Source of the DNA: Nostocoides sp. HKS02
GTDB lineage: Bacteria; Actinomycetota; Actinomycetes; Actinomycetales; Dermatophilaceae
NCBI RefSeq assembly: GCF_009707485.1
Contig: NZ_CP046121.1
Location: 2,170,001 to 2,234,000, forward strand
Direction of reading: 5' to 3'
Length of the DNA: 64,000 nt
The notes under the pieces are model-generated. The model made no database searches, was not told where the DNA came from, and saw only the letters and a program-made list of their open reading frames with translations. Below, one piece after another: positions 1 to 64,000 of this stretch. A program made the translations under genes and the position numbers. Position 1 is the first letter of the stretch. Every line of letters starts with the position of its first letter.

Positions 1-3
1 GCT

Positions 4-46
4 CTCGGTATGCCGCGTGCGCGCGGGGCGCACGCGGCATACCGAG
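4..46 (-). terminator. Hairpin downstream of rpsG, built from an inverted GTATGCCG pair
   Basis: Two 18-base arms (4-21, CTCGGTATGCCGCGTGCG, and 29-46, its exact reverse complement) flank a 7-base loop. The hairpin starts 7 bases after the rpsG stop codon on the minus strand, the place of a terminator or processing stem-loop, but there is no U tract. The arms contain the octamer that is enriched across this window, and the core GGTATGCCGCGTG recurs in the rpoB-rpoC gap and in one arm of the rplK-rplA hairpin. Confidence 0.75.
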
Positions 47-52
47 GCGCTG

Positions 53-523
53 TTACCAGCGGTAGTGCGCGAAGGCCTTGTTGGACTCGGCCATCTTGTG
101 GGTGTCCTCGCGACGCTTCACCGCGGCACCGAGGCCGTTGGAGGCGTCGAGGATCTCGTTCATGAGGCGCTCGGTCATGGTCTTCTCACGACGCTGACGC
201 GAGTAGCCGACCATCCAGCGCAGGGCCAGCGTGGTCGCGCGGTTGGGCTTGACCTCGATCGGCACCTGGTAGGTCGCGCCACCGACACGGCGGGACTTGA
301 CCTCGAGGGTGGGGCGGATGTTGTCCAGGGCACGCTTGAGCGTGGCCACGGGGTCGGTGCCGGTCTTCTCCTTGACGCCGTCGAGGGCGCCGTAGACGAT
401 CGTCTCGGCGATGGACTTCTTGCCATCGAGGAGGATCTTGTTGACCAGCTGGGTGACCAGCGGGGAGTTGTGAACCGGGTCGACGACGAGGGGGCGCTTC
501 GGCGCGGGTCCCTTGCGAGGCAT
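53..523 (-). CDS. rpsG: 30S ribosomal protein S7
   Basis: S7 is a primary 16S rRNA-binding protein that nucleates assembly of the 30S head and lies near the decoding centre. The 156-residue product starts [16 protein letters not shown] and ends AHYRW, the usual length and ends of bacterial S7. The ATG at 523 overlaps the last base of the rpsL stop codon (TAATG), so the two genes are translationally coupled, as is usual for the str operon. A strong hairpin follows the stop codon. In most genomes fusA comes next; it would lie beyond the left edge. Confidence 0.97.
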
Positions 524-897
524 TACTTCTTCTCCATCTTCGCGCCGTAACGGGAACGGGCCTGCTTGCGGTTCTTCACACCCTGGGTGTCGAGCGAGCC
601 GCGGACGATCTTGTAACGCACACCGGGCAGGTCCTTCACACGACCACCACGCACGAGCACGATGGAGTGCTCCTGCAGGTTGTGGCCGACGCCCGGGATG
701 TAGGCCGTGACCTCGATGCCGCTGGTCAGGCGCACACGGGCGACCTTGCGCAGGGCAGAGTTCGGCTTCTTGGGGGTGGTGGTGTACACGCGCGTGCACA
801 CTCCGCGGCGCTGGGGCGAGCCCTTGAGGGCAGGAGTCTTGGTCTTGGTGACCTTGTCCTGACGCCCCTTGCGCACAAGCTGGTTGATCGTAGGCAA
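523..897 (-). CDS. rpsL: 30S ribosomal protein S12, TTG start
   Basis: S12 lines the decoding site and is the streptomycin-resistance protein. The 124-residue product has the invariant PTINQL N-terminus and [11 protein letters not shown] around Lys43. The lysine equivalent to Lys88 is present ([11 protein letters not shown]), so no classic resistance substitution is seen. The start is taken as TTG at 897 because PTINQL follows directly, a GGAG element lies six bases upstream, and there is no nearby in-frame ATG or GTG. The reading frame stays open far upstream, but that part does not resemble S12. The stop codon overlaps the rpsG start. Confidence 0.96.
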
Positions 898-1172
898 CCT
901 GTTCTCCGTACGTTGTCGTTGTCGGTGCCCTCGGGCCGCGGTGCGGCCGGCTCGGGCACTCCTTGGTGTGGTGCCCCTGCCGACCCCCGCACTCGGGTGT
1001 GTCGTCAGTGGCGCTCTCCCCTGCACCACCCACGCGCGATCCTGAGGACTCCAGGGATCGGTGGTGGGTTGCCCGGCGAGAGGTGGTGCTGGCTGCGGTG
1101 GCCGACGATCGCGGACGATGATCGGTGCCGACTCCAGCGGCGTGCCCGAGCAGACCTCAGGCACAGTGTTCA

Positions 1173-1201
1173 AAGATACCGCCTGCACAGTGGGCCACCA
1201 A
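1173..1201 (-). promoter_or_regulatory. Probable promoter of rpsL-rpsG
   Basis: Read on the minus strand, TTGGTG (1201-1196) and TATCTT (1178-1173) are separated by 17 bases, a good sigma-A type match. It would give a 5' leader of about 270 bases before the TTG start of rpsL. The rest of the 898-1409 gap holds the rpoC terminator hairpin, one lone GTATGCCG octamer near 1257 and no gene I can support. Confidence 0.5.
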
Positions 1202-1345
1202 ATCGGTTCGGCCTTCGCAGACGTAGTCATCCTTCACAACAACGCTGCCCCGTCGGGTATGCCGCCACCTGCCTTCCGGTCGATCGGGCCACGGGGGCTC
1301 GATGACCGTCCCCGTGCCGAGGACACGATGCAGGGGGACGGCTGA

Positions 1346-1377
1346 GGGGGCCGGACCGGCGAACCGGACCGACCCCC
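1346..1377 (-). terminator. Hairpin downstream of rpoC
   Basis: Arms 1346-1359 and 1364-1377 pair over 14 positions around a CGAA loop. One mismatch becomes a G-U wobble in the minus-strand transcript and one remains. It lies about 32 bases after the rpoC stop codon and has no clear U tract, which is common for actinobacterial terminators. Confidence 0.6.
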
Positions 1378-1409
1378 TCGGGTCATGCTGTGCGTCGGAC
1401 GTCAGTGCG

Positions 1410-5288
<3,879 letters not shown>

Positions 5289-5350
5289 GTGGTTCCTTCT
5301 CTCGTGTCTCTATAAAAACTGAAGTGGTCTGATCGGATGGGCCGTGGAGG

Positions 5351-5387
5351 GAGGTATGCCGCGTGGCCGGGCCACGCGGCATACCTC
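5351..5387 (-). repeat. rpoB-rpoC intercistronic hairpin with inverted GTATGCCG pair
   Basis: Arms of 18 bases (5351-5368, GAGGTATGCCGCGTGGCC, and 5370-5387, its exact reverse complement) surround a single central base, so the RNA would fold with a small GC loop. It lies between the rpoB stop (5394) and the rpoC start (5288). The core GGTATGCCGCGTG equals that of the hairpin after rpsG. A stem here could attenuate or process the rpoBC transcript; that role is inferred. Confidence 0.8.
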
Positions 5388-5393
5388 ACCGCA

Positions 5394-8300
5394 TCAGACC
5401 TCTTCGACGCTGCTCGGCTCGCGCCGAGACAGGTCAATGCCGAGCTCTTCGGCGGCGCGGAAGACGTCCTCGTCGGACTCCTTCAGCTCGATCGATGTGC
5501 CGTCGCTGGAGAGGACCTCGACGTTGAGGCACAACGACTGCATCTCCTTGATGAGCACCTTGAAGGACTCGGGGATGCCCGGCTCGGGGATGTTGTCGCC
5601 CTTGACGATGGCCTCGTAGACCTTCACGCGGCCCTGCACGTCGTCGGACTTGATGGTGAGCAGCTCCTGCAGCGCGTAAGCCGCGCCGTACGCCTCGAGG
5701 GCCCAGACCTCCATCTCACCGAAGCGCTGGCCACCGAACTGGGCCTTACCGCCAAGCGGCTGCTGGGTGATCATCGAGTACGGACCCGTGCTGCGCGCGT
5801 GGATCTTGTCGTCCACGAGGTGGTGCAGCTTGAGGATGTACATGTAGCCCACCGACACCGGCTCGGGGAACGGCTCACCGGAGCGGCCGTCGAAGAGCCG
5901 GGACTTGCCGGAGCCGTCGATGAGACGCACGTCGTCGCGGGTCTTGGTCGTGGAGTCCAGCAGACCCACGATCTCGTCCTCGCGCACACCGTCGAACACC
6001 GGCGAGGCGACTCGCGTGCCGGCCGGGGCCGAACGCGCGTCCTCGGGGATCAGCTTGGCCCAGTCCGGGTTGCCGGCGATCTCCCAACCGCGGCTCGCCG
6101 CCCACCCGAGGTGGAGCTCGAGGATCTGGCCGACGTTCATACGGCCGGGAACACCGAGCGGGTTGAGCACGACGTCCACAGGGGTGCCGTCCTCGAGGAA
6201 CGGCATGTCCTCGACGGGCAGGATCTTGGAGATGACGCCCTTGTTGCCGTGACGGCCGGCGAGCTTGTCACCATCGGTGATCTTGCGCTTGTTGGCGACG
6301 TAGACGCGGACAAGCTGGTTGACGCCCGGGGGCAGGTCGTCGCCTTCGTCCTTGTCGAACACCTTGACGCCGATGACCGTGCCGGTCTCGCCGTGGGGCA
6401 CCTTGAGCGAGGTGTCGCGGACCTCACGGGCCTTCTCACCGAAGATGGCGCGCAGCAGGCGCTCCTCCGGGGTCAGCTCGGTCTCACCCTTGGGCGTGAC
6501 CTTGCCGACCAGCAGGTCGCCGTCGCGGACCTCGGCACCGATGCGGATGATGCCGCGCTCGTCGAGGTCGGCCAGGACCTCCTCGGAGACGTTCGGGATG
6601 TCCCGGGTGATCTCCTCGGGCCCGAGCTTGGTGTCGCGGGCGTCGACCTCGTGCTCCTCGATGTGGATCGAGGAGAGGACGTCGTCCTGCACCAACCGCT
6701 GGCTGAGGATGATCGCGTCCTCGTAGTTGTGGCCCTCCCACGGCATGAACGCCACGAGCAGGTTGCGACCCAGGGCCATCTCGCCACCATCGGTCGCGGG
6801 TCCGTCGGCGATGACGCCGCCGGCCTCGACCCGGTCACCCTCGTTGACGACAACGACCTGGTTGTAGGACGTGCCCTGGTTGGAGCGCGCGAACTTGGCG
6901 ATCCGGTAGGTGCGTGTCGAGCCGTCGTCGCCGGCCACGGTCACGAGGTCGGCAGAGACCTCGGTGACCACACCAGCGGTCTCGGCCCGGACGACGTCGC
7001 CCGAGTCGAGGGCGGCGCGGTACTCCATGCCGGTGCCGACGAGCGGAGCCTCGGACTTCACCAGCGGCACCGCCTGGCGCTGCATGTTGGAGCCCATGAG
7101 CGCACGGTTGGCGTCATCGTGCTCGAGGAAGGGGATCAGCGCGGTCGCGGCCGAGACCATCTGGCGCGGCGAGACGTCCATGTAGTCGACGTCCTCACCG
7201 GGGATGTAGTCGACCTCGCCACCCTTGGTGCGGACGAGGACGCGGTCCTCGGTGAACAGGCCGTCGGCGTTGATGACGGCGTTGGCCTGCGCGATGACGT
7301 GGCGGTCCTCCTCGTCAGCCGAGAGGTAGTGGATCTCGTCGGTGACGGTGCCCTTGACGACCTTGCGGTACGGCGTCTCGATGAAGCCGAACGCGTTGAT
7401 CCGGCCGTAGGAGGCGAGCGAACCGATCAGACCGATGTTGGGACCCTCGGGGGTCTCGATCGGGCACATGCGGCCGTAGTGCGACGGGTGGACGTCACGG
7501 ACCTCCATGCCGGCGCGGTCACGGGACAGACCACCCGGGCCCAGCGCAGACAGACGCCGCTTGTGCGTCAGCCCGGCCAGCGGGTTGTTCTGGTCCATGA
7601 ACTGCGACAGCTGCGAGGTGCCGAAGAACTCCTTGATCGAGGCCACCACCGGGCGGATGTTGATCAGGGTCTGCGGGGTGATCGCCTCGACGTCCTGCGT
7701 GGTCATGCGCTCGCGGACGACGCGCTCCATGCGGGACAGACCGGTGCGGACCTGGTTCTGGATGAGCTCGCCGACGTTGCGCAGGCGGCGGTTGCCGAAG
7801 TGGTCGATGTCATCGACCTCGACCGGCACGTCCTGGCCGTTCTTGCCCGAGAGCGTCAGCTCGCCAGCGTGCAGCGCGACGATGTACTTGATCGTCGCGA
7901 CGATGTCGTCCACCGACAGGACCGAGTCGGCCAGCTCGGCGGCGACGCCCAGCTTGCGGTCGATCTTGTAGCGGCCAACCTTGGCGAGGTCGTAGCGCTT
8001 GGGGTTGAAGTACAGGTTGTCCAGGAGGGTCTGGGCAGCCTCGCGGGTCGGCGGTTCGCCCGGGCGCAGCTTGCGGTAGATGTCGAGCAGCGCGTCGTCC
8101 TGGCCGGCCGTGTGGTCCTTCTCCAGGGTCAGGCGCATCGACTCGTAGTCGCCGAACTCCTCGAGGATCTCTGCCTCGGTCATGCCGAGGGCCTTGAGCA
8201 GCACCGTGACCGACTGCTTGCGCTTGCGGTCGACACGGACGCCGACCATGTCACGCTTGTCGATCTCGAACTCGAGCCACGCACCGCGGCTCGGGATGAC

Positions 8301-8870
8301 CTTGGCGGTGTAGACGTCCTTGTCGGAGGTCTTGTCGGGCGTGCGCTCGAAGTAGACGCCCGGGCTGCGGACCAGCTGGGAGACGACGACGCGCTCGGTG
8401 CCGTTGATGACGAAGGTGCCACGCTCGGTCATGAGCGGGAAGTCGCCCATGAACACGGTCTGGCTCTTGATCTCACCGGTCGTGGTGTTCATGAACTCCG
8501 CGGTGACGAACAGGGGCGCGGAGTAGGTCTGGTCGCGCTCCTTGCAGTCCTCGATGGAGTACTTGACGTCCTCGAAGCGGTGGTCGCGGAACGACAGCGA
8601 CATGGAGCCACTGAAGTCCTCGATGGGGGAAATTTCCTCGAAGATCTCCTCGAGGCCGGAGCGATCCGGCACATCCCCCCGACCCTCCGCCTTGGCGGCT
8701 GCAACACGGGCCTGCCAGCGCTCGTTACCGAGCAGCCAGTCGAAGCTTTCCGTTTGCAGCGCCAAGAGGTCGGGGACCTCGAGGGGTTCGCGGATCTTCG
8801 CGAACGACAGACGGCCGGAGGCCGTCCGTGCGGTGGACACAGTCTGAGTCGCGTTGCGCGAGGCAGCCAA
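5394..8870 (-). CDS. rpoB: DNA-directed RNA polymerase beta subunit, TTG start
   Basis: This is the catalytic beta subunit. Starting at TTG 8870 ([20 protein letters not shown]) gives 1158 residues, the usual actinobacterial length. AGGA lies seven bases upstream, and the 70 codons of open frame further upstream do not resemble RpoB. The rifampicin-resistance region is intact and wild type in form: [18 protein letters not shown], then [17 protein letters not shown]. The drug-contacting Gln, Asp, His and Ser positions are unchanged, which predicts rifampicin sensitivity. It is followed by the intercistronic hairpin and rpoC. Confidence 0.97.
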
Positions 8871-9039
8871 GGAGGGGTCCTTCCACGGGCCTGTCTGTGA
8901 AACTGATGGTTCGAAACCGAAGTCGCGACCACCGACGGCCAGCGGCCTCGCCTGGAACCGGCCGAAATCCGTGCCTGAGGGCACGACGAAGGGCGGAGGT
9001 CTCAGAGGGGGTCGACGACAGAGGGCAGCGCAAAGGAAG

Positions 9040-9070
9040 AGCATACACGCAGAAGGGCAGGGTCGTCCAA
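9040..9070 (-). promoter_or_regulatory. Possible rpoBC promoter
   Basis: On the minus strand TTGGAC (9070-9065) and TATGCT (9045-9040, preceded by TG) are 19 bases apart, a little long but plausible. It lies in the 380-base gap between the last Mce-associated gene and rpoB and would give rpoB a leader of about 170 bases. I see no convincing terminator for the mce genes here, so some readthrough into rpoB is possible. Nothing else is recognisable in 8871-9249. Confidence 0.4.
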
Positions 9071-9249
9071 CCGTGTCCAACGGGCTCGCGCCGTGGCTGT
9101 CTACGGGGGTCAGGTCCGGGGCCGCAAGCCTCGGGTGAGTTCGACGCAGACGAGAATGACGCCCTGCGAGCCCCGCGTCAAGGTGCCCCGCCCGCGTGGC
9201 GCCATCCCGAGGTGGGTCCGGCCCGGCGGCAGGCGAGGCGGCCGACGAG

Positions 9250-9966
9250 CTAGAAGGCCTCGACCTTGCTGATCAACCAGCGGTCGCCCACCTTGGACAT
9301 GGTGGCGATCACGCGGTTCTGGTCGACTGCGGGGGTCGTCTGGTCCGCACCCACCCGCGCCTGGTTGACGAAGGCGAGGACCCGCACGGTCGTCGGCGTC
9401 GAGCTCATCACACCCACGTCGGAGACCTTGGCCTGCACCACGGTCTGGTTCTTCACCGCCAGGGGCTTGATGTCCTTGTCCATGGCCGAGGTGAACTCGG
9501 CCTTGAACGGGCCGGTCAGCAGGGTCTCGATCTGGGCGGCCTGGGCGTCGATCGTCTTGTAGTTGTAGCTGAGCATCTGCTCCACGGACGCCTGGGCAGC
9601 ACTGGCCGCAGCGCGGTCGGCGCGCGCCTGCTCACCGGGGTCGCGCAGGCTGATCCCCAGCAGCACCCCGAGCACGGCGAGGCTGGCCACCAGGGCCGCG
9701 ACCGGGGCGATCCAGCGGCGCCGGCCGACGGCGTCGGGCGAGGCGGAAGCAGCGGCCGCGCCGTCACCGGACCGGGCGAACAGGCCTGCGGCTCCCCTGG
9801 CGATCCCCGCCGCGCGCGCGGCCAGAGAGGCCCGCGTTGCGGTGGGGGGCGCGGTGGGGGGCGCGGTGGGCGGCGCCGTGGGGGGCGCGGTGGAGGTAGC
9901 GGTGGGACGCGTGCGGGCCCGCTCCCCCGCGACGGGGCGCCGAGGACGGTTAGCCGACGAACTCAA
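9250..9966 (-). CDS. Mce-associated membrane protein (second)
   Basis: This is the last gene of the mce locus, about 238 residues. It has a Pro/Thr/Ala-rich N-terminal stretch encoded by a 12-base tandem repeat, a transmembrane segment ([19 protein letters not shown]) and an extracytoplasmic NTF2-like domain ending [13 protein letters not shown], as in mycobacterial Mce-associated (Mas) proteins that accompany Mce transporters. The chosen start is TTG at 9966, overlapping the corrected end of the upstream gene and preceded by GGTGGAG; a start further in is possible. It probably anchors or stabilises the Mce complex at the membrane. Confidence 0.75.
9841..9900. repeat. 12-base tandem repeat inside Mce-associated gene
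   Basis: Five units resembling GGTGGGGGGCGC lie head to tail (two perfect, three diverged). On the minus strand they encode repeated Ala-Pro-Pro-Thr units near the cytoplasmic N-terminus. The unit length is a multiple of three, so copy-number changes would lengthen the linker without shifting frame. Confidence 0.85.
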
Positions 9967-10583
9967 GGTTCTCCACCTTCCACGCCTCGCCGACCAGGCG
10001 CAGCTGCAGCCGCATCCGGTAGGTCTTGGTCTCCCCCGTTGGGCACGGCAGTGTTCTTCGTCGGCGCGACCACGCCGACCAGCACGACCGCGGAGTCCCG
10101 GTCGCCCGAGACCAGCGCCGCCTCGGTGCGACCCACGGTCGACACGGTCTGGTTGGTGACCAGGACCTTCTTGAGGTCCGCGACCGAGGTCGTGTAGCTC
10201 TTCAGGAAGTCGCCGGTGGCTCCGGCCCTGACGCGGGCGATGTCCTCGTCGACCTTGGTGTAGTCCACCGTGACGAAGTTGATCGCGAGCTGCTTGGCGG
10301 CGGCCAGGGCCGCCGAGTTGGCCTGCTCGGTCTGCCGCGCGGCATACCACTCCCGGCCGCGGGTGGCACCCAGGGCGAGGGAAGCCACGAGGGCGAGCGC
10401 GACCAGCACCCACAGCAGCCTCGGGGTGATCCGTAGGGCGACCGTGGGGCGCCCCGACCCCGATGGGGCTGGTGGGGCCGGTGGGTTCTGGGGGGACTCT
10501 GCGGCATCGGTAGCCACGGGGGTATGCGCCATGCCTTCCTGTGCCTTCACCGCCCGCCCGGCGTGGGTGGTGGTCGTGCTCAT
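9950..10583 (-). CDS. Mce-associated membrane protein (first), apparent frameshift
   Basis: The start is ATG at 10583, overlapping the upstream stop as ATGA, with GGAGG seven to eight bases upstream. There is one transmembrane segment (LLWVLVALALVASLALGAT) and a Mas-type NTF2-like domain. The frame shifts at a run of five C (10033-10037, plus strand). Removing one base restores VPNGETKTYRMRLQLRLVGE and then [12 protein letters not shown], followed by a stop at 9950, which is the expected family C-terminus and gives about 210 residues. As written, translation would run on to 9963 with an unrelated tail. A sequencing error is more likely than a real mutation, given the similar shifts nearby. 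Confidence 0.75.
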
Positions 10584-11851
10584 CGAGCAGCCTCCTTCAT
10601 GATCCACAGCCACGAGGAGTCGCTACCCGCACCTCCCGAGGGAGGCAAGGGGACCGACACCTGCGGCGTTGTCATGCCCAACGAAGCTGCCATGCCCGGG
10701 GATACGGGCTGGTCACCGAAAGCCAGGGGCATCGTGGCGTTGGGGCTGCCAGAGGGGCCCGGGGCGTTCTGCGCGCCTCGCACACTACTCGCCGAGCCGC
10801 GAGGCAGGGTGCACCGCGCGGCCGTGTTGGTCCTGGCCGGGCTGGTGTCCTGGGGGTTGCGCTTGACCGTGCCGCCATAGCCCTGGGTGCAGACCGGCGG
10901 GCTCTGGGCCATGGCGAGCCCGAAGTGCGCCGAGCCGTCGTTCGGGACGACGGTGTACCCGCCGGCCACGACGTCGGGGTAGGTCACCAACAGCTGCTGG
11001 ATCCCGTCGACCCGGGAGGTCGTGACCTGACCGATGGTGATGAGGTTCGCGACCAGGGCCGCCAGGTTGCCCTGGTTGTCGCGGATCAGGGCCTGCAGCT
11101 CCTGGGAGGCCACAGCGCCGCGGTCGAGGATCAGCCGCAGGTCGGGGTCGGAGGTCTTGAGCGTGGCGGTGAGGTCGGCGAAGTTCGTCGCGAACGTCTT
11201 GACCTGCCCGGACGTGGCGCGCTGGGTGTCGAGCACGATCCGGCCGTCGTCGATGAGCTTGATGGTCTGCGGGAGCGCCTCGGTGGCGGACTTGGTCAGG
11301 GCATCGCCGCTGTCGAGCAGGCGCTGCAGGTCGCCGCCACCGTCGCCGAAGGCGAGTCCCAGCTCGTCGACCACCGTCTGCAGGTCGCCGTGGTCGACCG
11401 AGTTCACGGTCTGGTCGAGGTGGAGCAGCAGGGTGTCGACCCGCAGCGGGTAGGCCGTGTCCTGGCGCGGGATCGTGTCGCCGTCCTTGAGGTCCGGCCC
11501 GCCGGCACCGCGCGGCTGGAAGTCGAGGTACTGCTCGCCGACGGCCGAGCGGTTCTCCACGACGACCTTCGTGTCCTTGGGGATCTGGGTGCCGCGCTCG
11601 AGCTTGGCGTCGACGATGACGCCGTCCTTGGACAGGCGCAGCCCGTCGACGCGCCCGACGGTGACCCCGCGGTAGGTCACCTCGGAGCCGACGAAGACCC
11701 CGCCGGACTGGGCGAAGTCCGCGCTGACGTGGATCTGGCCACCGGCGAAGCGGTCGTAGAGGCCGACGTACTTGGCCGACAGCACCGACACGGTGAGCAG
11801 CGTGATCAGGAGGAAGACGCCCAACTGGACCTTCACGGAGCGGCGGATCAT
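10580..11851 (-). CDS. Mce family protein, sixth (MceF-like)
   Basis: Mce proteins form hexameric rings or tubes that carry lipids or sterols across the periplasm-like space to a YrbE/MceG ABC transporter. This 423-residue member has an N-terminal membrane anchor (VQLGVFLLITLLTVSVL), an MlaD/Mce domain at about residues 35-115 (GSEVTYRGVTVGRVDGL, RSAVGEQYLDF), a helical domain and a Ser/Pro/Gly-rich tail. It is last of the six Mce genes. ATGA overlaps join it to its neighbours on both sides. Confidence 0.88.
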   Translation of the reverse strand: MIRRSVKVQLGVFLLITLLTVSVLSAKYVGLYDRFAGGQIHVSADFAQSGGVFVGSEVTYRGVTVGRVDGLRLSKDGVIVDAKLERGTQIPKDTKVVVENRSAVGEQYLDFQPRGAGGPDLKDGDTIPRQDTAYPLRVDTLLLHLDQTVNSVDHGDLQTVVDELGLAFGDGGGDLQRLLDSGDALTKSATEALPQTIKLIDDGRIVLDTQRATSGQVKTFATNFADLTATLKTSDPDLRLILDRGAVASQELQALIRDNQGNLAALVANLITIGQVTTSRVDGIQQLLVTYPDVVAGGYTVVPNDGSAHFGLAMAQSPPVCTQGYGGTVKRNPQDTSPARTNTAARCTLPRGSASSVRGAQNAPGPSGSPNATMPLAFGDQPVSPGMAASLGMTTPQVSVPLPPSGGAGSDSSWLWIMKEAAR

Positions 11852-13113
11852 GCGTCACCTCCGTAGAGCGAGCGCCACGAGCCATCTGAGGACCCCGAGC
11901 CGGACTGGGGCTGCGGGGCTCCCAGCGGGCAGATCGGCAGGCCACAGCTGCCGGTGGTCGAGCTCGGCACCGGCACGCCGGGCAGCGACGGGGGCGCCGG
12001 AACCGACGGCAACCCCGGGACGGGCAGGCTCGGCAGGCCGCCGGTCGGCAGGCCGCCACCACTCGGCGGGCTGGTCGGCCCTCCGAGGCTGCCGACCAGC
12101 GCCTTCGGGTCGCGTAGGTCGAGCTGGAGGTTCGCCGTCATGTTGGTGTAGTCGCCCTTCATCGCGCCGAGCGTGCCGTCGGAGAAGGGGTAGGTCAGCA
12201 GCAGCTGCATGGACTTGGGGAGGTTGTCGCCGGCGGCGGTCAGCTCGCCGAGGATCGGCTTGAGCGCCGCGAGGTTGGCGGCGGTGTCAGCCTTGCTCTG
12301 CACGATCACGTGGGTGCCGACCGACCCGAGTCGGCTCAGGGCCTGGAGCATCGCGACCAGCTGGTGGCGCTGGTCGGCGAGGACCTTGAGGCCCCCGGGC
12401 ATGGCCTCGATGGCCCTGGCCAGGTCGTCCTTCTGCGCCGCGAGCTTCGCGGACAGCTTGTCGATGTTGTCGATCGCCCGGACGATCTCGCTCTTCTGCT
12501 TGTCGAGCCCGCTCACGAACGTGTCGAGCTGCTTGATGACGTCGCGGATCTGCGGCTCGTTGCCGTGCATCGCGTTGTTGAGCTCGGTCTCGATGATCTT
12601 GAGCTGGGCCACCCCACCCCCGTTGAGGAGCAGCGACATCGCCGACAGGACTTCCTCGACCTCGGGGTTGCGTCCGGTGTGCTCGATCGGGATGTTGTCG
12701 CCGTCGGCGAGCTGACCCTGCGGAGCGCTGGCCGGCGGTGGCGAGAGCTCGATGTACTTCTCACCCAACAGGGATGTCTGCTTGATGTCGGCGATCGCGT
12801 TGTCGGGCAGCTTCACGCTCCGGGGCAACCGCATGGTGACCCTGGCGGTCCAGCCGTTGAGCTCGATGCTCTCCACCGAACCGACCGTCACCTGGTCGAC
12901 CTTGACCGCGGACTGCGGCACCAGGTCGAGGACGTCGGCGAACTCGGCCGTGACGCGGATGATGTCCCCCCGCTGGGCCGCCCCGCCGGGCAACGGGAGG
13001 TCGAACGCGCCCTGACACCCGCTCGTGGCGAGCAGGGCCGCCACCGCGGCCAGCCCAGCCACGAGCCGGCCGGCCCGCGGCATCCGGCCAGTCCGGTCAG
13101 TCACGGCACTCAC
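11848..13113 (-). CDS. Mce family lipoprotein (MceE/LprK-like)
   Basis: This is the fifth Mce protein, about 421 residues. The N-terminus has a lipoprotein signal with lipobox LLATSGC at about residue 30, so it is expected to be lipidated and anchored outside the membrane, as is typical of the fifth Mce protein in mycobacterial operons. The MlaD domain follows (QSAVKVDQVTVGSVESIEL, TSLLGEKYIEL). The C-terminus is Pro/Gly/Ser-rich. The GTG start at 13113 overlaps the stop of the upstream gene (GTGA), and an ATG twelve residues in is an alternative. Confidence 0.88.
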   Translation of the reverse strand: MSAVTDRTGRMPRAGRLVAGLAAVAALLATSGCQGAFDLPLPGGAAQRGDIIRVTAEFADVLDLVPQSAVKVDQVTVGSVESIELNGWTARVTMRLPRSVKLPDNAIADIKQTSLLGEKYIELSPPPASAPQGQLADGDNIPIEHTGRNPEVEEVLSAMSLLLNGGGVAQLKIIETELNNAMHGNEPQIRDVIKQLDTFVSGLDKQKSEIVRAIDNIDKLSAKLAAQKDDLARAIEAMPGGLKVLADQRHQLVAMLQALSRLGSVGTHVIVQSKADTAANLAALKPILGELTAAGDNLPKSMQLLLTYPFSDGTLGAMKGDYTNMTANLQLDLRDPKALVGSLGGPTSPPSGGGLPTGGLPSLPVPGLPSVPAPPSLPGVPVPSSTTGSCGLPICPLGAPQPQSGSGSSDGSWRSLYGGDA

Positions 13114-14351
13114 TGGGCCACCTTCAGCAATCCGCCCAAGGTCGGATCCGCGCCGCGCATCTGCACGGTCGTGGTGCCGTCGGGCTGGGTCGAGGACGCG
13201 TCGCCCTGGGGCACCGCGGAGAGCAGGTTGACGGGCAGCTTCACGCCGCCGCCCTGGAGCTGGCCCAGGAGGTCGGTGACCGGCTTGAGCGCACCGTCGA
13301 CGGTCTTGCACAGGGACGACGGCTGCCCGCTGGCAACGATGAGGTTGCACAGCATGGTCTTGGTCTGGAGGTTCTCGTTGACGTTCGACCGGGTGTCGAG
13401 CGTGCCCGTCTTGGGGTTGTACGCGTTCTGCAGGTTGCTCAGCGCGACCGGGGCGTTGGTCAGCGCCTCGGCGAGCGCGTCGCGCTGCTTGGCGACGGTG
13501 CCGGTGACGCTGGCGAGCTGGTGCAGGTTGGTCGTCAGCCCAGCGCGGTTGTCGTGGACGAAGGACGAGACCTCGCTGAGCGCGATCGCCAGGTTCTTCA
13601 GCGCCGCGGCCAGGTCCCCGCGCTCACCGTCGAGCTGGACCGAGACGTTGGCCAGGTCGGAGTTGAGGCGACGGACCTGCGTGTCGTTGGTCGCGAGCAT
13701 GCTCGTGAAGACCTGGAGGTTCTTGACCGTGCCGAACAAGTCGTTGCGGCCGCCCGAGAGGGTCTGCAGGGCGAGCGACAGGTTGTGGTTGGTGTCGTGG
13801 AGGTTCTGGCCCTGGCCCGCGAGGTTCTTCGCGCCCGTGTGGAGCAGGTCCTGGAAGGCACCGTTCTTGTTGGCTCCGGTCGGACCCAGCGCGACGAGGA
13901 GCTGGTCGAGGCTCTGCGAGATCCGGTCCAGCTCGACCGGGACCGCCGTGTGGTCGAGCCCGATCCGGGCACCCGACTTCATCACCGGTCCCGCGGTGTA
14001 TGCCGGGAGCAGCTGGATGTAGCGGTCGCTCACCAGCGAGGGAGCCACCACGGCCGCCTTGGCGTCGGCCGGCACGCGGTACTTCGAGTCGTACTCGAAC
14101 TTCACCTCGACCCGGTCGCCCATCGGGGTGACCGAGCTGACGGTGCCGACATGGACGCCGAGGATCCGGACGTCGGAGCCGGGATAGAGCCCGACCGCGC
14201 GGGTGAACTCACCGGTGACCTGGATCGTCTCGTGGCGCGGCCAGAACGCATAGGCGCCCGCGACCAGCGCGACGACGACCAGGGCTGCGACGAGCTTCGG
14301 GATCAGCCCGAGGCGCGGCATCCGGGGCAGGTTGGGAAGGCGGGCCATCAT
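13110..14351 (-). CDS. Mce family protein, fourth (MceD-like)
   Basis: 413 residues with an N-terminal anchor (LIPKLVAALVVVALVAGAYA), a Mce domain (GSDVRILGVHVGTVSSV, PSLVSDRYIQL) and a long helical domain. It lies in the fourth position of the operon. The frame remains open upstream only because a frameshift in the preceding mce gene merges the two. The real start is ATG at 14351, overlapping the upstream stop as ATGA, which fits the four-base overlap pattern of the whole operon. Confidence 0.87.
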   Translation of the reverse strand: MMARLPNLPRMPRLGLIPKLVAALVVVALVAGAYAFWPRHETIQVTGEFTRAVGLYPGSDVRILGVHVGTVSSVTPMGDRVEVKFEYDSKYRVPADAKAAVVAPSLVSDRYIQLLPAYTAGPVMKSGARIGLDHTAVPVELDRISQSLDQLLVALGPTGANKNGAFQDLLHTGAKNLAGQGQNLHDTNHNLSLALQTLSGGRNDLFGTVKNLQVFTSMLATNDTQVRRLNSDLANVSVQLDGERGDLAAALKNLAIALSEVSSFVHDNRAGLTTNLHQLASVTGTVAKQRDALAEALTNAPVALSNLQNAYNPKTGTLDTRSNVNENLQTKTMLCNLIVASGQPSSLCKTVDGALKPVTDLLGQLQGGGVKLPVNLLSAVPQGDASSTQPDGTTTVQMRGADPTLGGLLKVAQ

Positions 14352-15320
14352 CGTCCTCCCAGCTGGGCGGGCGTCGTGAGGTTCTGGATGTAGGAGTCGA
14401 ACCAGCGGCCGTTGCCGAGCACGTTCGCGAAGAGCCTGGTGAACGGCCCCATGGCCACGATCGTGTCGTTGAGGTCCTGTTCGTGCTTCTGCAACACCGC
14501 GAGCACCTTGGTGAGCTGGTCGAGGGCGGGCTTGAGCTGGGCCCGGTTGTCGCGCACCAGACCCGTGATCTGCAGGGCCATGGCCGAGGTGTTCGTGAAG
14601 AGCGTGTGGATGGCGTCCCGGCGGGCATTCAGCTCGACCATGAGCAGGTCGGCGTCCTTGATGATCGACTCGATGGCCTTGTTGCGCTGCGCGATGGTGC
14701 CCGAGACGCTTGTTGGCCGAGGCGAGGAGGTGCTTGAGCTCGGCGTCGCGCGAGGCGATGGTCCCCGACAGGCGGGTCAGCCCGTTGAGGGCGGCCTTGA
14801 CGTAGGGCGGGCTGTCCTTGAACGTGGTGGCCAACGTGGTCAGGGACTTGGCCAGCTCGTCGGTGTTGATGTCCTCGGTCGTCGTGGTCAGGTCGCTGAA
14901 GGCGTTGACGATGTCGTAGGACGACACGGTCCGGTCGAGCGGGATCTCCGAGTCCGCCGGGAGCTGGCCCGAGCCGCCGGGCTCCAGGGCGAGGTACTTC
15001 GCCCCGAGCAGGGTCTTCATGCGGATCGAGGCGCCCGTGTCGGTGCCGAACTTGACGGGCTCGGTCACCTTGAAGGCGACCTGCACGTGGCTCCCGTCGA
15101 GGTCGACGCTCTCGACCTTGCCGACCTTGACACCAGCGATCCTGACGTCGTCACCCGCGAGCAGGCCACCGGCCTCGGTGAAGGCGGCGCGGTACTGGCT
15201 GCCCCCACCGATCAGCGGGAGGTTGGAGATGTTGAACGACAGCACCAGGATCAGCGCGATGACGAGCAGGCCGGCCGCACCGATCGGCACCGGGTTGCGC
15301 TCGCGGAACGGGGTACTCAC
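14348..15320 (-). CDS. Mce family protein, third (MceC-like), apparent frameshift
   Basis: The start is GTG at 15320 (GTGA overlap). It has a membrane anchor (GAAGLLVIALILVLSFNIS), a Mce domain (GDDVRIAGVKVGKVESVDL, KTLLGAKYLAL) and a helical domain. After the residues LLASAN the frame is lost near 14707-14716 (plus strand GCTTGTTGG). Deleting one base continues with VSGTIAQRNKAIESI and ends GRWFDSYIQNLTTPAQLGGR at 14348, giving about 323 residues. As written the frame would run straight through the next gene. I treat it as one intact gene with a probable base-call error. Confidence 0.8.
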
Positions 15321-16345
15321 TTGCACCTCGCTGCGGTCGGTCCGCCGGGCTTGCCCAGCTGGATGGCGGGACCAGCGGGCACCTGGATCGTGCCGCTGAA
15401 GTCACACATGTAGAAGTTGAACCACGAGCCGTAGGTCGCCGTCCGGGTGATCTGGTCGATCTTGCCCGGAGAGGTCGCCAGGAACTTCTCGAAGGTCGCG
15501 GTGTTGGACGGCTTGTTCAGGGTGGTGGTCAAGGCCCTCAGGTTCGCGATATCGGACTGGATGCTCGGCCGGGTGAGCTTGAGCAGGTCGGCCGTCTGGG
15601 CGGTCAGCGAGTTGATGTTCGTCAACGAGGCCCCGATGGTCTGGCGGTCGGCGGCGAGGCCGGAGACGAAGCGCTGCAGCTGGTCGATGAGCTGCTTGAA
15701 CGCCGCGTCGTGGGCGTCGACGGTGCCCAGCACCGTGTTGAGGTTGGTGATCGTGCGCCCGATGACGGCGTCGCGGTCGGCAAGGGTCGACGTGAGCGAG
15801 GCGGTGGTGGCCAGCAGCGAGTTGATGTTGCCGCCCTCGCCCTGCAGCACGCTGATGATCTCGCCCGAGAGCTCGTTGACGTCCTTGGGAGACAAGGCGG
15901 CGAACAGGGGTTTGAACCCGTTGAACAGCACCGTGAGGTCGAGGGCCGACTGCGTGTGGTCGAGCCCGATGGTGGCGCCGTCCCGCAGCGGCGTGGCACT
16001 GCCGACCTCCTGGGTGAGGGCGATGTAGCGCTCACCGACAAGGTTGCGGTACTTGATTGTCGCCTTGGTGCCCTGGGTCAGGACGCTGGTCTTGAGCACC
16101 GCGAACTGCACGTCGGCGTGAACCCGGTCGGCGGCGACCTTGATGCCCGTCACCTCACCGACCCGCACGCCCGCGATGCGGACCTCCTGGCCGGTTGCGA
16201 GTCCGGTGACATCGGTGAAGACGGCGTTGTACGTCGCCTTGTCGCCGAACTGGATGTTGGCGATCGTGGCCGCGAGGGTGCCGGTCGCGAGCAGCGTGGC
16301 CGCCACGAAGACCAGGAACCTCACCAGGCTGGACCGGGTGCTCAT
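15317..16345 (-). CDS. Mce family protein, second (MceB-like)
   Basis: 342 residues. It has an N-terminal transmembrane anchor (FLVFVAATLLATGTLAATI), a Mce domain (GQEVRIAGVRVGEVTGI, RNLVGERYIAL), a helical stretch and a C-terminus with YGSWFNFYMCDFSG, a motif common near the end of MceB/C proteins. It is in the second position after the YrbE pair. The ATG at 16345 overlaps the mceA stop codon as ATGA. Confidence 0.88.
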   Translation of the reverse strand: MSTRSSLVRFLVFVAATLLATGTLAATIANIQFGDKATYNAVFTDVTGLATGQEVRIAGVRVGEVTGIKVAADRVHADVQFAVLKTSVLTQGTKATIKYRNLVGERYIALTQEVGSATPLRDGATIGLDHTQSALDLTVLFNGFKPLFAALSPKDVNELSGEIISVLQGEGGNINSLLATTASLTSTLADRDAVIGRTITNLNTVLGTVDAHDAAFKQLIDQLQRFVSGLAADRQTIGASLTNINSLTAQTADLLKLTRPSIQSDIANLRALTTTLNKPSNTATFEKFLATSPGKIDQITRTATYGSWFNFYMCDFSGTIQVPAGPAIQLGKPGGPTAARCK

Positions 16346-17667
16346 TGCTGGCTCACCACCGTTCCACGCAGCATCGGCCCGGCGAGCAGGGTCGTGATCG
16401 CCGACGGGCGCGACGTGCCGTCGGTGGACAGCAGCGCGGCGACGAGTGCTTGCTCCTGCTCGGTGCCGGCGAGGCCGGCATCCGCCTGGGGTATGCCGAG
16501 CCCGGACTGCCCGGCGAACATCGACGGCAGGGCGCTGCCCGCGCCGGACGACGCGGCGTTGGTGCCGTCGTTGAAGTGGTTGGCCGGCCGCGGGTTCTGC
16601 TGGCTGCCGTAGTGGTTGGGCAGGCCGTAACAGGTCGGCCCTCGCGAGTCGCCCCAGCGCGGCTCCTCGCCCGGGTGGTAGCCGGGTCGCTGCGGCGAGG
16701 TCTCGATGGTCAGGTGGAACGTGTCGCCCCGCCACGCGTTGTCGATCCTCGGGATCCAGTTCGTCAGGGCAGCAGCCAGGCAGGGGTACTCCGGGGAGTA
16801 CTTCGCGAACACCGCCACCGTCGGGCGCTGCACCCGACCCACCTGGATGATCCGCTCACCATTGGCATCCAAGAAGTCCGCCGTCGTGTTCGCAAAACCC
16901 GCCGTCCCCGCCAAGAACCCCGCCAGCGCATCCTTACGCTGCACGATCGTCGTATTCGTCGTGATCAAGTTCGTCGCCGCCCGCACCAACGCCGGCGCCG
17001 CCACCGCATACGTCGACGCCAGATCCGCCAACCCCGAGATATCCGCCTGGATCACCGGCATCTTCGGGTTCAACGCCTTGAAATACGAGTCAACCAACAC
17101 CAGGTTCTGACCCAGCCGGGTCCCGCGACCATCCAACGCCGACGCCAACGCATTCAACGTCGCCGCCAGTTTCTCCGGCCGCACCGTGCGCAACAACGGC
17201 AACAGGTCCGCAAACACCTTCTCCAGCTCGATCGCCACCGACGTCCGATCCTGACCGATCGTCGCCCCCGCCACGATGTGCCCCACCCCAGCACGACCCG
17301 CCTCCGGCGACACCAGATCCACGAACCGCTCACCGAACAACGTCTTCGGCAACAACCGCGCCGTCACATCCGCCGGGATCAGGCCCACCATCTCCGGCTG
17401 CAGGGCGAGCTCGAGCCTGGCGCCGTTGCCGGTCGTCTGGATCGAGCGCACCTCACCGACGATCAACCCCCGCAGCTTGACGTCGGAGGAGGTCTGCAGC
17501 TGCGACCCGACGCGGTCGGTGAGCAGGTTGACCATCACGACATCGGTGAACCTCTTCTGGAACATCGCGACCGACAGCCCCAGGAGCAGCGCGACGACAG
17601 CGATGAACCCCACGCCATAGGCGTGGTTGCCGAACCGAGACATGAAGCCGGTACTTCCCTGTGCCAT
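16342..17667 (-). CDS. Mce family protein, first (MceA-like), mosaic codon usage
   Basis: 441 residues, first of the six substrate-chain proteins. It has an N-terminal anchor (GVGFIAVVALLLGLSVAMF), a Mce domain (SSDVKLRGLIVGEVRSI, KTLFGERFVDL) and a C-terminal region with GPTCYGLPN, typical of MceA proteins. The middle third (about 16830-17380) uses TTG, GAT, GCG, GGT and AAT codons, while both ends use the CTG, GAC and GCC codons normal for this genome. The protein stays in frame and family-like throughout. It follows the yrbE genes after three bases. Confidence 0.88.
   Translation of the reverse strand: MAQGSTGFMSRFGNHAYGVGFIAVVALLLGLSVAMFQKRFTDVVMVNLLTDRVGSQLQTSSDVKLRGLIVGEVRSIQTTGNGARLELALQPEMVGLIPADVTARLLPKTLFGERFVDLVSPEAGRAGVGHIVAGATIGQDRTSVAIELEKVFADLLPLLRTVRPEKLAATLNALASALDGRGTRLGQNLVLVDSYFKALNPKMPVIQADISGLADLASTYAVAAPALVRAATNLITTNTTIVQRKDALAGFLAGTAGFANTTADFLDANGERIIQVGRVQRPTVAVFAKYSPEYPCLAAALTNWIPRIDNAWRGDTFHLTIETSPQRPGYHPGEEPRWGDSRGPTCYGLPNHYGSQQNPRPANHFNDGTNAASSGAGSALPSMFAGQSGLGIPQADAGLAGTEQEQALVAALLSTDGTSRPSAITTLLAGPMLRGTVVSQQ
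16830..17380. other. Tract of foreign codon usage inside mceA
   Basis: On the coding strand about fourteen of some twenty leucines use TTG and most aspartates use GAT, with GCG, GGT, TAT, AAT and TTT also common. Flanking mceA sequence and neighbouring genes use almost only CTG/CTC, GAC, GCC, GGC, TAC, AAC and TTC. The edges are sharp. The reading frame and Mce domain are preserved, so this looks like homologous replacement of a piece of mceA by DNA from a relative with different third-position preferences. Confidence 0.75.
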
Positions 17668-17670
17668 CGA

Positions 17671-18498
17671 CTATCCCGCGATCCGCACGGTGGTGGTCGC
17701 GCCCCAGACAGCGAGCGAGAAGAAGAAGTCGACGATGTTGATGGCCACGATCGAGGTGCGCACGGCCTTGCCGACCGCGACGCCCACGCCAGCGGGGCCA
17801 CCCGAGGCGTTGTAGCCGTAGTAGCAGTGGATCAGGATGATCACGACCGCGAAGACCATCACCTTGAGGAAGGAGTAGAGCACGTCGATCGGGGGCAGGA
17901 AGAGGTGGAAGTAGTGGTCATAGGTGCCCGCTGACTGACCGAAGTAGTGCACGACGATGAACCGCGTCGCGCCGTAGGACGACAGCAGGCCGAGGACGTA
18001 CAGCGGCACGACGGCGACGAACCCGGCGATCATCCGGGTGGTCACGAGGAAGGGCAGGGAGGGGACGCCCATGACCTCGAGCGCGTCGACCTCCTCGGAG
18101 ATCCGCATGGCGCCCAGCTGGGCGGTGAAGCCACACCCCACCGTCGCGGCGAGCGCCAGACCAGCCACGAGGGGCGCGATCTCACGGGTGTTGAGGTACG
18201 CCGAGACGAAGCCCGTGAAGGCGCCGGTGCCGAGCTGGTTGAGCGAGGAGTACCCCTGCAGGCCGACCTGGCTGCCGGTGAAGAAGGCGAGGAAGGCGAT
18301 GACGCCGACCGTGCCCCCGATGACCGAGAGCGCGCCTGAGCCGAGGGAGACCTCCGCGAGCAGGCGGATGACCTCCTTCTTGTAGCGACGGACGGTCCGA
18401 CCGCTCCACGCCAGCGACCGCACATAGAAGCGCATCTGCTCACCGAGGCTGTCCAACGCCTCGACGGGACGACCTGCGAGGTCCAGAACCTTGCTCAT
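17671..18498 (-). CDS. YrbE-type ABC permease, second (MlaE family)
   Basis: Integral membrane permease of the Mce lipid importer, 275 residues, MlaE family. It has about five transmembrane segments and the conserved EVDALEVMGVPSLPFLVTTR motif, the coupling region that contacts the ATPase. It is the YrbE-B partner that follows YrbE-A by 12 bases (with GAGGT as ribosome binding site) and precedes mceA by three. Start ATG at 18498. Confidence 0.92.
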   Translation of the reverse strand: MSKVLDLAGRPVEALDSLGEQMRFYVRSLAWSGRTVRRYKKEVIRLLAEVSLGSGALSVIGGTVGVIAFLAFFTGSQVGLQGYSSLNQLGTGAFTGFVSAYLNTREIAPLVAGLALAATVGCGFTAQLGAMRISEEVDALEVMGVPSLPFLVTTRMIAGFVAVVPLYVLGLLSSYGATRFIVVHYFGQSAGTYDHYFHLFLPPIDVLYSFLKVMVFAVVIILIHCYYGYNASGGPAGVGVAVGKAVRTSIVAINIVDFFFSLAVWGATTTVRIAG

Positions 18499-18510
18499 CG
18501 GCGCACCTCT

Positions 18511-19281
18511 TCAGATCTTCTGCGGGACGACTTGGAAGTACACGGCGCTGGCGACGAAGTTCACGACGAACAGGAACATGAAGGTGATGACCACACTCTG
18601 GTTCACGGCGTCGCCGACTCCCTTGGGGCCGCCTCCGGCGGTCAGGCCCTTGTATGCCGCGACGACCGCCGCGATGAAGCCGAAGATCAGGGCCTTGATC
18701 TCACTGGTCCACAGGTCGGCCAGCTGGGCCAGCGCCGTGAACGAGGCGATGTACGCGCCGGGCGTGCCGCCCTGGATGATCACGTTGAAGAAGTAGCCGC
18801 CGGCCACGCCCACGACGGACACCAGCCCGTTGAGCAGGACGGCGACCACCATGGCGGCGAGCACCCGCGGCACCACGAGGCGCTGGATCGGGCTGATGCC
18901 GAGCACCTCCATGGCGTCGATCTCCTCGCGGATCTTGCGCGAGCCCAGGTCGGCACAGATCGCCGAGCCACCGGCGCCCGCGATGAGCAGCGCGGTGACG
19001 ATCGGTGAGGCTTCGCGGATCACCGCCAGCACCGAGGCAGCACCGGTGAACGACTGGGCGCCGAGCTGACGGGTGAGGGTGCCGAGCTGGAGCGCGATGA
19101 CCGCGCCGAACGGGATGGACACCAGGGCCGTCGGCACGATGGTGACCGAGGCGATGAACCAGCACTGCTGGATGAACTCCTTGGTCTGGAACGGCCGACG
19201 GGGCATCGCGCGCATGGTGTCGATCACCATGGCGAACAGCGACCCACTCTGGCGCAGGGCTCCGACGGCAGGGTTCTTCAC
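18511..19281 (-). CDS. YrbE-type ABC permease, first (MlaE family)
   Basis: 256 residues, MlaE/YrbE family. It has several transmembrane helices and the coupling motif EIDAMEVLGISPIQRLVVPR, followed by AGGYFFN. GTG at 19281 overlaps the ATPase stop codon (GTGA), giving MKNPAVGALRQSGSLF; the longer open frame upstream is within the ATPase gene. The two YrbE proteins presumably form the heterodimeric membrane core that receives lipid from the Mce ring. Confidence 0.92.
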   Translation of the reverse strand: MKNPAVGALRQSGSLFAMVIDTMRAMPRRPFQTKEFIQQCWFIASVTIVPTALVSIPFGAVIALQLGTLTRQLGAQSFTGAASVLAVIREASPIVTALLIAGAGGSAICADLGSRKIREEIDAMEVLGISPIQRLVVPRVLAAMVVAVLLNGLVSVVGVAGGYFFNVIIQGGTPGAYIASFTALAQLADLWTSEIKALIFGFIAAVVAAYKGLTAGGGPKGVGDAVNQSVVITFMFLFVVNFVASAVYFQVVPQKI

Positions 19282-20270
19282 GACACGGCCTCGCTGACCG
19301 GGCCATCGCTCGGCGTGCCGACGCTCGGCATGCCGGCGCTGTGCGACTGGAACGACCCGGGGGGCGGCGTGATGCCGTTCGCGCGGCACCACTCCCCCGC
19401 CGGACGCTCACCGCGGCGAGGAGTGCCGTCGCTGGTGCCGAGCTGGAGCGGGATGGGTGGCAGCGGCGGCAGCTCCTGGCCGATCTCGGACGCGAGCTCG
19501 TCGGCGTCCTTCTCCTCGGACATGCCGATCGGCCCGATGGTCTGGGCGTTGAGGAACTGGCGCACCACCGGCTCCTCGGAGCTCAGCAGCATCTCGCGCG
19601 GTCCGAACATGGCCAGGTGCCGGTGGTAGAGCAGGCCGATGTTGTCAGGCACGGTGCGGGTCGAGTTGATGTCGTGGGTGACGATGAGGAACGTCGCGTC
19701 GATCTGGGCGTTGAGGTCGATGAAGAGCTGGTTGATGTACGACGTGCGAACCGGGTCCAGACCCGAGTCGGGCTCGTCGATGAGCAGGATCTCGGGGTCG
19801 AGCACGAGGGCCCGGGCCAGGCCGGCGCGTTTGCGCATACCGCCGGAGATCTCGCCGGGCAGCTTGCTCTCGGCGCCGCTGAGGCCGACCAGCTCCATCT
19901 TCTCGAGCACGATCTTGCGGATGTCGGACTCGGACTTCTTGGTGTGCTCGCGCAGCGGGAACGCGACGTTGTCGTAGAGGTTCATCGAGCCGAACAGGGC
20001 GCCGTCCTGGAAGAGCACCCCGAACAGCTTGCGCACCTCGTAGAGGTCGTGCTCGCGCAGCTGGGTCAGGTCGCGGTCCTGGATCCAGATGGCGCCGGCG
20101 TCGGGCTTGAGGAGCCCGACCAGGGTCTTGAGGAACACGGACTTGCCCGTGCCCGAGGGGCCGAGCATCACCGAGATCTCACCGGCGGGGAGGGTGAGCG
20201 AGACGTCGTTCCAGATGACCTGCGACCCGAACCGCTTGGTCAGGCCTTCGACCTTGATCTCAACGCCCAC
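19278..20270 (-). CDS. ABC transporter ATPase of the Mce system (MceG/Mkl)
   Basis: 330-residue ATP-binding subunit. It shows Walker A GPSGTGKS, signature ISGGMRKRAGLARAL, Walker B ILLIDEPDSGLDP and the H-loop histidine in IVTHD. The DEPDSGLDP variant and a long C-terminal extension (about 80 residues, Pro/Gly-rich) are typical of MceG/Mkl. GTG at 20270 has GAGGTGAG just upstream. In Mycobacterium tuberculosis mkl also lies in the rplL-rpoB interval, but without the mce genes. Here the whole importer follows it. Confidence 0.92.
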   Translation of the reverse strand: MGVEIKVEGLTKRFGSQVIWNDVSLTLPAGEISVMLGPSGTGKSVFLKTLVGLLKPDAGAIWIQDRDLTQLREHDLYEVRKLFGVLFQDGALFGSMNLYDNVAFPLREHTKKSESDIRKIVLEKMELVGLSGAESKLPGEISGGMRKRAGLARALVLDPEILLIDEPDSGLDPVRTSYINQLFIDLNAQIDATFLIVTHDINSTRTVPDNIGLLYHRHLAMFGPREMLLSSEEPVVRQFLNAQTIGPIGMSEEKDADELASEIGQELPPLPPIPLQLGTSDGTPRRGERPAGEWCRANGITPPPGSFQSHSAGMPSVGTPSDGPVSEAVS

Positions 20271-20390
20271 TGCTCACCTCGTCGTGAAAAATTGCGTGCC
20301 CGCGAGGGCCCCGGCTCGTATGGGTCAACGACCGAGTGGACCCGAGGTTACGGGCCGGTAGGCCCTAGGGCACCCCTTGGCGCGCACGAA

Positions 20391-20405
20391 TATGCCGTCG
20401 GCATA
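20391..20405. repeat. Close inverted TATGCCG pair upstream of the mce operon
   Basis: TATGCCG (20391-20397) and CGGCATA (20399-20405) face each other across one base. It lies between the rplL terminator hairpin and the mceG start, in the presumed promoter region of the mce operon. It is a short member of the inverted-octamer family. No clear -35/-10 pair was found in 20271-20410. Confidence 0.6.
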
Positions 20406-20410
20406 CGCCA

Positions 20411-20442
20411 AAGCGGGCCCGACCGTGAGGTCGGACCCGCTT
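20411..20442 (-). terminator. Terminator of the rplJ-rplL transcript
   Basis: Arms 20411-20424 and 20429-20442 pair over 14 positions around a four-base loop. The single mismatch on the plus strand becomes a G-U wobble in the minus-strand RNA. The arm ends in TTT on the minus strand. It lies 35 bases after the rplL stop codon and separates the ribosomal genes from the mce operon. Confidence 0.8.
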
Positions 20443-20476
20443 CGAGCAGTGCGTCGCTTCCCGAGGGAAGCTCAGA

Positions 20477-20863
20477 TCACTTGAGGGTGACGGTGGCCCC
20501 GGCGCCCTCGAGGGCCTCCTTGGCCTTCTCCGCGGCAGCCTTGTCGACCTTCTCGAGGACGGGCTTGGGGGCGCCGTCCACGAGGTCCTTGGCTTCCTTC
20601 AGGCCGAGGGAGGTCAGCGCGCGGACCTCCTTGATGACCTGGATCTTCTTGTCGCCAGCGGCCTCGAGGACGACGTCGAACTCGTCCTGCTCCTCGACGG
20701 CAGCGGTCTCGCCGCCGGCGGGGGCGCCGGCCGCGGCCACGGCCACGGGGGCGGCGGCGGTGACGTTGAAGGTGTCCTCGAACTGCTTCACGAACTCAGA
20801 GAGCTCGATGAGGGTCATTTCCTTGAAGGCCTCAAGGAGCTCGTCGGTGGAGAGCTTCGCCAT
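20477..20863 (-). CDS. rplL: 50S ribosomal protein L7/L12
   Basis: 128-residue stalk protein that recruits translation GTPases. It begins [20 protein letters not shown], has an Ala/Gly-rich hinge at about residues 38-58, and a C-terminal domain with [14 protein letters not shown] and a terminal GATVTLK. It is followed by a strong terminator hairpin and preceded by rplJ about 90 bases upstream. Start ATG at 20863 with GAAAGGA upstream. Confidence 0.97.
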
Positions 20864-20951
20864 GATGGGCGTCCTTTCGTTTCGTACTTCGTGTATGCCG
20901 TGAGTGGCGGTTTGGTGGGTGAGCTGACCTCGCCGGGTTGCCCAGGAGGGA

Positions 20952-21585
20952 TCAGCTCGCGTCGCCACCCTCGGCGACGTCTGCAGCGACCTCGGGTGCC
21001 GTGTCGGCAGCCTCGGCAGCGGGGGTCTCCTCGGCAGCCTCGGCGACGGGGGGCAGCGGCAGCGCCACCCTCGGCCTCGACCTTGGCACGCAGCGCCTCG
21101 ACGACCCGAGCGGTCTGCGACAACGGTGCGGCGAAGAGGTAGACAGCCTGGCTGAGCGACGCCTGGAGGGCACCGGCCAGCTTGGCCAGGAGAACCTCGC
21201 GGGACTCGAGGTCCGCGAGCTTGGTGATTTCCTCGGGGGTGAGGGCCTTGCCGTCGAGGACGCCGCCCTTGATCACGAGGAGGGGGTTCGCCTTGGCGAA
21301 GTCACGCAGGCCCTTGGCAGCCTCGACCGGGTCGCCATCGACGAAGGCGATGGCGGACGGGCCGACGAGCTGGCCCTCGAAAGCCGTGACTCCGGCCTCC
21401 TTGGCGGCAAGCTCGGTGAGCGTGTTCTTCACGACGGCGAAGGTGGCGTTCCCGCGCAGCGAGTTGCGGAGCGTGGTGATCTGCTTCACCGAAAGCCCGC
21501 GGTACTCGGTCAGCACGGCCGCACCGGAGTTGCGGAACTTGTCCGACAGCTCGGCGATGGCGGCAGCCTTGTCAGCCTTGGCCAT
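20952..21585 (-). CDS. rplJ: 50S ribosomal protein L10, apparent frameshift near the end
   Basis: L10 is the stalk base that binds 23S rRNA and L7/L12 dimers. The product starts [20 protein letters not shown] and is family-like to residue 170 or so. At a run of six G (21048-21053, plus strand) the frame shifts. Removing one base gives an acidic Ala/Glu-rich tail ([20 protein letters not shown]) ending GGDAS at 20952, about 210 residues. As written, translation would pass into an Arg-rich frame and overrun the start of rplL. Because the gene is essential, I read this as a sequence error. Confidence 0.9.
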
Positions 21586-21780
21586 GGGGCCTCCCTTCCG
21601 TGTGTGGTGATGGACCACCGGGCAGTGAAGGCGCCACATGAGAAAAGCCCCGGCGCAGGGCACGGGGCACGCAGCCCGAACAGGTCGGGGTGCGGTTGTC
21701 GCGGCCTGCGCTGGCGCCCACCTCAGGTGGACCTTCGGTCTCGTGTTCACCAGAGTGGGCACGCGACAACCAAGCGGTCT
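21586..21780 (-). promoter_or_regulatory. rplJ leader with attenuator-like hairpin (probable L10 leader)
   Basis: The leader has the layout of an L10-autoregulated leader. A GC-rich folded region lies at about 21670-21770. It is followed by a hairpin of six base pairs (arms 21647-21652 and 21663-21668, GCCCCG/CGGGGC) and then TTTTCT on the minus strand (21646-21641), a good intrinsic terminator about 55 bases before the rplJ start. Binding of L10-L12 to the leader RNA to control transcription is known for this operon type; that it happens here is inferred. Confidence 0.5.
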
Positions 21781-21828
21781 GTGGTCAGGGTCAAGAGTAC
21801 GGCGCTGCTCGCCGATCGGCCAAATCGG

Positions 21829-22623
21829 TCAGCTGGCGGGGAGCTGGAACGCGCCGACCTGGTCAGCCGGGGGCGCCTGGACGCTGACCGGCTTGCCCCA
21901 GTCGGCGAAGGTGACGACGACGGTCTGGCCCTGGGCGTCGACCTTCATCGCGGTCGGGCGGTCCTGGGCGTCGAGGGTGTACCGAGCCTTGACGGGGCCG
22001 ACCGAGGGCGTCGCGGTCTGGCCGCTCGTCTGACCGCTCGCGCCGGTCAGCTTGGACGGGTCGATGGTGACGTCGTACACGGTCGCGTCCGCAGACGAGC
22101 TCACCACCGTGGCCGTGGTGCCCTCGAGCGCCTTCGCGAGCTGGCGCGGATCACCCATCTGACCGGTGAGACCGGCGAACATCGTGCTGAACGGGTCGGT
22201 CGCCTTGGGGTCGATCTTGACCCACGGCTTCGTCGAGCCGGGGATGCCCTTCATGTAGATGATGCCGCCCTTGGAGACGATCTCCATGGGCTGACCTTGG
22301 ACGGTCATCGCCATCTGCTGCTCCATGACACCGGACTTGATGGCGAAGGCGCCGGAGACCTGGCCGGTAGCGCCGAGGTCGACCGTCAGGGTGCCAGACC
22401 CCGCCTTGAGCATCGCCGCGGTCATCCGGGTGGCCAAGGCGGCGCCGTCGACGGTGTCGCCGGCCTTGAGAGCGCCTCCCGCGGCGGAGGACGACGCGCC
22501 GGCCGCCATGCTCGACGTGGTACTGCTCGACGTGGCGGTGCCCGAGGAGCCGCAGGCGCCCAGGGCGAGCGCCCCGGAGATGGCAACAGAGAGGGCAACG
22601 GCGGCCAACGAGCTGGTCTTCAC
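21829..22623 (-). CDS. Secreted lipoprotein, LppX/LprG-like
   Basis: 264 residues from GTG 22623 (GGGGGAG seven bases upstream). A signal peptide ends in lipobox LALGACGSS, followed by a Ser/Thr/Ala-rich linker and a beta-rich domain of about 200 residues (VKIDPKATDPFSTMF, VKARYTLDAQDRPTAMKVD). The pattern resembles the LppX/LprA/LprF/LprG family, which binds lipids at the cell surface; the assignment rests on general pattern only. It lies alone between rplA and rplJ, a few kilobases from the Mce lipid importer. Confidence 0.65.
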   Translation of the reverse strand: MKTSSLAAVALSVAISGALALGACGSSGTATSSSTTSSMAAGASSSAAGGALKAGDTVDGAALATRMTAAMLKAGSGTLTVDLGATGQVSGAFAIKSGVMEQQMAMTVQGQPMEIVSKGGIIYMKGIPGSTKPWVKIDPKATDPFSTMFAGLTGQMGDPRQLAKALEGTTATVVSSSADATVYDVTIDPSKLTGASGQTSGQTATPSVGPVKARYTLDAQDRPTAMKVDAQGQTVVVTFADWGKPVSVQAPPADQVGAFQLPAS

Positions 22624-22702
22624 GACGGTTCTCCCCCAACTGGCGCAGGCGGCGAGGTGGTCCGCCGCATACCTCCAGACTAGCCCGACCACAGGAAATG
22701 AC

Positions 22703-22740
22703 GGTGGGCCCGTCGGCACCGAAGTGCCGACGGGCCCACC
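22703..22740. terminator. Terminator after rplA
   Basis: A perfect 17-base-pair stem (GGTGGGCCCGTCGGCAC and its complement) with a CGAA loop lies 20 bases after the rplA stop codon on the minus strand. It separates the rplK-rplA transcript from the lipoprotein gene. The stem is symmetric and lacks a T tract on either side. Confidence 0.8.
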
Positions 22741-22759
22741 GTGGTGGTGGCGGGACCGA

Positions 22760-23476
22760 TCAGGCCTCGGTGTCCTCGACCAGGAGGTTGCGGGTGCGGT
22801 TGTAGTCCAGCGGGATGCCAGGGCCCATCGTCGTGGTCATGGTGGCCTTCTGGATGTAGCGACCCTTGGACGCCGACGGCTTCAGCCGCAGGATCTCGTC
22901 GAGCGCGGCGCCGTAGTTCTCCACGAGGGCCTTCTCGTCGAAGGACGTCTTGCCGACGATGAAGTGGAGGTTGCCGTGCTTGTCGACCCGGAACTCGATC
23001 TTGCCGCCCTTGATGTCGGTCACGGCCTTGGCCGTGTCCATCGTGACCGTGCCGGTCTTCGGGTTGGGCATGAGGCCACGCGGGCCGAGGACCTTGCCGA
23101 GGCGACCGACCTTGCCCATCATGTCGGGGGTCGCGACGACCGAGTCGAAGTCGAGCCAGCCGCCAGCGACCTTCTCGAGGAGGTCGTCAGAGCCGACGAA
23201 GTCGGCGCCGGCCTCGCGGGCGGCCTCTGCCTTGTCACCGTTGGCGAAGACGAGCACGCGGGCCGTCTTGCCGGTGCCGTGCGGCAGGTTCACGGTGCCG
23301 CGGACCATCTGGTCGGCCTTGCGGGGGTCGACACCGAGTCGCATGGCGACCTCGACGGTGGCGTCGTACTTCGTGGGAGAGGTCTCCTTGGCGAGGCGGA
23401 CCGCCTCGAGGGGTGCGTACGCCTTCGCCGGGTCGATCTTCTCGCTGGCGGCGCGGTAAGCCTTGCTGCGCTTCAT
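22760..23476 (-). CDS. rplA: 50S ribosomal protein L1
   Basis: 238-residue L1-stalk protein that moves deacylated tRNA out of the E site and represses its own operon in many bacteria. It starts [20 protein letters not shown] and contains [15 protein letters not shown], the family signature. Start ATG at 23476; the further open frame upstream is not L1-like. It follows rplK after about 110 bases, which contain an inverted-octamer hairpin. Confidence 0.97.
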
Positions 23477-23545
23477 TGCTGCTCCTGTGCTTGGTGTTTC
23501 GGTGGAGTTGTGGTCGGTACGGACCAGCGCGGTCCTGCCACGTGC

Positions 23546-23575
23546 CCCGGTATGCCGCGTGGGCGGCATACCGGG
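23546..23575 (-). repeat. rplK-rplA intercistronic hairpin with inverted GTATGCCG pair
   Basis: Arms CCCGGTATGCCGC (23546-23558) and the exact complement (23563-23575) form a 13-base-pair stem with a four-base loop. It lies ten bases after the rplK stop codon. The left arm followed by GTG repeats the GGTATGCCGCGTG core seen after rpsG and between rpoB and rpoC. It could be a partial terminator or processing site between the two ribosomal genes. Confidence 0.8.
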
Positions 23576-23585
23576 CTTGTTCCCT

Positions 23586-24020
23586 TTAGAGGGTGGTGTC
23601 GATGCCCATCGAGCGGGCGGTGCCGGCGATGATCTTCATCGCCTGGTCGATGTCGTTGGCGTTCAGGTCTTCCATCTTCTGCTCGGCGATGGCGCGGACC
23701 TGGTCGGCGGACAGCTTGGCGACCTTGGTCTTGTGCGGCTCGCCAGAACCCTTGGGCACGCCAGCGGCCTTCTTGATCAGCTCGGCGGCCGGCGGCGTCT
23801 TGGTGATGAAGGTGAAGGACCGGTCCTCGAAGACCGTGATCTCCACGGGGATGACGTTGCCGCGCTGGGACTCCGTCGCCGCGTTGTACGCCTTGACGAA
23901 CTCCATGATGTTGACGCCGTGCTGACCGAGCGCGGGGCCGACGGGAGGTGCCGGGGTGGCTGCGCCGGCCTGGATCTGCAGCTTGATGAAGCCGGAGATC
24001 TTCTTGCTCTTGGGAGGCAT
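23586..24020 (-). CDS. rplK: 50S ribosomal protein L11
   Basis: 144 residues. L11 binds the GTPase-associated region of 23S rRNA and is needed for RelA activation and thiopeptide sensitivity. It begins [19 protein letters not shown] and has the proline-rich [18 protein letters not shown] signature. ATG at 24020 with AAAGGA upstream. Gene order nusG-rplK-rplA is standard. Confidence 0.97.
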
Positions 24021-24112
24021 TGCTGTGTTCCTTTGGTTGGGTTGGGCCTACGCCGTGGGCGATGACCCGGTTGCATGCTCCCGGGGTGCCGGGAACAGGT
24101 GCTGCCGCGCGC

Positions 24113-24938
24113 TCAGATCTTGGCGACCTGGTTGAACGACAGCTCGACCGGGGTCTCCCGGCCGAAGATCGAGACCAGCACCTTGAGCTTCTGGGTGTCG
24201 GGGTTGATCTCGGAAATCGTGGCGGGAAGGGTCTCGAACGGCCCCTCCATCACGGTGACCGACTCGCCCACCTCGAAGTCCACGACGGTGATCTCCTTGG
24301 GCTTGCCACCCTGGGCGCCACCGGAGGCGCCGGCCGTGGCCGGGCTCTCGAGGTCGGCCGGGGCGAGCATGGTGAAGACCTCGTCGAGGCTGAGCGGCAC
24401 CGGCTGGTGGGCGTTGCCGACGAAGCCGGTCACGCCGGGGGGTGTGGCGCACGGCGCCCCAGGACTCGTCGGTGAGGTCCATCCGGACCAGGACGTATCC
24501 GGGCATCCGGACTCTGCGAACCAGCTTCTTCTGGCCGTTCTTGATCTCGGTGACCTCTTCCATGGGCACCTCGGCCTGGAAGATGTAGTCCTCCATGTTG
24601 AGGGAGGTCGTGCGGTTCTCGAGGTTGGCCTTCACGCGGTTCTCGTAGCCGGCGTAGGAGTGCACGACGAACCAGTCGCCGAACTGGGAGGCGAGCTTGT
24701 CCTTGAACTCCTGCACGGGGTCGACCGGCTCCATGGGCTCCACGGGCTCCGTGGGCTCCTCCGTGCCCTCAGCGGCCTCAGGGGCCTCAGGGGCCTCGCT
24801 GAACTCGGCGGCCTCAGCGGGTGCGGTGAACTCGGCCTCGGCGGACTGGGCGGGCTCGGCGACATCGACCGCGTCGTGATCGACCGCGACGGCATCCGTC
24901 TGCGGCTCGGCGTTCTCGGTGGTCCACTGGTCGGACAC
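24113..24938 (-). CDS. nusG: Transcription termination/antitermination protein NusG, apparent frameshift
   Basis: NusG links RNA polymerase with Rho or the ribosome. The product has a long acidic Glu/Pro/Ala N-terminal extension (about 80 residues, normal in Actinobacteria), the NGN domain ([20 protein letters not shown]) and a C-terminal KOW domain ([17 protein letters not shown]). At six G (24437-24442, plus strand) the frame breaks; removing one base joins [12 protein letters not shown] to [14 protein letters not shown], giving 274 residues ending FNQVAKI. NusG is essential in most bacteria, so a sequence error is likely. Confidence 0.92.
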
Positions 24939-25004
24939 GCTGATGACCTACTTCCTTCTGGTGTGCGGCCGGGTTGCCCCGGTCATGCGGCGGAGAGCGG
25001 TGGG

Positions 25005-25274
25005 CTAGCCGCCGAAGACCCACAGGACGAGCTTGGTGAAGCCGAAGTCCACGGTCGAGACCAGCGCCATCACGAACGTCACGAACACGATCACCACGAT
25101 CGTGTAGTTGACCAGCTCCGAGCGCGTGGGCCGCACGACCTTGCGCAGCTCGTCGAGGATCTGGCTGATGAACAGGGACACGGAGCGGAAGAACCGCGAG
25201 ATCGGGTTGCCGTCCCTGTCGCGCTTGCGACCGGTGCGACCAGAGCCGCGGGTGTCCGCGCTCACGTCCGTCAC
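25005..25274 (-). CDS. secE: Protein translocase subunit SecE
   Basis: 89-residue essential subunit of the SecYEG channel. It has a charged N-terminal part, the amphipathic segment SLFISQILDELRKVVRPTRS and one transmembrane helix (VNYTIVVIVFVTFVMALVS). GTG start at 25274. It lies between tRNA-Trp and nusG, the conserved actinobacterial order. Confidence 0.95.
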   Translation of the reverse strand: MTDVSADTRGSGRTGRKRDRDGNPISRFFRSVSLFISQILDELRKVVRPTRSELVNYTIVVIVFVTFVMALVSTVDFGFTKLVLWVFGG

Positions 25275-25336
25275 GATGCCTCTGCTTTCGGTGGTGTATG
25301 CCGCGGTGCCGGGTCGGCGCCGCAGGTCCTGCTACG

Positions 25337-25409
25337 CAGGGCAGGAGGGACTCGAACCCCCAACCGCCGGTTTTGGAGACCGGTGCTCTACCAATTGAGC
25401 CACTGCCCT
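25337..25409 (-). tRNA. tRNA-Trp (CCA anticodon)
   Basis: The minus strand folds as a tRNA. Acceptor AGGGCAG pairs with CTGCCCT, discriminator G, D arm GGCTCAATTGGTAGAGC, anticodon loop CTCCAAA with CCA, and T loop TTCGAGT. The 3' CCA is not encoded. It lies just upstream of secE, as in other actinomycetes. Confidence 0.95.
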
Positions 25410-25607
25410 ACGGAACTGCTCGCGGGGGCGAGGAGTTCCGGGCGGCTGATTTCGGGCATGCCGGAAGCATGGCCAAAGTCAACCGAGCAAGAAGCATACG
25501 TGAGGCACGGCGCCGAACGCGAACTCGCGGCGCCCAGCCTGACGACCACGGCGTGGGTGACCAGCGCGCGGACGTGGCCTGCACGGCATACCCCGGGCAA
25601 TGGGAGC

Positions 25608-26922
25608 ATGGACCCCGTGACCGAGCAGACCGCCACCTCCGCCACCACCCCCCTCGCCGAGCGCTCCACCGCCGAGCTCGACGCGTTCGTCCGAGAGCAG
25701 CAGGCCGCCTACGACGCGCTCACCCGGCGCGGGCTCTCGCTCGACCTGACCCGAGGCAAGCCGGCCGCGGCCCAGCTGGACCTCAGCGACGGCCTGTTCG
25801 CCCTGCCGCGCGGCCCGAAGGACGCCCACGGCGTCGACACCCGCAACTACGGCGGGCTCGAGGGGGATCGCCGAGCTGCGCGAGATGTTCGCGGAGCTGC
25901 TGTGGGTGGAGCCTGAGCAGGTCGTGGCCGGGGGCAGCTCCAGCCTGGTCATGATGCGGGAGGTGCTCGTCGACCTGTGGCTGCACGGCGCCGTGGATGG
26001 CGAGCGCCCGTGGGGCCAGGAGGACAAGGTCACCTTCATCTGCCCCGTGCCGGGGTACGACCGCCACTTCACCCTGCTCAGCTGGTTCGGGATCGACATG
26101 GTCACCGTGCCGATGCACGACGACGGCCCTGACGTCGAGGCCGTCGCGAGGCTCGCCGCGAGCGACCCCAGCATCAAGGGCATCTGGATCGTCCCGACCT
26201 ATGCCAACCCGACGGGCGCGGTCGTCACGCAGGAGGTCGCGGCCCGGCTCGCGTCCATGCAGACCGCGGCACCGGACTTCAAGATCTTCTGGGACAACGC
26301 CTACGCGTTCCACCACCTCACCGAGGACGAAGCCAAGAGCGCCGACATCCTCAGCCTGGCCGCCGCCGCGGGCCACCCGCACCGACCGATCATGTTCGCG
26401 TCGACCTCCAAGATCACCCTGGCCGGGGCGGGCGTGGCGTTCCTCGCCGGCTCGGTCGAGAACGTCGGCTGGTACACCGGCCACCTGGGCAAGGGCTCCA
26501 TCGGCCCCGACAAGGTCAACCAGCTGCGGCACGCGCAGTTCTTCGGCTCGCCCCAGGGCGTCCGCGACCACATGGCCAAGCACCGCGCGATCATCGCTCC
26601 GAAGTTCGCCGAGGTGGAGCGAGTCCTCTCCGAGCGACTTGGTGGGCTCGGCGTCGCCACGTGGACCACCCCCACCGGGGGCTACTTCGTCAGCCTCGAC
26701 GTGCTCGACGGCATCGCCTCGCGGGTCGTCGCGCTCGCCAAGGCTGCCGGGATCGCCCTGACCCCTGCCGGTGCGTCCTTCCCCCACGGCGAGGACCCCC
26801 GCGACCGCAACATCCGCCTCGCGCCGACCTTCCCTCCGCTCGACCAGGTCACCGAGGCCATGGAGGGTGTCGCGACCTGCGTGCTGCTCGCGGCAGCCGA
26901 GCAGGTGCGCGGCACCGCCTGA
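25608..26922 (+). CDS. Class I aminotransferase (probable aspartate aminotransferase), apparent frameshift
   Basis: PLP-dependent fold-type I enzyme resembling mycobacterial Rv3722c-type aspartate aminotransferases (subgroup Ic). Features are LDLTRGKPAAAQLDLSDGL, DTRNYGGLEG, PTYANPTGAVV, FWDNAYAFHHL and the PLP lysine in FASTSKITLAGAGVAF. A run of five G (about 25862-25866) breaks the frame; deleting one base gives GGLEGIAELREMFAELLW and a 437-residue enzyme. ATG at 25608 is chosen; GTG at 25617 has better spacing from GGGAG. It probably makes aspartate from oxaloacetate with glutamate as donor. Confidence 0.78.
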
Positions 26923-26981
26923 CGGTTATGCCGCGCGCATCCACCTTGCGGACTCGACCAGGCTCGCGCAGGGTGGGGACC

Positions 26982-27356
26982 ATGAGCGATCAGCCCGGAA
27001 CCGAAAGCCTCGACGACGACCTCGGCAGCTACAGCATCGACGACGCCACCGATGCCGGCAGCGCCCAGGAGGAGCTGCTCGACGCGAGCGAGGGCGACAA
27101 CGAGCCCTGGTCGCCGCCCGACCAGCAGCCGCGCAACACCGAGTGGGGAACGACCGCCTCGGAGCAGGCCCAGGACGAGACGATCGACCAGCGCATCGCC
27201 CAGGAGGTGCCCGACCCGGACTCGGCCTACGGGGCTCCCGACAACGAGAGCGGCCTCGACCGCCGTCCGGGCGGCCCGCGCGACCGCGTCAGCGGCGAGG
27301 GTCTCGAGCCCGGCGAGGGTCCGGAGGACGCCGCGATGCACATCGTGGAGGACTGA
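26982..27356 (+). CDS. Small acidic protein, DUF5709-like
   Basis: 124 residues, rich in Asp, Glu, Ser and Gly, with no hydrophobic segment. The repeated pattern ETIDQRIAQEVPDPDSAYG and the ending EGPEDAAMHIVED match my memory of the actinobacterial DUF5709 family, whose function is unknown. It starts at ATG 26982 and ends 27 bases before adenosine deaminase on the same strand. Confidence 0.7.
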   Translation: MSDQPGTESLDDDLGSYSIDDATDAGSAQEELLDASEGDNEPWSPPDQQPRNTEWGTTASEQAQDETIDQRIAQEVPDPDSAYGAPDNESGLDRRPGGPRDRVSGEGLEPGEGPEDAAMHIVED

Positions 27357-27383
27357 GCGAACGCAGGTGCAAGACTGCTCGCC

Positions 27384-28412
27384 ATGCCGCGCCCGGTCAG
27401 CACCCTCCCCAAGGCGCACCTGCACCTGCACTTCACCGGCTCCATGCGGGTCGAGACCGTCCGCGAGCTCGCGGACAAGCATGGTCTCCACCTGCCGGAT
27501 GCCCTCACCGGCGGGTGGCCGCCCCAGCTCAGCGCCCGCGACGAGCGGGGGTGGTTCCGGTTCCAGCGGCTGTACGACGCAGCCCGGGCCTGCGTGCGGG
27601 ACGGCGACGACCTGCGCCGGATCGTGCACGAGGCGGCTCTCGACGACGCTGCTGAGGGCTCCCGATGGCTCGAGATCCAGGTCGACCCGACGTCGTACGC
27701 GCCGTTCGTCGGCGGCATCACCCCGGCGCTCGAGATCATCCTCGACGAGGCGCGCAGCGTGTCGGCGCTGGGTCCGACCCAGGTGGCTGTCGTCGTGGCG
27801 GCCAGCCGGATCCGCCACCCGCTCGACGCCCGGGCGCTGGCTCGACTCGCGGCGCAGCATGCCGGAGACGGGCCCGGCGACGTCGTCGGCTTCGGGCTGA
27901 GCAACGACGAGCGGCGTGGTGTGACCGAGGAGTTCGCGCCAGCCTTCGAGATCGCCCGGCGCGCGGGTCTGGCCCTGGTCCCCCATGCCGGTGAGCTGTT
28001 GGGGCCGACCGCCGTCGAGACCACCCTCGAGGCCATCAGGCCCGACCGCATCGGCCACGGGGTGCGCAGTGTCGAGGATCCCCGAGTCCTCGAGCTCGTC
28101 GCCGAGGCCGGTGTCGCGCTCGAGGTGTGCCCCGGCAGCAACGTCTCGCTGGGGGTCTTCACCAGCGCGCAGGAGGTGCCGCTACGCACCATCCTCGAGC
28201 ACGGCATACCGGTGGCCCTGGGCGCCGACGACCCGTTGCTGTTCGGCTCGCGCCTGGCCGACCAGTACACCCTGGCGCGCGACGCCCTCGGGTTCAGCGA
28301 CGCCGAGCTCGCCGAGCTCGCGCGTGGCTCGCTGCGGGCGTCGCGAGCTCCGGAGGACCTGCGGGCCAAGGCGATGGCCGACGTCGACACCTGGCTCGAC
28401 GCCCCGGACTGA
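27384..28412 (+). CDS. add: Adenosine deaminase family protein
   Basis: 342 residues, metal-dependent amidohydrolase fold. Conserved features in order are zinc ligands in KAHLHLHFTGS (about residues 10-20), the zinc His and catalytic Glu in VPHAGE, GHG(V) at about 216, and the last zinc-ligand Asp in ALGADDPLLF. It deaminates adenosine or a related base in purine salvage; the exact substrate cannot be told from sequence. It converges with murB with a seven-base gap. Confidence 0.85.
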   Translation: MPRPVSTLPKAHLHLHFTGSMRVETVRELADKHGLHLPDALTGGWPPQLSARDERGWFRFQRLYDAARACVRDGDDLRRIVHEAALDDAAEGSRWLEIQVDPTSYAPFVGGITPALEIILDEARSVSALGPTQVAVVVAASRIRHPLDARALARLAAQHAGDGPGDVVGFGLSNDERRGVTEEFAPAFEIARRAGLALVPHAGELLGPTAVETTLEAIRPDRIGHGVRSVEDPRVLELVAEAGVALEVCPGSNVSLGVFTSAQEVPLRTILEHGIPVALGADDPLLFGSRLADQYTLARDALGFSDAELAELARGSLRASRAPEDLRAKAMADVDTWLDAPD

Positions 28413-28419
28413 ACTGGGG

Positions 28420-29502
28420 TCAGAGGACCAGGCCGACGAAGACTGGTTCGTTGACCAGGGTCACCCCGAACGCGTCGACGACGCCGGCCTGGATCTCGCG
28501 GGCGAGCGCCGCGATGTCCGCTGCCCTGGCTCCACCCCGGTTGGTGATCGCCAGGGTGTGCTTGGTGGAGAGGGCTGCGGGACCCGGCAGCCCGTACCCC
28601 TTGCCAAAGCCGGCATGGTCGATGAGCCAGGCGGCCGAGGTCTTGACGTTGCCGTCGGGGTCGGCGAACCGTGGCGGCACCGAGCCATCGAGGCCATCGG
28701 CCCCGAGCCGCGCGGCCGCCCGCCGCTCGAGCTCCTCGAACCGGCGCGCGGACAGGATCGGGTTGGTGAAGAACGACCCACAGGACCAGGTGTCGTGGTC
28801 GTCGCCGTCGAGGACCATGCCCCGCTGACCACGTTGGGCGAGCACGCCGGCCCGAGCGTCCTCGAGGGGGACCCGCTCCCCCGGCTGCACGCCGAGCTGA
28901 CGGGCCAGGTCGGCATACCGGATCGGCTGGCTCAGGGTGCTCGGGGTGAGCTGGAAGAGGACGTCGAGCACGACGTACCGCGACGACGCCTTGAAGATGG
29001 AGTGGCGGTAGGTGAAGCCGCAGTCGGCTGAGGCGAACGTGCGCACCTCCTGGGCGCTGCGGTCCCAGACCCGCACCGACGCGATGGTCTGGGCGACCTC
29101 CTGGCCGTAGGCGCCGACGTTCTGGACCGGCGTCGCGCCGGTCGAACCCGGGATGCCGGACAGCGCCTCGACGCCCGACCACCCCTCGGCCACTGCCCGG
29201 ACCACGAACTCGTCCCAGACGACGCCCGCCCCGACGCGGACCATCACGCCGCCGCACAGGTCGGACGACTCCACCGCGACACCGTCGTTGGCGAGGCGCA
29301 CGACGGTGCCGGCGAAGCCGTCGTCCGACACGACGAGGTTGGAACCGCCGCCGAGCACCAGGAGGGGCTCGTCGGCGTCATCGACCTCGCGCACCGTGTC
29401 GACGATCTCGTCGATGCTCTCGGCGACGACCAGGCGACCGGCTGGGCCACCCACGTGCATGGTCGTCAGGGACGCCAGGGGGACGTCGTGCTCTTCGCGC
29501 AT
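28420..29502 (-). CDS. murB: UDP-N-acetylmuramate dehydrogenase
   Basis: FAD-dependent reductase that makes UDP-MurNAc from the enolpyruvyl intermediate in peptidoglycan synthesis. About 360 residues from ATG 29502. The FAD-binding motif is VLGGGSNLVVSDDGF; GIPGSTGATPVQNVGAYGQE and the catalytic serine in CGSFFTNPI are present. It lies 14 bases after the MaoC-like dehydratase gene with no clear ribosome binding site, so translation may be coupled. A TTG 12 codons upstream would overlap that gene and is less likely. Confidence 0.93.
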   Translation of the reverse strand: MREEHDVPLASLTTMHVGGPAGRLVVAESIDEIVDTVREVDDADEPLLVLGGGSNLVVSDDGFAGTVVRLANDGVAVESSDLCGGVMVRVGAGVVWDEFVVRAVAEGWSGVEALSGIPGSTGATPVQNVGAYGQEVAQTIASVRVWDRSAQEVRTFASADCGFTYRHSIFKASSRYVVLDVLFQLTPSTLSQPIRYADLARQLGVQPGERVPLEDARAGVLAQRGQRGMVLDGDDHDTWSCGSFFTNPILSARRFEELERRAAARLGADGLDGSVPPRFADPDGNVKTSAAWLIDHAGFGKGYGLPGPAALSTKHTLAITNRGGARAADIAALAREIQAGVVDAFGVTLVNEPVFVGLVL

Positions 29503-29515
29503 CAGGGCAGCACGG

Positions 29516-29938
29516 TCAGTCGAGCTGGACCACGGCAACGCAGCGGCCGAGGACCTTGGCGCCCTCGCTGGTCGCCGTCAGCTCGACCGTCGCCCGCCGG
29601 GCGTCCTCGTCGAGTGCCTTGACGACGCCACTGACCTCGAGCTCGCCGCCGGACTGCGGCACGACGACCGGCTTGGTGAAGCGGGTCCCGAACTCGACGA
29701 CCCGGCCACCGTCACCGGCCCACTCCTCGACCACCGAGCCGGCCGCACCCATGGTGAACATGCCGTGGGCGATGACGTCAGGTAGCCCGACCGACTTGGC
29801 GAAGGCCTCGTCCTGGTGGATGGGGTTCTGGTCGCCGGACGCGTCGGCGTAGGCCACCAGGGTCTCTCGGGTGATCGCGACGCTCACCGGCCCGATGGCG
29901 TCGCCCACGCTGGTGTCGGCGAGCGTGCGCACGGCCAT
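29516..29938 (-). CDS. MaoC-like hotdog dehydratase (HadB-like)
   Basis: 140-residue MaoC domain protein with the hydratase-2 catalytic motif DQNPIHQDEAFAKSVGLPD and IAHGMFTMG (Asp and His dyad). In mycobacteria hadA-hadB lie between rpmG and trpT-secE and form the FAS-II 3-hydroxyacyl dehydratase; the order here is the same. It starts two bases after the partner gene, with GAGGAGGGG seven bases upstream. It probably acts as a heterodimer with the next entry. Confidence 0.85.
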   Translation of the reverse strand: MAVRTLADTSVGDAIGPVSVAITRETLVAYADASGDQNPIHQDEAFAKSVGLPDVIAHGMFTMGAAGSVVEEWAGDGGRVVEFGTRFTKPVVVPQSGGELEVSGVVKALDEDARRATVELTATSEGAKVLGRCVAVVQLD

Positions 29939-29940
29939 GC

Positions 29941-30387
29941 TCACTCCCCTCCTCGGATGACGATGGTGGACGTCGAGGTGCACAGGGCCTCACCGGCCTC
30001 GGTGACGAGCTCGGTGCGCGTCGTGACCATGGCATGGCCGCCGGCCTCGCGGACCGAGTCGACGGTCAGGGTGCCGAGCACCGAGTCGCCCGCCGTGATG
30101 GGTCGGTGGTGGACGAACCGCTGCTCACCGTGGACGACGCGGCTGTAGTCGATGCCGGCGTCGGGGTCCTGGACGAACACGGCGTCGCACCGCTGCGCGA
30201 TGGTGACCGCGAAGGTCGGCGGCGCGATCACGTCGCGGTAGCCGGCGGCACGGGCGGCCTCGGCGGAGGTGTGCACGGGGTCCTTCGAGCCCACCGCGGC
30301 GGCGAAGGCGGACAGCATCGCCGCGTCCACGGCATACGGGCCACTGGGCGGGTAGCTGCGCCCTGCGAAGTCTGCGTTGACGGCCAT
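29941..30387 (-). CDS. FAS1-like dehydratase domain protein (HadA-like)
   Basis: 148 residues with an N-terminal-type MaoC dehydratase fold. PPTFAVTIAQRC and VHGEQRFVHHRPITAGD are typical of HadA and related non-catalytic or substrate-binding subunits. It begins at ATG 30387 and is coupled to the HadB-like gene. Whether the organism makes mycolic acids cannot be told. If it does not, the pair may serve another acyl dehydration. Confidence 0.83.
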   Translation of the reverse strand: MAVNADFAGRSYPPSGPYAVDAAMLSAFAAAVGSKDPVHTSAEAARAAGYRDVIAPPTFAVTIAQRCDAVFVQDPDAGIDYSRVVHGEQRFVHHRPITAGDSVLGTLTVDSVREAGGHAMVTTRTELVTEAGEALCTSTSTIVIRGGE

Positions 30388-30425
30388 GGCGACACTCTAG
30401 GGGGCCCACTCGGGGGGACGACAAA

Positions 30426-30454
30426 GCCGCCCGCGGATGACGATCCGGGGCGGC
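30426..30454 (-). terminator. Terminator after rpmG
   Basis: GCCGCCC (30426-30432) pairs with GGGCGGC (30448-30454), and an inner GGAT/ATCC helix extends the stem. The minus-strand RNA continues with TTTGT. It lies 18 bases after the rpmG stop codon, between rpmG and the dehydratase pair. Confidence 0.7.
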
Positions 30455-30471
30455 TGTCGGTGGAGCTCAGG

Positions 30472-30642
30472 TCAGCGGGTCTCGCGGTGGAGGGTGTGCT
30501 TGCCGTCGCGGGGGCAGAACTTCTTCATCTCGAGACGGTCGGGGTTGTTCCGACGGTTCTTCTTGGTGATGTAGTTGCGCTCCTTGCAATCCACGCACGC
30601 CAAGGTGATCTTGGGGCGGACATCGGTGCTCTTGCTAGCCAC
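30472..30642 (-). CDS. rpmG: 50S ribosomal protein L33
   Basis: 56 residues, starting at GTG 30642 ([19 protein letters not shown]). It has the zinc-ribbon cysteines CVDC and one further Cys in [11 protein letters not shown], and the conserved [18 protein letters not shown]. The second half of the ribbon has only one cysteine, so zinc binding may be partial. Its position between tRNA-Thr/tRNA-Met and the had genes matches mycobacteria. Confidence 0.95.
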
Positions 30643-30706
30643 GGGGCAACCTGCTCTCGGAACTGACGGGTGTGAAGTCTGTGACGCCACAGGGCGGCGA
30701 CGCATC

Positions 30707-30736
30707 AGAATACGCGAGTTCAGGCTGAATCCTGAA
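30707..30736 (-). promoter_or_regulatory. Possible rpmG promoter
   Basis: On the minus strand TTCAGG (30736-30731) and TATTCT (30712-30707) are 18 bases apart, about 65 bases upstream of rpmG. The same bases form a small inverted repeat (TTCAGG, CCTGAA at 30719-30736) that could instead end the tRNA transcript. Confidence 0.35.
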
Positions 30737-30746
30737 ATCGCGGTTG

Positions 30747-30820
30747 TAGCGGGAGCGGGGCTCGATCCCGCGACCTCACGATTATGAGTCGTGCGCTCTA
30801 ACCAGCTGAGCTACCCCGCC
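30747..30820 (-). tRNA. tRNA-Met (CAT anticodon), elongator type
   Basis: The minus strand folds with acceptor GGCGGGG, D arm GCTCAGCTGGTTAGAGC, anticodon loop CTCATAA and T loop TCGAG. The first acceptor pair can form as G-U, unlike the mismatched C-A of initiator tRNA, so this is probably the elongator. A CAT anticodon modified to lysidine (Ile) is less likely. Confidence 0.88.
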
Positions 30821-30852
30821 ATGGGGTTGCGGCGCCTTGCGACGCCTCCCAG

Positions 30853-30925
30853 AGCCCCCTGTCGGAATCGAACCGACGACCTTTTCCTTACCATGGAAAC
30901 GCTCTGCCGACTGAGCTAAGGGGGC
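30853..30925 (-). tRNA. tRNA-Thr (GGT anticodon)
   Basis: The minus strand folds with acceptor GCCCCCT/AGGGGGC, discriminator U, anticodon stem TTTCC/GGAAA enclosing ATGGTAA with GGT, and T loop TTCGATT. It lies 32 bases upstream of tRNA-Met, the same pair that precedes rpmG in mycobacteria. Confidence 0.93.
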
Positions 30926-31050
30926 GCGCTCACCGGGGCTCGCGAGAGCCGCGCGGAAGTGCGTCGGTGAGACTACACGCTCCGGTCCCCTCACCGAAAA
31001 TCGAGGGTATGCCGCCGGTTCACCGCCCTGCGAGGGCGGCTCACCGGCCG

Positions 31051-31500
31051 TCAGTGGCGCGGGTCGATCAGCTCCGAGATGCGCGCGATGGCGTAGGCGT
31101 ACCCGCTCGGGCCACACCCCACGATGACCCCGTCGCACACGGCCGAGAGGTAGGAGTGGTGCCGGAACTCCTCGCGGCGGTGGACGTTGCTCAGGTGCAC
31201 CTCGAAGACCGGGATCGTCACCGCAGCGAGCGCGTCGCGCAGGGCGATCGAGGTGTGGGTGTAGGCGCCGGCGTTGATGACGATGCCCGCAGCCGAGCCG
31301 CGCGCCTCGTGGATCGCGTCGATGAGCACGCCCTCGTGGTTGCTCTGCCGGAAGTCGACGTCGAGTCCCGCCAGTCCGGCCGCCTTGCGGCAGAGGGCCT
31401 CGATGTCCGCCAGGGTGTCCGAGCCGTAGATCTCCGGCTCACGGTCCCCGAGCAGGTTGAGGTTCGGTCCGTTGAGGACGACGACGGTTCGCTGGCTCAT
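31051..31500 (-). CDS. aroQ: Type II 3-dehydroquinate dehydratase
   Basis: 149 residues. It converts 3-dehydroquinate to 3-dehydroshikimate in the shikimate pathway. Clear features are [21 protein letters not shown] with the lid Arg, the catalytic tyrosine in [21 protein letters not shown], and the catalytic His in [17 protein letters not shown]. It stands alone with GGAG nine to ten bases upstream of ATG 31500. Confidence 0.95.
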
Positions 31501-31629
31501 CCCGGTGGCGCTCCTGTGGCTCGGCTAGTGCCCTCAGCGTAGGGCTTGGGACCCGGCGGGTGTCCCATTGGATGAGACATCAGCCGTTCGGCTGGGTGCT
31601 CGCCGGTCTCAGCCCTCGTCGACCTTGCT

Positions 31630-32793
31630 CTAGTGGTGCCTGCTGCGTTCTGCGACCACGGTGCCGTGGTGGTGGATGGGGCCGTCCCGGTCCGCGAGCC
31701 GGTCGCCGCGACCGCCCCACTGGAGCGCGACGATCTCGGCCGCGATGCTCACGGCGGTCTCCTCCGGCGTGCGGGCGCCGAGGTCAAGGCCGATGGGGCT
31801 CGAGAGTCGGCCGAGCTCGGCATCGGTGATCCCGGCCTCGCGCAGCCGGGCGAGGCGGTCCTCGTGGGTGCGTCGCGACCCCATCGCGCCGACGTAGGCC
31901 ACCGCGGGCAACCGCAGGGCGACCTCGAGGACGGGCACGTCGAACTTGGGGTCGTGGGTGAGGACGCAGATGACCGTCCGTGGGTCGAGCCGTCCGGCGT
32001 CCCGCTCGGCCGCCAGGTAGCGGTGCGGCCACTGCACGACGACTTCCTCGGCCGCGGGGAAGCGGCTCGCCGTGGCGAAGACCGGACGGGCGTCACAGAC
32101 GGTCACGGCATACCCCAGGAAGGTGCCGACGTGGGCAGTGGCCGCGGCGAAGTCGATCGCCCCGAAGATCAGCATCCGCGGCCGCGGCGCGAACGACGAC
32201 ACGAACACCCGCATCCCCTCACCGCGGCGCTCGCCGTCGGGGCCGTAGGTCAGGGTGTCCGTGCGTCCGGAGGCGAGCAGTCCTCGGGCGTCGTCGGTCA
32301 CGGCGTCGTCAGCGCGGTTGCTGCCGAGCGAGCCGGTCGGCCGCGACTCGTCGCTCTCGGGCCGGACGACGATCCGGCGCCCGAGCCACGCGGGATCGGG
32401 GTGCTCGACGACCGTGGCCACGGCCACGGGTACGCCGGCCTCGACGTCGTCCGCCACCTGCTGGAGCTCGGGGAAGGTCTCGCGGCTGATGCGCTCCACG
32501 AACACGTCGAGGATGCCCCCGCAGGTCAGGCCCACGGCATACGCGTCGTCGTCGCTCACGCCGTAGCGCCGCAGGACGGGCGCTCCCCCGGCCACGACGC
32601 TCTGCGCGAGGTCGTAGACCGCACCCTCCACGCATCCGCCGCTCACCGAGCCCACGGCCTCGCCCCCCGGGCCGACGAGCATGGCCGCCCCGGCCGGGCG
32701 CGGCGCCGAGCGCCAGGTCGCGACCACGGTGCCGACGCCGACCGTGGCGCCGGCGCGCCACCACCGCATCAGCTCGGGAAGCACCTCACGCAC
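31630..32793 (-). CDS. XdhC/CoxI family maturation factor
   Basis: 387 residues from GTG 32793, which overlaps the VWA gene by eight bases. The N-terminal XdhC domain has GSVSGGCVEGAVYDLAQ, and the C-terminal Rossmann-like domain has CVLTHDPKFDVPVLEVAL and AYVGAMGSRRTHEDRLARLR. XdhC proteins bind molybdenum cofactor, promote its sulfuration and insert it into xanthine dehydrogenase-type enzymes. It is last of a four-gene maturation operon. Confidence 0.88.
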   Translation of the reverse strand: MREVLPELMRWWRAGATVGVGTVVATWRSAPRPAGAAMLVGPGGEAVGSVSGGCVEGAVYDLAQSVVAGGAPVLRRYGVSDDDAYAVGLTCGGILDVFVERISRETFPELQQVADDVEAGVPVAVATVVEHPDPAWLGRRIVVRPESDESRPTGSLGSNRADDAVTDDARGLLASGRTDTLTYGPDGERRGEGMRVFVSSFAPRPRMLIFGAIDFAAATAHVGTFLGYAVTVCDARPVFATASRFPAAEEVVVQWPHRYLAAERDAGRLDPRTVICVLTHDPKFDVPVLEVALRLPAVAYVGAMGSRRTHEDRLARLREAGITDAELGRLSSPIGLDLGARTPEETAVSIAAEIVALQWGGRGDRLADRDGPIHHHGTVVAERSRHH

Positions 32794-33916
32794 GCCCGAC
32801 CACCTCCACGAGCTCCTCGAACGCCGCCATCGAGTGGCCGGCGATGAAGTCGTCGACATGGGGCAGCGCGGCCACGATCCCCTGTTGCACCGGCTGGTAG
32901 CCCCGCTTGCCGCGGTGGGGGTTCACCCACACGACCCGGTGCGCGAGCCTGCGCAGCTGGCGCATCTGCTCGCCGAGGGCCTCCGGCGCCTCACGCTCCC
33001 ACCCGTCGCTGAACACCACGACGACCGCGCCCCGCGCCATGCCGCGACGCCCCCACCGGACGAGGAAGGCGCGCAGGCCCTCGGCGAGTCGGGTGCCGCC
33101 GGACCAGTCGGCGACAACCGCGCCACAGGCGACCAGCGCGCGTTCGGGATCGCGCTGGCGCAACGGTCGCGTCACATGGGTGAGGCGGGTGCCCAGGGTG
33201 AACACCTCGACGGGCAGGCCGGTCGCGGCGTAGGTGTGGGCCAGGCGCAGCAACGCGTCGGCGTAACCGCTCATCGACCCGGACACGTCGACCAGCAGGA
33301 CCACCCGACGGGCGCGAGTTCCCCTGCGGCGCCACGAGATCGGGCCTGGCTCGCCGAGGTGGCGCAGCTGGGTGCGCAGCGTGCGCCGTGCGTCGACCCG
33401 GCCGCGCGACGCGGGGGTATGCCGGTGGGCTCGGCGCCGCGGCGACCGTGGCCGAAGCTGGGCGAACAGCCCGGCCAGCAGGGCCCGCTCGGAGGCGCTC
33501 AAGGAGGCGACGTCGCGGTGACGGAGCACCTCGACCGCACTGGCGACCGCGCGGAGGTCGTCGGCCGGCTCGGCATCGACCTGCCCGGTCCCGCTCGCCA
33601 GGGGTGCCTGCGCGACGGTGTGCGACGCGTCGCGCCGCCGCGCGGTCGTGGCCCGGTCGAGACCGAACCACGCGGCATACACCTGGTCGTATCGCTCGAG
33701 GTCGGCAGGCGAGGCGCACAGGGTGGCACGCCCTGCCCAGTACGCGCCGGACTCGTGGTCCAGGCCCACGCAGGCCACCGCCTCGAGGTAGGTGCGCTCG
33801 CGGTCGGCGGTCACGGCCACGCCCGCCGCGCGCAGTGCCCGGGCGAACCCGAGCAGGACCTCGTCGGCCGGGTGAACGGGCGCAGCGGTCACCGGGGCGG
33901 TCATCGGAGTGCTCAC
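32786..33916 (-). CDS. VWA domain protein, CoxE-like
   Basis: 376 residues with a C-terminal von Willebrand A domain and an intact MIDAS motif (VVLLVDVSGSMSGYADALLR, about residue 205), then SGGTRLAEGLRAF and VVVFSDGWERE. It resembles CoxE, which works with a MoxR-type ATPase in maturing molybdenum hydroxylases such as CO dehydrogenase. GTG at 33916 overlaps the ATPase stop codon (GTGA); ATG at 33904 is an alternative. Confidence 0.85.
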   Translation of the reverse strand: MSTPMTAPVTAAPVHPADEVLLGFARALRAAGVAVTADRERTYLEAVACVGLDHESGAYWAGRATLCASPADLERYDQVYAAWFGLDRATTARRRDASHTVAQAPLASGTGQVDAEPADDLRAVASAVEVLRHRDVASLSASERALLAGLFAQLRPRSPRRRAHRHTPASRGRVDARRTLRTQLRHLGEPGPISWRRRGTRARRVVLLVDVSGSMSGYADALLRLAHTYAATGLPVEVFTLGTRLTHVTRPLRQRDPERALVACGAVVADWSGGTRLAEGLRAFLVRWGRRGMARGAVVVVFSDGWEREAPEALGEQMRQLRRLAHRVVWVNPHRGKRGYQPVQQGIVAALPHVDDFIAGHSMAAFEELVEVVGRA

Positions 33917-34803
33917 CGGGACAGGATCCGGTCGAGGGCAGCGCGGACCCGCTCGGCATCCTCGCGGTACTTCACGGCCACGCCCAGGCTCGCTGACGCC
34001 GACTCGAAGTCGAGCTCCGAGGCTCCCAGCTCGTGGAGCGCGCGGGCCCAGTCGAGGGTCTCGGCGACCCCGGGCGGCTTGATCAGCTCGCCGTCCTGGC
34101 GCAGCCGCTGCACGGCCGACACCACCTGCGCCCCGAGGGCCCGCGAGACCTCGGGCGCACGGGTGCGCACGATCTCGAGCTCTCGGACCAGGCTCGGGTG
34201 GTCGATCCAGTGGTAGAGGCACCGCCGCTTCAGCGCGTCGTGGAGCTCACGGGTGCGGTTGGAGGTCACGACGACGACGGGAGGCGTCGCGGCGGTCACC
34301 GTGCCCAGCTCCGGGATGGTGACCTGCCAGGTCGACAGCACCTCGAGGAGGAACGCCTCGAACTCGTCGTCGGCCCGGTCGATCTCGTCGACCAGGAGCA
34401 CGGCCGGGGACTCCTGCAGCGCGCGGAGCACGGGGCGGGCCAGCAGGAACCGCTGGTCGAACAGCTGCGCCTCGACCTCGGCCACGTCTCGCTCGTCGCG
34501 GCCCACGGCCTCGACCGCGCGCAGATGGAGGATCTGACGGGGGAAGTCCCAGTCGTAGAGCGCCTGCGTCGCGTCGATGCCCTCGTAGCACTGCAGGCGG
34601 ATCAGCGGCAGGTCGAGCGCCTCGGCCAGCGCCTCGGCCAGCGCTGTCTTGCCGGTGCCGGGTTCACCCTCGAGCAACAGGGGGCGCTGGAGGCGCAGCG
34701 CGAGCCAGGCGACCGTGGCCAGCGCATCGTCGGCGAGGTAGCCGGTGCGGCCCACCCCCTGCGTCAGCGCCTGCGCCGACTCGAAGGCTTCGCGGGGCTC
34801 CAT
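33913..34803 (-). CDS. MoxR/CoxD-type AAA+ ATPase
   Basis: 296 residues. Walker A GEPGTGKTALAEALAEAL, Walker B AVLLVDEIDRADDEFE and sensor 1 VVVTSNRTREL are clear, with an AAA lid domain at the C-terminus. It is CoxD-like and coupled to the CoxE-like gene; such pairs act as chaperones in metal-cluster insertion. ATG at 34803, close to the end of the MocA-like gene. Confidence 0.87.
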   Translation of the reverse strand: MEPREAFESAQALTQGVGRTGYLADDALATVAWLALRLQRPLLLEGEPGTGKTALAEALAEALDLPLIRLQCYEGIDATQALYDWDFPRQILHLRAVEAVGRDERDVAEVEAQLFDQRFLLARPVLRALQESPAVLLVDEIDRADDEFEAFLLEVLSTWQVTIPELGTVTAATPPVVVVTSNRTRELHDALKRRCLYHWIDHPSLVRELEIVRTRAPEVSRALGAQVVSAVQRLRQDGELIKPPGVAETLDWARALHELGASELDFESASASLGVAVKYREDAERVRAALDRILSR

Positions 34804-34817
34804 GGCCCCAGCATCGC

Positions 34818-35435
34818 CTACGTCGGGTCCGGGCGGAAGCGCAGGGCTCGGGCTCGCACCAGGTCCTCTGGCGTGTCCACGTCCCGGCCCGTGGCGAGGT
34901 CGCCACACTCGACCACACCGTGGACGTGGGTGGCCAGGTAGTCCCGGGCGCCGTGGTCACCGGTGGCCGACTCTGCCGCCAGTGCCCAGTGGTCCCGGCC
35001 GAGCACCACGGGGTGACCGGGAACCCCTCCGTATGCCGCCCGGACCAGGCTCGTCCGTGGGTGGCCCGCTGCTCGGACCACCCGACGAAGCACGTCGGCT
35101 CCGACGTCGGGGAGGTCGACGAGCAGGACGGCCACCGACGCGGCGGGGCTGGCGCCAAGGGCCTCGAGTCCGGCGCGCAGCGAGGCGCCCTGGCCGTCGG
35201 CCCAGTTCTGGGCCACCACGACGACGTCAGCAGCAGCGGCGGAGGCCGCCGCGTGGGGCGCGTCGGCACCGAGGACGACGACGACCGGCGCACAGCCGGC
35301 GTCGCGCAGGACCGCGATGGCGTGGTCGAGCAGCACGCCACCACCCGGGTGCGGCACCATCGCCTTCGGGCCGCCCATCCGGCTCCCGCGGCCTGCGGCA
35401 AGCACCAGCCCGGCGGTGACGGGTCGCTCAGTCAC
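34818..35435 (-). CDS. MocA-like nucleotidyltransferase (molybdopterin cytidylyltransferase type)
   Basis: 205 residues. The NTP-binding signature GLVLAAGRGSRMGGPKAMV is at the N-terminus; LLVDLPDVGADVLR and GVPGHPVVLGRDHW follow, as in MocA/MobA-like enzymes that attach CMP to molybdopterin. GTG at 35435 overlaps the stop of the upstream hypothetical gene. Together with the next three genes it forms a cofactor maturation set. Confidence 0.83.
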   Translation of the reverse strand: MTERPVTAGLVLAAGRGSRMGGPKAMVPHPGGGVLLDHAIAVLRDAGCAPVVVVLGADAPHAAASAAAADVVVVAQNWADGQGASLRAGLEALGASPAASVAVLLVDLPDVGADVLRRVVRAAGHPRTSLVRAAYGGVPGHPVVLGRDHWALAAESATGDHGARDYLATHVHGVVECGDLATGRDVDTPEDLVRARALRFRPDPT

Positions 35436-35824
35436 GCGAGTCGTCGGTGTACCTCTCGAGCACCTGCTCTGCACCCAGGTGGGGTTCTTCGACGTAGATC
35501 CGCCCCTGCTGGGCATCCATGGCCACCGACTCGAGCCAGCGTGCTGGCTGAGGCGGCACGCCCCGGGCGGCGAGGGCTGCCTCGACCATGACCATGACGT
35601 CGGCCAGCTCGGCCCCGCGGGCCCGTTCGGCCACCTCGGCGATGGCCTCCTGCATCAAGGTCTGCGTGCGCCGGTGGCGGAGGTACCCGTCCTCGTCGGT
35701 CACGGCGAGGTCCTGCACACGGTCGTTGCCCTGCTCGTTCACCTGCTCGTTCACCTGCTCGTTCACCTGCTCGTTCAACGGGTCCTCCTGGGTGTCAGGC
35801 GCGGTGTCGGGTGCATCGGGACCC

Positions 35825-35835
<11 letters not shown>
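35428..35835 (-). CDS. Hypothetical protein with VNEQ repeats
   Basis: 135 residues from GTG 35835; I do not recognise the family. An N-terminal part contains (VNEQ)n encoded by a perfect 12-base repeat, followed by a compact, mostly helical domain (LMQEAIAEVAERARGAELAD, VMVMVEAALAARGV). It overlaps the end of the carboxylase gene by 11 bases and the MocA-like gene by eight, so it is probably co-translated with both. No membrane segment or signal peptide. A start just after the repeat is possible. Confidence 0.55.
35731..35778. repeat. 12-base tandem repeat CTGCTCGTTCAC, four copies
   Basis: Three exact copies and a fourth with one change at its last base. On the minus strand they encode Val-Asn-Glu-Gln units near the start of the small hypothetical protein. 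A recent expansion by slippage is likely, as copies are identical at third positions. Confidence 0.92.
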
Positions 35836-41366
<5,531 letters not shown>

Positions 41367-41522
41367 CCGGTGAGCCTCCCAGCGACGGCGGACATCTGAT
41401 CGTGACCCGCAGGCCACGGCCCTGAGCCTCCCACCGAAGTCGGGTGACTCGCGAGTAATGCGGTTGCCCGAGCCCGTCGTGCCGCGACCGACGCCTGACG
41501 AGCAAGGGCTTCCGAGCCCGCA

Positions 41523-41528
41523 TAGTGT
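41523..41528 (+). promoter_or_regulatory. Possible -10 element of a leaderless photolyase transcript
   Basis: TAGTGT lies six bases before the photolyase ATG, so a start of transcription at or near the A of ATG is expected. There is no ribosome binding site, which fits the leaderless genes common in Actinobacteria. A -35 match is weak. The rest of the 168-base gap to the carboxylase gene shows nothing else. Confidence 0.4.
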
Positions 41529-41534
41529 GGCGAC

Positions 41535-42926
41535 ATGTCCGCTGCCGCGCCCCGTGCAGCGTCGGTCCTGTGGCTGCGCCGCGACCTGCGCCGCGCCGAC
41601 CTGCCCGCGCTGGGCGCGGCGGCGAGCGCCGGGGCACCGGTGTACGTCGCCTTCGTCCTCGACCCGGCCCTGTGGCGGCGCGCTGGCCGAGCCCGTCGCG
41701 CCTGGCTCGCAGCGACCCTGCGCGCGACCGACGAGTCGTACGACGGACGGCTCTGCCTGCGGATGGGCGATCCCCGGACAGTGCTGCCCGAGCTCGTCGA
41801 CGAGCTCGGGGCGACGTCGGTGCACGTGTCGCGCGAGACCACCCCGGTGGGGCGCCGCCGGGACGCCGCTGTCACGCCCAGCCTGGCTGGTCGCGGGGTC
41901 GCCTTCGTCGAGACCGGCTCGCCGTATGCCGTGGGGCCAGGATCGGTGGTCAACGGCACGGGCGGGCCCTACCAGGTGTTCACACCGTTCAGCAGGGCCT
42001 GGCGCGACCACGGTTGGCCCCCGCCTGCGACCGAGCCGGACGGCGTGCGCATCGCCGAGGTCGCGTCCGACCCCAGGGCGTGGGACGTCGTGGACGCGGC
42101 GCTCGCTGAACCGGACCTGCCGCACCTTCCCGACGCGGGCGAATCCGCCGCGCTGCAGCGGTGGGCCGAGTTCCTCCACGGTGGGCTCACGGCATACGGG
42201 CACGACCGCGACCGGGCAGACCGCGACGGCGTCTCGCGACTGTCGCCGCACCTCAAGCTCGGCACCATCCACCCGCGCACCCTCCTGGCCGGCCTCGCCC
42301 AGCACCGAGGCGAGGGCGCCGAGCGCTTCGCGACCGAGCTCGCGTGGCGCGAGTACTACGCCGACGTCCTCTGGCACCACCCGGACTCGGCGTGGCACGA
42401 CCTGCGACCGGCCCTCCGTGGGATGACCTACGACGAGCCCCCGACCGAGCTGTTCGAGGCGTGGCAGCAGGGGCGCACCGGCTACCCGGCCGTCGACGCG
42501 GCCATGCGACAGCTGCGCGCCGAGGGCTGGATGCACAACCGGATGCGCATGGTCACGGCGAGCTTCCTCACCAAGGACCTCCACGTGTGGTGGCCCGCGG
42601 GCGCGCGGCACTTCCTCGAGCACCTCATCGACGGCGACGTCGCGTCCAACAACCACGGGTGGCAGTGGGTCGCGGGCACCGGCACCGACGCGTCGCCGTA
42701 CTTCCGCGTCTTCAACCCGGTCACCCAGGGCCTCACCCACGACCCCGACGGCGAGTACGTGCGGCGCTACGTGCCCGAGCTCGCCCACCTGCCCGGCAAG
42801 GCCGTCCACGAGCCGTGGAAGCACCCGCAGGGCTACCTGCACGGCTATCCCGAGCGGGTGGTCGACCACGCCGAGGAGCGTCGCGAGGCCCTGCGCCGCT
42901 ACCAGGCCGTCAGGCAGTCAGCGTGA
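41535..42926 (+). CDS. phr: Deoxyribodipyrimidine photolyase (class I CPD type)
   Basis: 463 residues. The N-terminal antenna-binding alpha/beta domain begins VLWLRRDLRRADLPAL. The FAD-binding C-terminal domain has LGTIHPRTLL, TELAWREYYADVLWHHP, GYPAVDAAMRQLRAEGWMHN and ASNNHGWQWVAGTGTDASPY, including the conserved tryptophans of the electron-transfer path. It repairs cyclobutane pyrimidine dimers with blue light. It is first of a coupled group with the CPBP and SDR genes (GTGA overlaps). Confidence 0.93.
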   Translation: MSAAAPRAASVLWLRRDLRRADLPALGAAASAGAPVYVAFVLDPALWRRAGRARRAWLAATLRATDESYDGRLCLRMGDPRTVLPELVDELGATSVHVSRETTPVGRRRDAAVTPSLAGRGVAFVETGSPYAVGPGSVVNGTGGPYQVFTPFSRAWRDHGWPPPATEPDGVRIAEVASDPRAWDVVDAALAEPDLPHLPDAGESAALQRWAEFLHGGLTAYGHDRDRADRDGVSRLSPHLKLGTIHPRTLLAGLAQHRGEGAERFATELAWREYYADVLWHHPDSAWHDLRPALRGMTYDEPPTELFEAWQQGRTGYPAVDAAMRQLRAEGWMHNRMRMVTASFLTKDLHVWWPAGARHFLEHLIDGDVASNNHGWQWVAGTGTDASPYFRVFNPVTQGLTHDPDGEYVRRYVPELAHLPGKAVHEPWKHPQGYLHGYPERVVDHAEERREALRRYQAVRQSA

Positions 42927-43645
42927 TCAACCCGGCCACCGAGCTGCGCTCCTTCGCCCGCGCCGCGCTCGTCCTCCCGGTGGCGCGCGACCACCAGGAG
43001 AGCGACGCCGCCTTCCGGCGCCGCCGCATCGTCGCCGTCGTCACGCTGGTCGTGGGTGCGGTCGTCCTCGCCCTGGCCCTGCGGATCACGCCCGGAGACC
43101 CGCTGTTCTACGCCGCCACCCTCGGGCTGGCGGCGGTCTGGGCGATCGGTGCCCTCCTGTCCGGCCCGCTCCACCTGGGGCGTGCCCACACCCGCGCGGG
43201 CGGCGCGGCGAGGCCGCTGGTGCAGTCGCTCACCCTCGGGGTGGTGCTGCTCGCCGTCTTCCTCGCCGGTGGCCTGCTCGTCGCCCGCATCCCAGCCCTG
43301 CGCGACCCCGTGACGACCCTCCTCGACCATGCCCGGCTCGGCTCGCTGGCGCTCGTGGCGGTGATCACCGCGGTCAACGGCATCGCCGAGGAGCTCTACT
43401 TCCGCGGGGCGCTGTATGCCGCGGTCGGGCGCAGCCACCCCGTCCTCGTGACCACGGTGGTCTACGCCCTGACCACGGTGGGCGCCGGCATCCCCTTGCT
43501 CGTGCTCGCCGGGGCGCTGCTCGGCGTGCTGACCGGCCTCCAACGACGCGTGACCGGAGGCGTGCTGGGGCCGATCATCATCCACCTCACCTGGTCGCTC
43601 GGCATGCTGTTCCTCCTGCCCCCCGTCCTGTCCGTCGGAAGGTGA
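42923..43645 (+). CDS. CPBP family membrane protein
   Basis: 240 residues, about six transmembrane segments, with the CPBP/Abi motif EELYFRGALYAAVGR and a later histidine in LGPIIIHLTWSLGML. Families of this fold include CAAX prenyl proteases and bacteriocin-immunity proteins; the substrate is unknown. GTG at 42923 overlaps the photolyase stop codon and its own stop overlaps the SDR start, so it is in the photolyase operon. Confidence 0.82.
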   Translation: MINPATELRSFARAALVLPVARDHQESDAAFRRRRIVAVVTLVVGAVVLALALRITPGDPLFYAATLGLAAVWAIGALLSGPLHLGRAHTRAGGAARPLVQSLTLGVVLLAVFLAGGLLVARIPALRDPVTTLLDHARLGSLALVAVITAVNGIAEELYFRGALYAAVGRSHPVLVTTVVYALTTVGAGIPLLVLAGALLGVLTGLQRRVTGGVLGPIIIHLTWSLGMLFLLPPVLSVGR

Positions 43646-44706
43646 CCCCCGTGCCCGCTGCCCACCGAACCGCGCTGGTGACCGGGGCCACCGGCTACAT
43701 CGGCGGAGCGCTCGTGCCCGGGCTGCTCGAGGCGGGCTGGTCCGTTCGCGTGCTCACCCGCGACCGCTCGCGCCTCGAGGGCCAATCGTGGCTGCAGGAC
43801 GTCGAGGTCGCCGAGGGCGACGCGAGCCGGGCCGCGGACGTGCGCAATGCCCTGGCCGGCGTCGACGTGGCCTACTACCTGCTCCACTCCATGGACGGTC
43901 GAGGCGACTTCGTCGCCCGCGACCGTGAGCTCGCGACGACCTTCGCCGGTGCCGCGGCGAAGGAGGGGGTGCACCGGCTCGTCTACCTCAGCGGGCTGCA
44001 CCCACCCGGCGACCTGTCCGAGCACCTCGCGTCCCGGGTCGAGGTGGGCGACATCTTCCTGGCTGGCAGCGTTCCGACCGCGGTGCTGCAGGCCGGGGTG
44101 GTGCTCGGTGACGGCTCGGCGTCGTTCGACATGCTGCGCCACCTCACCGAGCGACTGCCCGCCATGGTTGCCCCGCGGTGGCTCCGCAACCGCATCCAGC
44201 CCATCGCGATCGCCGACGTCGTGCACTACCTCGTCGCCGCTGCGGACCTGCCGGCCGACGTCCACCGCAGCTTCGACATCGGCGGACCCGAGGTGATGAC
44301 GTACGCGCAGATGATGCAGCGGTACGCCTCGGTCGTCGGCCTGCGCCCGCGCTGGATCGTCACGGTGCCGGTGCTCACTCCGGGCCTGGCGGGCCTGTGG
44401 GTGGGACTGGTCACCCCCGTGTCCGCGGGCATCGCGCGCCCGCTGGTGAACAGCCTCATCCACGAGGCCGTATGCCGCGAGGAGGACATCCTCACGGCGA
44501 CCGGGCCCCCGCCCGGTGGACGCACCGCATTCGACGACGCGGTACGGGCGGCGGTCCGCTCGGTCGACCCACAGGGCTGGGGCCGGTCCGCGGCGCGGCG
44601 AGGCCGGCTGGCAGCAGCCGCTGCGCTGGCCGGTGCGCTGGTCACCTCGTCAGCGGCCCACCGCAGGCGCCGGTCAGCCCGAGCTCGGACAGGCCTGCGC
44701 CGATGA
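43642..44706 (+). CDS. NAD(P)-binding SDR-type epimerase/reductase (first paralogue)
   Basis: 354 residues, atypical SDR of the YbjT/NmrA kind. The N-terminal Rossmann motif is TGATGYIGGALVPGLLEAGW, followed by YYLLHSMDG, VYLSGLHPPGDLSEHLASR and IAIADVVHYLV. The last 40 residues are Arg/Ala-rich. It shares layout and several motifs with the gene at 45210-46265 on the opposite strand. GTG at 43642 overlaps the CPBP stop codon. Confidence 0.8.
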   Translation: MTPVPAAHRTALVTGATGYIGGALVPGLLEAGWSVRVLTRDRSRLEGQSWLQDVEVAEGDASRAADVRNALAGVDVAYYLLHSMDGRGDFVARDRELATTFAGAAAKEGVHRLVYLSGLHPPGDLSEHLASRVEVGDIFLAGSVPTAVLQAGVVLGDGSASFDMLRHLTERLPAMVAPRWLRNRIQPIAIADVVHYLVAAADLPADVHRSFDIGGPEVMTYAQMMQRYASVVGLRPRWIVTVPVLTPGLAGLWVGLVTPVSAGIARPLVNSLIHEAVCREEDILTATGPPPGGRTAFDDAVRAAVRSVDPQGWGRSAARRGRLAAAAALAGALVTSSAAHRRRRSARARTGLRR

Positions 44707-44722
44707 CCACCGAGGGAACACC

Positions 44723-45190
44723 GTGACCGCCTTCTCCGCCTCCAAGCGGTCCTCCGCCGTGGTGCCGTTCCCCAGGGCGGCGGTCTGGGACCTGCTGACC
44801 GACGCCCACCAGGTGGCGCGGCTGACGCCGATGGTCCGCAGCATCGCGCCCCGCGGGGACCTCTGGCTGTGGAAGCTCGCGCCGATCGAGCTGCTCGGCC
44901 GGAGCGTGGGCCTGAGCTTCACCGAGCGGATGGAGTTCACCCCGCAGGAACGGATCGTCTACACCCACGCCCCGACGGGCGACGAGCGAGCCGGGGTCGA
45001 GGGGACCTACCTGCTGGCCGACGCAGGCGCGGGCACCCGGCTGACGATCGACCTCGGGGTGGAGGTCGACCTGCCCTTTCCCAGGCTGGCGCGGCCGGCG
45101 GTGCAGGCCTCGATGCACGGGGTCATCGCCGCGATGGGCGCTGGCTTCGCGCACAACCTCGACCGACAGCTCAAGGCGCGGCAGGGCTGA
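44723..45190 (+). CDS. SRPBCC (START-like) domain protein
   Basis: 155 residues. It has the pattern of polyketide-cyclase/START-like proteins, FPRAAVWDLLTDAHQVARL at the N-terminus, a beta sheet region and a C-terminal helix (MHGVIAAMGAGFAHNLDRQL). It likely binds a hydrophobic ligand. GTG at 44723 with GAGGGA upstream, 16 bases after the SDR gene; in the photolyase operon. Converges with the second SDR. Confidence 0.72.
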   Translation: MTAFSASKRSSAVVPFPRAAVWDLLTDAHQVARLTPMVRSIAPRGDLWLWKLAPIELLGRSVGLSFTERMEFTPQERIVYTHAPTGDERAGVEGTYLLADAGAGTRLTIDLGVEVDLPFPRLARPAVQASMHGVIAAMGAGFAHNLDRQLKARQG

Positions 45191-45209
45191 CGCCAGCCGG
45201 CACCAGGCT

Positions 45210-46265
45210 TCAGCGCGGTGGTGGGCCGAGCAGCAGGTCCTGCCAGCCGCCCCGACGATGGTGGACCGGACGTCCGTCGTGACGGGACACCTGACCGCCC
45301 GCCCAGCCCGCGTCCGACCGCAGCGGCCCGAGGGGGTCCCGGTCCTCGTCCGGGACGGAGTCACCCGGTCGGGCCAGCGCGCGGTCGATGGCCTCGGCGA
45401 CCGGCAGCATCGGGTGGCGCTCGGGCATGAGGTCGCGCAGGAAGTCCTGGCCCCCGCAGACCATGTCGTGGTGCAGGCTCTCGACCAGGGACTGGACGGT
45501 CGACGCCGGCGCGCTGGTCAGGACGGGCGCCAGCCGCGAGACCACCCCGGTCGGGACCAGCGGCACGCTGACCTGCAGACGTTGGAGACCGGCGAGCCGC
45601 GCGTAGAGGCGCAGCAGCGCGGCATACGTCACGCGGTCGCCGCTGCCCAGGTCGTAGGCGCGGCTGTGCGCCGGAGCGGACAGCGCCCCCACCAGGGCGG
45701 TGACGACGTCGTTCACGGCGACCGGCTCGATCCTGCTGCGCATCCACGTCGGCAGGGCCTGCACCGGCAGCCGCTCGCTCAGCTGGCGCATGATCTCGAA
45801 CGACGTCGACCCGCTGCCCACGACCATGGCCGCCCGCAGCGCCAGCGTCGGCACTCCGGAGTCGGTGAGGATCTGCTCGACCTCGAGTCGCGAGCGCAGG
45901 TGTGCCGAGAGGTCGCCCTCGGGGACAGCCGGGACGAGGCCACCGAGGTAGACGATGCGCTGCGCGCCGGCCCGCACCGACGCGTGTGCCGCGTGGTAGG
46001 CGCCCTCGCGGTCGCGCGTCGCGAAGTCGTCGCCGCCCAACCCGTGGATGAGGTAGTAGACGGCGTCCGCGCCCGCGGCGGCCCGACGCGCAGAGTCTCG
46101 GTCGAGGACCTGCATCGTCACGGCCTCGACCCGGTCGGCCCACCAGAAGCGCGAGGCGCTCGTGACGTCCGTGAACGTAGCGACCACGTCGTGACCCTCG
46201 GCGAGCAGAGCCGGGACCAGGCGGCTCCCGATGTAGCCGCCCCCGCCCATCACGACCACCCGCAC
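45210..46265 (-). CDS. NAD(P)-binding SDR-type epimerase/reductase (second paralogue)
   Basis: 351 residues from GTG 46265, chosen because GGAGGGAGG lies just upstream; the frame opens six codons earlier. Rossmann motif GGGGYIGSRLVPALLAEGHD, then YYLIHGLGGDDFATRDRE, VYLGGLVPAVPEGDLSAHLR and VAVNDVVTALVGAL. Line for line it resembles the SDR at 43642, including the HL.SRLEVE and S.F..MR.L.ERLP patterns, so the two are paralogues in convergent orientation around the SRPBCC gene. Substrate unknown. Confidence 0.78.
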   Translation of the reverse strand: MRVVVMGGGGYIGSRLVPALLAEGHDVVATFTDVTSASRFWWADRVEAVTMQVLDRDSARRAAAGADAVYYLIHGLGGDDFATRDREGAYHAAHASVRAGAQRIVYLGGLVPAVPEGDLSAHLRSRLEVEQILTDSGVPTLALRAAMVVGSGSTSFEIMRQLSERLPVQALPTWMRSRIEPVAVNDVVTALVGALSAPAHSRAYDLGSGDRVTYAALLRLYARLAGLQRLQVSVPLVPTGVVSRLAPVLTSAPASTVQSLVESLHHDMVCGGQDFLRDLMPERHPMLPVAEAIDRALARPGDSVPDEDRDPLGPLRSDAGWAGGQVSRHDGRPVHHRRGGWQDLLLGPPPR

Positions 46266-46397
46266 GGCGCCTCCCTCCGGCACTCATGACCGAGCGCGCC
46301 AGCGCGCCGAGCCCGAGGCGGAAGATCCTGTCACACCCTTCCGCACGCTGGAGATGTGCGAGATGCTGGACGGGCCGATTTGGGGTCGTTGTTGATC

Positions 46398-46634
46398 ATG
46401 ATGCCGCAAGACTTCCCTCAGAACTCACCGCAAGACCCGGCGTTGGTCGCGGTGATCAGGACGTTGACCTCAGCGGTCCAGGACCTGAGCGAGAACGTCC
46501 AGGCACTCCAGACCCGCAGGCCACCCGAGAGTCACCCGAACGACCCTCGATCCTGGGGCGTGCCCAGCCATCGACCGGAGCGCTCGGCGCGCCCCCGCCG
46601 GGTGCCATCGCGCAGCCAGGCTCCGCACCCCTAG
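46398..46634 (+). CDS. Possible small protein of about 78 residues
   Basis: Two adjacent ATG codons (46398, 46401) open a frame reading MMPQDFPQNSPQDPALVAVI then RTLTSAVQDLSENVQALQTR, an amphipathic helix or short coiled coil followed by a basic Pro/Arg tail. Codon use in the first 40 residues looks like a gene; the tail does not. I do not recognise it, and no ribosome binding site is obvious. It lies in the otherwise empty 445-base gap between the second SDR and the channel-like gene, in which nothing else is evident. Confidence 0.3.
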   Translation: MMPQDFPQNSPQDPALVAVIRTLTSAVQDLSENVQALQTRRPPESHPNDPRSWGVPSHRPERSARPRRVPSRSQAPHP

Positions 46635-46711
46635 GCCGTCGCACACCACTGCGCAGGCTGCGGCGGGGGCGGTCCTGCGCCTCATCCATCGCGCGCGGTT
46701 GAATAGGGCCT

Positions 46712-47845
46712 GTGCTGGCAGCGTGGATCGGGTGCATCGCGGGTGTCGTCGTGGTGACCGGCACGCTCGCGAGCGTGATCGGCACACTGGTCGTGCCGCG
46801 GCGCGTCGACTCCCGGATCTCCCGGCTGTGCGAGCACCTCATGGACGGCCTGTTCCGCGCGGTGGTCCCTCGTGGCGCGAAGTACGAGGTCCGCGACCGG
46901 GTGCTCGCCTGGCAGGCTCCCATCACCCTGCTGGTCCGGCTGCTGGTCTGGCTGACCCTCCTCGCCCTGGGGTTCGGGCTGGTCCTGCTGCCTGCGGTGC
47001 CGGGATCACCCGGCCGGGCGTTCTCCGACGCCGGGTCGTCGCTGTTCACCCTCGGGTATGCCGCGCCGACCGGTCGCGCCAGCGCGGCGCTCGAGTACCT
47101 GGCCGCGTTCACCGGGCTCGTCGTGGTCGGCCTGCAGGTCGGCTACCTCCCGACCCTGTATGCCGCGTTCAACCGGCGCGAGACGGCGGTGACCCTGCTC
47201 ACCGCACGGGCCGGCACTCCGGCCTGGGGCCCGGAGATCCTGGCGCGGACCAGGTGGGGCATCTTCGACGGTGACGCCCGGCCGGTGCTGGACGAGCTCT
47301 TCAGCTCGTGGGAGGGCTGGGCGGCGGAGGTCGCCGAGTCGCACACGACCTACTTCACGCTCGCGCGGCTGCGCTCGCCGCAGCCCTTCTCGGACTGGCT
47401 CACCTCGCTGGTCGCCGTGCTCGATGCGGCCGCGCTGCACCTCTCACTGACGCCGTCGGCCGAACCGAAGATCACGGCACGCCTGGCGCTGCGCATGGGC
47501 TTCGAGGCGCTCGACCGCATCGCCCGCGCGATGCGCCTGCCCGTACCACCAGGACCCGACCCCGACGCACCGATCTCCGTGTCGTACGACCAGTTCTGCG
47601 CGGCCACGGCGATGCTCCGACAGCTGGACTACCCGATCGAGGTGACGGACGAGGTCGCCTGGCCGAACTTCCGCGGCTGGCGGGTCAACTACGACGTCAC
47701 CGCGCTACTCCTCGCCCGCGAGCTCGACGCCACTCCGGCCATGTGGACCGGTCCACGACGCTGGCCGTCGGAGCCCATCCCGCCTCGCCGTCCGGCTCTG
47801 CGCAAGGCCAGCGCCCCGCCGCGCCGCGAGCCGCCGCGCAGCTAG
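46712..47845 (+). CDS. Membrane protein with potassium-channel-like pore segment
   Basis: 377 residues from GTG 46712. An N-terminal transmembrane helix (GCIAGVVVVTGTLASVIGTL) is followed by another (LLVRLLVWLTLLALGFGLVL), a pore-like stretch SSLFTLGYAAPTG resembling the T-x-G-Y-G filter of K+ channels, a further helix (LAAFTGLVVVGLQVGYLPTL) and a soluble domain of about 200 residues. The filter is degenerate, so ion selectivity is uncertain. Convergent with the YCII gene. Confidence 0.65.
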   Translation: MLAAWIGCIAGVVVVTGTLASVIGTLVVPRRVDSRISRLCEHLMDGLFRAVVPRGAKYEVRDRVLAWQAPITLLVRLLVWLTLLALGFGLVLLPAVPGSPGRAFSDAGSSLFTLGYAAPTGRASAALEYLAAFTGLVVVGLQVGYLPTLYAAFNRRETAVTLLTARAGTPAWGPEILARTRWGIFDGDARPVLDELFSSWEGWAAEVAESHTTYFTLARLRSPQPFSDWLTSLVAVLDAAALHLSLTPSAEPKITARLALRMGFEALDRIARAMRLPVPPGPDPDAPISVSYDQFCAATAMLRQLDYPIEVTDEVAWPNFRGWRVNYDVTALLLARELDATPAMWTGPRRWPSEPIPPRRPALRKASAPPRREPPRS

Positions 47846-47868
47846 GGGCGCGCCCTACGGGCCGCCGC

Positions 47869-48231
47869 TCAGGCGAGGCCCTCGAACGGACGAACCTCGA
47901 CCTTGCCGCGGCAGGCCTTGGATCCCTCGGCAGCGAGCCGGAGCGCGACGTCGAGGTCTGGCGCGTCGATCACCCAGAAGCCTCCGATGACCTCCTTGCT
48001 CTCCAGGTACGGGCCGTCGGTCAGGACGGGCGTGTCCCCCTGTCCGTCGACGACGGTCGCCGTCGAGGCCGGCTCGAGACCCCCGGCGAACACCCAGTAG
48101 CCATCCGCGTGCAGCTTGTCGTTGAAGGCGCCGGTGGCGGCGAACGCCTCCTCCATCTCCTCCTTGGAGCCGTAGCTGCCGAACTCGTCCCTCTCGGCCG
48201 GGCCGTGCACGGCCAGCAGGTAGTGCGTCAT
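47869..48231 (-). CDS. YCII/DGPF domain protein
   Basis: 120 residues. It begins MTHYLLAVHGPAERDEFGSY and has VLTDGPYLESKEVIGGFWVIDAP, the DGP(F/Y) signature, and ends VEVRPFEGLA. Such proteins often sit beside ECF sigma factors; none is adjacent here. Function unknown. AGGAG lies seven bases upstream of ATG 48231. Confidence 0.85.
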   Translation of the reverse strand: MTHYLLAVHGPAERDEFGSYGSKEEMEEAFAATGAFNDKLHADGYWVFAGGLEPASTATVVDGQGDTPVLTDGPYLESKEVIGGFWVIDAPDLDVALRLAAEGSKACRGKVEVRPFEGLA

Positions 48232-48336
48232 CACACATCTCCTCAGTTCCCGGCGGTCCCGATGACCACCTCCAGCCACCCCACGAACGGTATGCCGCGG
48301 ATCCGACAACCTTCACAGAAAAGCAGGTGGCAGAGG

Positions 48337-48936
48337 TCAGGCGGTGCGGATGCCGGCCAGCACGATGCTCACGACCCGCTTCTGCTGGTCCGGGTCGAGC
48401 TCGCCCATCATCGTGCAGCCCCCGACGAGGCGGAGCAGGTCGGAGGGTTCGACATCGGTGCGCGCGACGCCTGCACCCTGGGCGTTGCGGAGTACCGCGC
48501 CCGCCGCGTCGTTGACCGCCTGGCGGGAGTGGGTGAGCAGCTCGGAGTCGCGGCCGACGGCGTCGACCAGCTCCTGGAACAGCGCGCGCTTGGTCGCCGC
48601 GTAGTCGAGCAGGACCCACACCCACTGCTCGAGGGCAGCCCACGGCTCCTGCGACTCGACGAGCCGCACGGTCTGCTGCTCGAGCGCGTCGACATCCTCG
48701 CGGTAGACGGCTTCGAGCAGGGACAGCCGGGTGGGAAAGCGGCGGTAGAGCGTGCCGATGCCCACGCCCGCCCGGCGCGCGATCTCCTCGAGCGAGGACT
48801 CGGTGCCGGACTCGCGCAGCACCTCGCGGGCAGCAAGGACCAGGCGCTCGTGGTTCCGCTGCGCGTCAGCGCGCATCGGCCGCTCCGCGCTGAGCTGACC
48901 GGCGGCAGGTGTCGGGACCACCCGGCATACCTCCAT
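48337..48936 (-). CDS. TetR family transcriptional regulator
   Basis: About 199 residues from ATG 48936; ATG at 48876 is an alternative 20 residues in. The helix-turn-helix is SLEEIARRAGVGIGTLYRRF at about residues 46-65, followed by a ligand-binding domain. It is divergent from an MFS efflux gene, with an 8-base inverted repeat over the efflux promoter, so it is probably the local repressor that releases DNA when a pump substrate binds. Confidence 0.85.
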   Translation of the reverse strand: MEVCRVVPTPAAGQLSAERPMRADAQRNHERLVLAAREVLRESGTESSLEEIARRAGVGIGTLYRRFPTRLSLLEAVYREDVDALEQQTVRLVESQEPWAALEQWVWVLLDYAATKRALFQELVDAVGRDSELLTHSRQAVNDAAGAVLRNAQGAGVARTDVEPSDLLRLVGGCTMMGELDPDQQKRVVSIVLAGIRTA

Positions 48937-48949
48937 CACAGGAAAGGAC

Positions 48950-48992
48950 TTGCAAAGCGGAGGCTCCCTCCGTATTGTCTCATCCGGAGGGA
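48950..48992 (+). promoter_or_regulatory. MFS promoter with overlapping TetR-type operator
   Basis: TTGCAA (48950-48955) and TATTGT (48973-48978) are 17 bases apart. An inverted repeat TCCCTCCG (48965-48972) / CGGAGGGA (48985-48992) with a 12-base spacer brackets the -10 box. The downstream MFS gene starts at 49035. Binding of the divergent TetR protein here would block the promoter. Confidence 0.6.
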
Positions 48993-49034
48993 CCTTCCAC
49001 TTATTCACCATCGTACCCGAAGGAGCAAGACCTC

Positions 49035-50533
49035 GTGTCTGCACAGACTCTCGCGGCTCCAGCGCCCAGCCCCACGCCGTCCCCGATCCAGCGACCCGAC
49101 GGACCCCGTCGGCGGGTCTCTCCCGCCGTCGTCCTCGGCGTCATCCTCACCGCCCAGCTCATGGTCGTGCTCGACGCGACCATCGTGAACGTCGCCCTGC
49201 CCCGCATGCAGACGGCGCTCCACTTCACCCCCACGGGCCTGTCGTGGGTGCTCAACGCCTACACCCTCGCCTTCGGCGGACTGCTCCTGTTCGGCGCACG
49301 GGCCGGTGACCTGTTCGGGCGACGCCGGGTCTTCCTCGCCGGGATGGCGCTTGTTCGCGGCGGCGTCCTTCGTCGGCGGCCTGGCCACCACCTCGACCTG
49401 GCTGGTCGCGTCCCGCGCGGCTCAGGGTGTCGGCGCGGCCCTCGCCGCACCGGCGGTGCTCGCACTGCTCATGTCGACGTTCACCGAGGTGCGCGAGCGC
49501 ACTCGCGCCCTGGGCCTGTTCACCGGAGTCTCCATCGGGGGCGCCGCCATCGGCCTCATCGCCGGCGGCCTGCTCACGCAGTGGTTCTCGTGGCGCTGGG
49601 TGATGTTCGTCAACGTCCCGATCGGCCTCGCGGTGATCGCCGCCGCGCTCCTGGTCGTCCCGGAGACCCCGCGAGCGACCGGACGGATCGACGTGGCCGG
49701 CGCCCTGACCTCGACCCTCGGCATGACCGCCCTCGTCTACGGGTTCGTCCGCGCTGCCGAGGCCGGGTGGAGCAACGCCGAGACGATCACGTCGTTCGTC
49801 GCCGCGGTGCTGCTGCTCGCGGCGTTCGTCGTCGTCGAACGACGCGCGGCACACCCGATCGTGCCCCTCGAGCTTGTTCGCCAACCCCACCCGTGCGGGG
49901 TCGTATGCCGGGCGGCTGCTTCTCGTGGCCGGGATCATGGGCACGTTCTTCTTCACCACCCTGTTCCTCCAGAACGTGCTCCACTACAGCCCGCTGCAGA
50001 CCGGCCTGGGGTTCCTGCCCCTGACCGCGGCGCTGTTCCTCGCCTCACAGCTGAGCGCTCGCCGGTTCGTCGAGCAGTTCGGACCGCGCCGCGTGATGGT
50101 GGTCGGGACGCTGCTGTCGACGACCTCGCTGGCGCTGCTCAGCCGGATGTCCGAGACCAGCAGCTACTGGTACATCCTCGTGCCCCTCGTCCTGCTCGGC
50201 CTCGGCAACGGCACCGCGTTCGTGCCGCTGACCGGCGCCTCGCTCCACGAGGTCGAACCACAGCACGCCGGAGCCGCGTCCGGCCTGGTCAACGTCACGC
50301 AGCAGGTCGGTGGGTCGTTGGGGCTGGCCCTGCTCGTGACGGTGTTCGGCACGGCCAGCCGGCACGCCGCGTCCGAGCCGACCCACGGCCGCTCGGTCGT
50401 CGAGCAGTCCCAGCACGTCTTCGTCGCCGGGGCGTCGACCGCCCTGACGGTCGCTGCCGGGTTGTTGCTGCTCACCGTCCTCGTCGTGTCCCAGCTCCAC
50501 CGGACACCACGGCCCGCGCGCGCCTCGCACTAG
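49035..50533 (+). CDS. MFS drug efflux transporter (DHA2/EmrB type), two apparent frameshifts
   Basis: Proton-driven multidrug exporter of the 14-helix type, 498 residues after correction. The N-terminal helix has VLDATIVNVALPRMQTAL and motif A-like GARAGDLFGRRRVFL; GGLLTQWFSWRWVMFVNVP follows. The frame breaks at about 49351 and again at about 49874. Both places read CTTGTTCGC where LF is expected, and deleting one T restores GMALFAAASFVGG and LELFANPTRAGSYAG. GTG at 49035, with AAGGAG upstream. As written the gene would be dead; two identical-context insertions suggest an artefact. Confidence 0.82.
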
Positions 50534-50598
50534 GAGGCGGGCCTCTGGTCAGCGCTCGAGCTGGCCGGAGGCCCTCGGTGGACCGATGCGTCGGGCCG

Positions 50599-51162
50599 TC
50601 ATGCAACCCGGGATTCATGCGCGCCCACGATGTGTGGCGCTGCGGTGAGCGCAAGCCGGCGCACGACCATGGTCTCGACGATGACCAGGGAGGCGAGCAG
50701 GGAGGTCGCCAGCGTCAGGATCCAGGTGCTGCGCAACGAGGCCCAGGCGGGCGGGGAATCGATGGCGATCGCGACGGGGAGCGCGAGCAGCATCAGGGCG
50801 CTGGGGATGCCGATCCAGAGTCGGCTCCTCGGCGTACCGCGGCCGCCCGCGACCCACCCGGCGCCCACGACGGCGAGCATGATCGGCACGGCTGCGGGGT
50901 CCAGACACATGACCATGGGGGCCCATCTGAGGCGCTGGGGCGCGGGCATGACTCCAGGCCGAGGCGGTGTGATCGCCCACGCCATCAGCGCGCCCGTCAC
51001 GGCGCCCGGAGGCAGGATGAAGATGAAGGTGGCGATGCTGAAGTGTGAACCGCCCGGGTCCCTCGCAGCGAGCTCGGCCATCATCCCCCGCATGGCCGCT
51101 GCCCAGGCCAGTCCGAAGACCGCGCCGACGGCCAGCTCGCGGCGCGGCAACCGGCCCCTCAC
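50599..51162 (-). CDS. Hypothetical membrane protein
   Basis: 187 residues with about five hydrophobic segments (ELAVGAVFGLAWAAAMRGMM, AAVPIMLAVVGAGWV, IPSALMLLALPVAIAI, LTLATSLLASLVIVETMVV). I do not recognise the family. The GTG start at 51162 overlaps the stop of the upstream membrane protein (GTGA), so both form an operon that diverges from the sensor kinase genes and may be its target. Confidence 0.6.
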   Translation of the reverse strand: MRGRLPRRELAVGAVFGLAWAAAMRGMMAELAARDPGGSHFSIATFIFILPPGAVTGALMAWAITPPRPGVMPAPQRLRWAPMVMCLDPAAVPIMLAVVGAGWVAGGRGTPRSRLWIGIPSALMLLALPVAIAIDSPPAWASLRSTWILTLATSLLASLVIVETMVVRRLALTAAPHIVGAHESRVA

Positions 51163-51794
51163 GCTTCCTCGGCGATCAAGGTTGCACCGAGAGCAACCTG
51201 CAGCGCGGCCATGATGCCGATCGAGACCTGCAGCAGGTCACCGAAGATCAGCGCGATCATCGCGAAGGACCAGAGCCCGTTGGCCAACGGGACGAAGCGG
51301 GCGACTCCGTGCCAAGCTCCGGAGCGCAGGACGGCGACGCCGGCGAGAGTGAGGCCGATGCCGAGCAGGAGGGTTCCGCCACCGAACATCGAGCCGATGA
51401 CGCCACCGATGCCGTCGGCCATCATGGCGTTGGCGTTCGCGGCGGACAGGAAGTTGGCGACCACCAGCGTGGAAGCGCCGAGCACCGCAACCGAGGCGCC
51501 GGCGCGGCCGGCCCTGCTGGCTCGCAACGCCTGGCTGCGAGCGAGCGCGCCCAGCCCGATGACGACGAACAGGCCGGCGAAGGACCACCACGTCGAGATC
51601 TGGCCGGCCAGCCCTCCGAACCACGGGAAGTTCAGGCTGTCCTTGGGTGCTGGACTTTCCGACCGGTACGCGTTGGTGATGATCGCGGCATCGATCTGCG
51701 TCGCGGCGGCCGCGATCAGCCCCACGGCTGGAAGGAACACCGATGCACGGACGCGGTGACGAGTGGGGACCGGGGCGTTACTGATCATGGTCAT
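51159..51794 (-). CDS. Hypothetical polytopic membrane protein
   Basis: 211 residues from ATG 51794 (AGGAG upstream). It has about six transmembrane segments, the first at VFLPAVGLIAAAATQIDAAI, and several Gly/Ala-rich helices (GIGGVIGSMFGGGTLLLGIG). No family recognised. It shares a 140-base divergent region with the histidine kinase gene. Confidence 0.65.
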   Translation of the reverse strand: MTMISNAPVPTRHRVRASVFLPAVGLIAAAATQIDAAIITNAYRSESPAPKDSLNFPWFGGLAGQISTWWSFAGLFVVIGLGALARSQALRASRAGRAGASVAVLGASTLVVANFLSAANANAMMADGIGGVIGSMFGGGTLLLGIGLTLAGVAVLRSGAWHGVARFVPLANGLWSFAMIALIFGDLLQVSIGIMAALQVALGATLIAEEA

Positions 51795-51933
51795 CGGAGT
51801 CTCCTGGTGAGGTGCGAAGGATGACTCCATGAAAGACCCGCCGCATGAGGCCGCGCGTCCGGGCGGGCACCACACTGTGCGTTGCGTACCTGTACTGGAT
51901 ACACGGGCCCGCCCTGTGCGTCAGGATTCGGGA

Positions 51934-53763
51934 GTGGGACCGCGACTCCGACCGGCGCACTGGACGTTGCTGCTCGCGACCGTGCTGGTCGAGGGGGCCG
52001 CGATCGGCCTGTCGTGGGGACGCGAACCCACGTGGGACACGGTCGTCTACGCGGCATACGCCCTCGCCAACGTCGTCGCTGGCGTGCTGATCCTGGCACG
52101 CCACCCACGACACCTCATCGGGTGGCTGCTCATCACCACGGGAGTCCTGCAGGCTGTCGTCTCGGACCTCGGCCAGGGCTGGGCCCTCGTCGGCACCTCG
52201 CGAGGATGGCCCGGCTCTGCCATTGCCGACCTCGCGGCCGCCTCCACCTGGGCCGTCGGAGGCGGGCTCATGGCGGCGACCTTCGTGCTCTTTCCCGACG
52301 GGCGGCTGCCCCGGAGCGGTCGCGTCTGGCCATGGGTGCTCCCTGTCGCGGGCATCGGATCGCTGGTGCTGTTGGCCGGCTGGGCTACCGGCGACCAGGT
52401 CGACAGCCTGCTCGTCTCTGGTCGCAACCCACTGCGTTCTGCCACCGTCCCGACCGTCCTCCTCTACTGGGTCGGGTTCGTCGCCGTGACGACCGCAATG
52501 CTGCTCGGAGTCCTGGCGATGGTGCTGAGGATGCGTCGAGCCGACGGCGTCGAGCGCCAGCAGCTCAAGTGGATGGTCTTCGCGGTCGGAGTCGTGGTGG
52601 TCGTCCTGCTCCCGACCGCGCCGTTCTACACGAGCTCCGTGGCGTTCCGGATCGCCGATGCCCTGGTGCTCACTGCGCTGCCGCTCGCTGCGCTGGCCGC
52701 GATCTGGCGATACCGGCTCTACGACATCGAGCTCATCGTCAGTCGGACCGTCCTCTACCTGGCGGTGACCATGGTCCTCGGAGGACTGTTCGCTGCCTTG
52801 GTCGTCGGGCTCGGCGTCGTCTTCGGTGGCGGCTCGACGATCGCCACCGCCCTGGCCACGCTGCTCGTCGCGCTGGCGTTCGGGCCGCTGCGCCGCTGGA
52901 TGCAGCGATACCTCGATCGCTGGTTCGACCGTGGTCGGTACAACGCCATGGCCGACGTGGCTGGCTTCATGGCCGATCTGCGAGAAGGTCGGAGCGAGCC
53001 GGAGCGGGTGCACGAGGTGATCGCCGCCGCCGCGAGCCGGATGCGAAGTCCCGAGGCCCAGGCCGCGATCGTCCCGGCGCTCGAGAAGGAGGCCTCGCTG
53101 GCGATCGAAATGGTGAGCCTCCGTGCCGAGCTGCGTCACCAGCTGGAGGAGGTGCGGGACTCCCGGTTGCGGATCGTCGAAGCCGCTGAAGCCGAACGAC
53201 GCAGGATCGAGCGCGACCTCCACGACAGCGCCCAGCAGCGCATGGTCTCCATCGGGCTGGCCCTGAGGCATGTCCAGCATGAGCTGGGCGACTCGGCGAC
53301 AGGGGTGACGCGCACCTTGGAGGCGGCCGTGCGCGAGGTCACCGACACGATCGAGGAGCTGCGCGACATCGCCCACGGCATACGGCCTGGGGTCCTCGAC
53401 GACGGCCTGGCCCCGGCCCTTCGGGACCTGGCGCACCGCGCTCAGCTGCCGGTCTCGATCGAGGTACCCGAGGTGAGGTACTCGAAGGACGTCGAGACGG
53501 CGGCGTACTTCATCGCGTGTGAAGGCGTCACCAACGCGCTCAAACACGCTGGCGCCTCCCAGCTCGCCCTCGAGGTTCGGCAGCTCGGTCGTCGGCTCGT
53601 GGTCCGGGTGAGCGACGACGGCGTGGGTGGAGCGACGATGCGCGGTGGTGGCGGACTCGTGGGCGTCAGCGACCGGGTCGCCGCGCAGGGCGGGCAGTTC
53701 AGGATCGAGTCAAAGCCAGGACAGGGCACCACGCTCATCGCGGAGCTGTCATGCGGGTCGTGA
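51934..53763 (+). CDS. Membrane sensor histidine kinase (NarL/HisKA_3 type)
   Basis: About 609 residues from GTG 51934; ATG at 51829 would add 35 residues that look non-coding. The N-terminal half has about seven transmembrane helices. A coiled linker leads to the HisKA_3 H-box ERRRIERDLHDSAQQR with phospho-acceptor His, then the HATPase N box ACEGVTNALKHA and G box DDGVGGATMRGGGGLVG. The signal is unknown. The stop overlaps the response regulator start by 13 bases. Confidence 0.88.
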   Translation: MGPRLRPAHWTLLLATVLVEGAAIGLSWGREPTWDTVVYAAYALANVVAGVLILARHPRHLIGWLLITTGVLQAVVSDLGQGWALVGTSRGWPGSAIADLAAASTWAVGGGLMAATFVLFPDGRLPRSGRVWPWVLPVAGIGSLVLLAGWATGDQVDSLLVSGRNPLRSATVPTVLLYWVGFVAVTTAMLLGVLAMVLRMRRADGVERQQLKWMVFAVGVVVVVLLPTAPFYTSSVAFRIADALVLTALPLAALAAIWRYRLYDIELIVSRTVLYLAVTMVLGGLFAALVVGLGVVFGGGSTIATALATLLVALAFGPLRRWMQRYLDRWFDRGRYNAMADVAGFMADLREGRSEPERVHEVIAAAASRMRSPEAQAAIVPALEKEASLAIEMVSLRAELRHQLEEVRDSRLRIVEAAEAERRRIERDLHDSAQQRMVSIGLALRHVQHELGDSATGVTRTLEAAVREVTDTIEELRDIAHGIRPGVLDDGLAPALRDLAHRAQLPVSIEVPEVRYSKDVETAAYFIACEGVTNALKHAGASQLALEVRQLGRRLVVRVSDDGVGGATMRGGGGLVGVSDRVAAQGGQFRIESKPGQGTTLIAELSCGS

Positions 53764-54398
53764 TCGTCGAGGACCAGGTCCTGCTCCGCGAGGGACTCGC
53801 GCGGCTGTTCGTGGACGGCGGCCATCAGGTCGTCGCGACCAGAGGCGATGCCGAGGGGCTGCTGCCGCTGGCCGCGGAGGTAGCGCCGGATCTGGTGGTG
53901 CTCGACGTGCGTATGCCGCCCACGCACACTGACGAAGGCATCAGGGCGGCCGCTGAGCTCAAGGCCGCGATGCCCCACCTCGGTGTGCTGGTCCTCTCGC
54001 AGCACGTCGAGACGGTGCACTCCGTCGGGCTCATCGAGTACCCCGCGTTCGGCTACCTGCTCAAGGACCGCGTGCTGGAGGTCGGCGACTTCCTGGCGAC
54101 GTGCGAACGAGTGGCCGCTGGCGGTTCGGCGCTCGACCCGAAGGTCGTCGCGAACCTGGTCGGCGGTCGGCGACGTGGGAGCGTCGACATCTTGAGCGAG
54201 CGCGAGGCCGAGGTCCTCGGGCTCATGGCCGAGGGGCTGACCAACACCGGGATCGCCCAACGGCTGGTCATCAGCGACCGCACGGTCGAGTCCCACGTGC
54301 GACGACTCTTCGCCAAGCTCGACATCCCCGAATCCGCCAACGAGCACCGCCGGGTGCTGGCCGTGCTGGCTCACCTGCGCGGCACCAGGTCAGCGTGA
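53751..54398 (+). CDS. LuxR/NarL-type response regulator
   Basis: 215 residues. The receiver domain has acidic residues VIVEDQ, phospho-acceptor Asp in LVVLDVRMPP and Lys in GYLLKDRV. The C-terminal GerE HTH has LSEREAEVLGLMAEGLTNTG and SDRTVESHVRRLFAKL. It is the partner of the preceding kinase. Nothing recognisable lies between its stop and the palindrome at 54569. Confidence 0.93.
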   Translation: MRVVIVEDQVLLREGLARLFVDGGHQVVATRGDAEGLLPLAAEVAPDLVVLDVRMPPTHTDEGIRAAAELKAAMPHLGVLVLSQHVETVHSVGLIEYPAFGYLLKDRVLEVGDFLATCERVAAGGSALDPKVVANLVGGRRRGSVDILSEREAEVLGLMAEGLTNTGIAQRLVISDRTVESHVRRLFAKLDIPESANEHRRVLAVLAHLRGTRSA

Positions 54399-54568
54399 CG
54401 GTGCGGCGCCGAGTACCCCCGCGACGTATGCCGCCCGCTCGCCTTCCGCTTGGCGGCTAGGCGCGAGCTTCGGCGCGATTTCCCCACAGACACTCGGCGC
54501 CAGACGGCGTCGTTCGCTACCCGGGCCCCTAGGGGCCGTGCTCTTTGGCAGACGGCACTCCGAACAGC

Positions 54569-54616
54569 CGACAGCTGACCCTCGGCACCGCATGCGGTGC
54601 CGAGGGTCAGCTGTCG
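54569..54616. repeat. Perfect 48-base palindrome
   Basis: Arms 54569-54592 and 54593-54616 are exact reverse complements with no spacer. The left arm starts CGACAGCTGACCCTC and the centre is GCATGC. As RNA it would form a very stable stem with a tiny loop. It lies 170 bases after the response regulator and 36 bases before the truncated aldehyde dehydrogenase. It may be a terminator or a deletion hotspot. Confidence 0.9.
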
Positions 54617-54652
54617 AGGAATTCCGAGCCGGCCTGCTAGCGGACGACCTGG

Positions 54653-55282
54653 ATGGACGGCGCCATGCTCGCCAAGATGCGCAACATGGGTGAGGCGTGC
54701 ACCGCCGCCAACCGGTTCCTCGTGCACGAGTCGGTGGCGGAGGAGTTCTCCCGCAAGCTTGCGGCCCGGATGGGCGCCCTCACCGTCGGAACGGGGACCC
54801 AGCCGGGCGTGGACGTCGGTCCCCTGGTGACAGCCAAAGCACGCGACGGGGTCGACGCGCTCGTCCAAGACGCCGTGAGTCGAGGGGCGAAGATCCTCAC
54901 CGGGGGCAAGCCCGTCCGGGGTGGGGGCTGGTTCTACCGGCCCACCGTCCTGTCGGACGTCCCGCAGGGGGCCCGATGCCTCACCGAAGAGATCTTCGGA
55001 CCGGTTGCACCCGTCGTCACCTTCGCCACAGAGGACGAGGCGATCGCCACGGCCAACTCCACGGAGTACGGCCTGGTCGGGTACGTCTTCACCCGCGACC
55101 TGTCCCGCGCCCTGCGCGTGAGCGAAGCCCTCGACTTCGGCATGGTGGGCGTGAACCAGGGCGTCGTTTCGAACCCCGCCGCGCCCTTCGGAGGTGTCAA
55201 GCACTCGGGCTTTGGCCGCGAAGGCGGATTCGAGGGCATCGAGGAGTACCTGGAGACCAAGTACGTCGGCCTGGCGCTCTGA
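54653..55282 (+). pseudogene. Aldehyde dehydrogenase C-terminal fragment (succinate-semialdehyde dehydrogenase type)
   Basis: About 209 residues that match the C-terminal half of a GabD-like enzyme. MRNMGEACTAANRFLVHESV includes the catalytic Cys; EEIFGPVAPVVTFATEDEAI and PFGGVKHSGFGREGG follow. The N-terminal half with the NAD-binding domain and catalytic Glu is missing. An in-frame TAG lies just upstream, and a short stretch reading ADDLD in another frame just before it looks like the next piece of the lost part. The 5' truncation lies next to the 48-base palindrome. It is unlikely to be active. Confidence 0.85.
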
Positions 55283-55537
55283 CGAGACAGCCAAGGTGCG
55301 GGCAGCTAGGCATCGCGGTCCCGAGGGTGAGGTCCAGGACGTCGCCAAGGACTGCCCCGGCCCGGCGAAACCCGTCCAGGTGTGCACGACGCTGGGCTGC
55401 GGTGGTGGAACGACCCCCCGGGTAACCACTGACGACGCTTATCGGCATTGGGCAGATCCTGGGTCAGCGAGCGCGGCACATCATCTGGGCGCCGGTCAGC
55501 CCGGGGTTCGCCCGGCTTCGCGGTTGCCGGGTACTGA

Positions 55538-55581
55538 CAGAGGGCGCCTGACTCGCGTTTCCGCAGGTCGGGCGCCCTCTG
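55538..55581 (-). terminator. Hairpin downstream of tRNA-Tyr
   Basis: CAGAGGGCGCC (55538-55548) pairs with its exact complement (55571-55581) across a 22-base loop. It starts ten bases after the tRNA-Tyr 3' end on the minus strand, so it probably ends that transcript. The rest of 55283-55590 shows nothing recognisable. Confidence 0.6.
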
Positions 55582-55590
55582 TGCACTGGG

Positions 55591-55671
55591 TGGCAGGTGA
55601 AGGATTCGAACCTTCGAAGCTTTCGCGATGGATTTACAGTCCACTCCCATTGGCCGCTCGGGCAACCTGCC
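55591..55671 (-). tRNA. tRNA-Tyr (GTA anticodon)
   Basis: The minus strand folds with acceptor GGCAGGT/ACCTGCC, discriminator A, anticodon loop CTGTAAA with GTA, and an extended variable arm, a class II feature of bacterial tRNA-Tyr. The T loop is TTCGAAT. It is divergent from yajQ. Confidence 0.93.
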
Positions 55672-55762
55672 TTGGTGCGCGTGGAAGGATAGCAAGGACC
55701 GCGCGGATTGCCGAAACCGGCGTCCGGCCCCCACCCGCTCCATCCGAGAGGACCCGAACCGC

Positions 55763-56263
55763 ATGGCCGACAGCTCGTTCGACATCGTCAGCAAGATCGA
55801 CCACCAGGAGGTCGCCAACGCCCTCAACAGCGCTGCCCGTGAGGTTGCGACGCGGTACGACTTCAAGAACGTCGGCGCCTCGATCGAGGCCAGTGGCGAG
55901 GACAAGGTGATCATCAAGGCCAACACCGAGGAGCGCGCGAACGCCGTCCTCGACGTCTTCCAGACCTGGCTCGTCAAGCGCAAGGTCTCACTCAAGCACC
56001 TCGACGTCCCCGAGCGTGGGCCGCAGCTGTCCGGCAAGGAGTACCGCCTCGAGGTCGGCCTGCAGGAAGGCATCTCGCAGGAGAACGCCAAGAAGGTCGG
56101 CAAGATCATCCGTGACGAGGGCCCCAAGTCGGTGAAGTCCCAGATCCAGGGCGACGAGCTGCGCGTGACGAGCAAGTCACGTGACGACCTGCAGGCCGTT
56201 CAGGCGCTGCTCAAGAGCAAGGACGACCTGGACTTCGCGATCCAGTTCACCAACTACCGGTGA
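55763..56263 (+). CDS. YajQ family nucleotide-binding protein
   Basis: 166 residues starting [20 protein letters not shown], the typical YajQ N-terminus, and ending [11 protein letters not shown]. Two ferredoxin-like folds bind nucleotides; in some proteobacteria a homologue is a cyclic-di-GMP effector, but the role in actinomycetes is not settled. GAGAGGA lies upstream of ATG 55763. Confidence 0.92.
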
Positions 56264-56277
56264 CGCGAGGCGACCTG

Positions 56278-56313
56278 CCTCAGGACGGCATACCGCCTCA
56301 GGTCGGCATACCG
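56278..56313. repeat. Tandem direct repeat containing two CGGCATAC octamers
   Basis: CCTCAGGACGGCATACCG (56278-56295) is followed at once by a copy with one change (A to T, 56296-56313). Unlike the other paired sites the octamers here point the same way. The second copy overlaps the last codons of the kinase gene (Gly-Met-Pro-Thr-stop). It lies in the gap between the convergent yajQ and kinase genes. Confidence 0.85.
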
Positions 56314-57251
56314 AGGGTCGGGCCGCCCAGGTCGGGGTAACGCACGCCCGAGCCGTCGGCGGCAGCACCGCCGGCGGGCTCATCGGCCGACTCGTCGGCG
56401 GCACTCGCCAGGCCGAGGTCGAGGCCAGCCATCTCGTTCTCGCCCACGCCCAGCCGCGCGGCGACCTCGCGGGCGTTCACCGGGCGGTCCGCCGGGTTCT
56501 TCTGCAGGCAGTCGCTCACCAGCGATGCCAGGTCCTCGGGCACACCCTCGGGCAGCGGGGGCGGGGGCTCGTTGACGTGGCTGAGCGCCGTGGCGACCGG
56601 CGTGCCCTTGTCGAACGGCTTGCGCCCGGAGAGCATCTCGTGGGCCACCACGCCGAGGGCGTAGAGGTCGCTGGCACCGGTCGCCGGCTCGCCCATCGCC
56701 TGCTCCGGGCTGATGTAGTCGGGAGTGCCGAGCATCTCTCCGGCGCGGGTGTGGCCCGCGGCGTCGAGCGCGCGGGCGATGCCGAAGTCGGTGAGCTTCA
56801 CGAGCCCGTCGGGTCGCACGAGGATGTTGGCGGGCTTGACGTCGCGGTGCACCACCCGGGCCTCGTGCGCCACGCCCAGCGCCAACGCGGCCTGGCCGAC
56901 GATCGAGCGCACCTCGGCGGGGTCGAGCGGGCCGCGCTCCTTGAGCACCACCGACAGCGGCTCACCCTTGACGAGCTCCATGACGAGGAACGCCAGCCCG
57001 TCGTCCTCGCCGTAGTCGAACAAGGTCGCGATGTTGATGTGGAGCAAACCGGCCGAGTGCACGGCTTCGTCACGGAAGCGGAGCGCGAACAGCTCCTCGT
57101 GCCCGGTGTCGGGCCGCATCACCTTGATGGCGACCGTGCGTTGCAGGACCTTGTCCGTGCCGGCCCAGACGTCGGCCATGCCGCCGGACGCGATACGCAC
57201 GCCGAGCTCATACCGCTCTCCGAGCACGAAGCCCTCACACAAGCGGTTCAT
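56298..57251 (-). CDS. Soluble Ser/Thr protein kinase (PknB family)
   Basis: 317 residues from ATG 57251 (GGAG eight bases upstream). All kinase motifs are present: glycine loop IASGGMADV, ATP-binding Lys in VAIKVM, HRDVKPANILV, LTDFGIARA, GTPDYISPEQAMGEP, and Arg in KNPADRPVNAREVAA. After the kinase domain (to about 270) there is only a short Ala/Asp-rich tail with no transmembrane helix or PASTA repeats, so it acts in the cytoplasm. Its target is unknown. Confidence 0.92.
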   Translation of the reverse strand: MNRLCEGFVLGERYELGVRIASGGMADVWAGTDKVLQRTVAIKVMRPDTGHEELFALRFRDEAVHSAGLLHINIATLFDYGEDDGLAFLVMELVKGEPLSVVLKERGPLDPAEVRSIVGQAALALGVAHEARVVHRDVKPANILVRPDGLVKLTDFGIARALDAAGHTRAGEMLGTPDYISPEQAMGEPATGASDLYALGVVAHEMLSGRKPFDKGTPVATALSHVNEPPPPLPEGVPEDLASLVSDCLQKNPADRPVNAREVAARLGVGENEMAGLDLGLASAADESADEPAGGAAADGSGVRYPDLGGPTLGMPT

Positions 57252-57419
57252 GACTGGCACTCCACTGAGACCTCCGGCTGACGAAGGTGTACGTCAACTG
57301 ACATCTCATGGACCTCGCCACCATGAGTCTAAGGCCGCGATGGCCGAATCGCGCGCATCGAGCCTCACCACCTTCCGCGGCTCCACCGGGGCTGACCTGC
57401 GAAAACGCGCAAATCGCCG

Positions 57420-59900
<2,481 letters not shown>

Positions 59901-59957
59901 GGGGCCGATTCAACCAGCCGCCCTCTTGTCGTCGAACGCCGTCCCTGCCATCATCTC

Positions 59958-59984
59958 TACCGGACGGTAACTTACCCATGGTAA
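59958..59984 (+). promoter_or_regulatory. Adjacent inverted repeats upstream of the SGNH hydrolase
   Basis: TACCG-GA-CGGTA (59958-59969) and TTACC-CAT-GGTAA (59972-59984) are two perfect short inverted repeats three bases apart, 19 bases before the ATG. TTACC/GGTAA pairs of this shape are typical of TetR-type regulators of lipid metabolism, so this may be an operator. No regulator gene is adjacent. Confidence 0.45.
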
Positions 59985-60002
59985 CCGCAAAGGAGCGCGT
60001 TC

Positions 60003-60890
60003 ATGAGGACCCACCTCAGCACGGCGGTCGGAGCCCTGGCCGTTCTGGCATCGATGACGGCGACGATCGTGGGGGCCGTCCCCGCCGGGGCGACGTCGTC
60101 GCCGTCGTCCCCGTCATCAGCACACGACTACGTCGCGCTCGGCGACAGCTACTCGGCCGGCTCCGGCATCTGGCCTCCGGACCCGCAGGCCAACCCCGCC
60201 TGCGCCCGCAGCTCGAGCAACTACCCCCACGTCATCGCCACCAACACTGGAGCATCCCTGACGGACGTGACCTGCGGAGCGGCCCAGACCAAGGACTTCT
60301 CCGCGTCACAGTACCCCGGGGTGGCCCCCCAGCTTGACGCGCTCACCCCCAGCACCGACCTGGTCACGCTGACCATCGGCGGCAACGACAACAACGTGTT
60401 CATCGGGTCCATTGCCGCCTGCGGAAGCGCCGGCGCAGCCACCTTGGGTCAGGGCAGCCCCTGCAAGGACCTCTACGGCAGCTACTTCGACGACCAGATC
60501 GACACCAGCACGGCCCCCGCGGTGGAACGCGCCCTGGCGGACGTCCACGCGCGTGCTCCCAAGGCCCGGGTGGCCATCCTCGGCTACCCCTGGATCCTCC
60601 CGCCGACGGTGGGCTGCTTCACGAAGATGAGCATCGCGCAGGGGGACGTGCCCTACCTCCGCGAGATCCAGGGCCACCTCAACGCCGTCATCGCCAAGGC
60701 CGCCGCGGCGACCGGCACGACGTACATCGACTTCTCGCGGGTCTCCGAGGGTCACGACGCCTGCCAGCCGATCGGCACCCGGTGGATCGAGCCGGTGCTG
60801 TTCGGGACGAACACGGTGCCGGTGCATCCCAACGCCCTCGGCGAGGCCGCGATGGCCGACCAGACGATCAGCGTCCTCCGCCTGCGGTAG
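60003..60890 (+). CDS. Secreted SGNH/GDSL hydrolase
   Basis: 295 residues with a Sec signal peptide (LSTAVGALAVLASMTATIVG, cleavage near AGA-TS). Block I is ALGDSYSAGSG (catalytic Ser), block III TIGGNDNNVF, block V VHPNALG (catalytic His; the partner Asp or a backbone carbonyl is not certain). Six cysteines could form three disulfides, as in streptomycete extracellular lipases of this fold. It acts outside the cell on ester substrates, perhaps lipids. AAAGGAG lies ahead of ATG 60003. Confidence 0.9.
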   Translation: MRTHLSTAVGALAVLASMTATIVGAVPAGATSSPSSPSSAHDYVALGDSYSAGSGIWPPDPQANPACARSSSNYPHVIATNTGASLTDVTCGAAQTKDFSASQYPGVAPQLDALTPSTDLVTLTIGGNDNNVFIGSIAACGSAGAATLGQGSPCKDLYGSYFDDQIDTSTAPAVERALADVHARAPKARVAILGYPWILPPTVGCFTKMSIAQGDVPYLREIQGHLNAVIAKAAAATGTTYIDFSRVSEGHDACQPIGTRWIEPVLFGTNTVPVHPNALGEAAMADQTISVLRLR

Positions 60891-60948
60891 GCCAACGGGC
60901 GGACGAGCCGACGGCCCGACCGGAGGACCCGATGCCCCGACGCCTCGG

Positions 60949-61839
60949 TCAGCGCTGGCGGAACCCGTAGGCCTGCGCCTCGAGCCGGGCGATCCGCTCG
61001 GTCATCGGCGGGTGCGTCGAGAACAACCGCGACACGTCCTGCGGCCGGAACGGGTTAGCGATCATCATGTGACTGGAGTTCTGGATGGCCGGGGTGGGCT
61101 GCAGGGGGGCCTGGGCGACCCCCACCTCGAGCTTGCGCAGGGCCGACGCGAGGGCCAGCGGGTCGCCGGTGAGCTTGGCGCCGTCCTCGTCCGCGTCGAA
61201 CTCGCGCGTGCGGCTGATCGCCATCTGGATGAACATGGCCGCGAACGGCGCCAGCAGGGCCATGGCCAGCATCGCGAACGGGTTGGGTCGGTCCTCGTCA
61301 TTGCCGCCCCCACCGCCGAACATGCTCGCGAACATCATCATCTGCGCCACGGAGGTGATGACGCCAGCGACCGCCGCGGCGACCGACCCGGTGAGGATGT
61401 CGCGGTTGTAGACGTGCATGAGCTCGTGGCCGAGCACGCCACGCAGCTCGCGCTCGTCGAGCAGCCCGAGGATGCCTTCGGTGCAGCAGACCGCGGCGTG
61501 CTCGGGGTTGCGACCCGTGGCGAACGCGTTCGGGGCTGCGGTCGGGCTGACGTAGAGCGTGGGCATCGGCTTGCCCGCGGCGGTCGACAGCTCGCGGACG
61601 ATGCGGTACATCGCCGGGGCCTGGGCCTCGCTCACGGGATACGCGTGCATCGCGCGGATGGCCAGCTTGTCGCTGTTCCAGTAGCCGTACGCCGTGGTGC
61701 CGAGGCCGATGAGCGCGAAGATCCAGATGAAGGAGCCGTTGCGGGTGTACGCGGCGATACCACCGCCGATGACCAGGAGCAGGGCGAAGATCGCACCCAG
61801 GAGGGCAGCGGTCTTGAGCCCGTTCAGATGGTTGTGCAT
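60949..61839 (-). CDS. htpX: Membrane zinc metalloprotease HtpX
   Basis: 296 residues, M48 family. Two N-terminal transmembrane helices (LLGAIFALLLVIGGGIAAYT, FIWIFALIGLGTTAYGY), the zinc site VLGHELMHVYNRD and the third ligand Glu in SRTREFDADEDGAKLTGDP, and a glycine-rich loop. It degrades misfolded membrane proteins. It lies downstream of nuoN on the same strand after 37 bases. Confidence 0.95.
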   Translation of the reverse strand: MHNHLNGLKTAALLGAIFALLLVIGGGIAAYTRNGSFIWIFALIGLGTTAYGYWNSDKLAIRAMHAYPVSEAQAPAMYRIVRELSTAAGKPMPTLYVSPTAAPNAFATGRNPEHAAVCCTEGILGLLDERELRGVLGHELMHVYNRDILTGSVAAAVAGVITSVAQMMMFASMFGGGGGNDEDRPNPFAMLAMALLAPFAAMFIQMAISRTREFDADEDGAKLTGDPLALASALRKLEVGVAQAPLQPTPAIQNSSHMMIANPFRPQDVSRLFSTHPPMTERIARLEAQAYGFRQR

Positions 61840-61876
61840 GTCGGTCTCAACGTTCCCTCAGGTTCGGTCGTTCCCG

Positions 61877-63409
61877 TCAGCCGAGCAGGCCCAGGAGCAG
61901 CTGCGGCATCAGGCTGGTGGCCACGAGCGCCGCCCCGCTGAGCACGAGCGCGGCCAGCGCCGGGCGCGGGAGCGGGCCGACCCACGACGTGGCGGGCGCC
62001 TCCTGCGGGTCGCGCAGCAGCACACTGAACCAGCGCAGGTAGACCGCGATGCCGAGCACCGCGTTCGCCACGGCGACGAGGGCCAGCAGCCACTGTCCCT
62101 GGCCCACCACCGGGCGCAGCGCCAGCACCTTGGCGAGCAGGCCGATCACGCCCGGCGGCAGCCCGGCGAGTGAGAGCAGGGCGAGACCGAGCGCACCCCC
62201 AAGTACGGGGTGAGTGCGCAACAGCCCGGTGTATGCCGCGAGCGTCCGACGCTGCGCCGGCGCCTCGGCCGTGACCGGTGCTGAGGCGACGACGTGCACC
62301 ACCGTGAACGCGACGAGCGTGGCGACGAGGTAGGCCAACAGGTAACCGCCGGAGGCCGGGGCCGACGCCGCGGTCATCGCCGAGAGGGGAAGGACCACCC
62401 ACCCCGCCTGGGCGACGGTCGACCAGGCGAGCAGCCGGACTGGGTCGTCCTGCACGAGGGCGATGACGTTCCCCACGGTCATCGACACCGCCGCCAGCAC
62501 CCCGACGGCGACCAGGACCGGCCCGCGGGCGTCGGCCAACGGCCGCATGACGACGAGCAGGGCGGCCAGGGCAGCGACCTTGGAGGTGCCCGCGAGGAAG
62601 GCCGCCACGGGGTAGGAGGCACCGGCATACGCCTGGGGTGTCCAGGCGTGGAAGGGGGCGAGGGAGAGCTTGAAGGCGAGTCCCGCCACGAGGAAGAGCA
62701 CGCCCAACAGCAGGACCGCGCGGCGGTGGGGATCGGCAAGCGCGGTGTCGGCGCTCCCCGCCGCGAACACCGCCTGACCGGTGGCGGTGAGCCACAGGGC
62801 GGCGCCCAACGCCACCATCGCGAACGACACCACCGATGTCGTCAGCAGCGCCAGGGCGCCCCGCCCCGACGCCCGGGTGCCCCTCAGCGTGACCAGGGCG
62901 ATGGCGGGCAGCGTCGCCAGCTCGAGACACACCAGCCACGAGCCGAGGTCGTGGGCCGCGGCCACCCCGGCGGCACCCGCCGTCGCGGCCAGGACCAGCG
63001 AGACGAGCACGGCCGGGCCACCACGCAGGTCCTGACGACCCGCACCGCTGGGCCACATCAGCAGCAGCACCACGAGCGCCGACGCCATGGCGCCGGCCTG
63101 GAAGGCACTCGCCAGCGGCCCCGCTTCGTAGAGGCAGGCACCAGCGGGGGCGGGCAGGCACAGCGTGCGCAGCGGGGCGGTGGCAGCGTGCAGGGCGCCG
63201 GGCAGTGCCAGGGCGATCCCCGCGGCCAGCGCCACGACCCCGACGATGCCGTGCAGCCGCGCTTGAGCGGCCTGGCGGGCGCCGTTGACGTCGTCGGCCC
63301 GGTCGGGCAGCACGGCATCGGCGAGCAGGACGAGCACTGCCCCGAGAGCCGGCGCCAGCACCGGGGCGAGGACGAGCCAGTCGATCGAGACCGACGAGGT
63401 CGGGGTCAC
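61877..63409 (-). CDS. nuoN: NADH-quinone oxidoreductase subunit N
   Basis: 510 residues, about 14 transmembrane helices, antiporter-like subunit of complex I. Proton-path motifs include LAFKLSLAPFHAWTPQAYAG and SYPVAAFLAGTSKVAALAAL, with conserved charged residues (Lys in FKLSLAPFH, Glu in LVCLELATLP). GTG at 63409 overlaps the stop of the upstream subunit (GTGA). It is the usual last gene of the nuo operon. Confidence 0.92.
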   Translation of the reverse strand: MTPTSSVSIDWLVLAPVLAPALGAVLVLLADAVLPDRADDVNGARQAAQARLHGIVGVVALAAGIALALPGALHAATAPLRTLCLPAPAGACLYEAGPLASAFQAGAMASALVVLLLMWPSGAGRQDLRGGPAVLVSLVLAATAGAAGVAAAHDLGSWLVCLELATLPAIALVTLRGTRASGRGALALLTTSVVSFAMVALGAALWLTATGQAVFAAGSADTALADPHRRAVLLLGVLFLVAGLAFKLSLAPFHAWTPQAYAGASYPVAAFLAGTSKVAALAALLVVMRPLADARGPVLVAVGVLAAVSMTVGNVIALVQDDPVRLLAWSTVAQAGWVVLPLSAMTAASAPASGGYLLAYLVATLVAFTVVHVVASAPVTAEAPAQRRTLAAYTGLLRTHPVLGGALGLALLSLAGLPPGVIGLLAKVLALRPVVGQGQWLLALVAVANAVLGIAVYLRWFSVLLRDPQEAPATSWVGPLPRPALAALVLSGAALVATSLMPQLLLGLLG

Positions 63410-64000
63410 GGGCCGGCTCCGATGATCGTCGACACCGTGTCACGGGTCAGGGCGAGCAGCGGACCGGGTGCGACCCCCAGCGCGAGGGTCGCCGCGACCA
63501 GGGCCCAGGCGACCTGCCACTCGTGCCCCCGGCTGTCCTCGATGAACGGCTGGGCGCGGTCCCCGGCCCACACGACGCGCGCCACGCGCAGGCTGTAGGC
63601 AGCGGCCAGTACGGTCCCCGTCGCAGCCACCACGGCCACCGTGGCGAACACCGCGTGGGGCCGGTCTGCGGCCGGTGACCACGCGGCATACACGCTGAGG
63701 AACTCGCCCCAGAACCCCGCGAGCCCGGGCAGTCCGAGCGAGGCTGCCAAGCCGACGATCAACGCGAAGCCGAGGCGAGGCGCCACCTCGCGCACCGCGG
63801 CGCGGGCAGTCTCGAGGTCGGCGCTGCCCCAACGCTCCTTGAGCCCGCCGACCACGACGAACAGCAGAGCGGAGATCACGCCGTGGGCGATGTTCGCGAA
63901 CAACGCAGCCTGGAGCCCGGTGCGGGTGCCACTGGCCAGCCCGATCGCCACGAAGCCCATGTGGGCCACCGAGGAGTAGGCGACCAGGCGCTTGAGGTCG
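63406..64000 (-). CDS. nuoM: NADH-quinone oxidoreductase subunit M, 3' part
   Basis: The gene runs off the right edge. The visible 198 codons begin inside DLKRLVAYSSVAHMGFVAIG, the conserved NuoM segment, and continue through HGVISALLFVVVGGLKERWG and LPGLAGFWGEFLSVYAAW to the stop at 63406. This is about the last 40 percent of the protein. The full nuo operon is presumably to the right. Confidence 0.92.
   Translation of the reverse strand, partial: DLKRLVAYSSVAHMGFVAIGLASGTRTGLQAALFANIAHGVISALLFVVVGGLKERWGSADLETARAAVREVAPRLGFALIVGLAASLGLPGLAGFWGEFLSVYAAWSPAADRPHAVFATVAVVAATGTVLAAAYSLRVARVVWAGDRAQPFIEDSRGHEWQVAWALVAATLALGVAPGPLLALTRDTVSTIIGAGP

Follow-up and report, generated by a model that had tools for sequence, protein, structure and literature searches.

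Chromosomes of Phycicoccus-related soil bacteria carry the octamer GTATGCCG in thousands of copies. Those on the same strand keep apart from one another, while copies on opposite strands lie independently. The octamer is a genuine recognition word, independent of codon use and balanced between the strands, which carries a weaker 3' extension and has one-base dialects in some relatives. The exclusion between same-strand copies, a new feature, suggests that something reads GTATGCCG directionally, perhaps in DNA repair or DNA uptake, and therefore makes a reader indifferent to orientation unlikely. The best guess, a tentative one, is a Chi-like site for the processing of DNA ends, with AdnAB as the candidate reader.

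The window, meaning the whole 64-kb stretch of DNA analysed here, comes from the genus Phycicoccus (Dermatophilaceae) and contains 50 exact copies, 25 per strand (Table 1), against 2.42 expected from a third-order Markov model. This agrees with the preliminary description, which had judged the octamer to be about twenty-fold over-represented. GTATGCCG has the top z-score among the octamers of the window, and 100 dinucleotide shuffles of it yielded 0.91 ± 0.96 copies, the largest number being 4. TATGCCG occurs 52 times in the window, 50 of them within GTATGCCG, as an earlier tally by eye had indicated in finding that nearly all copies extend to the octamer; the coordinates given with that tally were correct to within a few bases (18652 for 18647, 25296 for 25290, 10340 for 10345). 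The genome-wide count proposed at that stage gives 2537 copies in the 3.48 Mb host genome (0.73 per kb; 1273 and 1264 by strand), compared with 159 (94 and 65) for the same word read backwards.

Table 1. Exact matches to GTATGCCG in the window
Position	Strand	Remark
8..15	+	
35..42	-	
1257..1264	+	
5354..5361	+	inverted pair with 5377
5377..5384	-	inverted pair with 5354
10340..10347	-	
13998..14005	+	
16491..16498	+	
18652..18659	+	
20399..20406	-	
20893..20900	+	
23550..23557	+	inverted pair with 23564
23564..23571	-	inverted pair with 23550
25296..25303	+	
25584..25591	-	
28202..28209	-	kept in 4/4 aligned Phycicoccus
28911..28918	-	
30330..30337	-	
31007..31014	+	
32106..32113	-	
32535..32542	-	
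33417..33424	+	
33673..33680	-	
35031..35038	+	
36743..36750	+	
38201..38208	-	
39819..39826	+	
40535..40542	-	
41924..41931	+	
42190..42197	-	
43414..43421	+	
44470..44477	+	
45620..45627	-	
47056..47063	+	same-strand pair with 47158
47158..47165	+	same-strand pair with 47056
48290..48297	+	
48923..48930	-	
49903..49910	+	
52052..52059	-	
53376..53383	-	
53911..53918	+	
54426..54433	+	
56286..56293	-	same-strand pair with 56304
56304..56311	-	same-strand pair with 56286
58692..58699	+	
58859..58866	-	kept in 4/5 aligned Phycicoccus
59465..59472	-	
62231..62238	+	
62623..62630	-	
63684..63691	-	kept in 4/5 aligned Phycicoccus

Strong enrichment of GTATGCCG was found in all 11 Phycicoccus genomes searched and in 12 of 25 other Dermatophilaceae genera; 19 further families, represented by 22 genomes, showed no such enrichment. 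One-base variants predominate or co-occur in some relatives: GGATGCCG is enriched in G011, G026 and Microbacteriaceae, GTACGCCG in G033 and GTATGCGG in G030, and GAATGCCG stands alongside GTATGCCG in L065. In the literature searched, as far as its text was available, the octamer appeared only as its reverse complement, in an unrelated Ralstonia genotyping study, and none of the dialect words was found.

The spacing of the copies was analysed with a pair statistic in which copies 60–1500 bp apart are scored separately for the same and for opposite strands. In the host genome, same-strand pairs number 74 against 159.6 expected (0.46) and opposite-strand pairs 169 against 176.2 (0.96), with a range of same-strand avoidance of about 1.5 kb. 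The congener G002 has 169 same-strand pairs against 257.7 expected and 298 opposite-strand pairs against 277.1; in the window region of four other Phycicoccus (the G008 stretch excluded) the values are 17 against 38.7 and 38 against 40.0, and in 20 named Dermatophilaceae loci, those with fewer than six copies being excluded, 93 against 119.9 and 153 against 130.1. The island stretch L012 was left out of these statistics. Exclusion recurs weakly in Microbacterium and was not detected in the Dermatophilaceae dialect genomes G011, G026 and G033 (50 against 56.4; 113 sites, low power). Words with one mismatch in the same DNA display no comparable effect (same-strand ratios 0.74–1.24), nor do random draws from exact and one-mismatch positions reproduce it. 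The exclusion in the host crosses gene borders, with ratios of 0.41 within genes and 0.49 between them, and is therefore a property of the DNA and not of mRNA. Gaps along each strand are more regular than Poisson (coefficient of variation 0.59 and 0.63 against 0.92). It is only suggestive that strand totals are more even than binomial, with a mean z-squared of 0.55 in 23 Dermatophilaceae genomes (P 0.04) and 1.17 in 10 genomes of Microbacteriaceae type.

If GTATGCCG acts like Chi, the word and its extension (YGNNG) would form a genome-wide directional signal. A motor would load where DNA ends, at a double-strand break or on a linear fragment entering the cell, and track along one strand; on meeting GTATGCCG in the active orientation it would stop degrading or unwinding DNA and promote RecA-dependent repair instead. 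Since one copy within 1–2 kb would suffice in each direction, extra same-strand copies would add little and be lost, and those on the other strand would be irrelevant to the motor. A break has two ends and can arise at any position, so a similar frequency on both strands would be expected. The added specificity of GTATGCCG lies on its 3' side, and RecBCD reaches Chi from its 3' side. We infer that the reader may be a directional motor, that it may act on DNA ends and that it may be AdnAB.

AdnAB was chosen as the candidate because RecBCD is absent from the host genome, where RecC was not found, and RecBCD was rejected as the reader for the same reason; 20 of the 23 strongly enriched Dermatophilaceae likewise lack RecBCD. 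RecC occurred in 3/23 strongly enriched genomes versus 7/13 others in a first family set. A second set gave 6/16 enriched genomes and 3/6 without GTATGCCG, and the proposed depletion, not repeated there, was dropped; two of the 16 (G067 and G070) repeat the matches of G008 and G031 from the first set, and enrichment in G082 is weak. AdnAB is the one RecBCD-like machine found in the host genome and is intact, consisting of two adjacent open reading frames with UvrD and PDDEXK domains; the pair in G002 matches both chains of the solved structures 6ppj and 6ppr, which we take to be AdnAB complexes. Nearly all relatives carry AdnAB (PDDEXK_1 in 57 of 58), with or without GTATGCCG, and in an AdnAB tree built by a quick method the word is scattered over deep branches. 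Between the two GGATGCCG genomes and the rest, 0 of 389 conserved AdnA columns and 3 of 429 AdnB columns differ in both, none of the latter convincing, so that no AdnA residue tracks the dialect. Among the features compared (AdnAB residues and the presence of ComEC, ComEA, TadE and NucS), none tracks GTATGCCG.

Comparison with the Chi sites of RecBCD/AddAB (GCTGGTGG in E. coli) gives a mixed picture. Both are octamers with genome-wide excess and behave in a strand-dependent way, GTATGCCG in its spacing, which agrees indirectly with action in one orientation only. GTATGCCG further recalls Chi in its 3'-side specificity. In the one foreign island examined (L012, with mobile-type genes) it is scarce, with 3 copies in 40 kb. 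Unlike Chi, it has no replichore polarity, is denser and displays same-strand exclusion; in a control of 108 Chi sites in 400 kb, same-strand pairs numbered 29 against 23.8 expected, and Chi was rejected as a spacing model. Counted in favour of a Chi-like function are the exclusion, the regular gaps, the lack of replichore polarity, the scarcity in this one island, the 3' specificity and the intact AdnAB. Against it were counted the Chi control without exclusion, the leading-strand polarity of Chi described in the available part of PMC8022716, the uptake-like density and sharpness, the near universality of AdnAB, the lack of a dialect-tracking AdnA residue and the absence of detected exclusion in the dialect genomes. 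With considerable reserve, GTATGCCG could be viewed as a strand-specific ruler running through the whole genome. It would then be the first directional recombination word for helicase-nucleases of the AdnAB class, or for some other DNA motor of actinobacteria, of an age sufficient for dialects to have arisen in Dermatophilaceae and Microbacteriaceae, and would follow a same-strand-only spacing law absent from E. coli Chi and neisserial DUS. AdnAB is the main break-resecting machine of actinobacteria, and GTATGCCG, its active-side extension and its dialects provide concrete test sequences for Chi-like control of it; its response to Chi is stated as unknown in the accessible passages of PMC4824097 and PMC13309787. 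By computation alone, the strand-resolved pair statistic tells directional genomic words from orientation-blind ones, and it is applicable to other repeated words.

The main rival, which appears somewhat unlikely, is a natural-transformation uptake word read on the one imported strand. A surface or channel protein would pick or pass the word-bearing strand, each strand being judged separately, and copies would spread as fragments bearing the word are taken up and recombined; such a strand-specific import step would yield same-strand exclusion. The parallel with DUS and USS drawn in the preliminary description holds for density, sharpness and dialects and fails for spacing and hairpin pairs. 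All are present at about one copy per kb (~0.7–1.3 for GTATGCCG), equally on both strands, with about 20-fold or greater excess, one-base dialects and a patchy distribution, and in density and sharpness GTATGCCG resembles uptake sequences more than it does E. coli Chi. Its host is a high-GC Gram-positive bacterium, unlike the Neisseriaceae and Pasteurellaceae, and we know of no receptor for it. In the neisserial control (40 DUS loci, 25 non-redundant, 22 dense), same-strand pairs are not excluded (62 against 65.3, 0.95), opposite-strand pairs are in deficit (57 against 81.4, 0.70) and hairpin-range inverted pairs abound (28 against 1.8), which led to the rejection of DUS as a spacing model; the USS control (34 loci reduced to 16 and then 6; 40 sites) is too small, at 11 against 13.2 and 11 against 14.3. 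Convergent inverted pairs of GTATGCCG less than 60 bp apart are barely in excess in the host (5 against 3.7) and number 10 against 5.9 in G002, so a terminator or hairpin role was rejected. The orientation-independent spacing expected of uptake sequences is not seen in GTATGCCG, and site orientation does not affect uptake in H. influenzae, according to the available text of PMC1939737.

The competence genes whose presence had been proposed as a check are indeed there. Of 81 loci inspected, 76 have comEA and comEC side by side and the other 5 are truncated just upstream, and TadE occurs in 61 of 62 genomes; in Micrococcus luteus, transformation is carried by Tad pili with comEA/EC, as stated in the accessible part of PMC4322843. 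The presence of ComEC, ComEA and TadE does not, however, discriminate genomes with GTATGCCG from those without it, and therefore lends no specific support to uptake, and comEC is divided over two frames in the host assembly. If GTATGCCG were an uptake word instead, uptake sequences would extend to a Gram-positive phylum, in which the literature searched yielded none.

It is improbable that GTATGCCG is another kind of strand-specific mark, methylated or nicked on one strand, that allows enzymes of repair or defence to distinguish the strands, or to recognise self DNA, within 1–2 kb. Such a mark would produce exclusion per strand together with strand balance, and these bacteria presumably rely on NucS, which occurs in 62/62 genomes, for mismatch repair; how it discriminates the strands is, to our knowledge, not understood. 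NucS, however, does not track GTATGCCG.

It is very improbable that GTATGCCG is bound as duplex DNA by a nucleoid or architectural protein, or that it serves as an FtsK/KOPS-like pointer, even though the copies are regularly spaced over the chromosome. Of the uptake, recombination or nucleoid-protein site proposed earlier, the recognition word itself stands, and the nucleoid-protein part does not fit, as an orientation-blind protein should space every copy and not just those on the same strand. KOPS and architecture-imparting sequences are, like GTATGCCG, asymmetric octamers dispersed over the chromosome, but they are polarised by replichore. GTATGCCG has no skew towards the terminus (144/139 in 20 stretches taken around the chromosome), and KOPS was rejected on this ground, in keeping with an earlier argument from the balanced orientation, also seen in the window and genome counts. 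HIP1 (GCGATCGC) of cyanobacteria is likewise an abundant octamer of unsettled function but is palindromic, unlike the asymmetric GTATGCCG; the available text of PMC4390886 describes it as a methyltransferase-linked palindrome.

An artefact of composition or codon usage, favoured by nothing except the GC-rich make-up, can be dismissed given the Markov expectation and a shuffle of synonymous codons, which leaves 19 coding copies against 268 observed (14.0 sense and 4.9 antisense against 161 and 107); codon use was the refuting check named in the preliminary description. By home-made gene calls, on which all frame and coding counts rest, 269/332 copies (81%, a further difference from DUS) are genic and 63/332 non-coding. 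Aligned congeners retain GTATGCCG in 57 of 139 cases, compared with 1102 of 4856 for neighbouring octamers. The C/T at +9 and G at +10 noted earlier are present and the preference reaches further, to mostly G at +13, alike in sense, antisense and non-coding copies. All three frames occur, as had been reported, although unevenly: 142/161 sense copies read G|TAT|GCC|G (Tyr-Ala) and 75/107 antisense copies CG|GCA|TAC (Ala-Tyr). The sampled genes contain 273 TAT codons, 142 of which lie inside GTATGCCG.

The octamer GTATGCCG is far more frequent in the window than chance predicts, as the preliminary description had claimed. The window contains 50 copies against 0.91 expected from dinucleotide shuffles and 2.42 from a third-order Markov model, and the complete genome of Nostocoides sp. 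HKS02 contains 2537, whereas the same word read backwards occurs 159 times. The balanced orientation noted earlier also holds, both in the window (25 copies per strand) and genome-wide (1273 forward, 1264 reverse). Across 20 chromosomal stretches of 20 kb, 144 forward and 139 reverse copies were counted, with 11 to 21 per stretch apart from one stretch with a single copy. Codon use had already been dismissed as the cause, and correctly so: in genes called by a simple home-made procedure, a synonymous-codon shuffle reduces the 161 sense and 107 antisense copies observed to 14.0 and 4.9. In these genes, 142 of the 273 TAT codons lie inside GTATGCCG. The octamer is thus truly in excess throughout the genome, and codon use does not account for it.

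Under GTDB naming, the window genome belongs to Phycicoccus. The word is enriched in all 11 genomes of this genus that were searched, the lowest counts being 332/293 against 21/22 for the control. Among 25 other genera of the same family, each represented by one genome, enrichment is strong in 12, mild in 3 and absent in 10. This family, which also holds Knoellia, Janibacter, Intrasporangium, Terrabacter and Ornithinimicrobium, we take to be Dermatophilaceae. Elsewhere in the order, 22 genomes representing 19 further families show no enrichment in GTATGCCG. A literature search, with subscription papers and preprints mostly outside its reach, found no earlier report of the word in these bacteria.

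Several relatives carry one-base variants, or dialects, of the octamer. GGATGCCG is over-represented in G011 (28 copies versus 5.3 expected in 40 kb) and in the sampled stretch of G026 (32 versus 4.3), while the stretches from G033 and G030 are rich in GTACGCCG (34 versus 5.6) and GTATGCGG (11 versus 1.0), respectively. In 21 kb of one MAG, 13 copies of GAATGCCG occur alongside 8 of GTATGCCG. No comparably strong word was found in 40-64 kb each of G012, G018, G019 and G024. GGATGCCG also reaches 32 copies per 20 kb in Microbacterium, Leifsonia and some other Microbacteriaceae among 80 named loci, and genome-wide totals in four such genomes range from 4009 to 4967, split almost evenly between the strands (1979/2119, 2480/2487, 2136/2151 and 2019/1990). 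When 119 genomes are sampled evenly across the order, the GGATGCCG excess is concentrated in a single family, with 774 to 2422 copies per strand in six of its seven genomes; we infer this family to be Microbacteriaceae.

The spacing of the copies reveals a strand-specific pattern. In 444 kb of the Nostocoides genome (332 copies, with the low-copy island excluded), adjacent copies switch orientation in 212 of 312 cases. This alternation arises because same-strand pairs closer than 500 bp are scarce (12 versus 57 expected), while opposite-strand pairs, converging or diverging, occur at expectation (64 versus 62). The scarcity persists to 1.5 kb: between 60 and 1500 bp, there are 74 same-strand pairs versus 159.6 ± 12.0 expected and 169 opposite-strand pairs versus 176.2 ± 12.4. 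Over the same distances, same-strand and opposite-strand pairs number 169 versus 257.7 and 298 versus 277.1 in the Phycicoccus genome G002, 17 versus 38.7 and 38 versus 40.0 in the window region of four other Phycicoccus, and 93 versus 119.9 and 153 versus 130.1 in 20 named family loci, the last value lying about 2 s.d. above expectation. The exclusion ratio is 0.41 within genes and 0.49 between genes in the Nostocoides genome; in G002 it is 0.43 within genes, where distances are shorter, and 0.79 between them. Words with one mismatch show no comparable exclusion, and random draws from exact and one-mismatch positions fail to reproduce it. In two Microbacterium genomes the same-strand effect is weaker and shorter (119 versus 157.9 at 60-500 bp; 463 versus 502.2 at 60-1500 bp), opposite-strand pairs are at expectation, and control words show no exclusion. 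Among 113 sites in the dialect-carrying Dermatophilaceae G011, G026 and G033, exclusion was not detected (50 versus 56.4).

Additional sequence preference extends 3' of the octamer. In two Phycicoccus genomes (340 sense, 246 antisense and 137 non-coding copies), C or T is preferred at +9 in all three classes, while G occurs at +10 in fractions of 0.64, 0.70 and 0.65, and at +13 in 0.52, 0.61 and 0.57, respectively. Each preference exceeds that of one-mismatch control words. G at +10 recurs after the Microbacterium word (0.51 versus 0.33), GTACGCCG in G033 (0.69 versus 0.22) and GTATGCGG in G030 (0.67, 12 copies); the 71 copies of GGATGCCG in G011 and G026 show no such preference (0.35 versus 0.39). 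The preference is likewise missing from a null word, GGATGCCG inside GTATGCCG genomes. The footprint favours a single family of readers for most of these words, although it is no proof of one.

Copies on one strand are spaced without regard to those on the other, which points to a reader that handles the strands separately. The favoured candidate is a Chi-like system, in which a motor tracking from a DNA end would be switched by GTATGCCG in one orientation. This reading is preferred because the word needs no opposite-strand partner, because the extra specificity sits on its 3' side, and because the Nostocoides genome encodes AdnAB, with RecC not found there. The spacing nevertheless differs from that of E. 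coli Chi, where same-strand exclusion is absent (29 versus 23.8; 108 sites in 400 kb). A step acting on one strand of incoming DNA is kept as a close second, as uptake words resemble GTATGCCG in density, sharpness and dialects. Unlike GTATGCCG, however, neisserial DUS lack same-strand exclusion (62 versus 65.3), are depleted in opposite-strand pairs (57 versus 81.4) and form many hairpin pairs (28 versus 1.8), in a control set of 159 sites from 22 viral-contig loci that were selected by hairpin pattern and are partly proviral; the Pasteurellaceae USS loci, with 40 sites, were too few. The spacing of GTATGCCG thus matches neither the DUS nor the E. coli Chi pattern. An orientation-blind reader is disfavoured, since it should affect all close pairs and only same-strand pairs are affected. 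None of the surveyed genes, namely AdnAB, competence and repair genes, tracks the presence or dialect of the word; in the TadE and NucS surveys, G067 gives the same matches as the congener G008.

Individual copies are retained more than their surroundings, yet they turn over. Across five congeners, the exact octamer is kept in 57 of 139 aligned cases (41%), compared with 1102 of 4856 (23%) for neighbouring octamers, and GTATGCCG ranks 73rd in conservation among 320 frequent octamers. Such turnover would be expected if what matters is how densely each strand is supplied with copies and not where they lie. In the AdnAB region, six Phycicoccus and a member of a different genus share one copy at the same place (alignment column 4866).

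The low-copy island is consistent with recently acquired DNA, and the two interrupted genes listed with it may reflect either assembly indels or real gene decay.

Low-copy island and interrupted genes on the Nostocoides sp. HKS02 chromosome (C1)
Feature	Coordinates	Locus	Observation
Island, 40 kb	C1:1960001-2000000	L330, L012	3 copies of GTATGCCG; genes include HipA, DUF3987 and Lsr2-domain proteins; GC drops to 0.63
comEC	C1:1517076-1517881	L329	Split over two frames in this assembly; open in congeners
M1-peptidase paralogue	C1:453275-455781		Likewise fragmented in this assembly

Other words are over-represented in relatives. C/G runs of at least 8 are in strong excess in Janibacter melonis (L066; 30 versus 2.1) and G034 (L032-L033; 24 versus 1.5). 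Two palindromes are also in excess, GGACGTCC in G020 (L026-L027; 20 versus 2.2) and GCGTACGC in Hamadaea tsunoensis (L131; 30 versus 6.3). CATTGGGG, with overlapping words, looks like a local repeat in Microbacterium sp. ACRRU (L111; 7 versus 0.1). CGGACGCC, found 33 times versus 6.7 expected in 21 kb of Propioniciclava sinopodophylli (L121), is possibly a further word of the same kind, in Propionibacteriaceae. Finally, G016 (L023, L203-L205), a family member without GTATGCCG, carries 64 copies of GGAGCCGG versus 15 expected in 71 kb, possibly an unrelated word or a very distant dialect.
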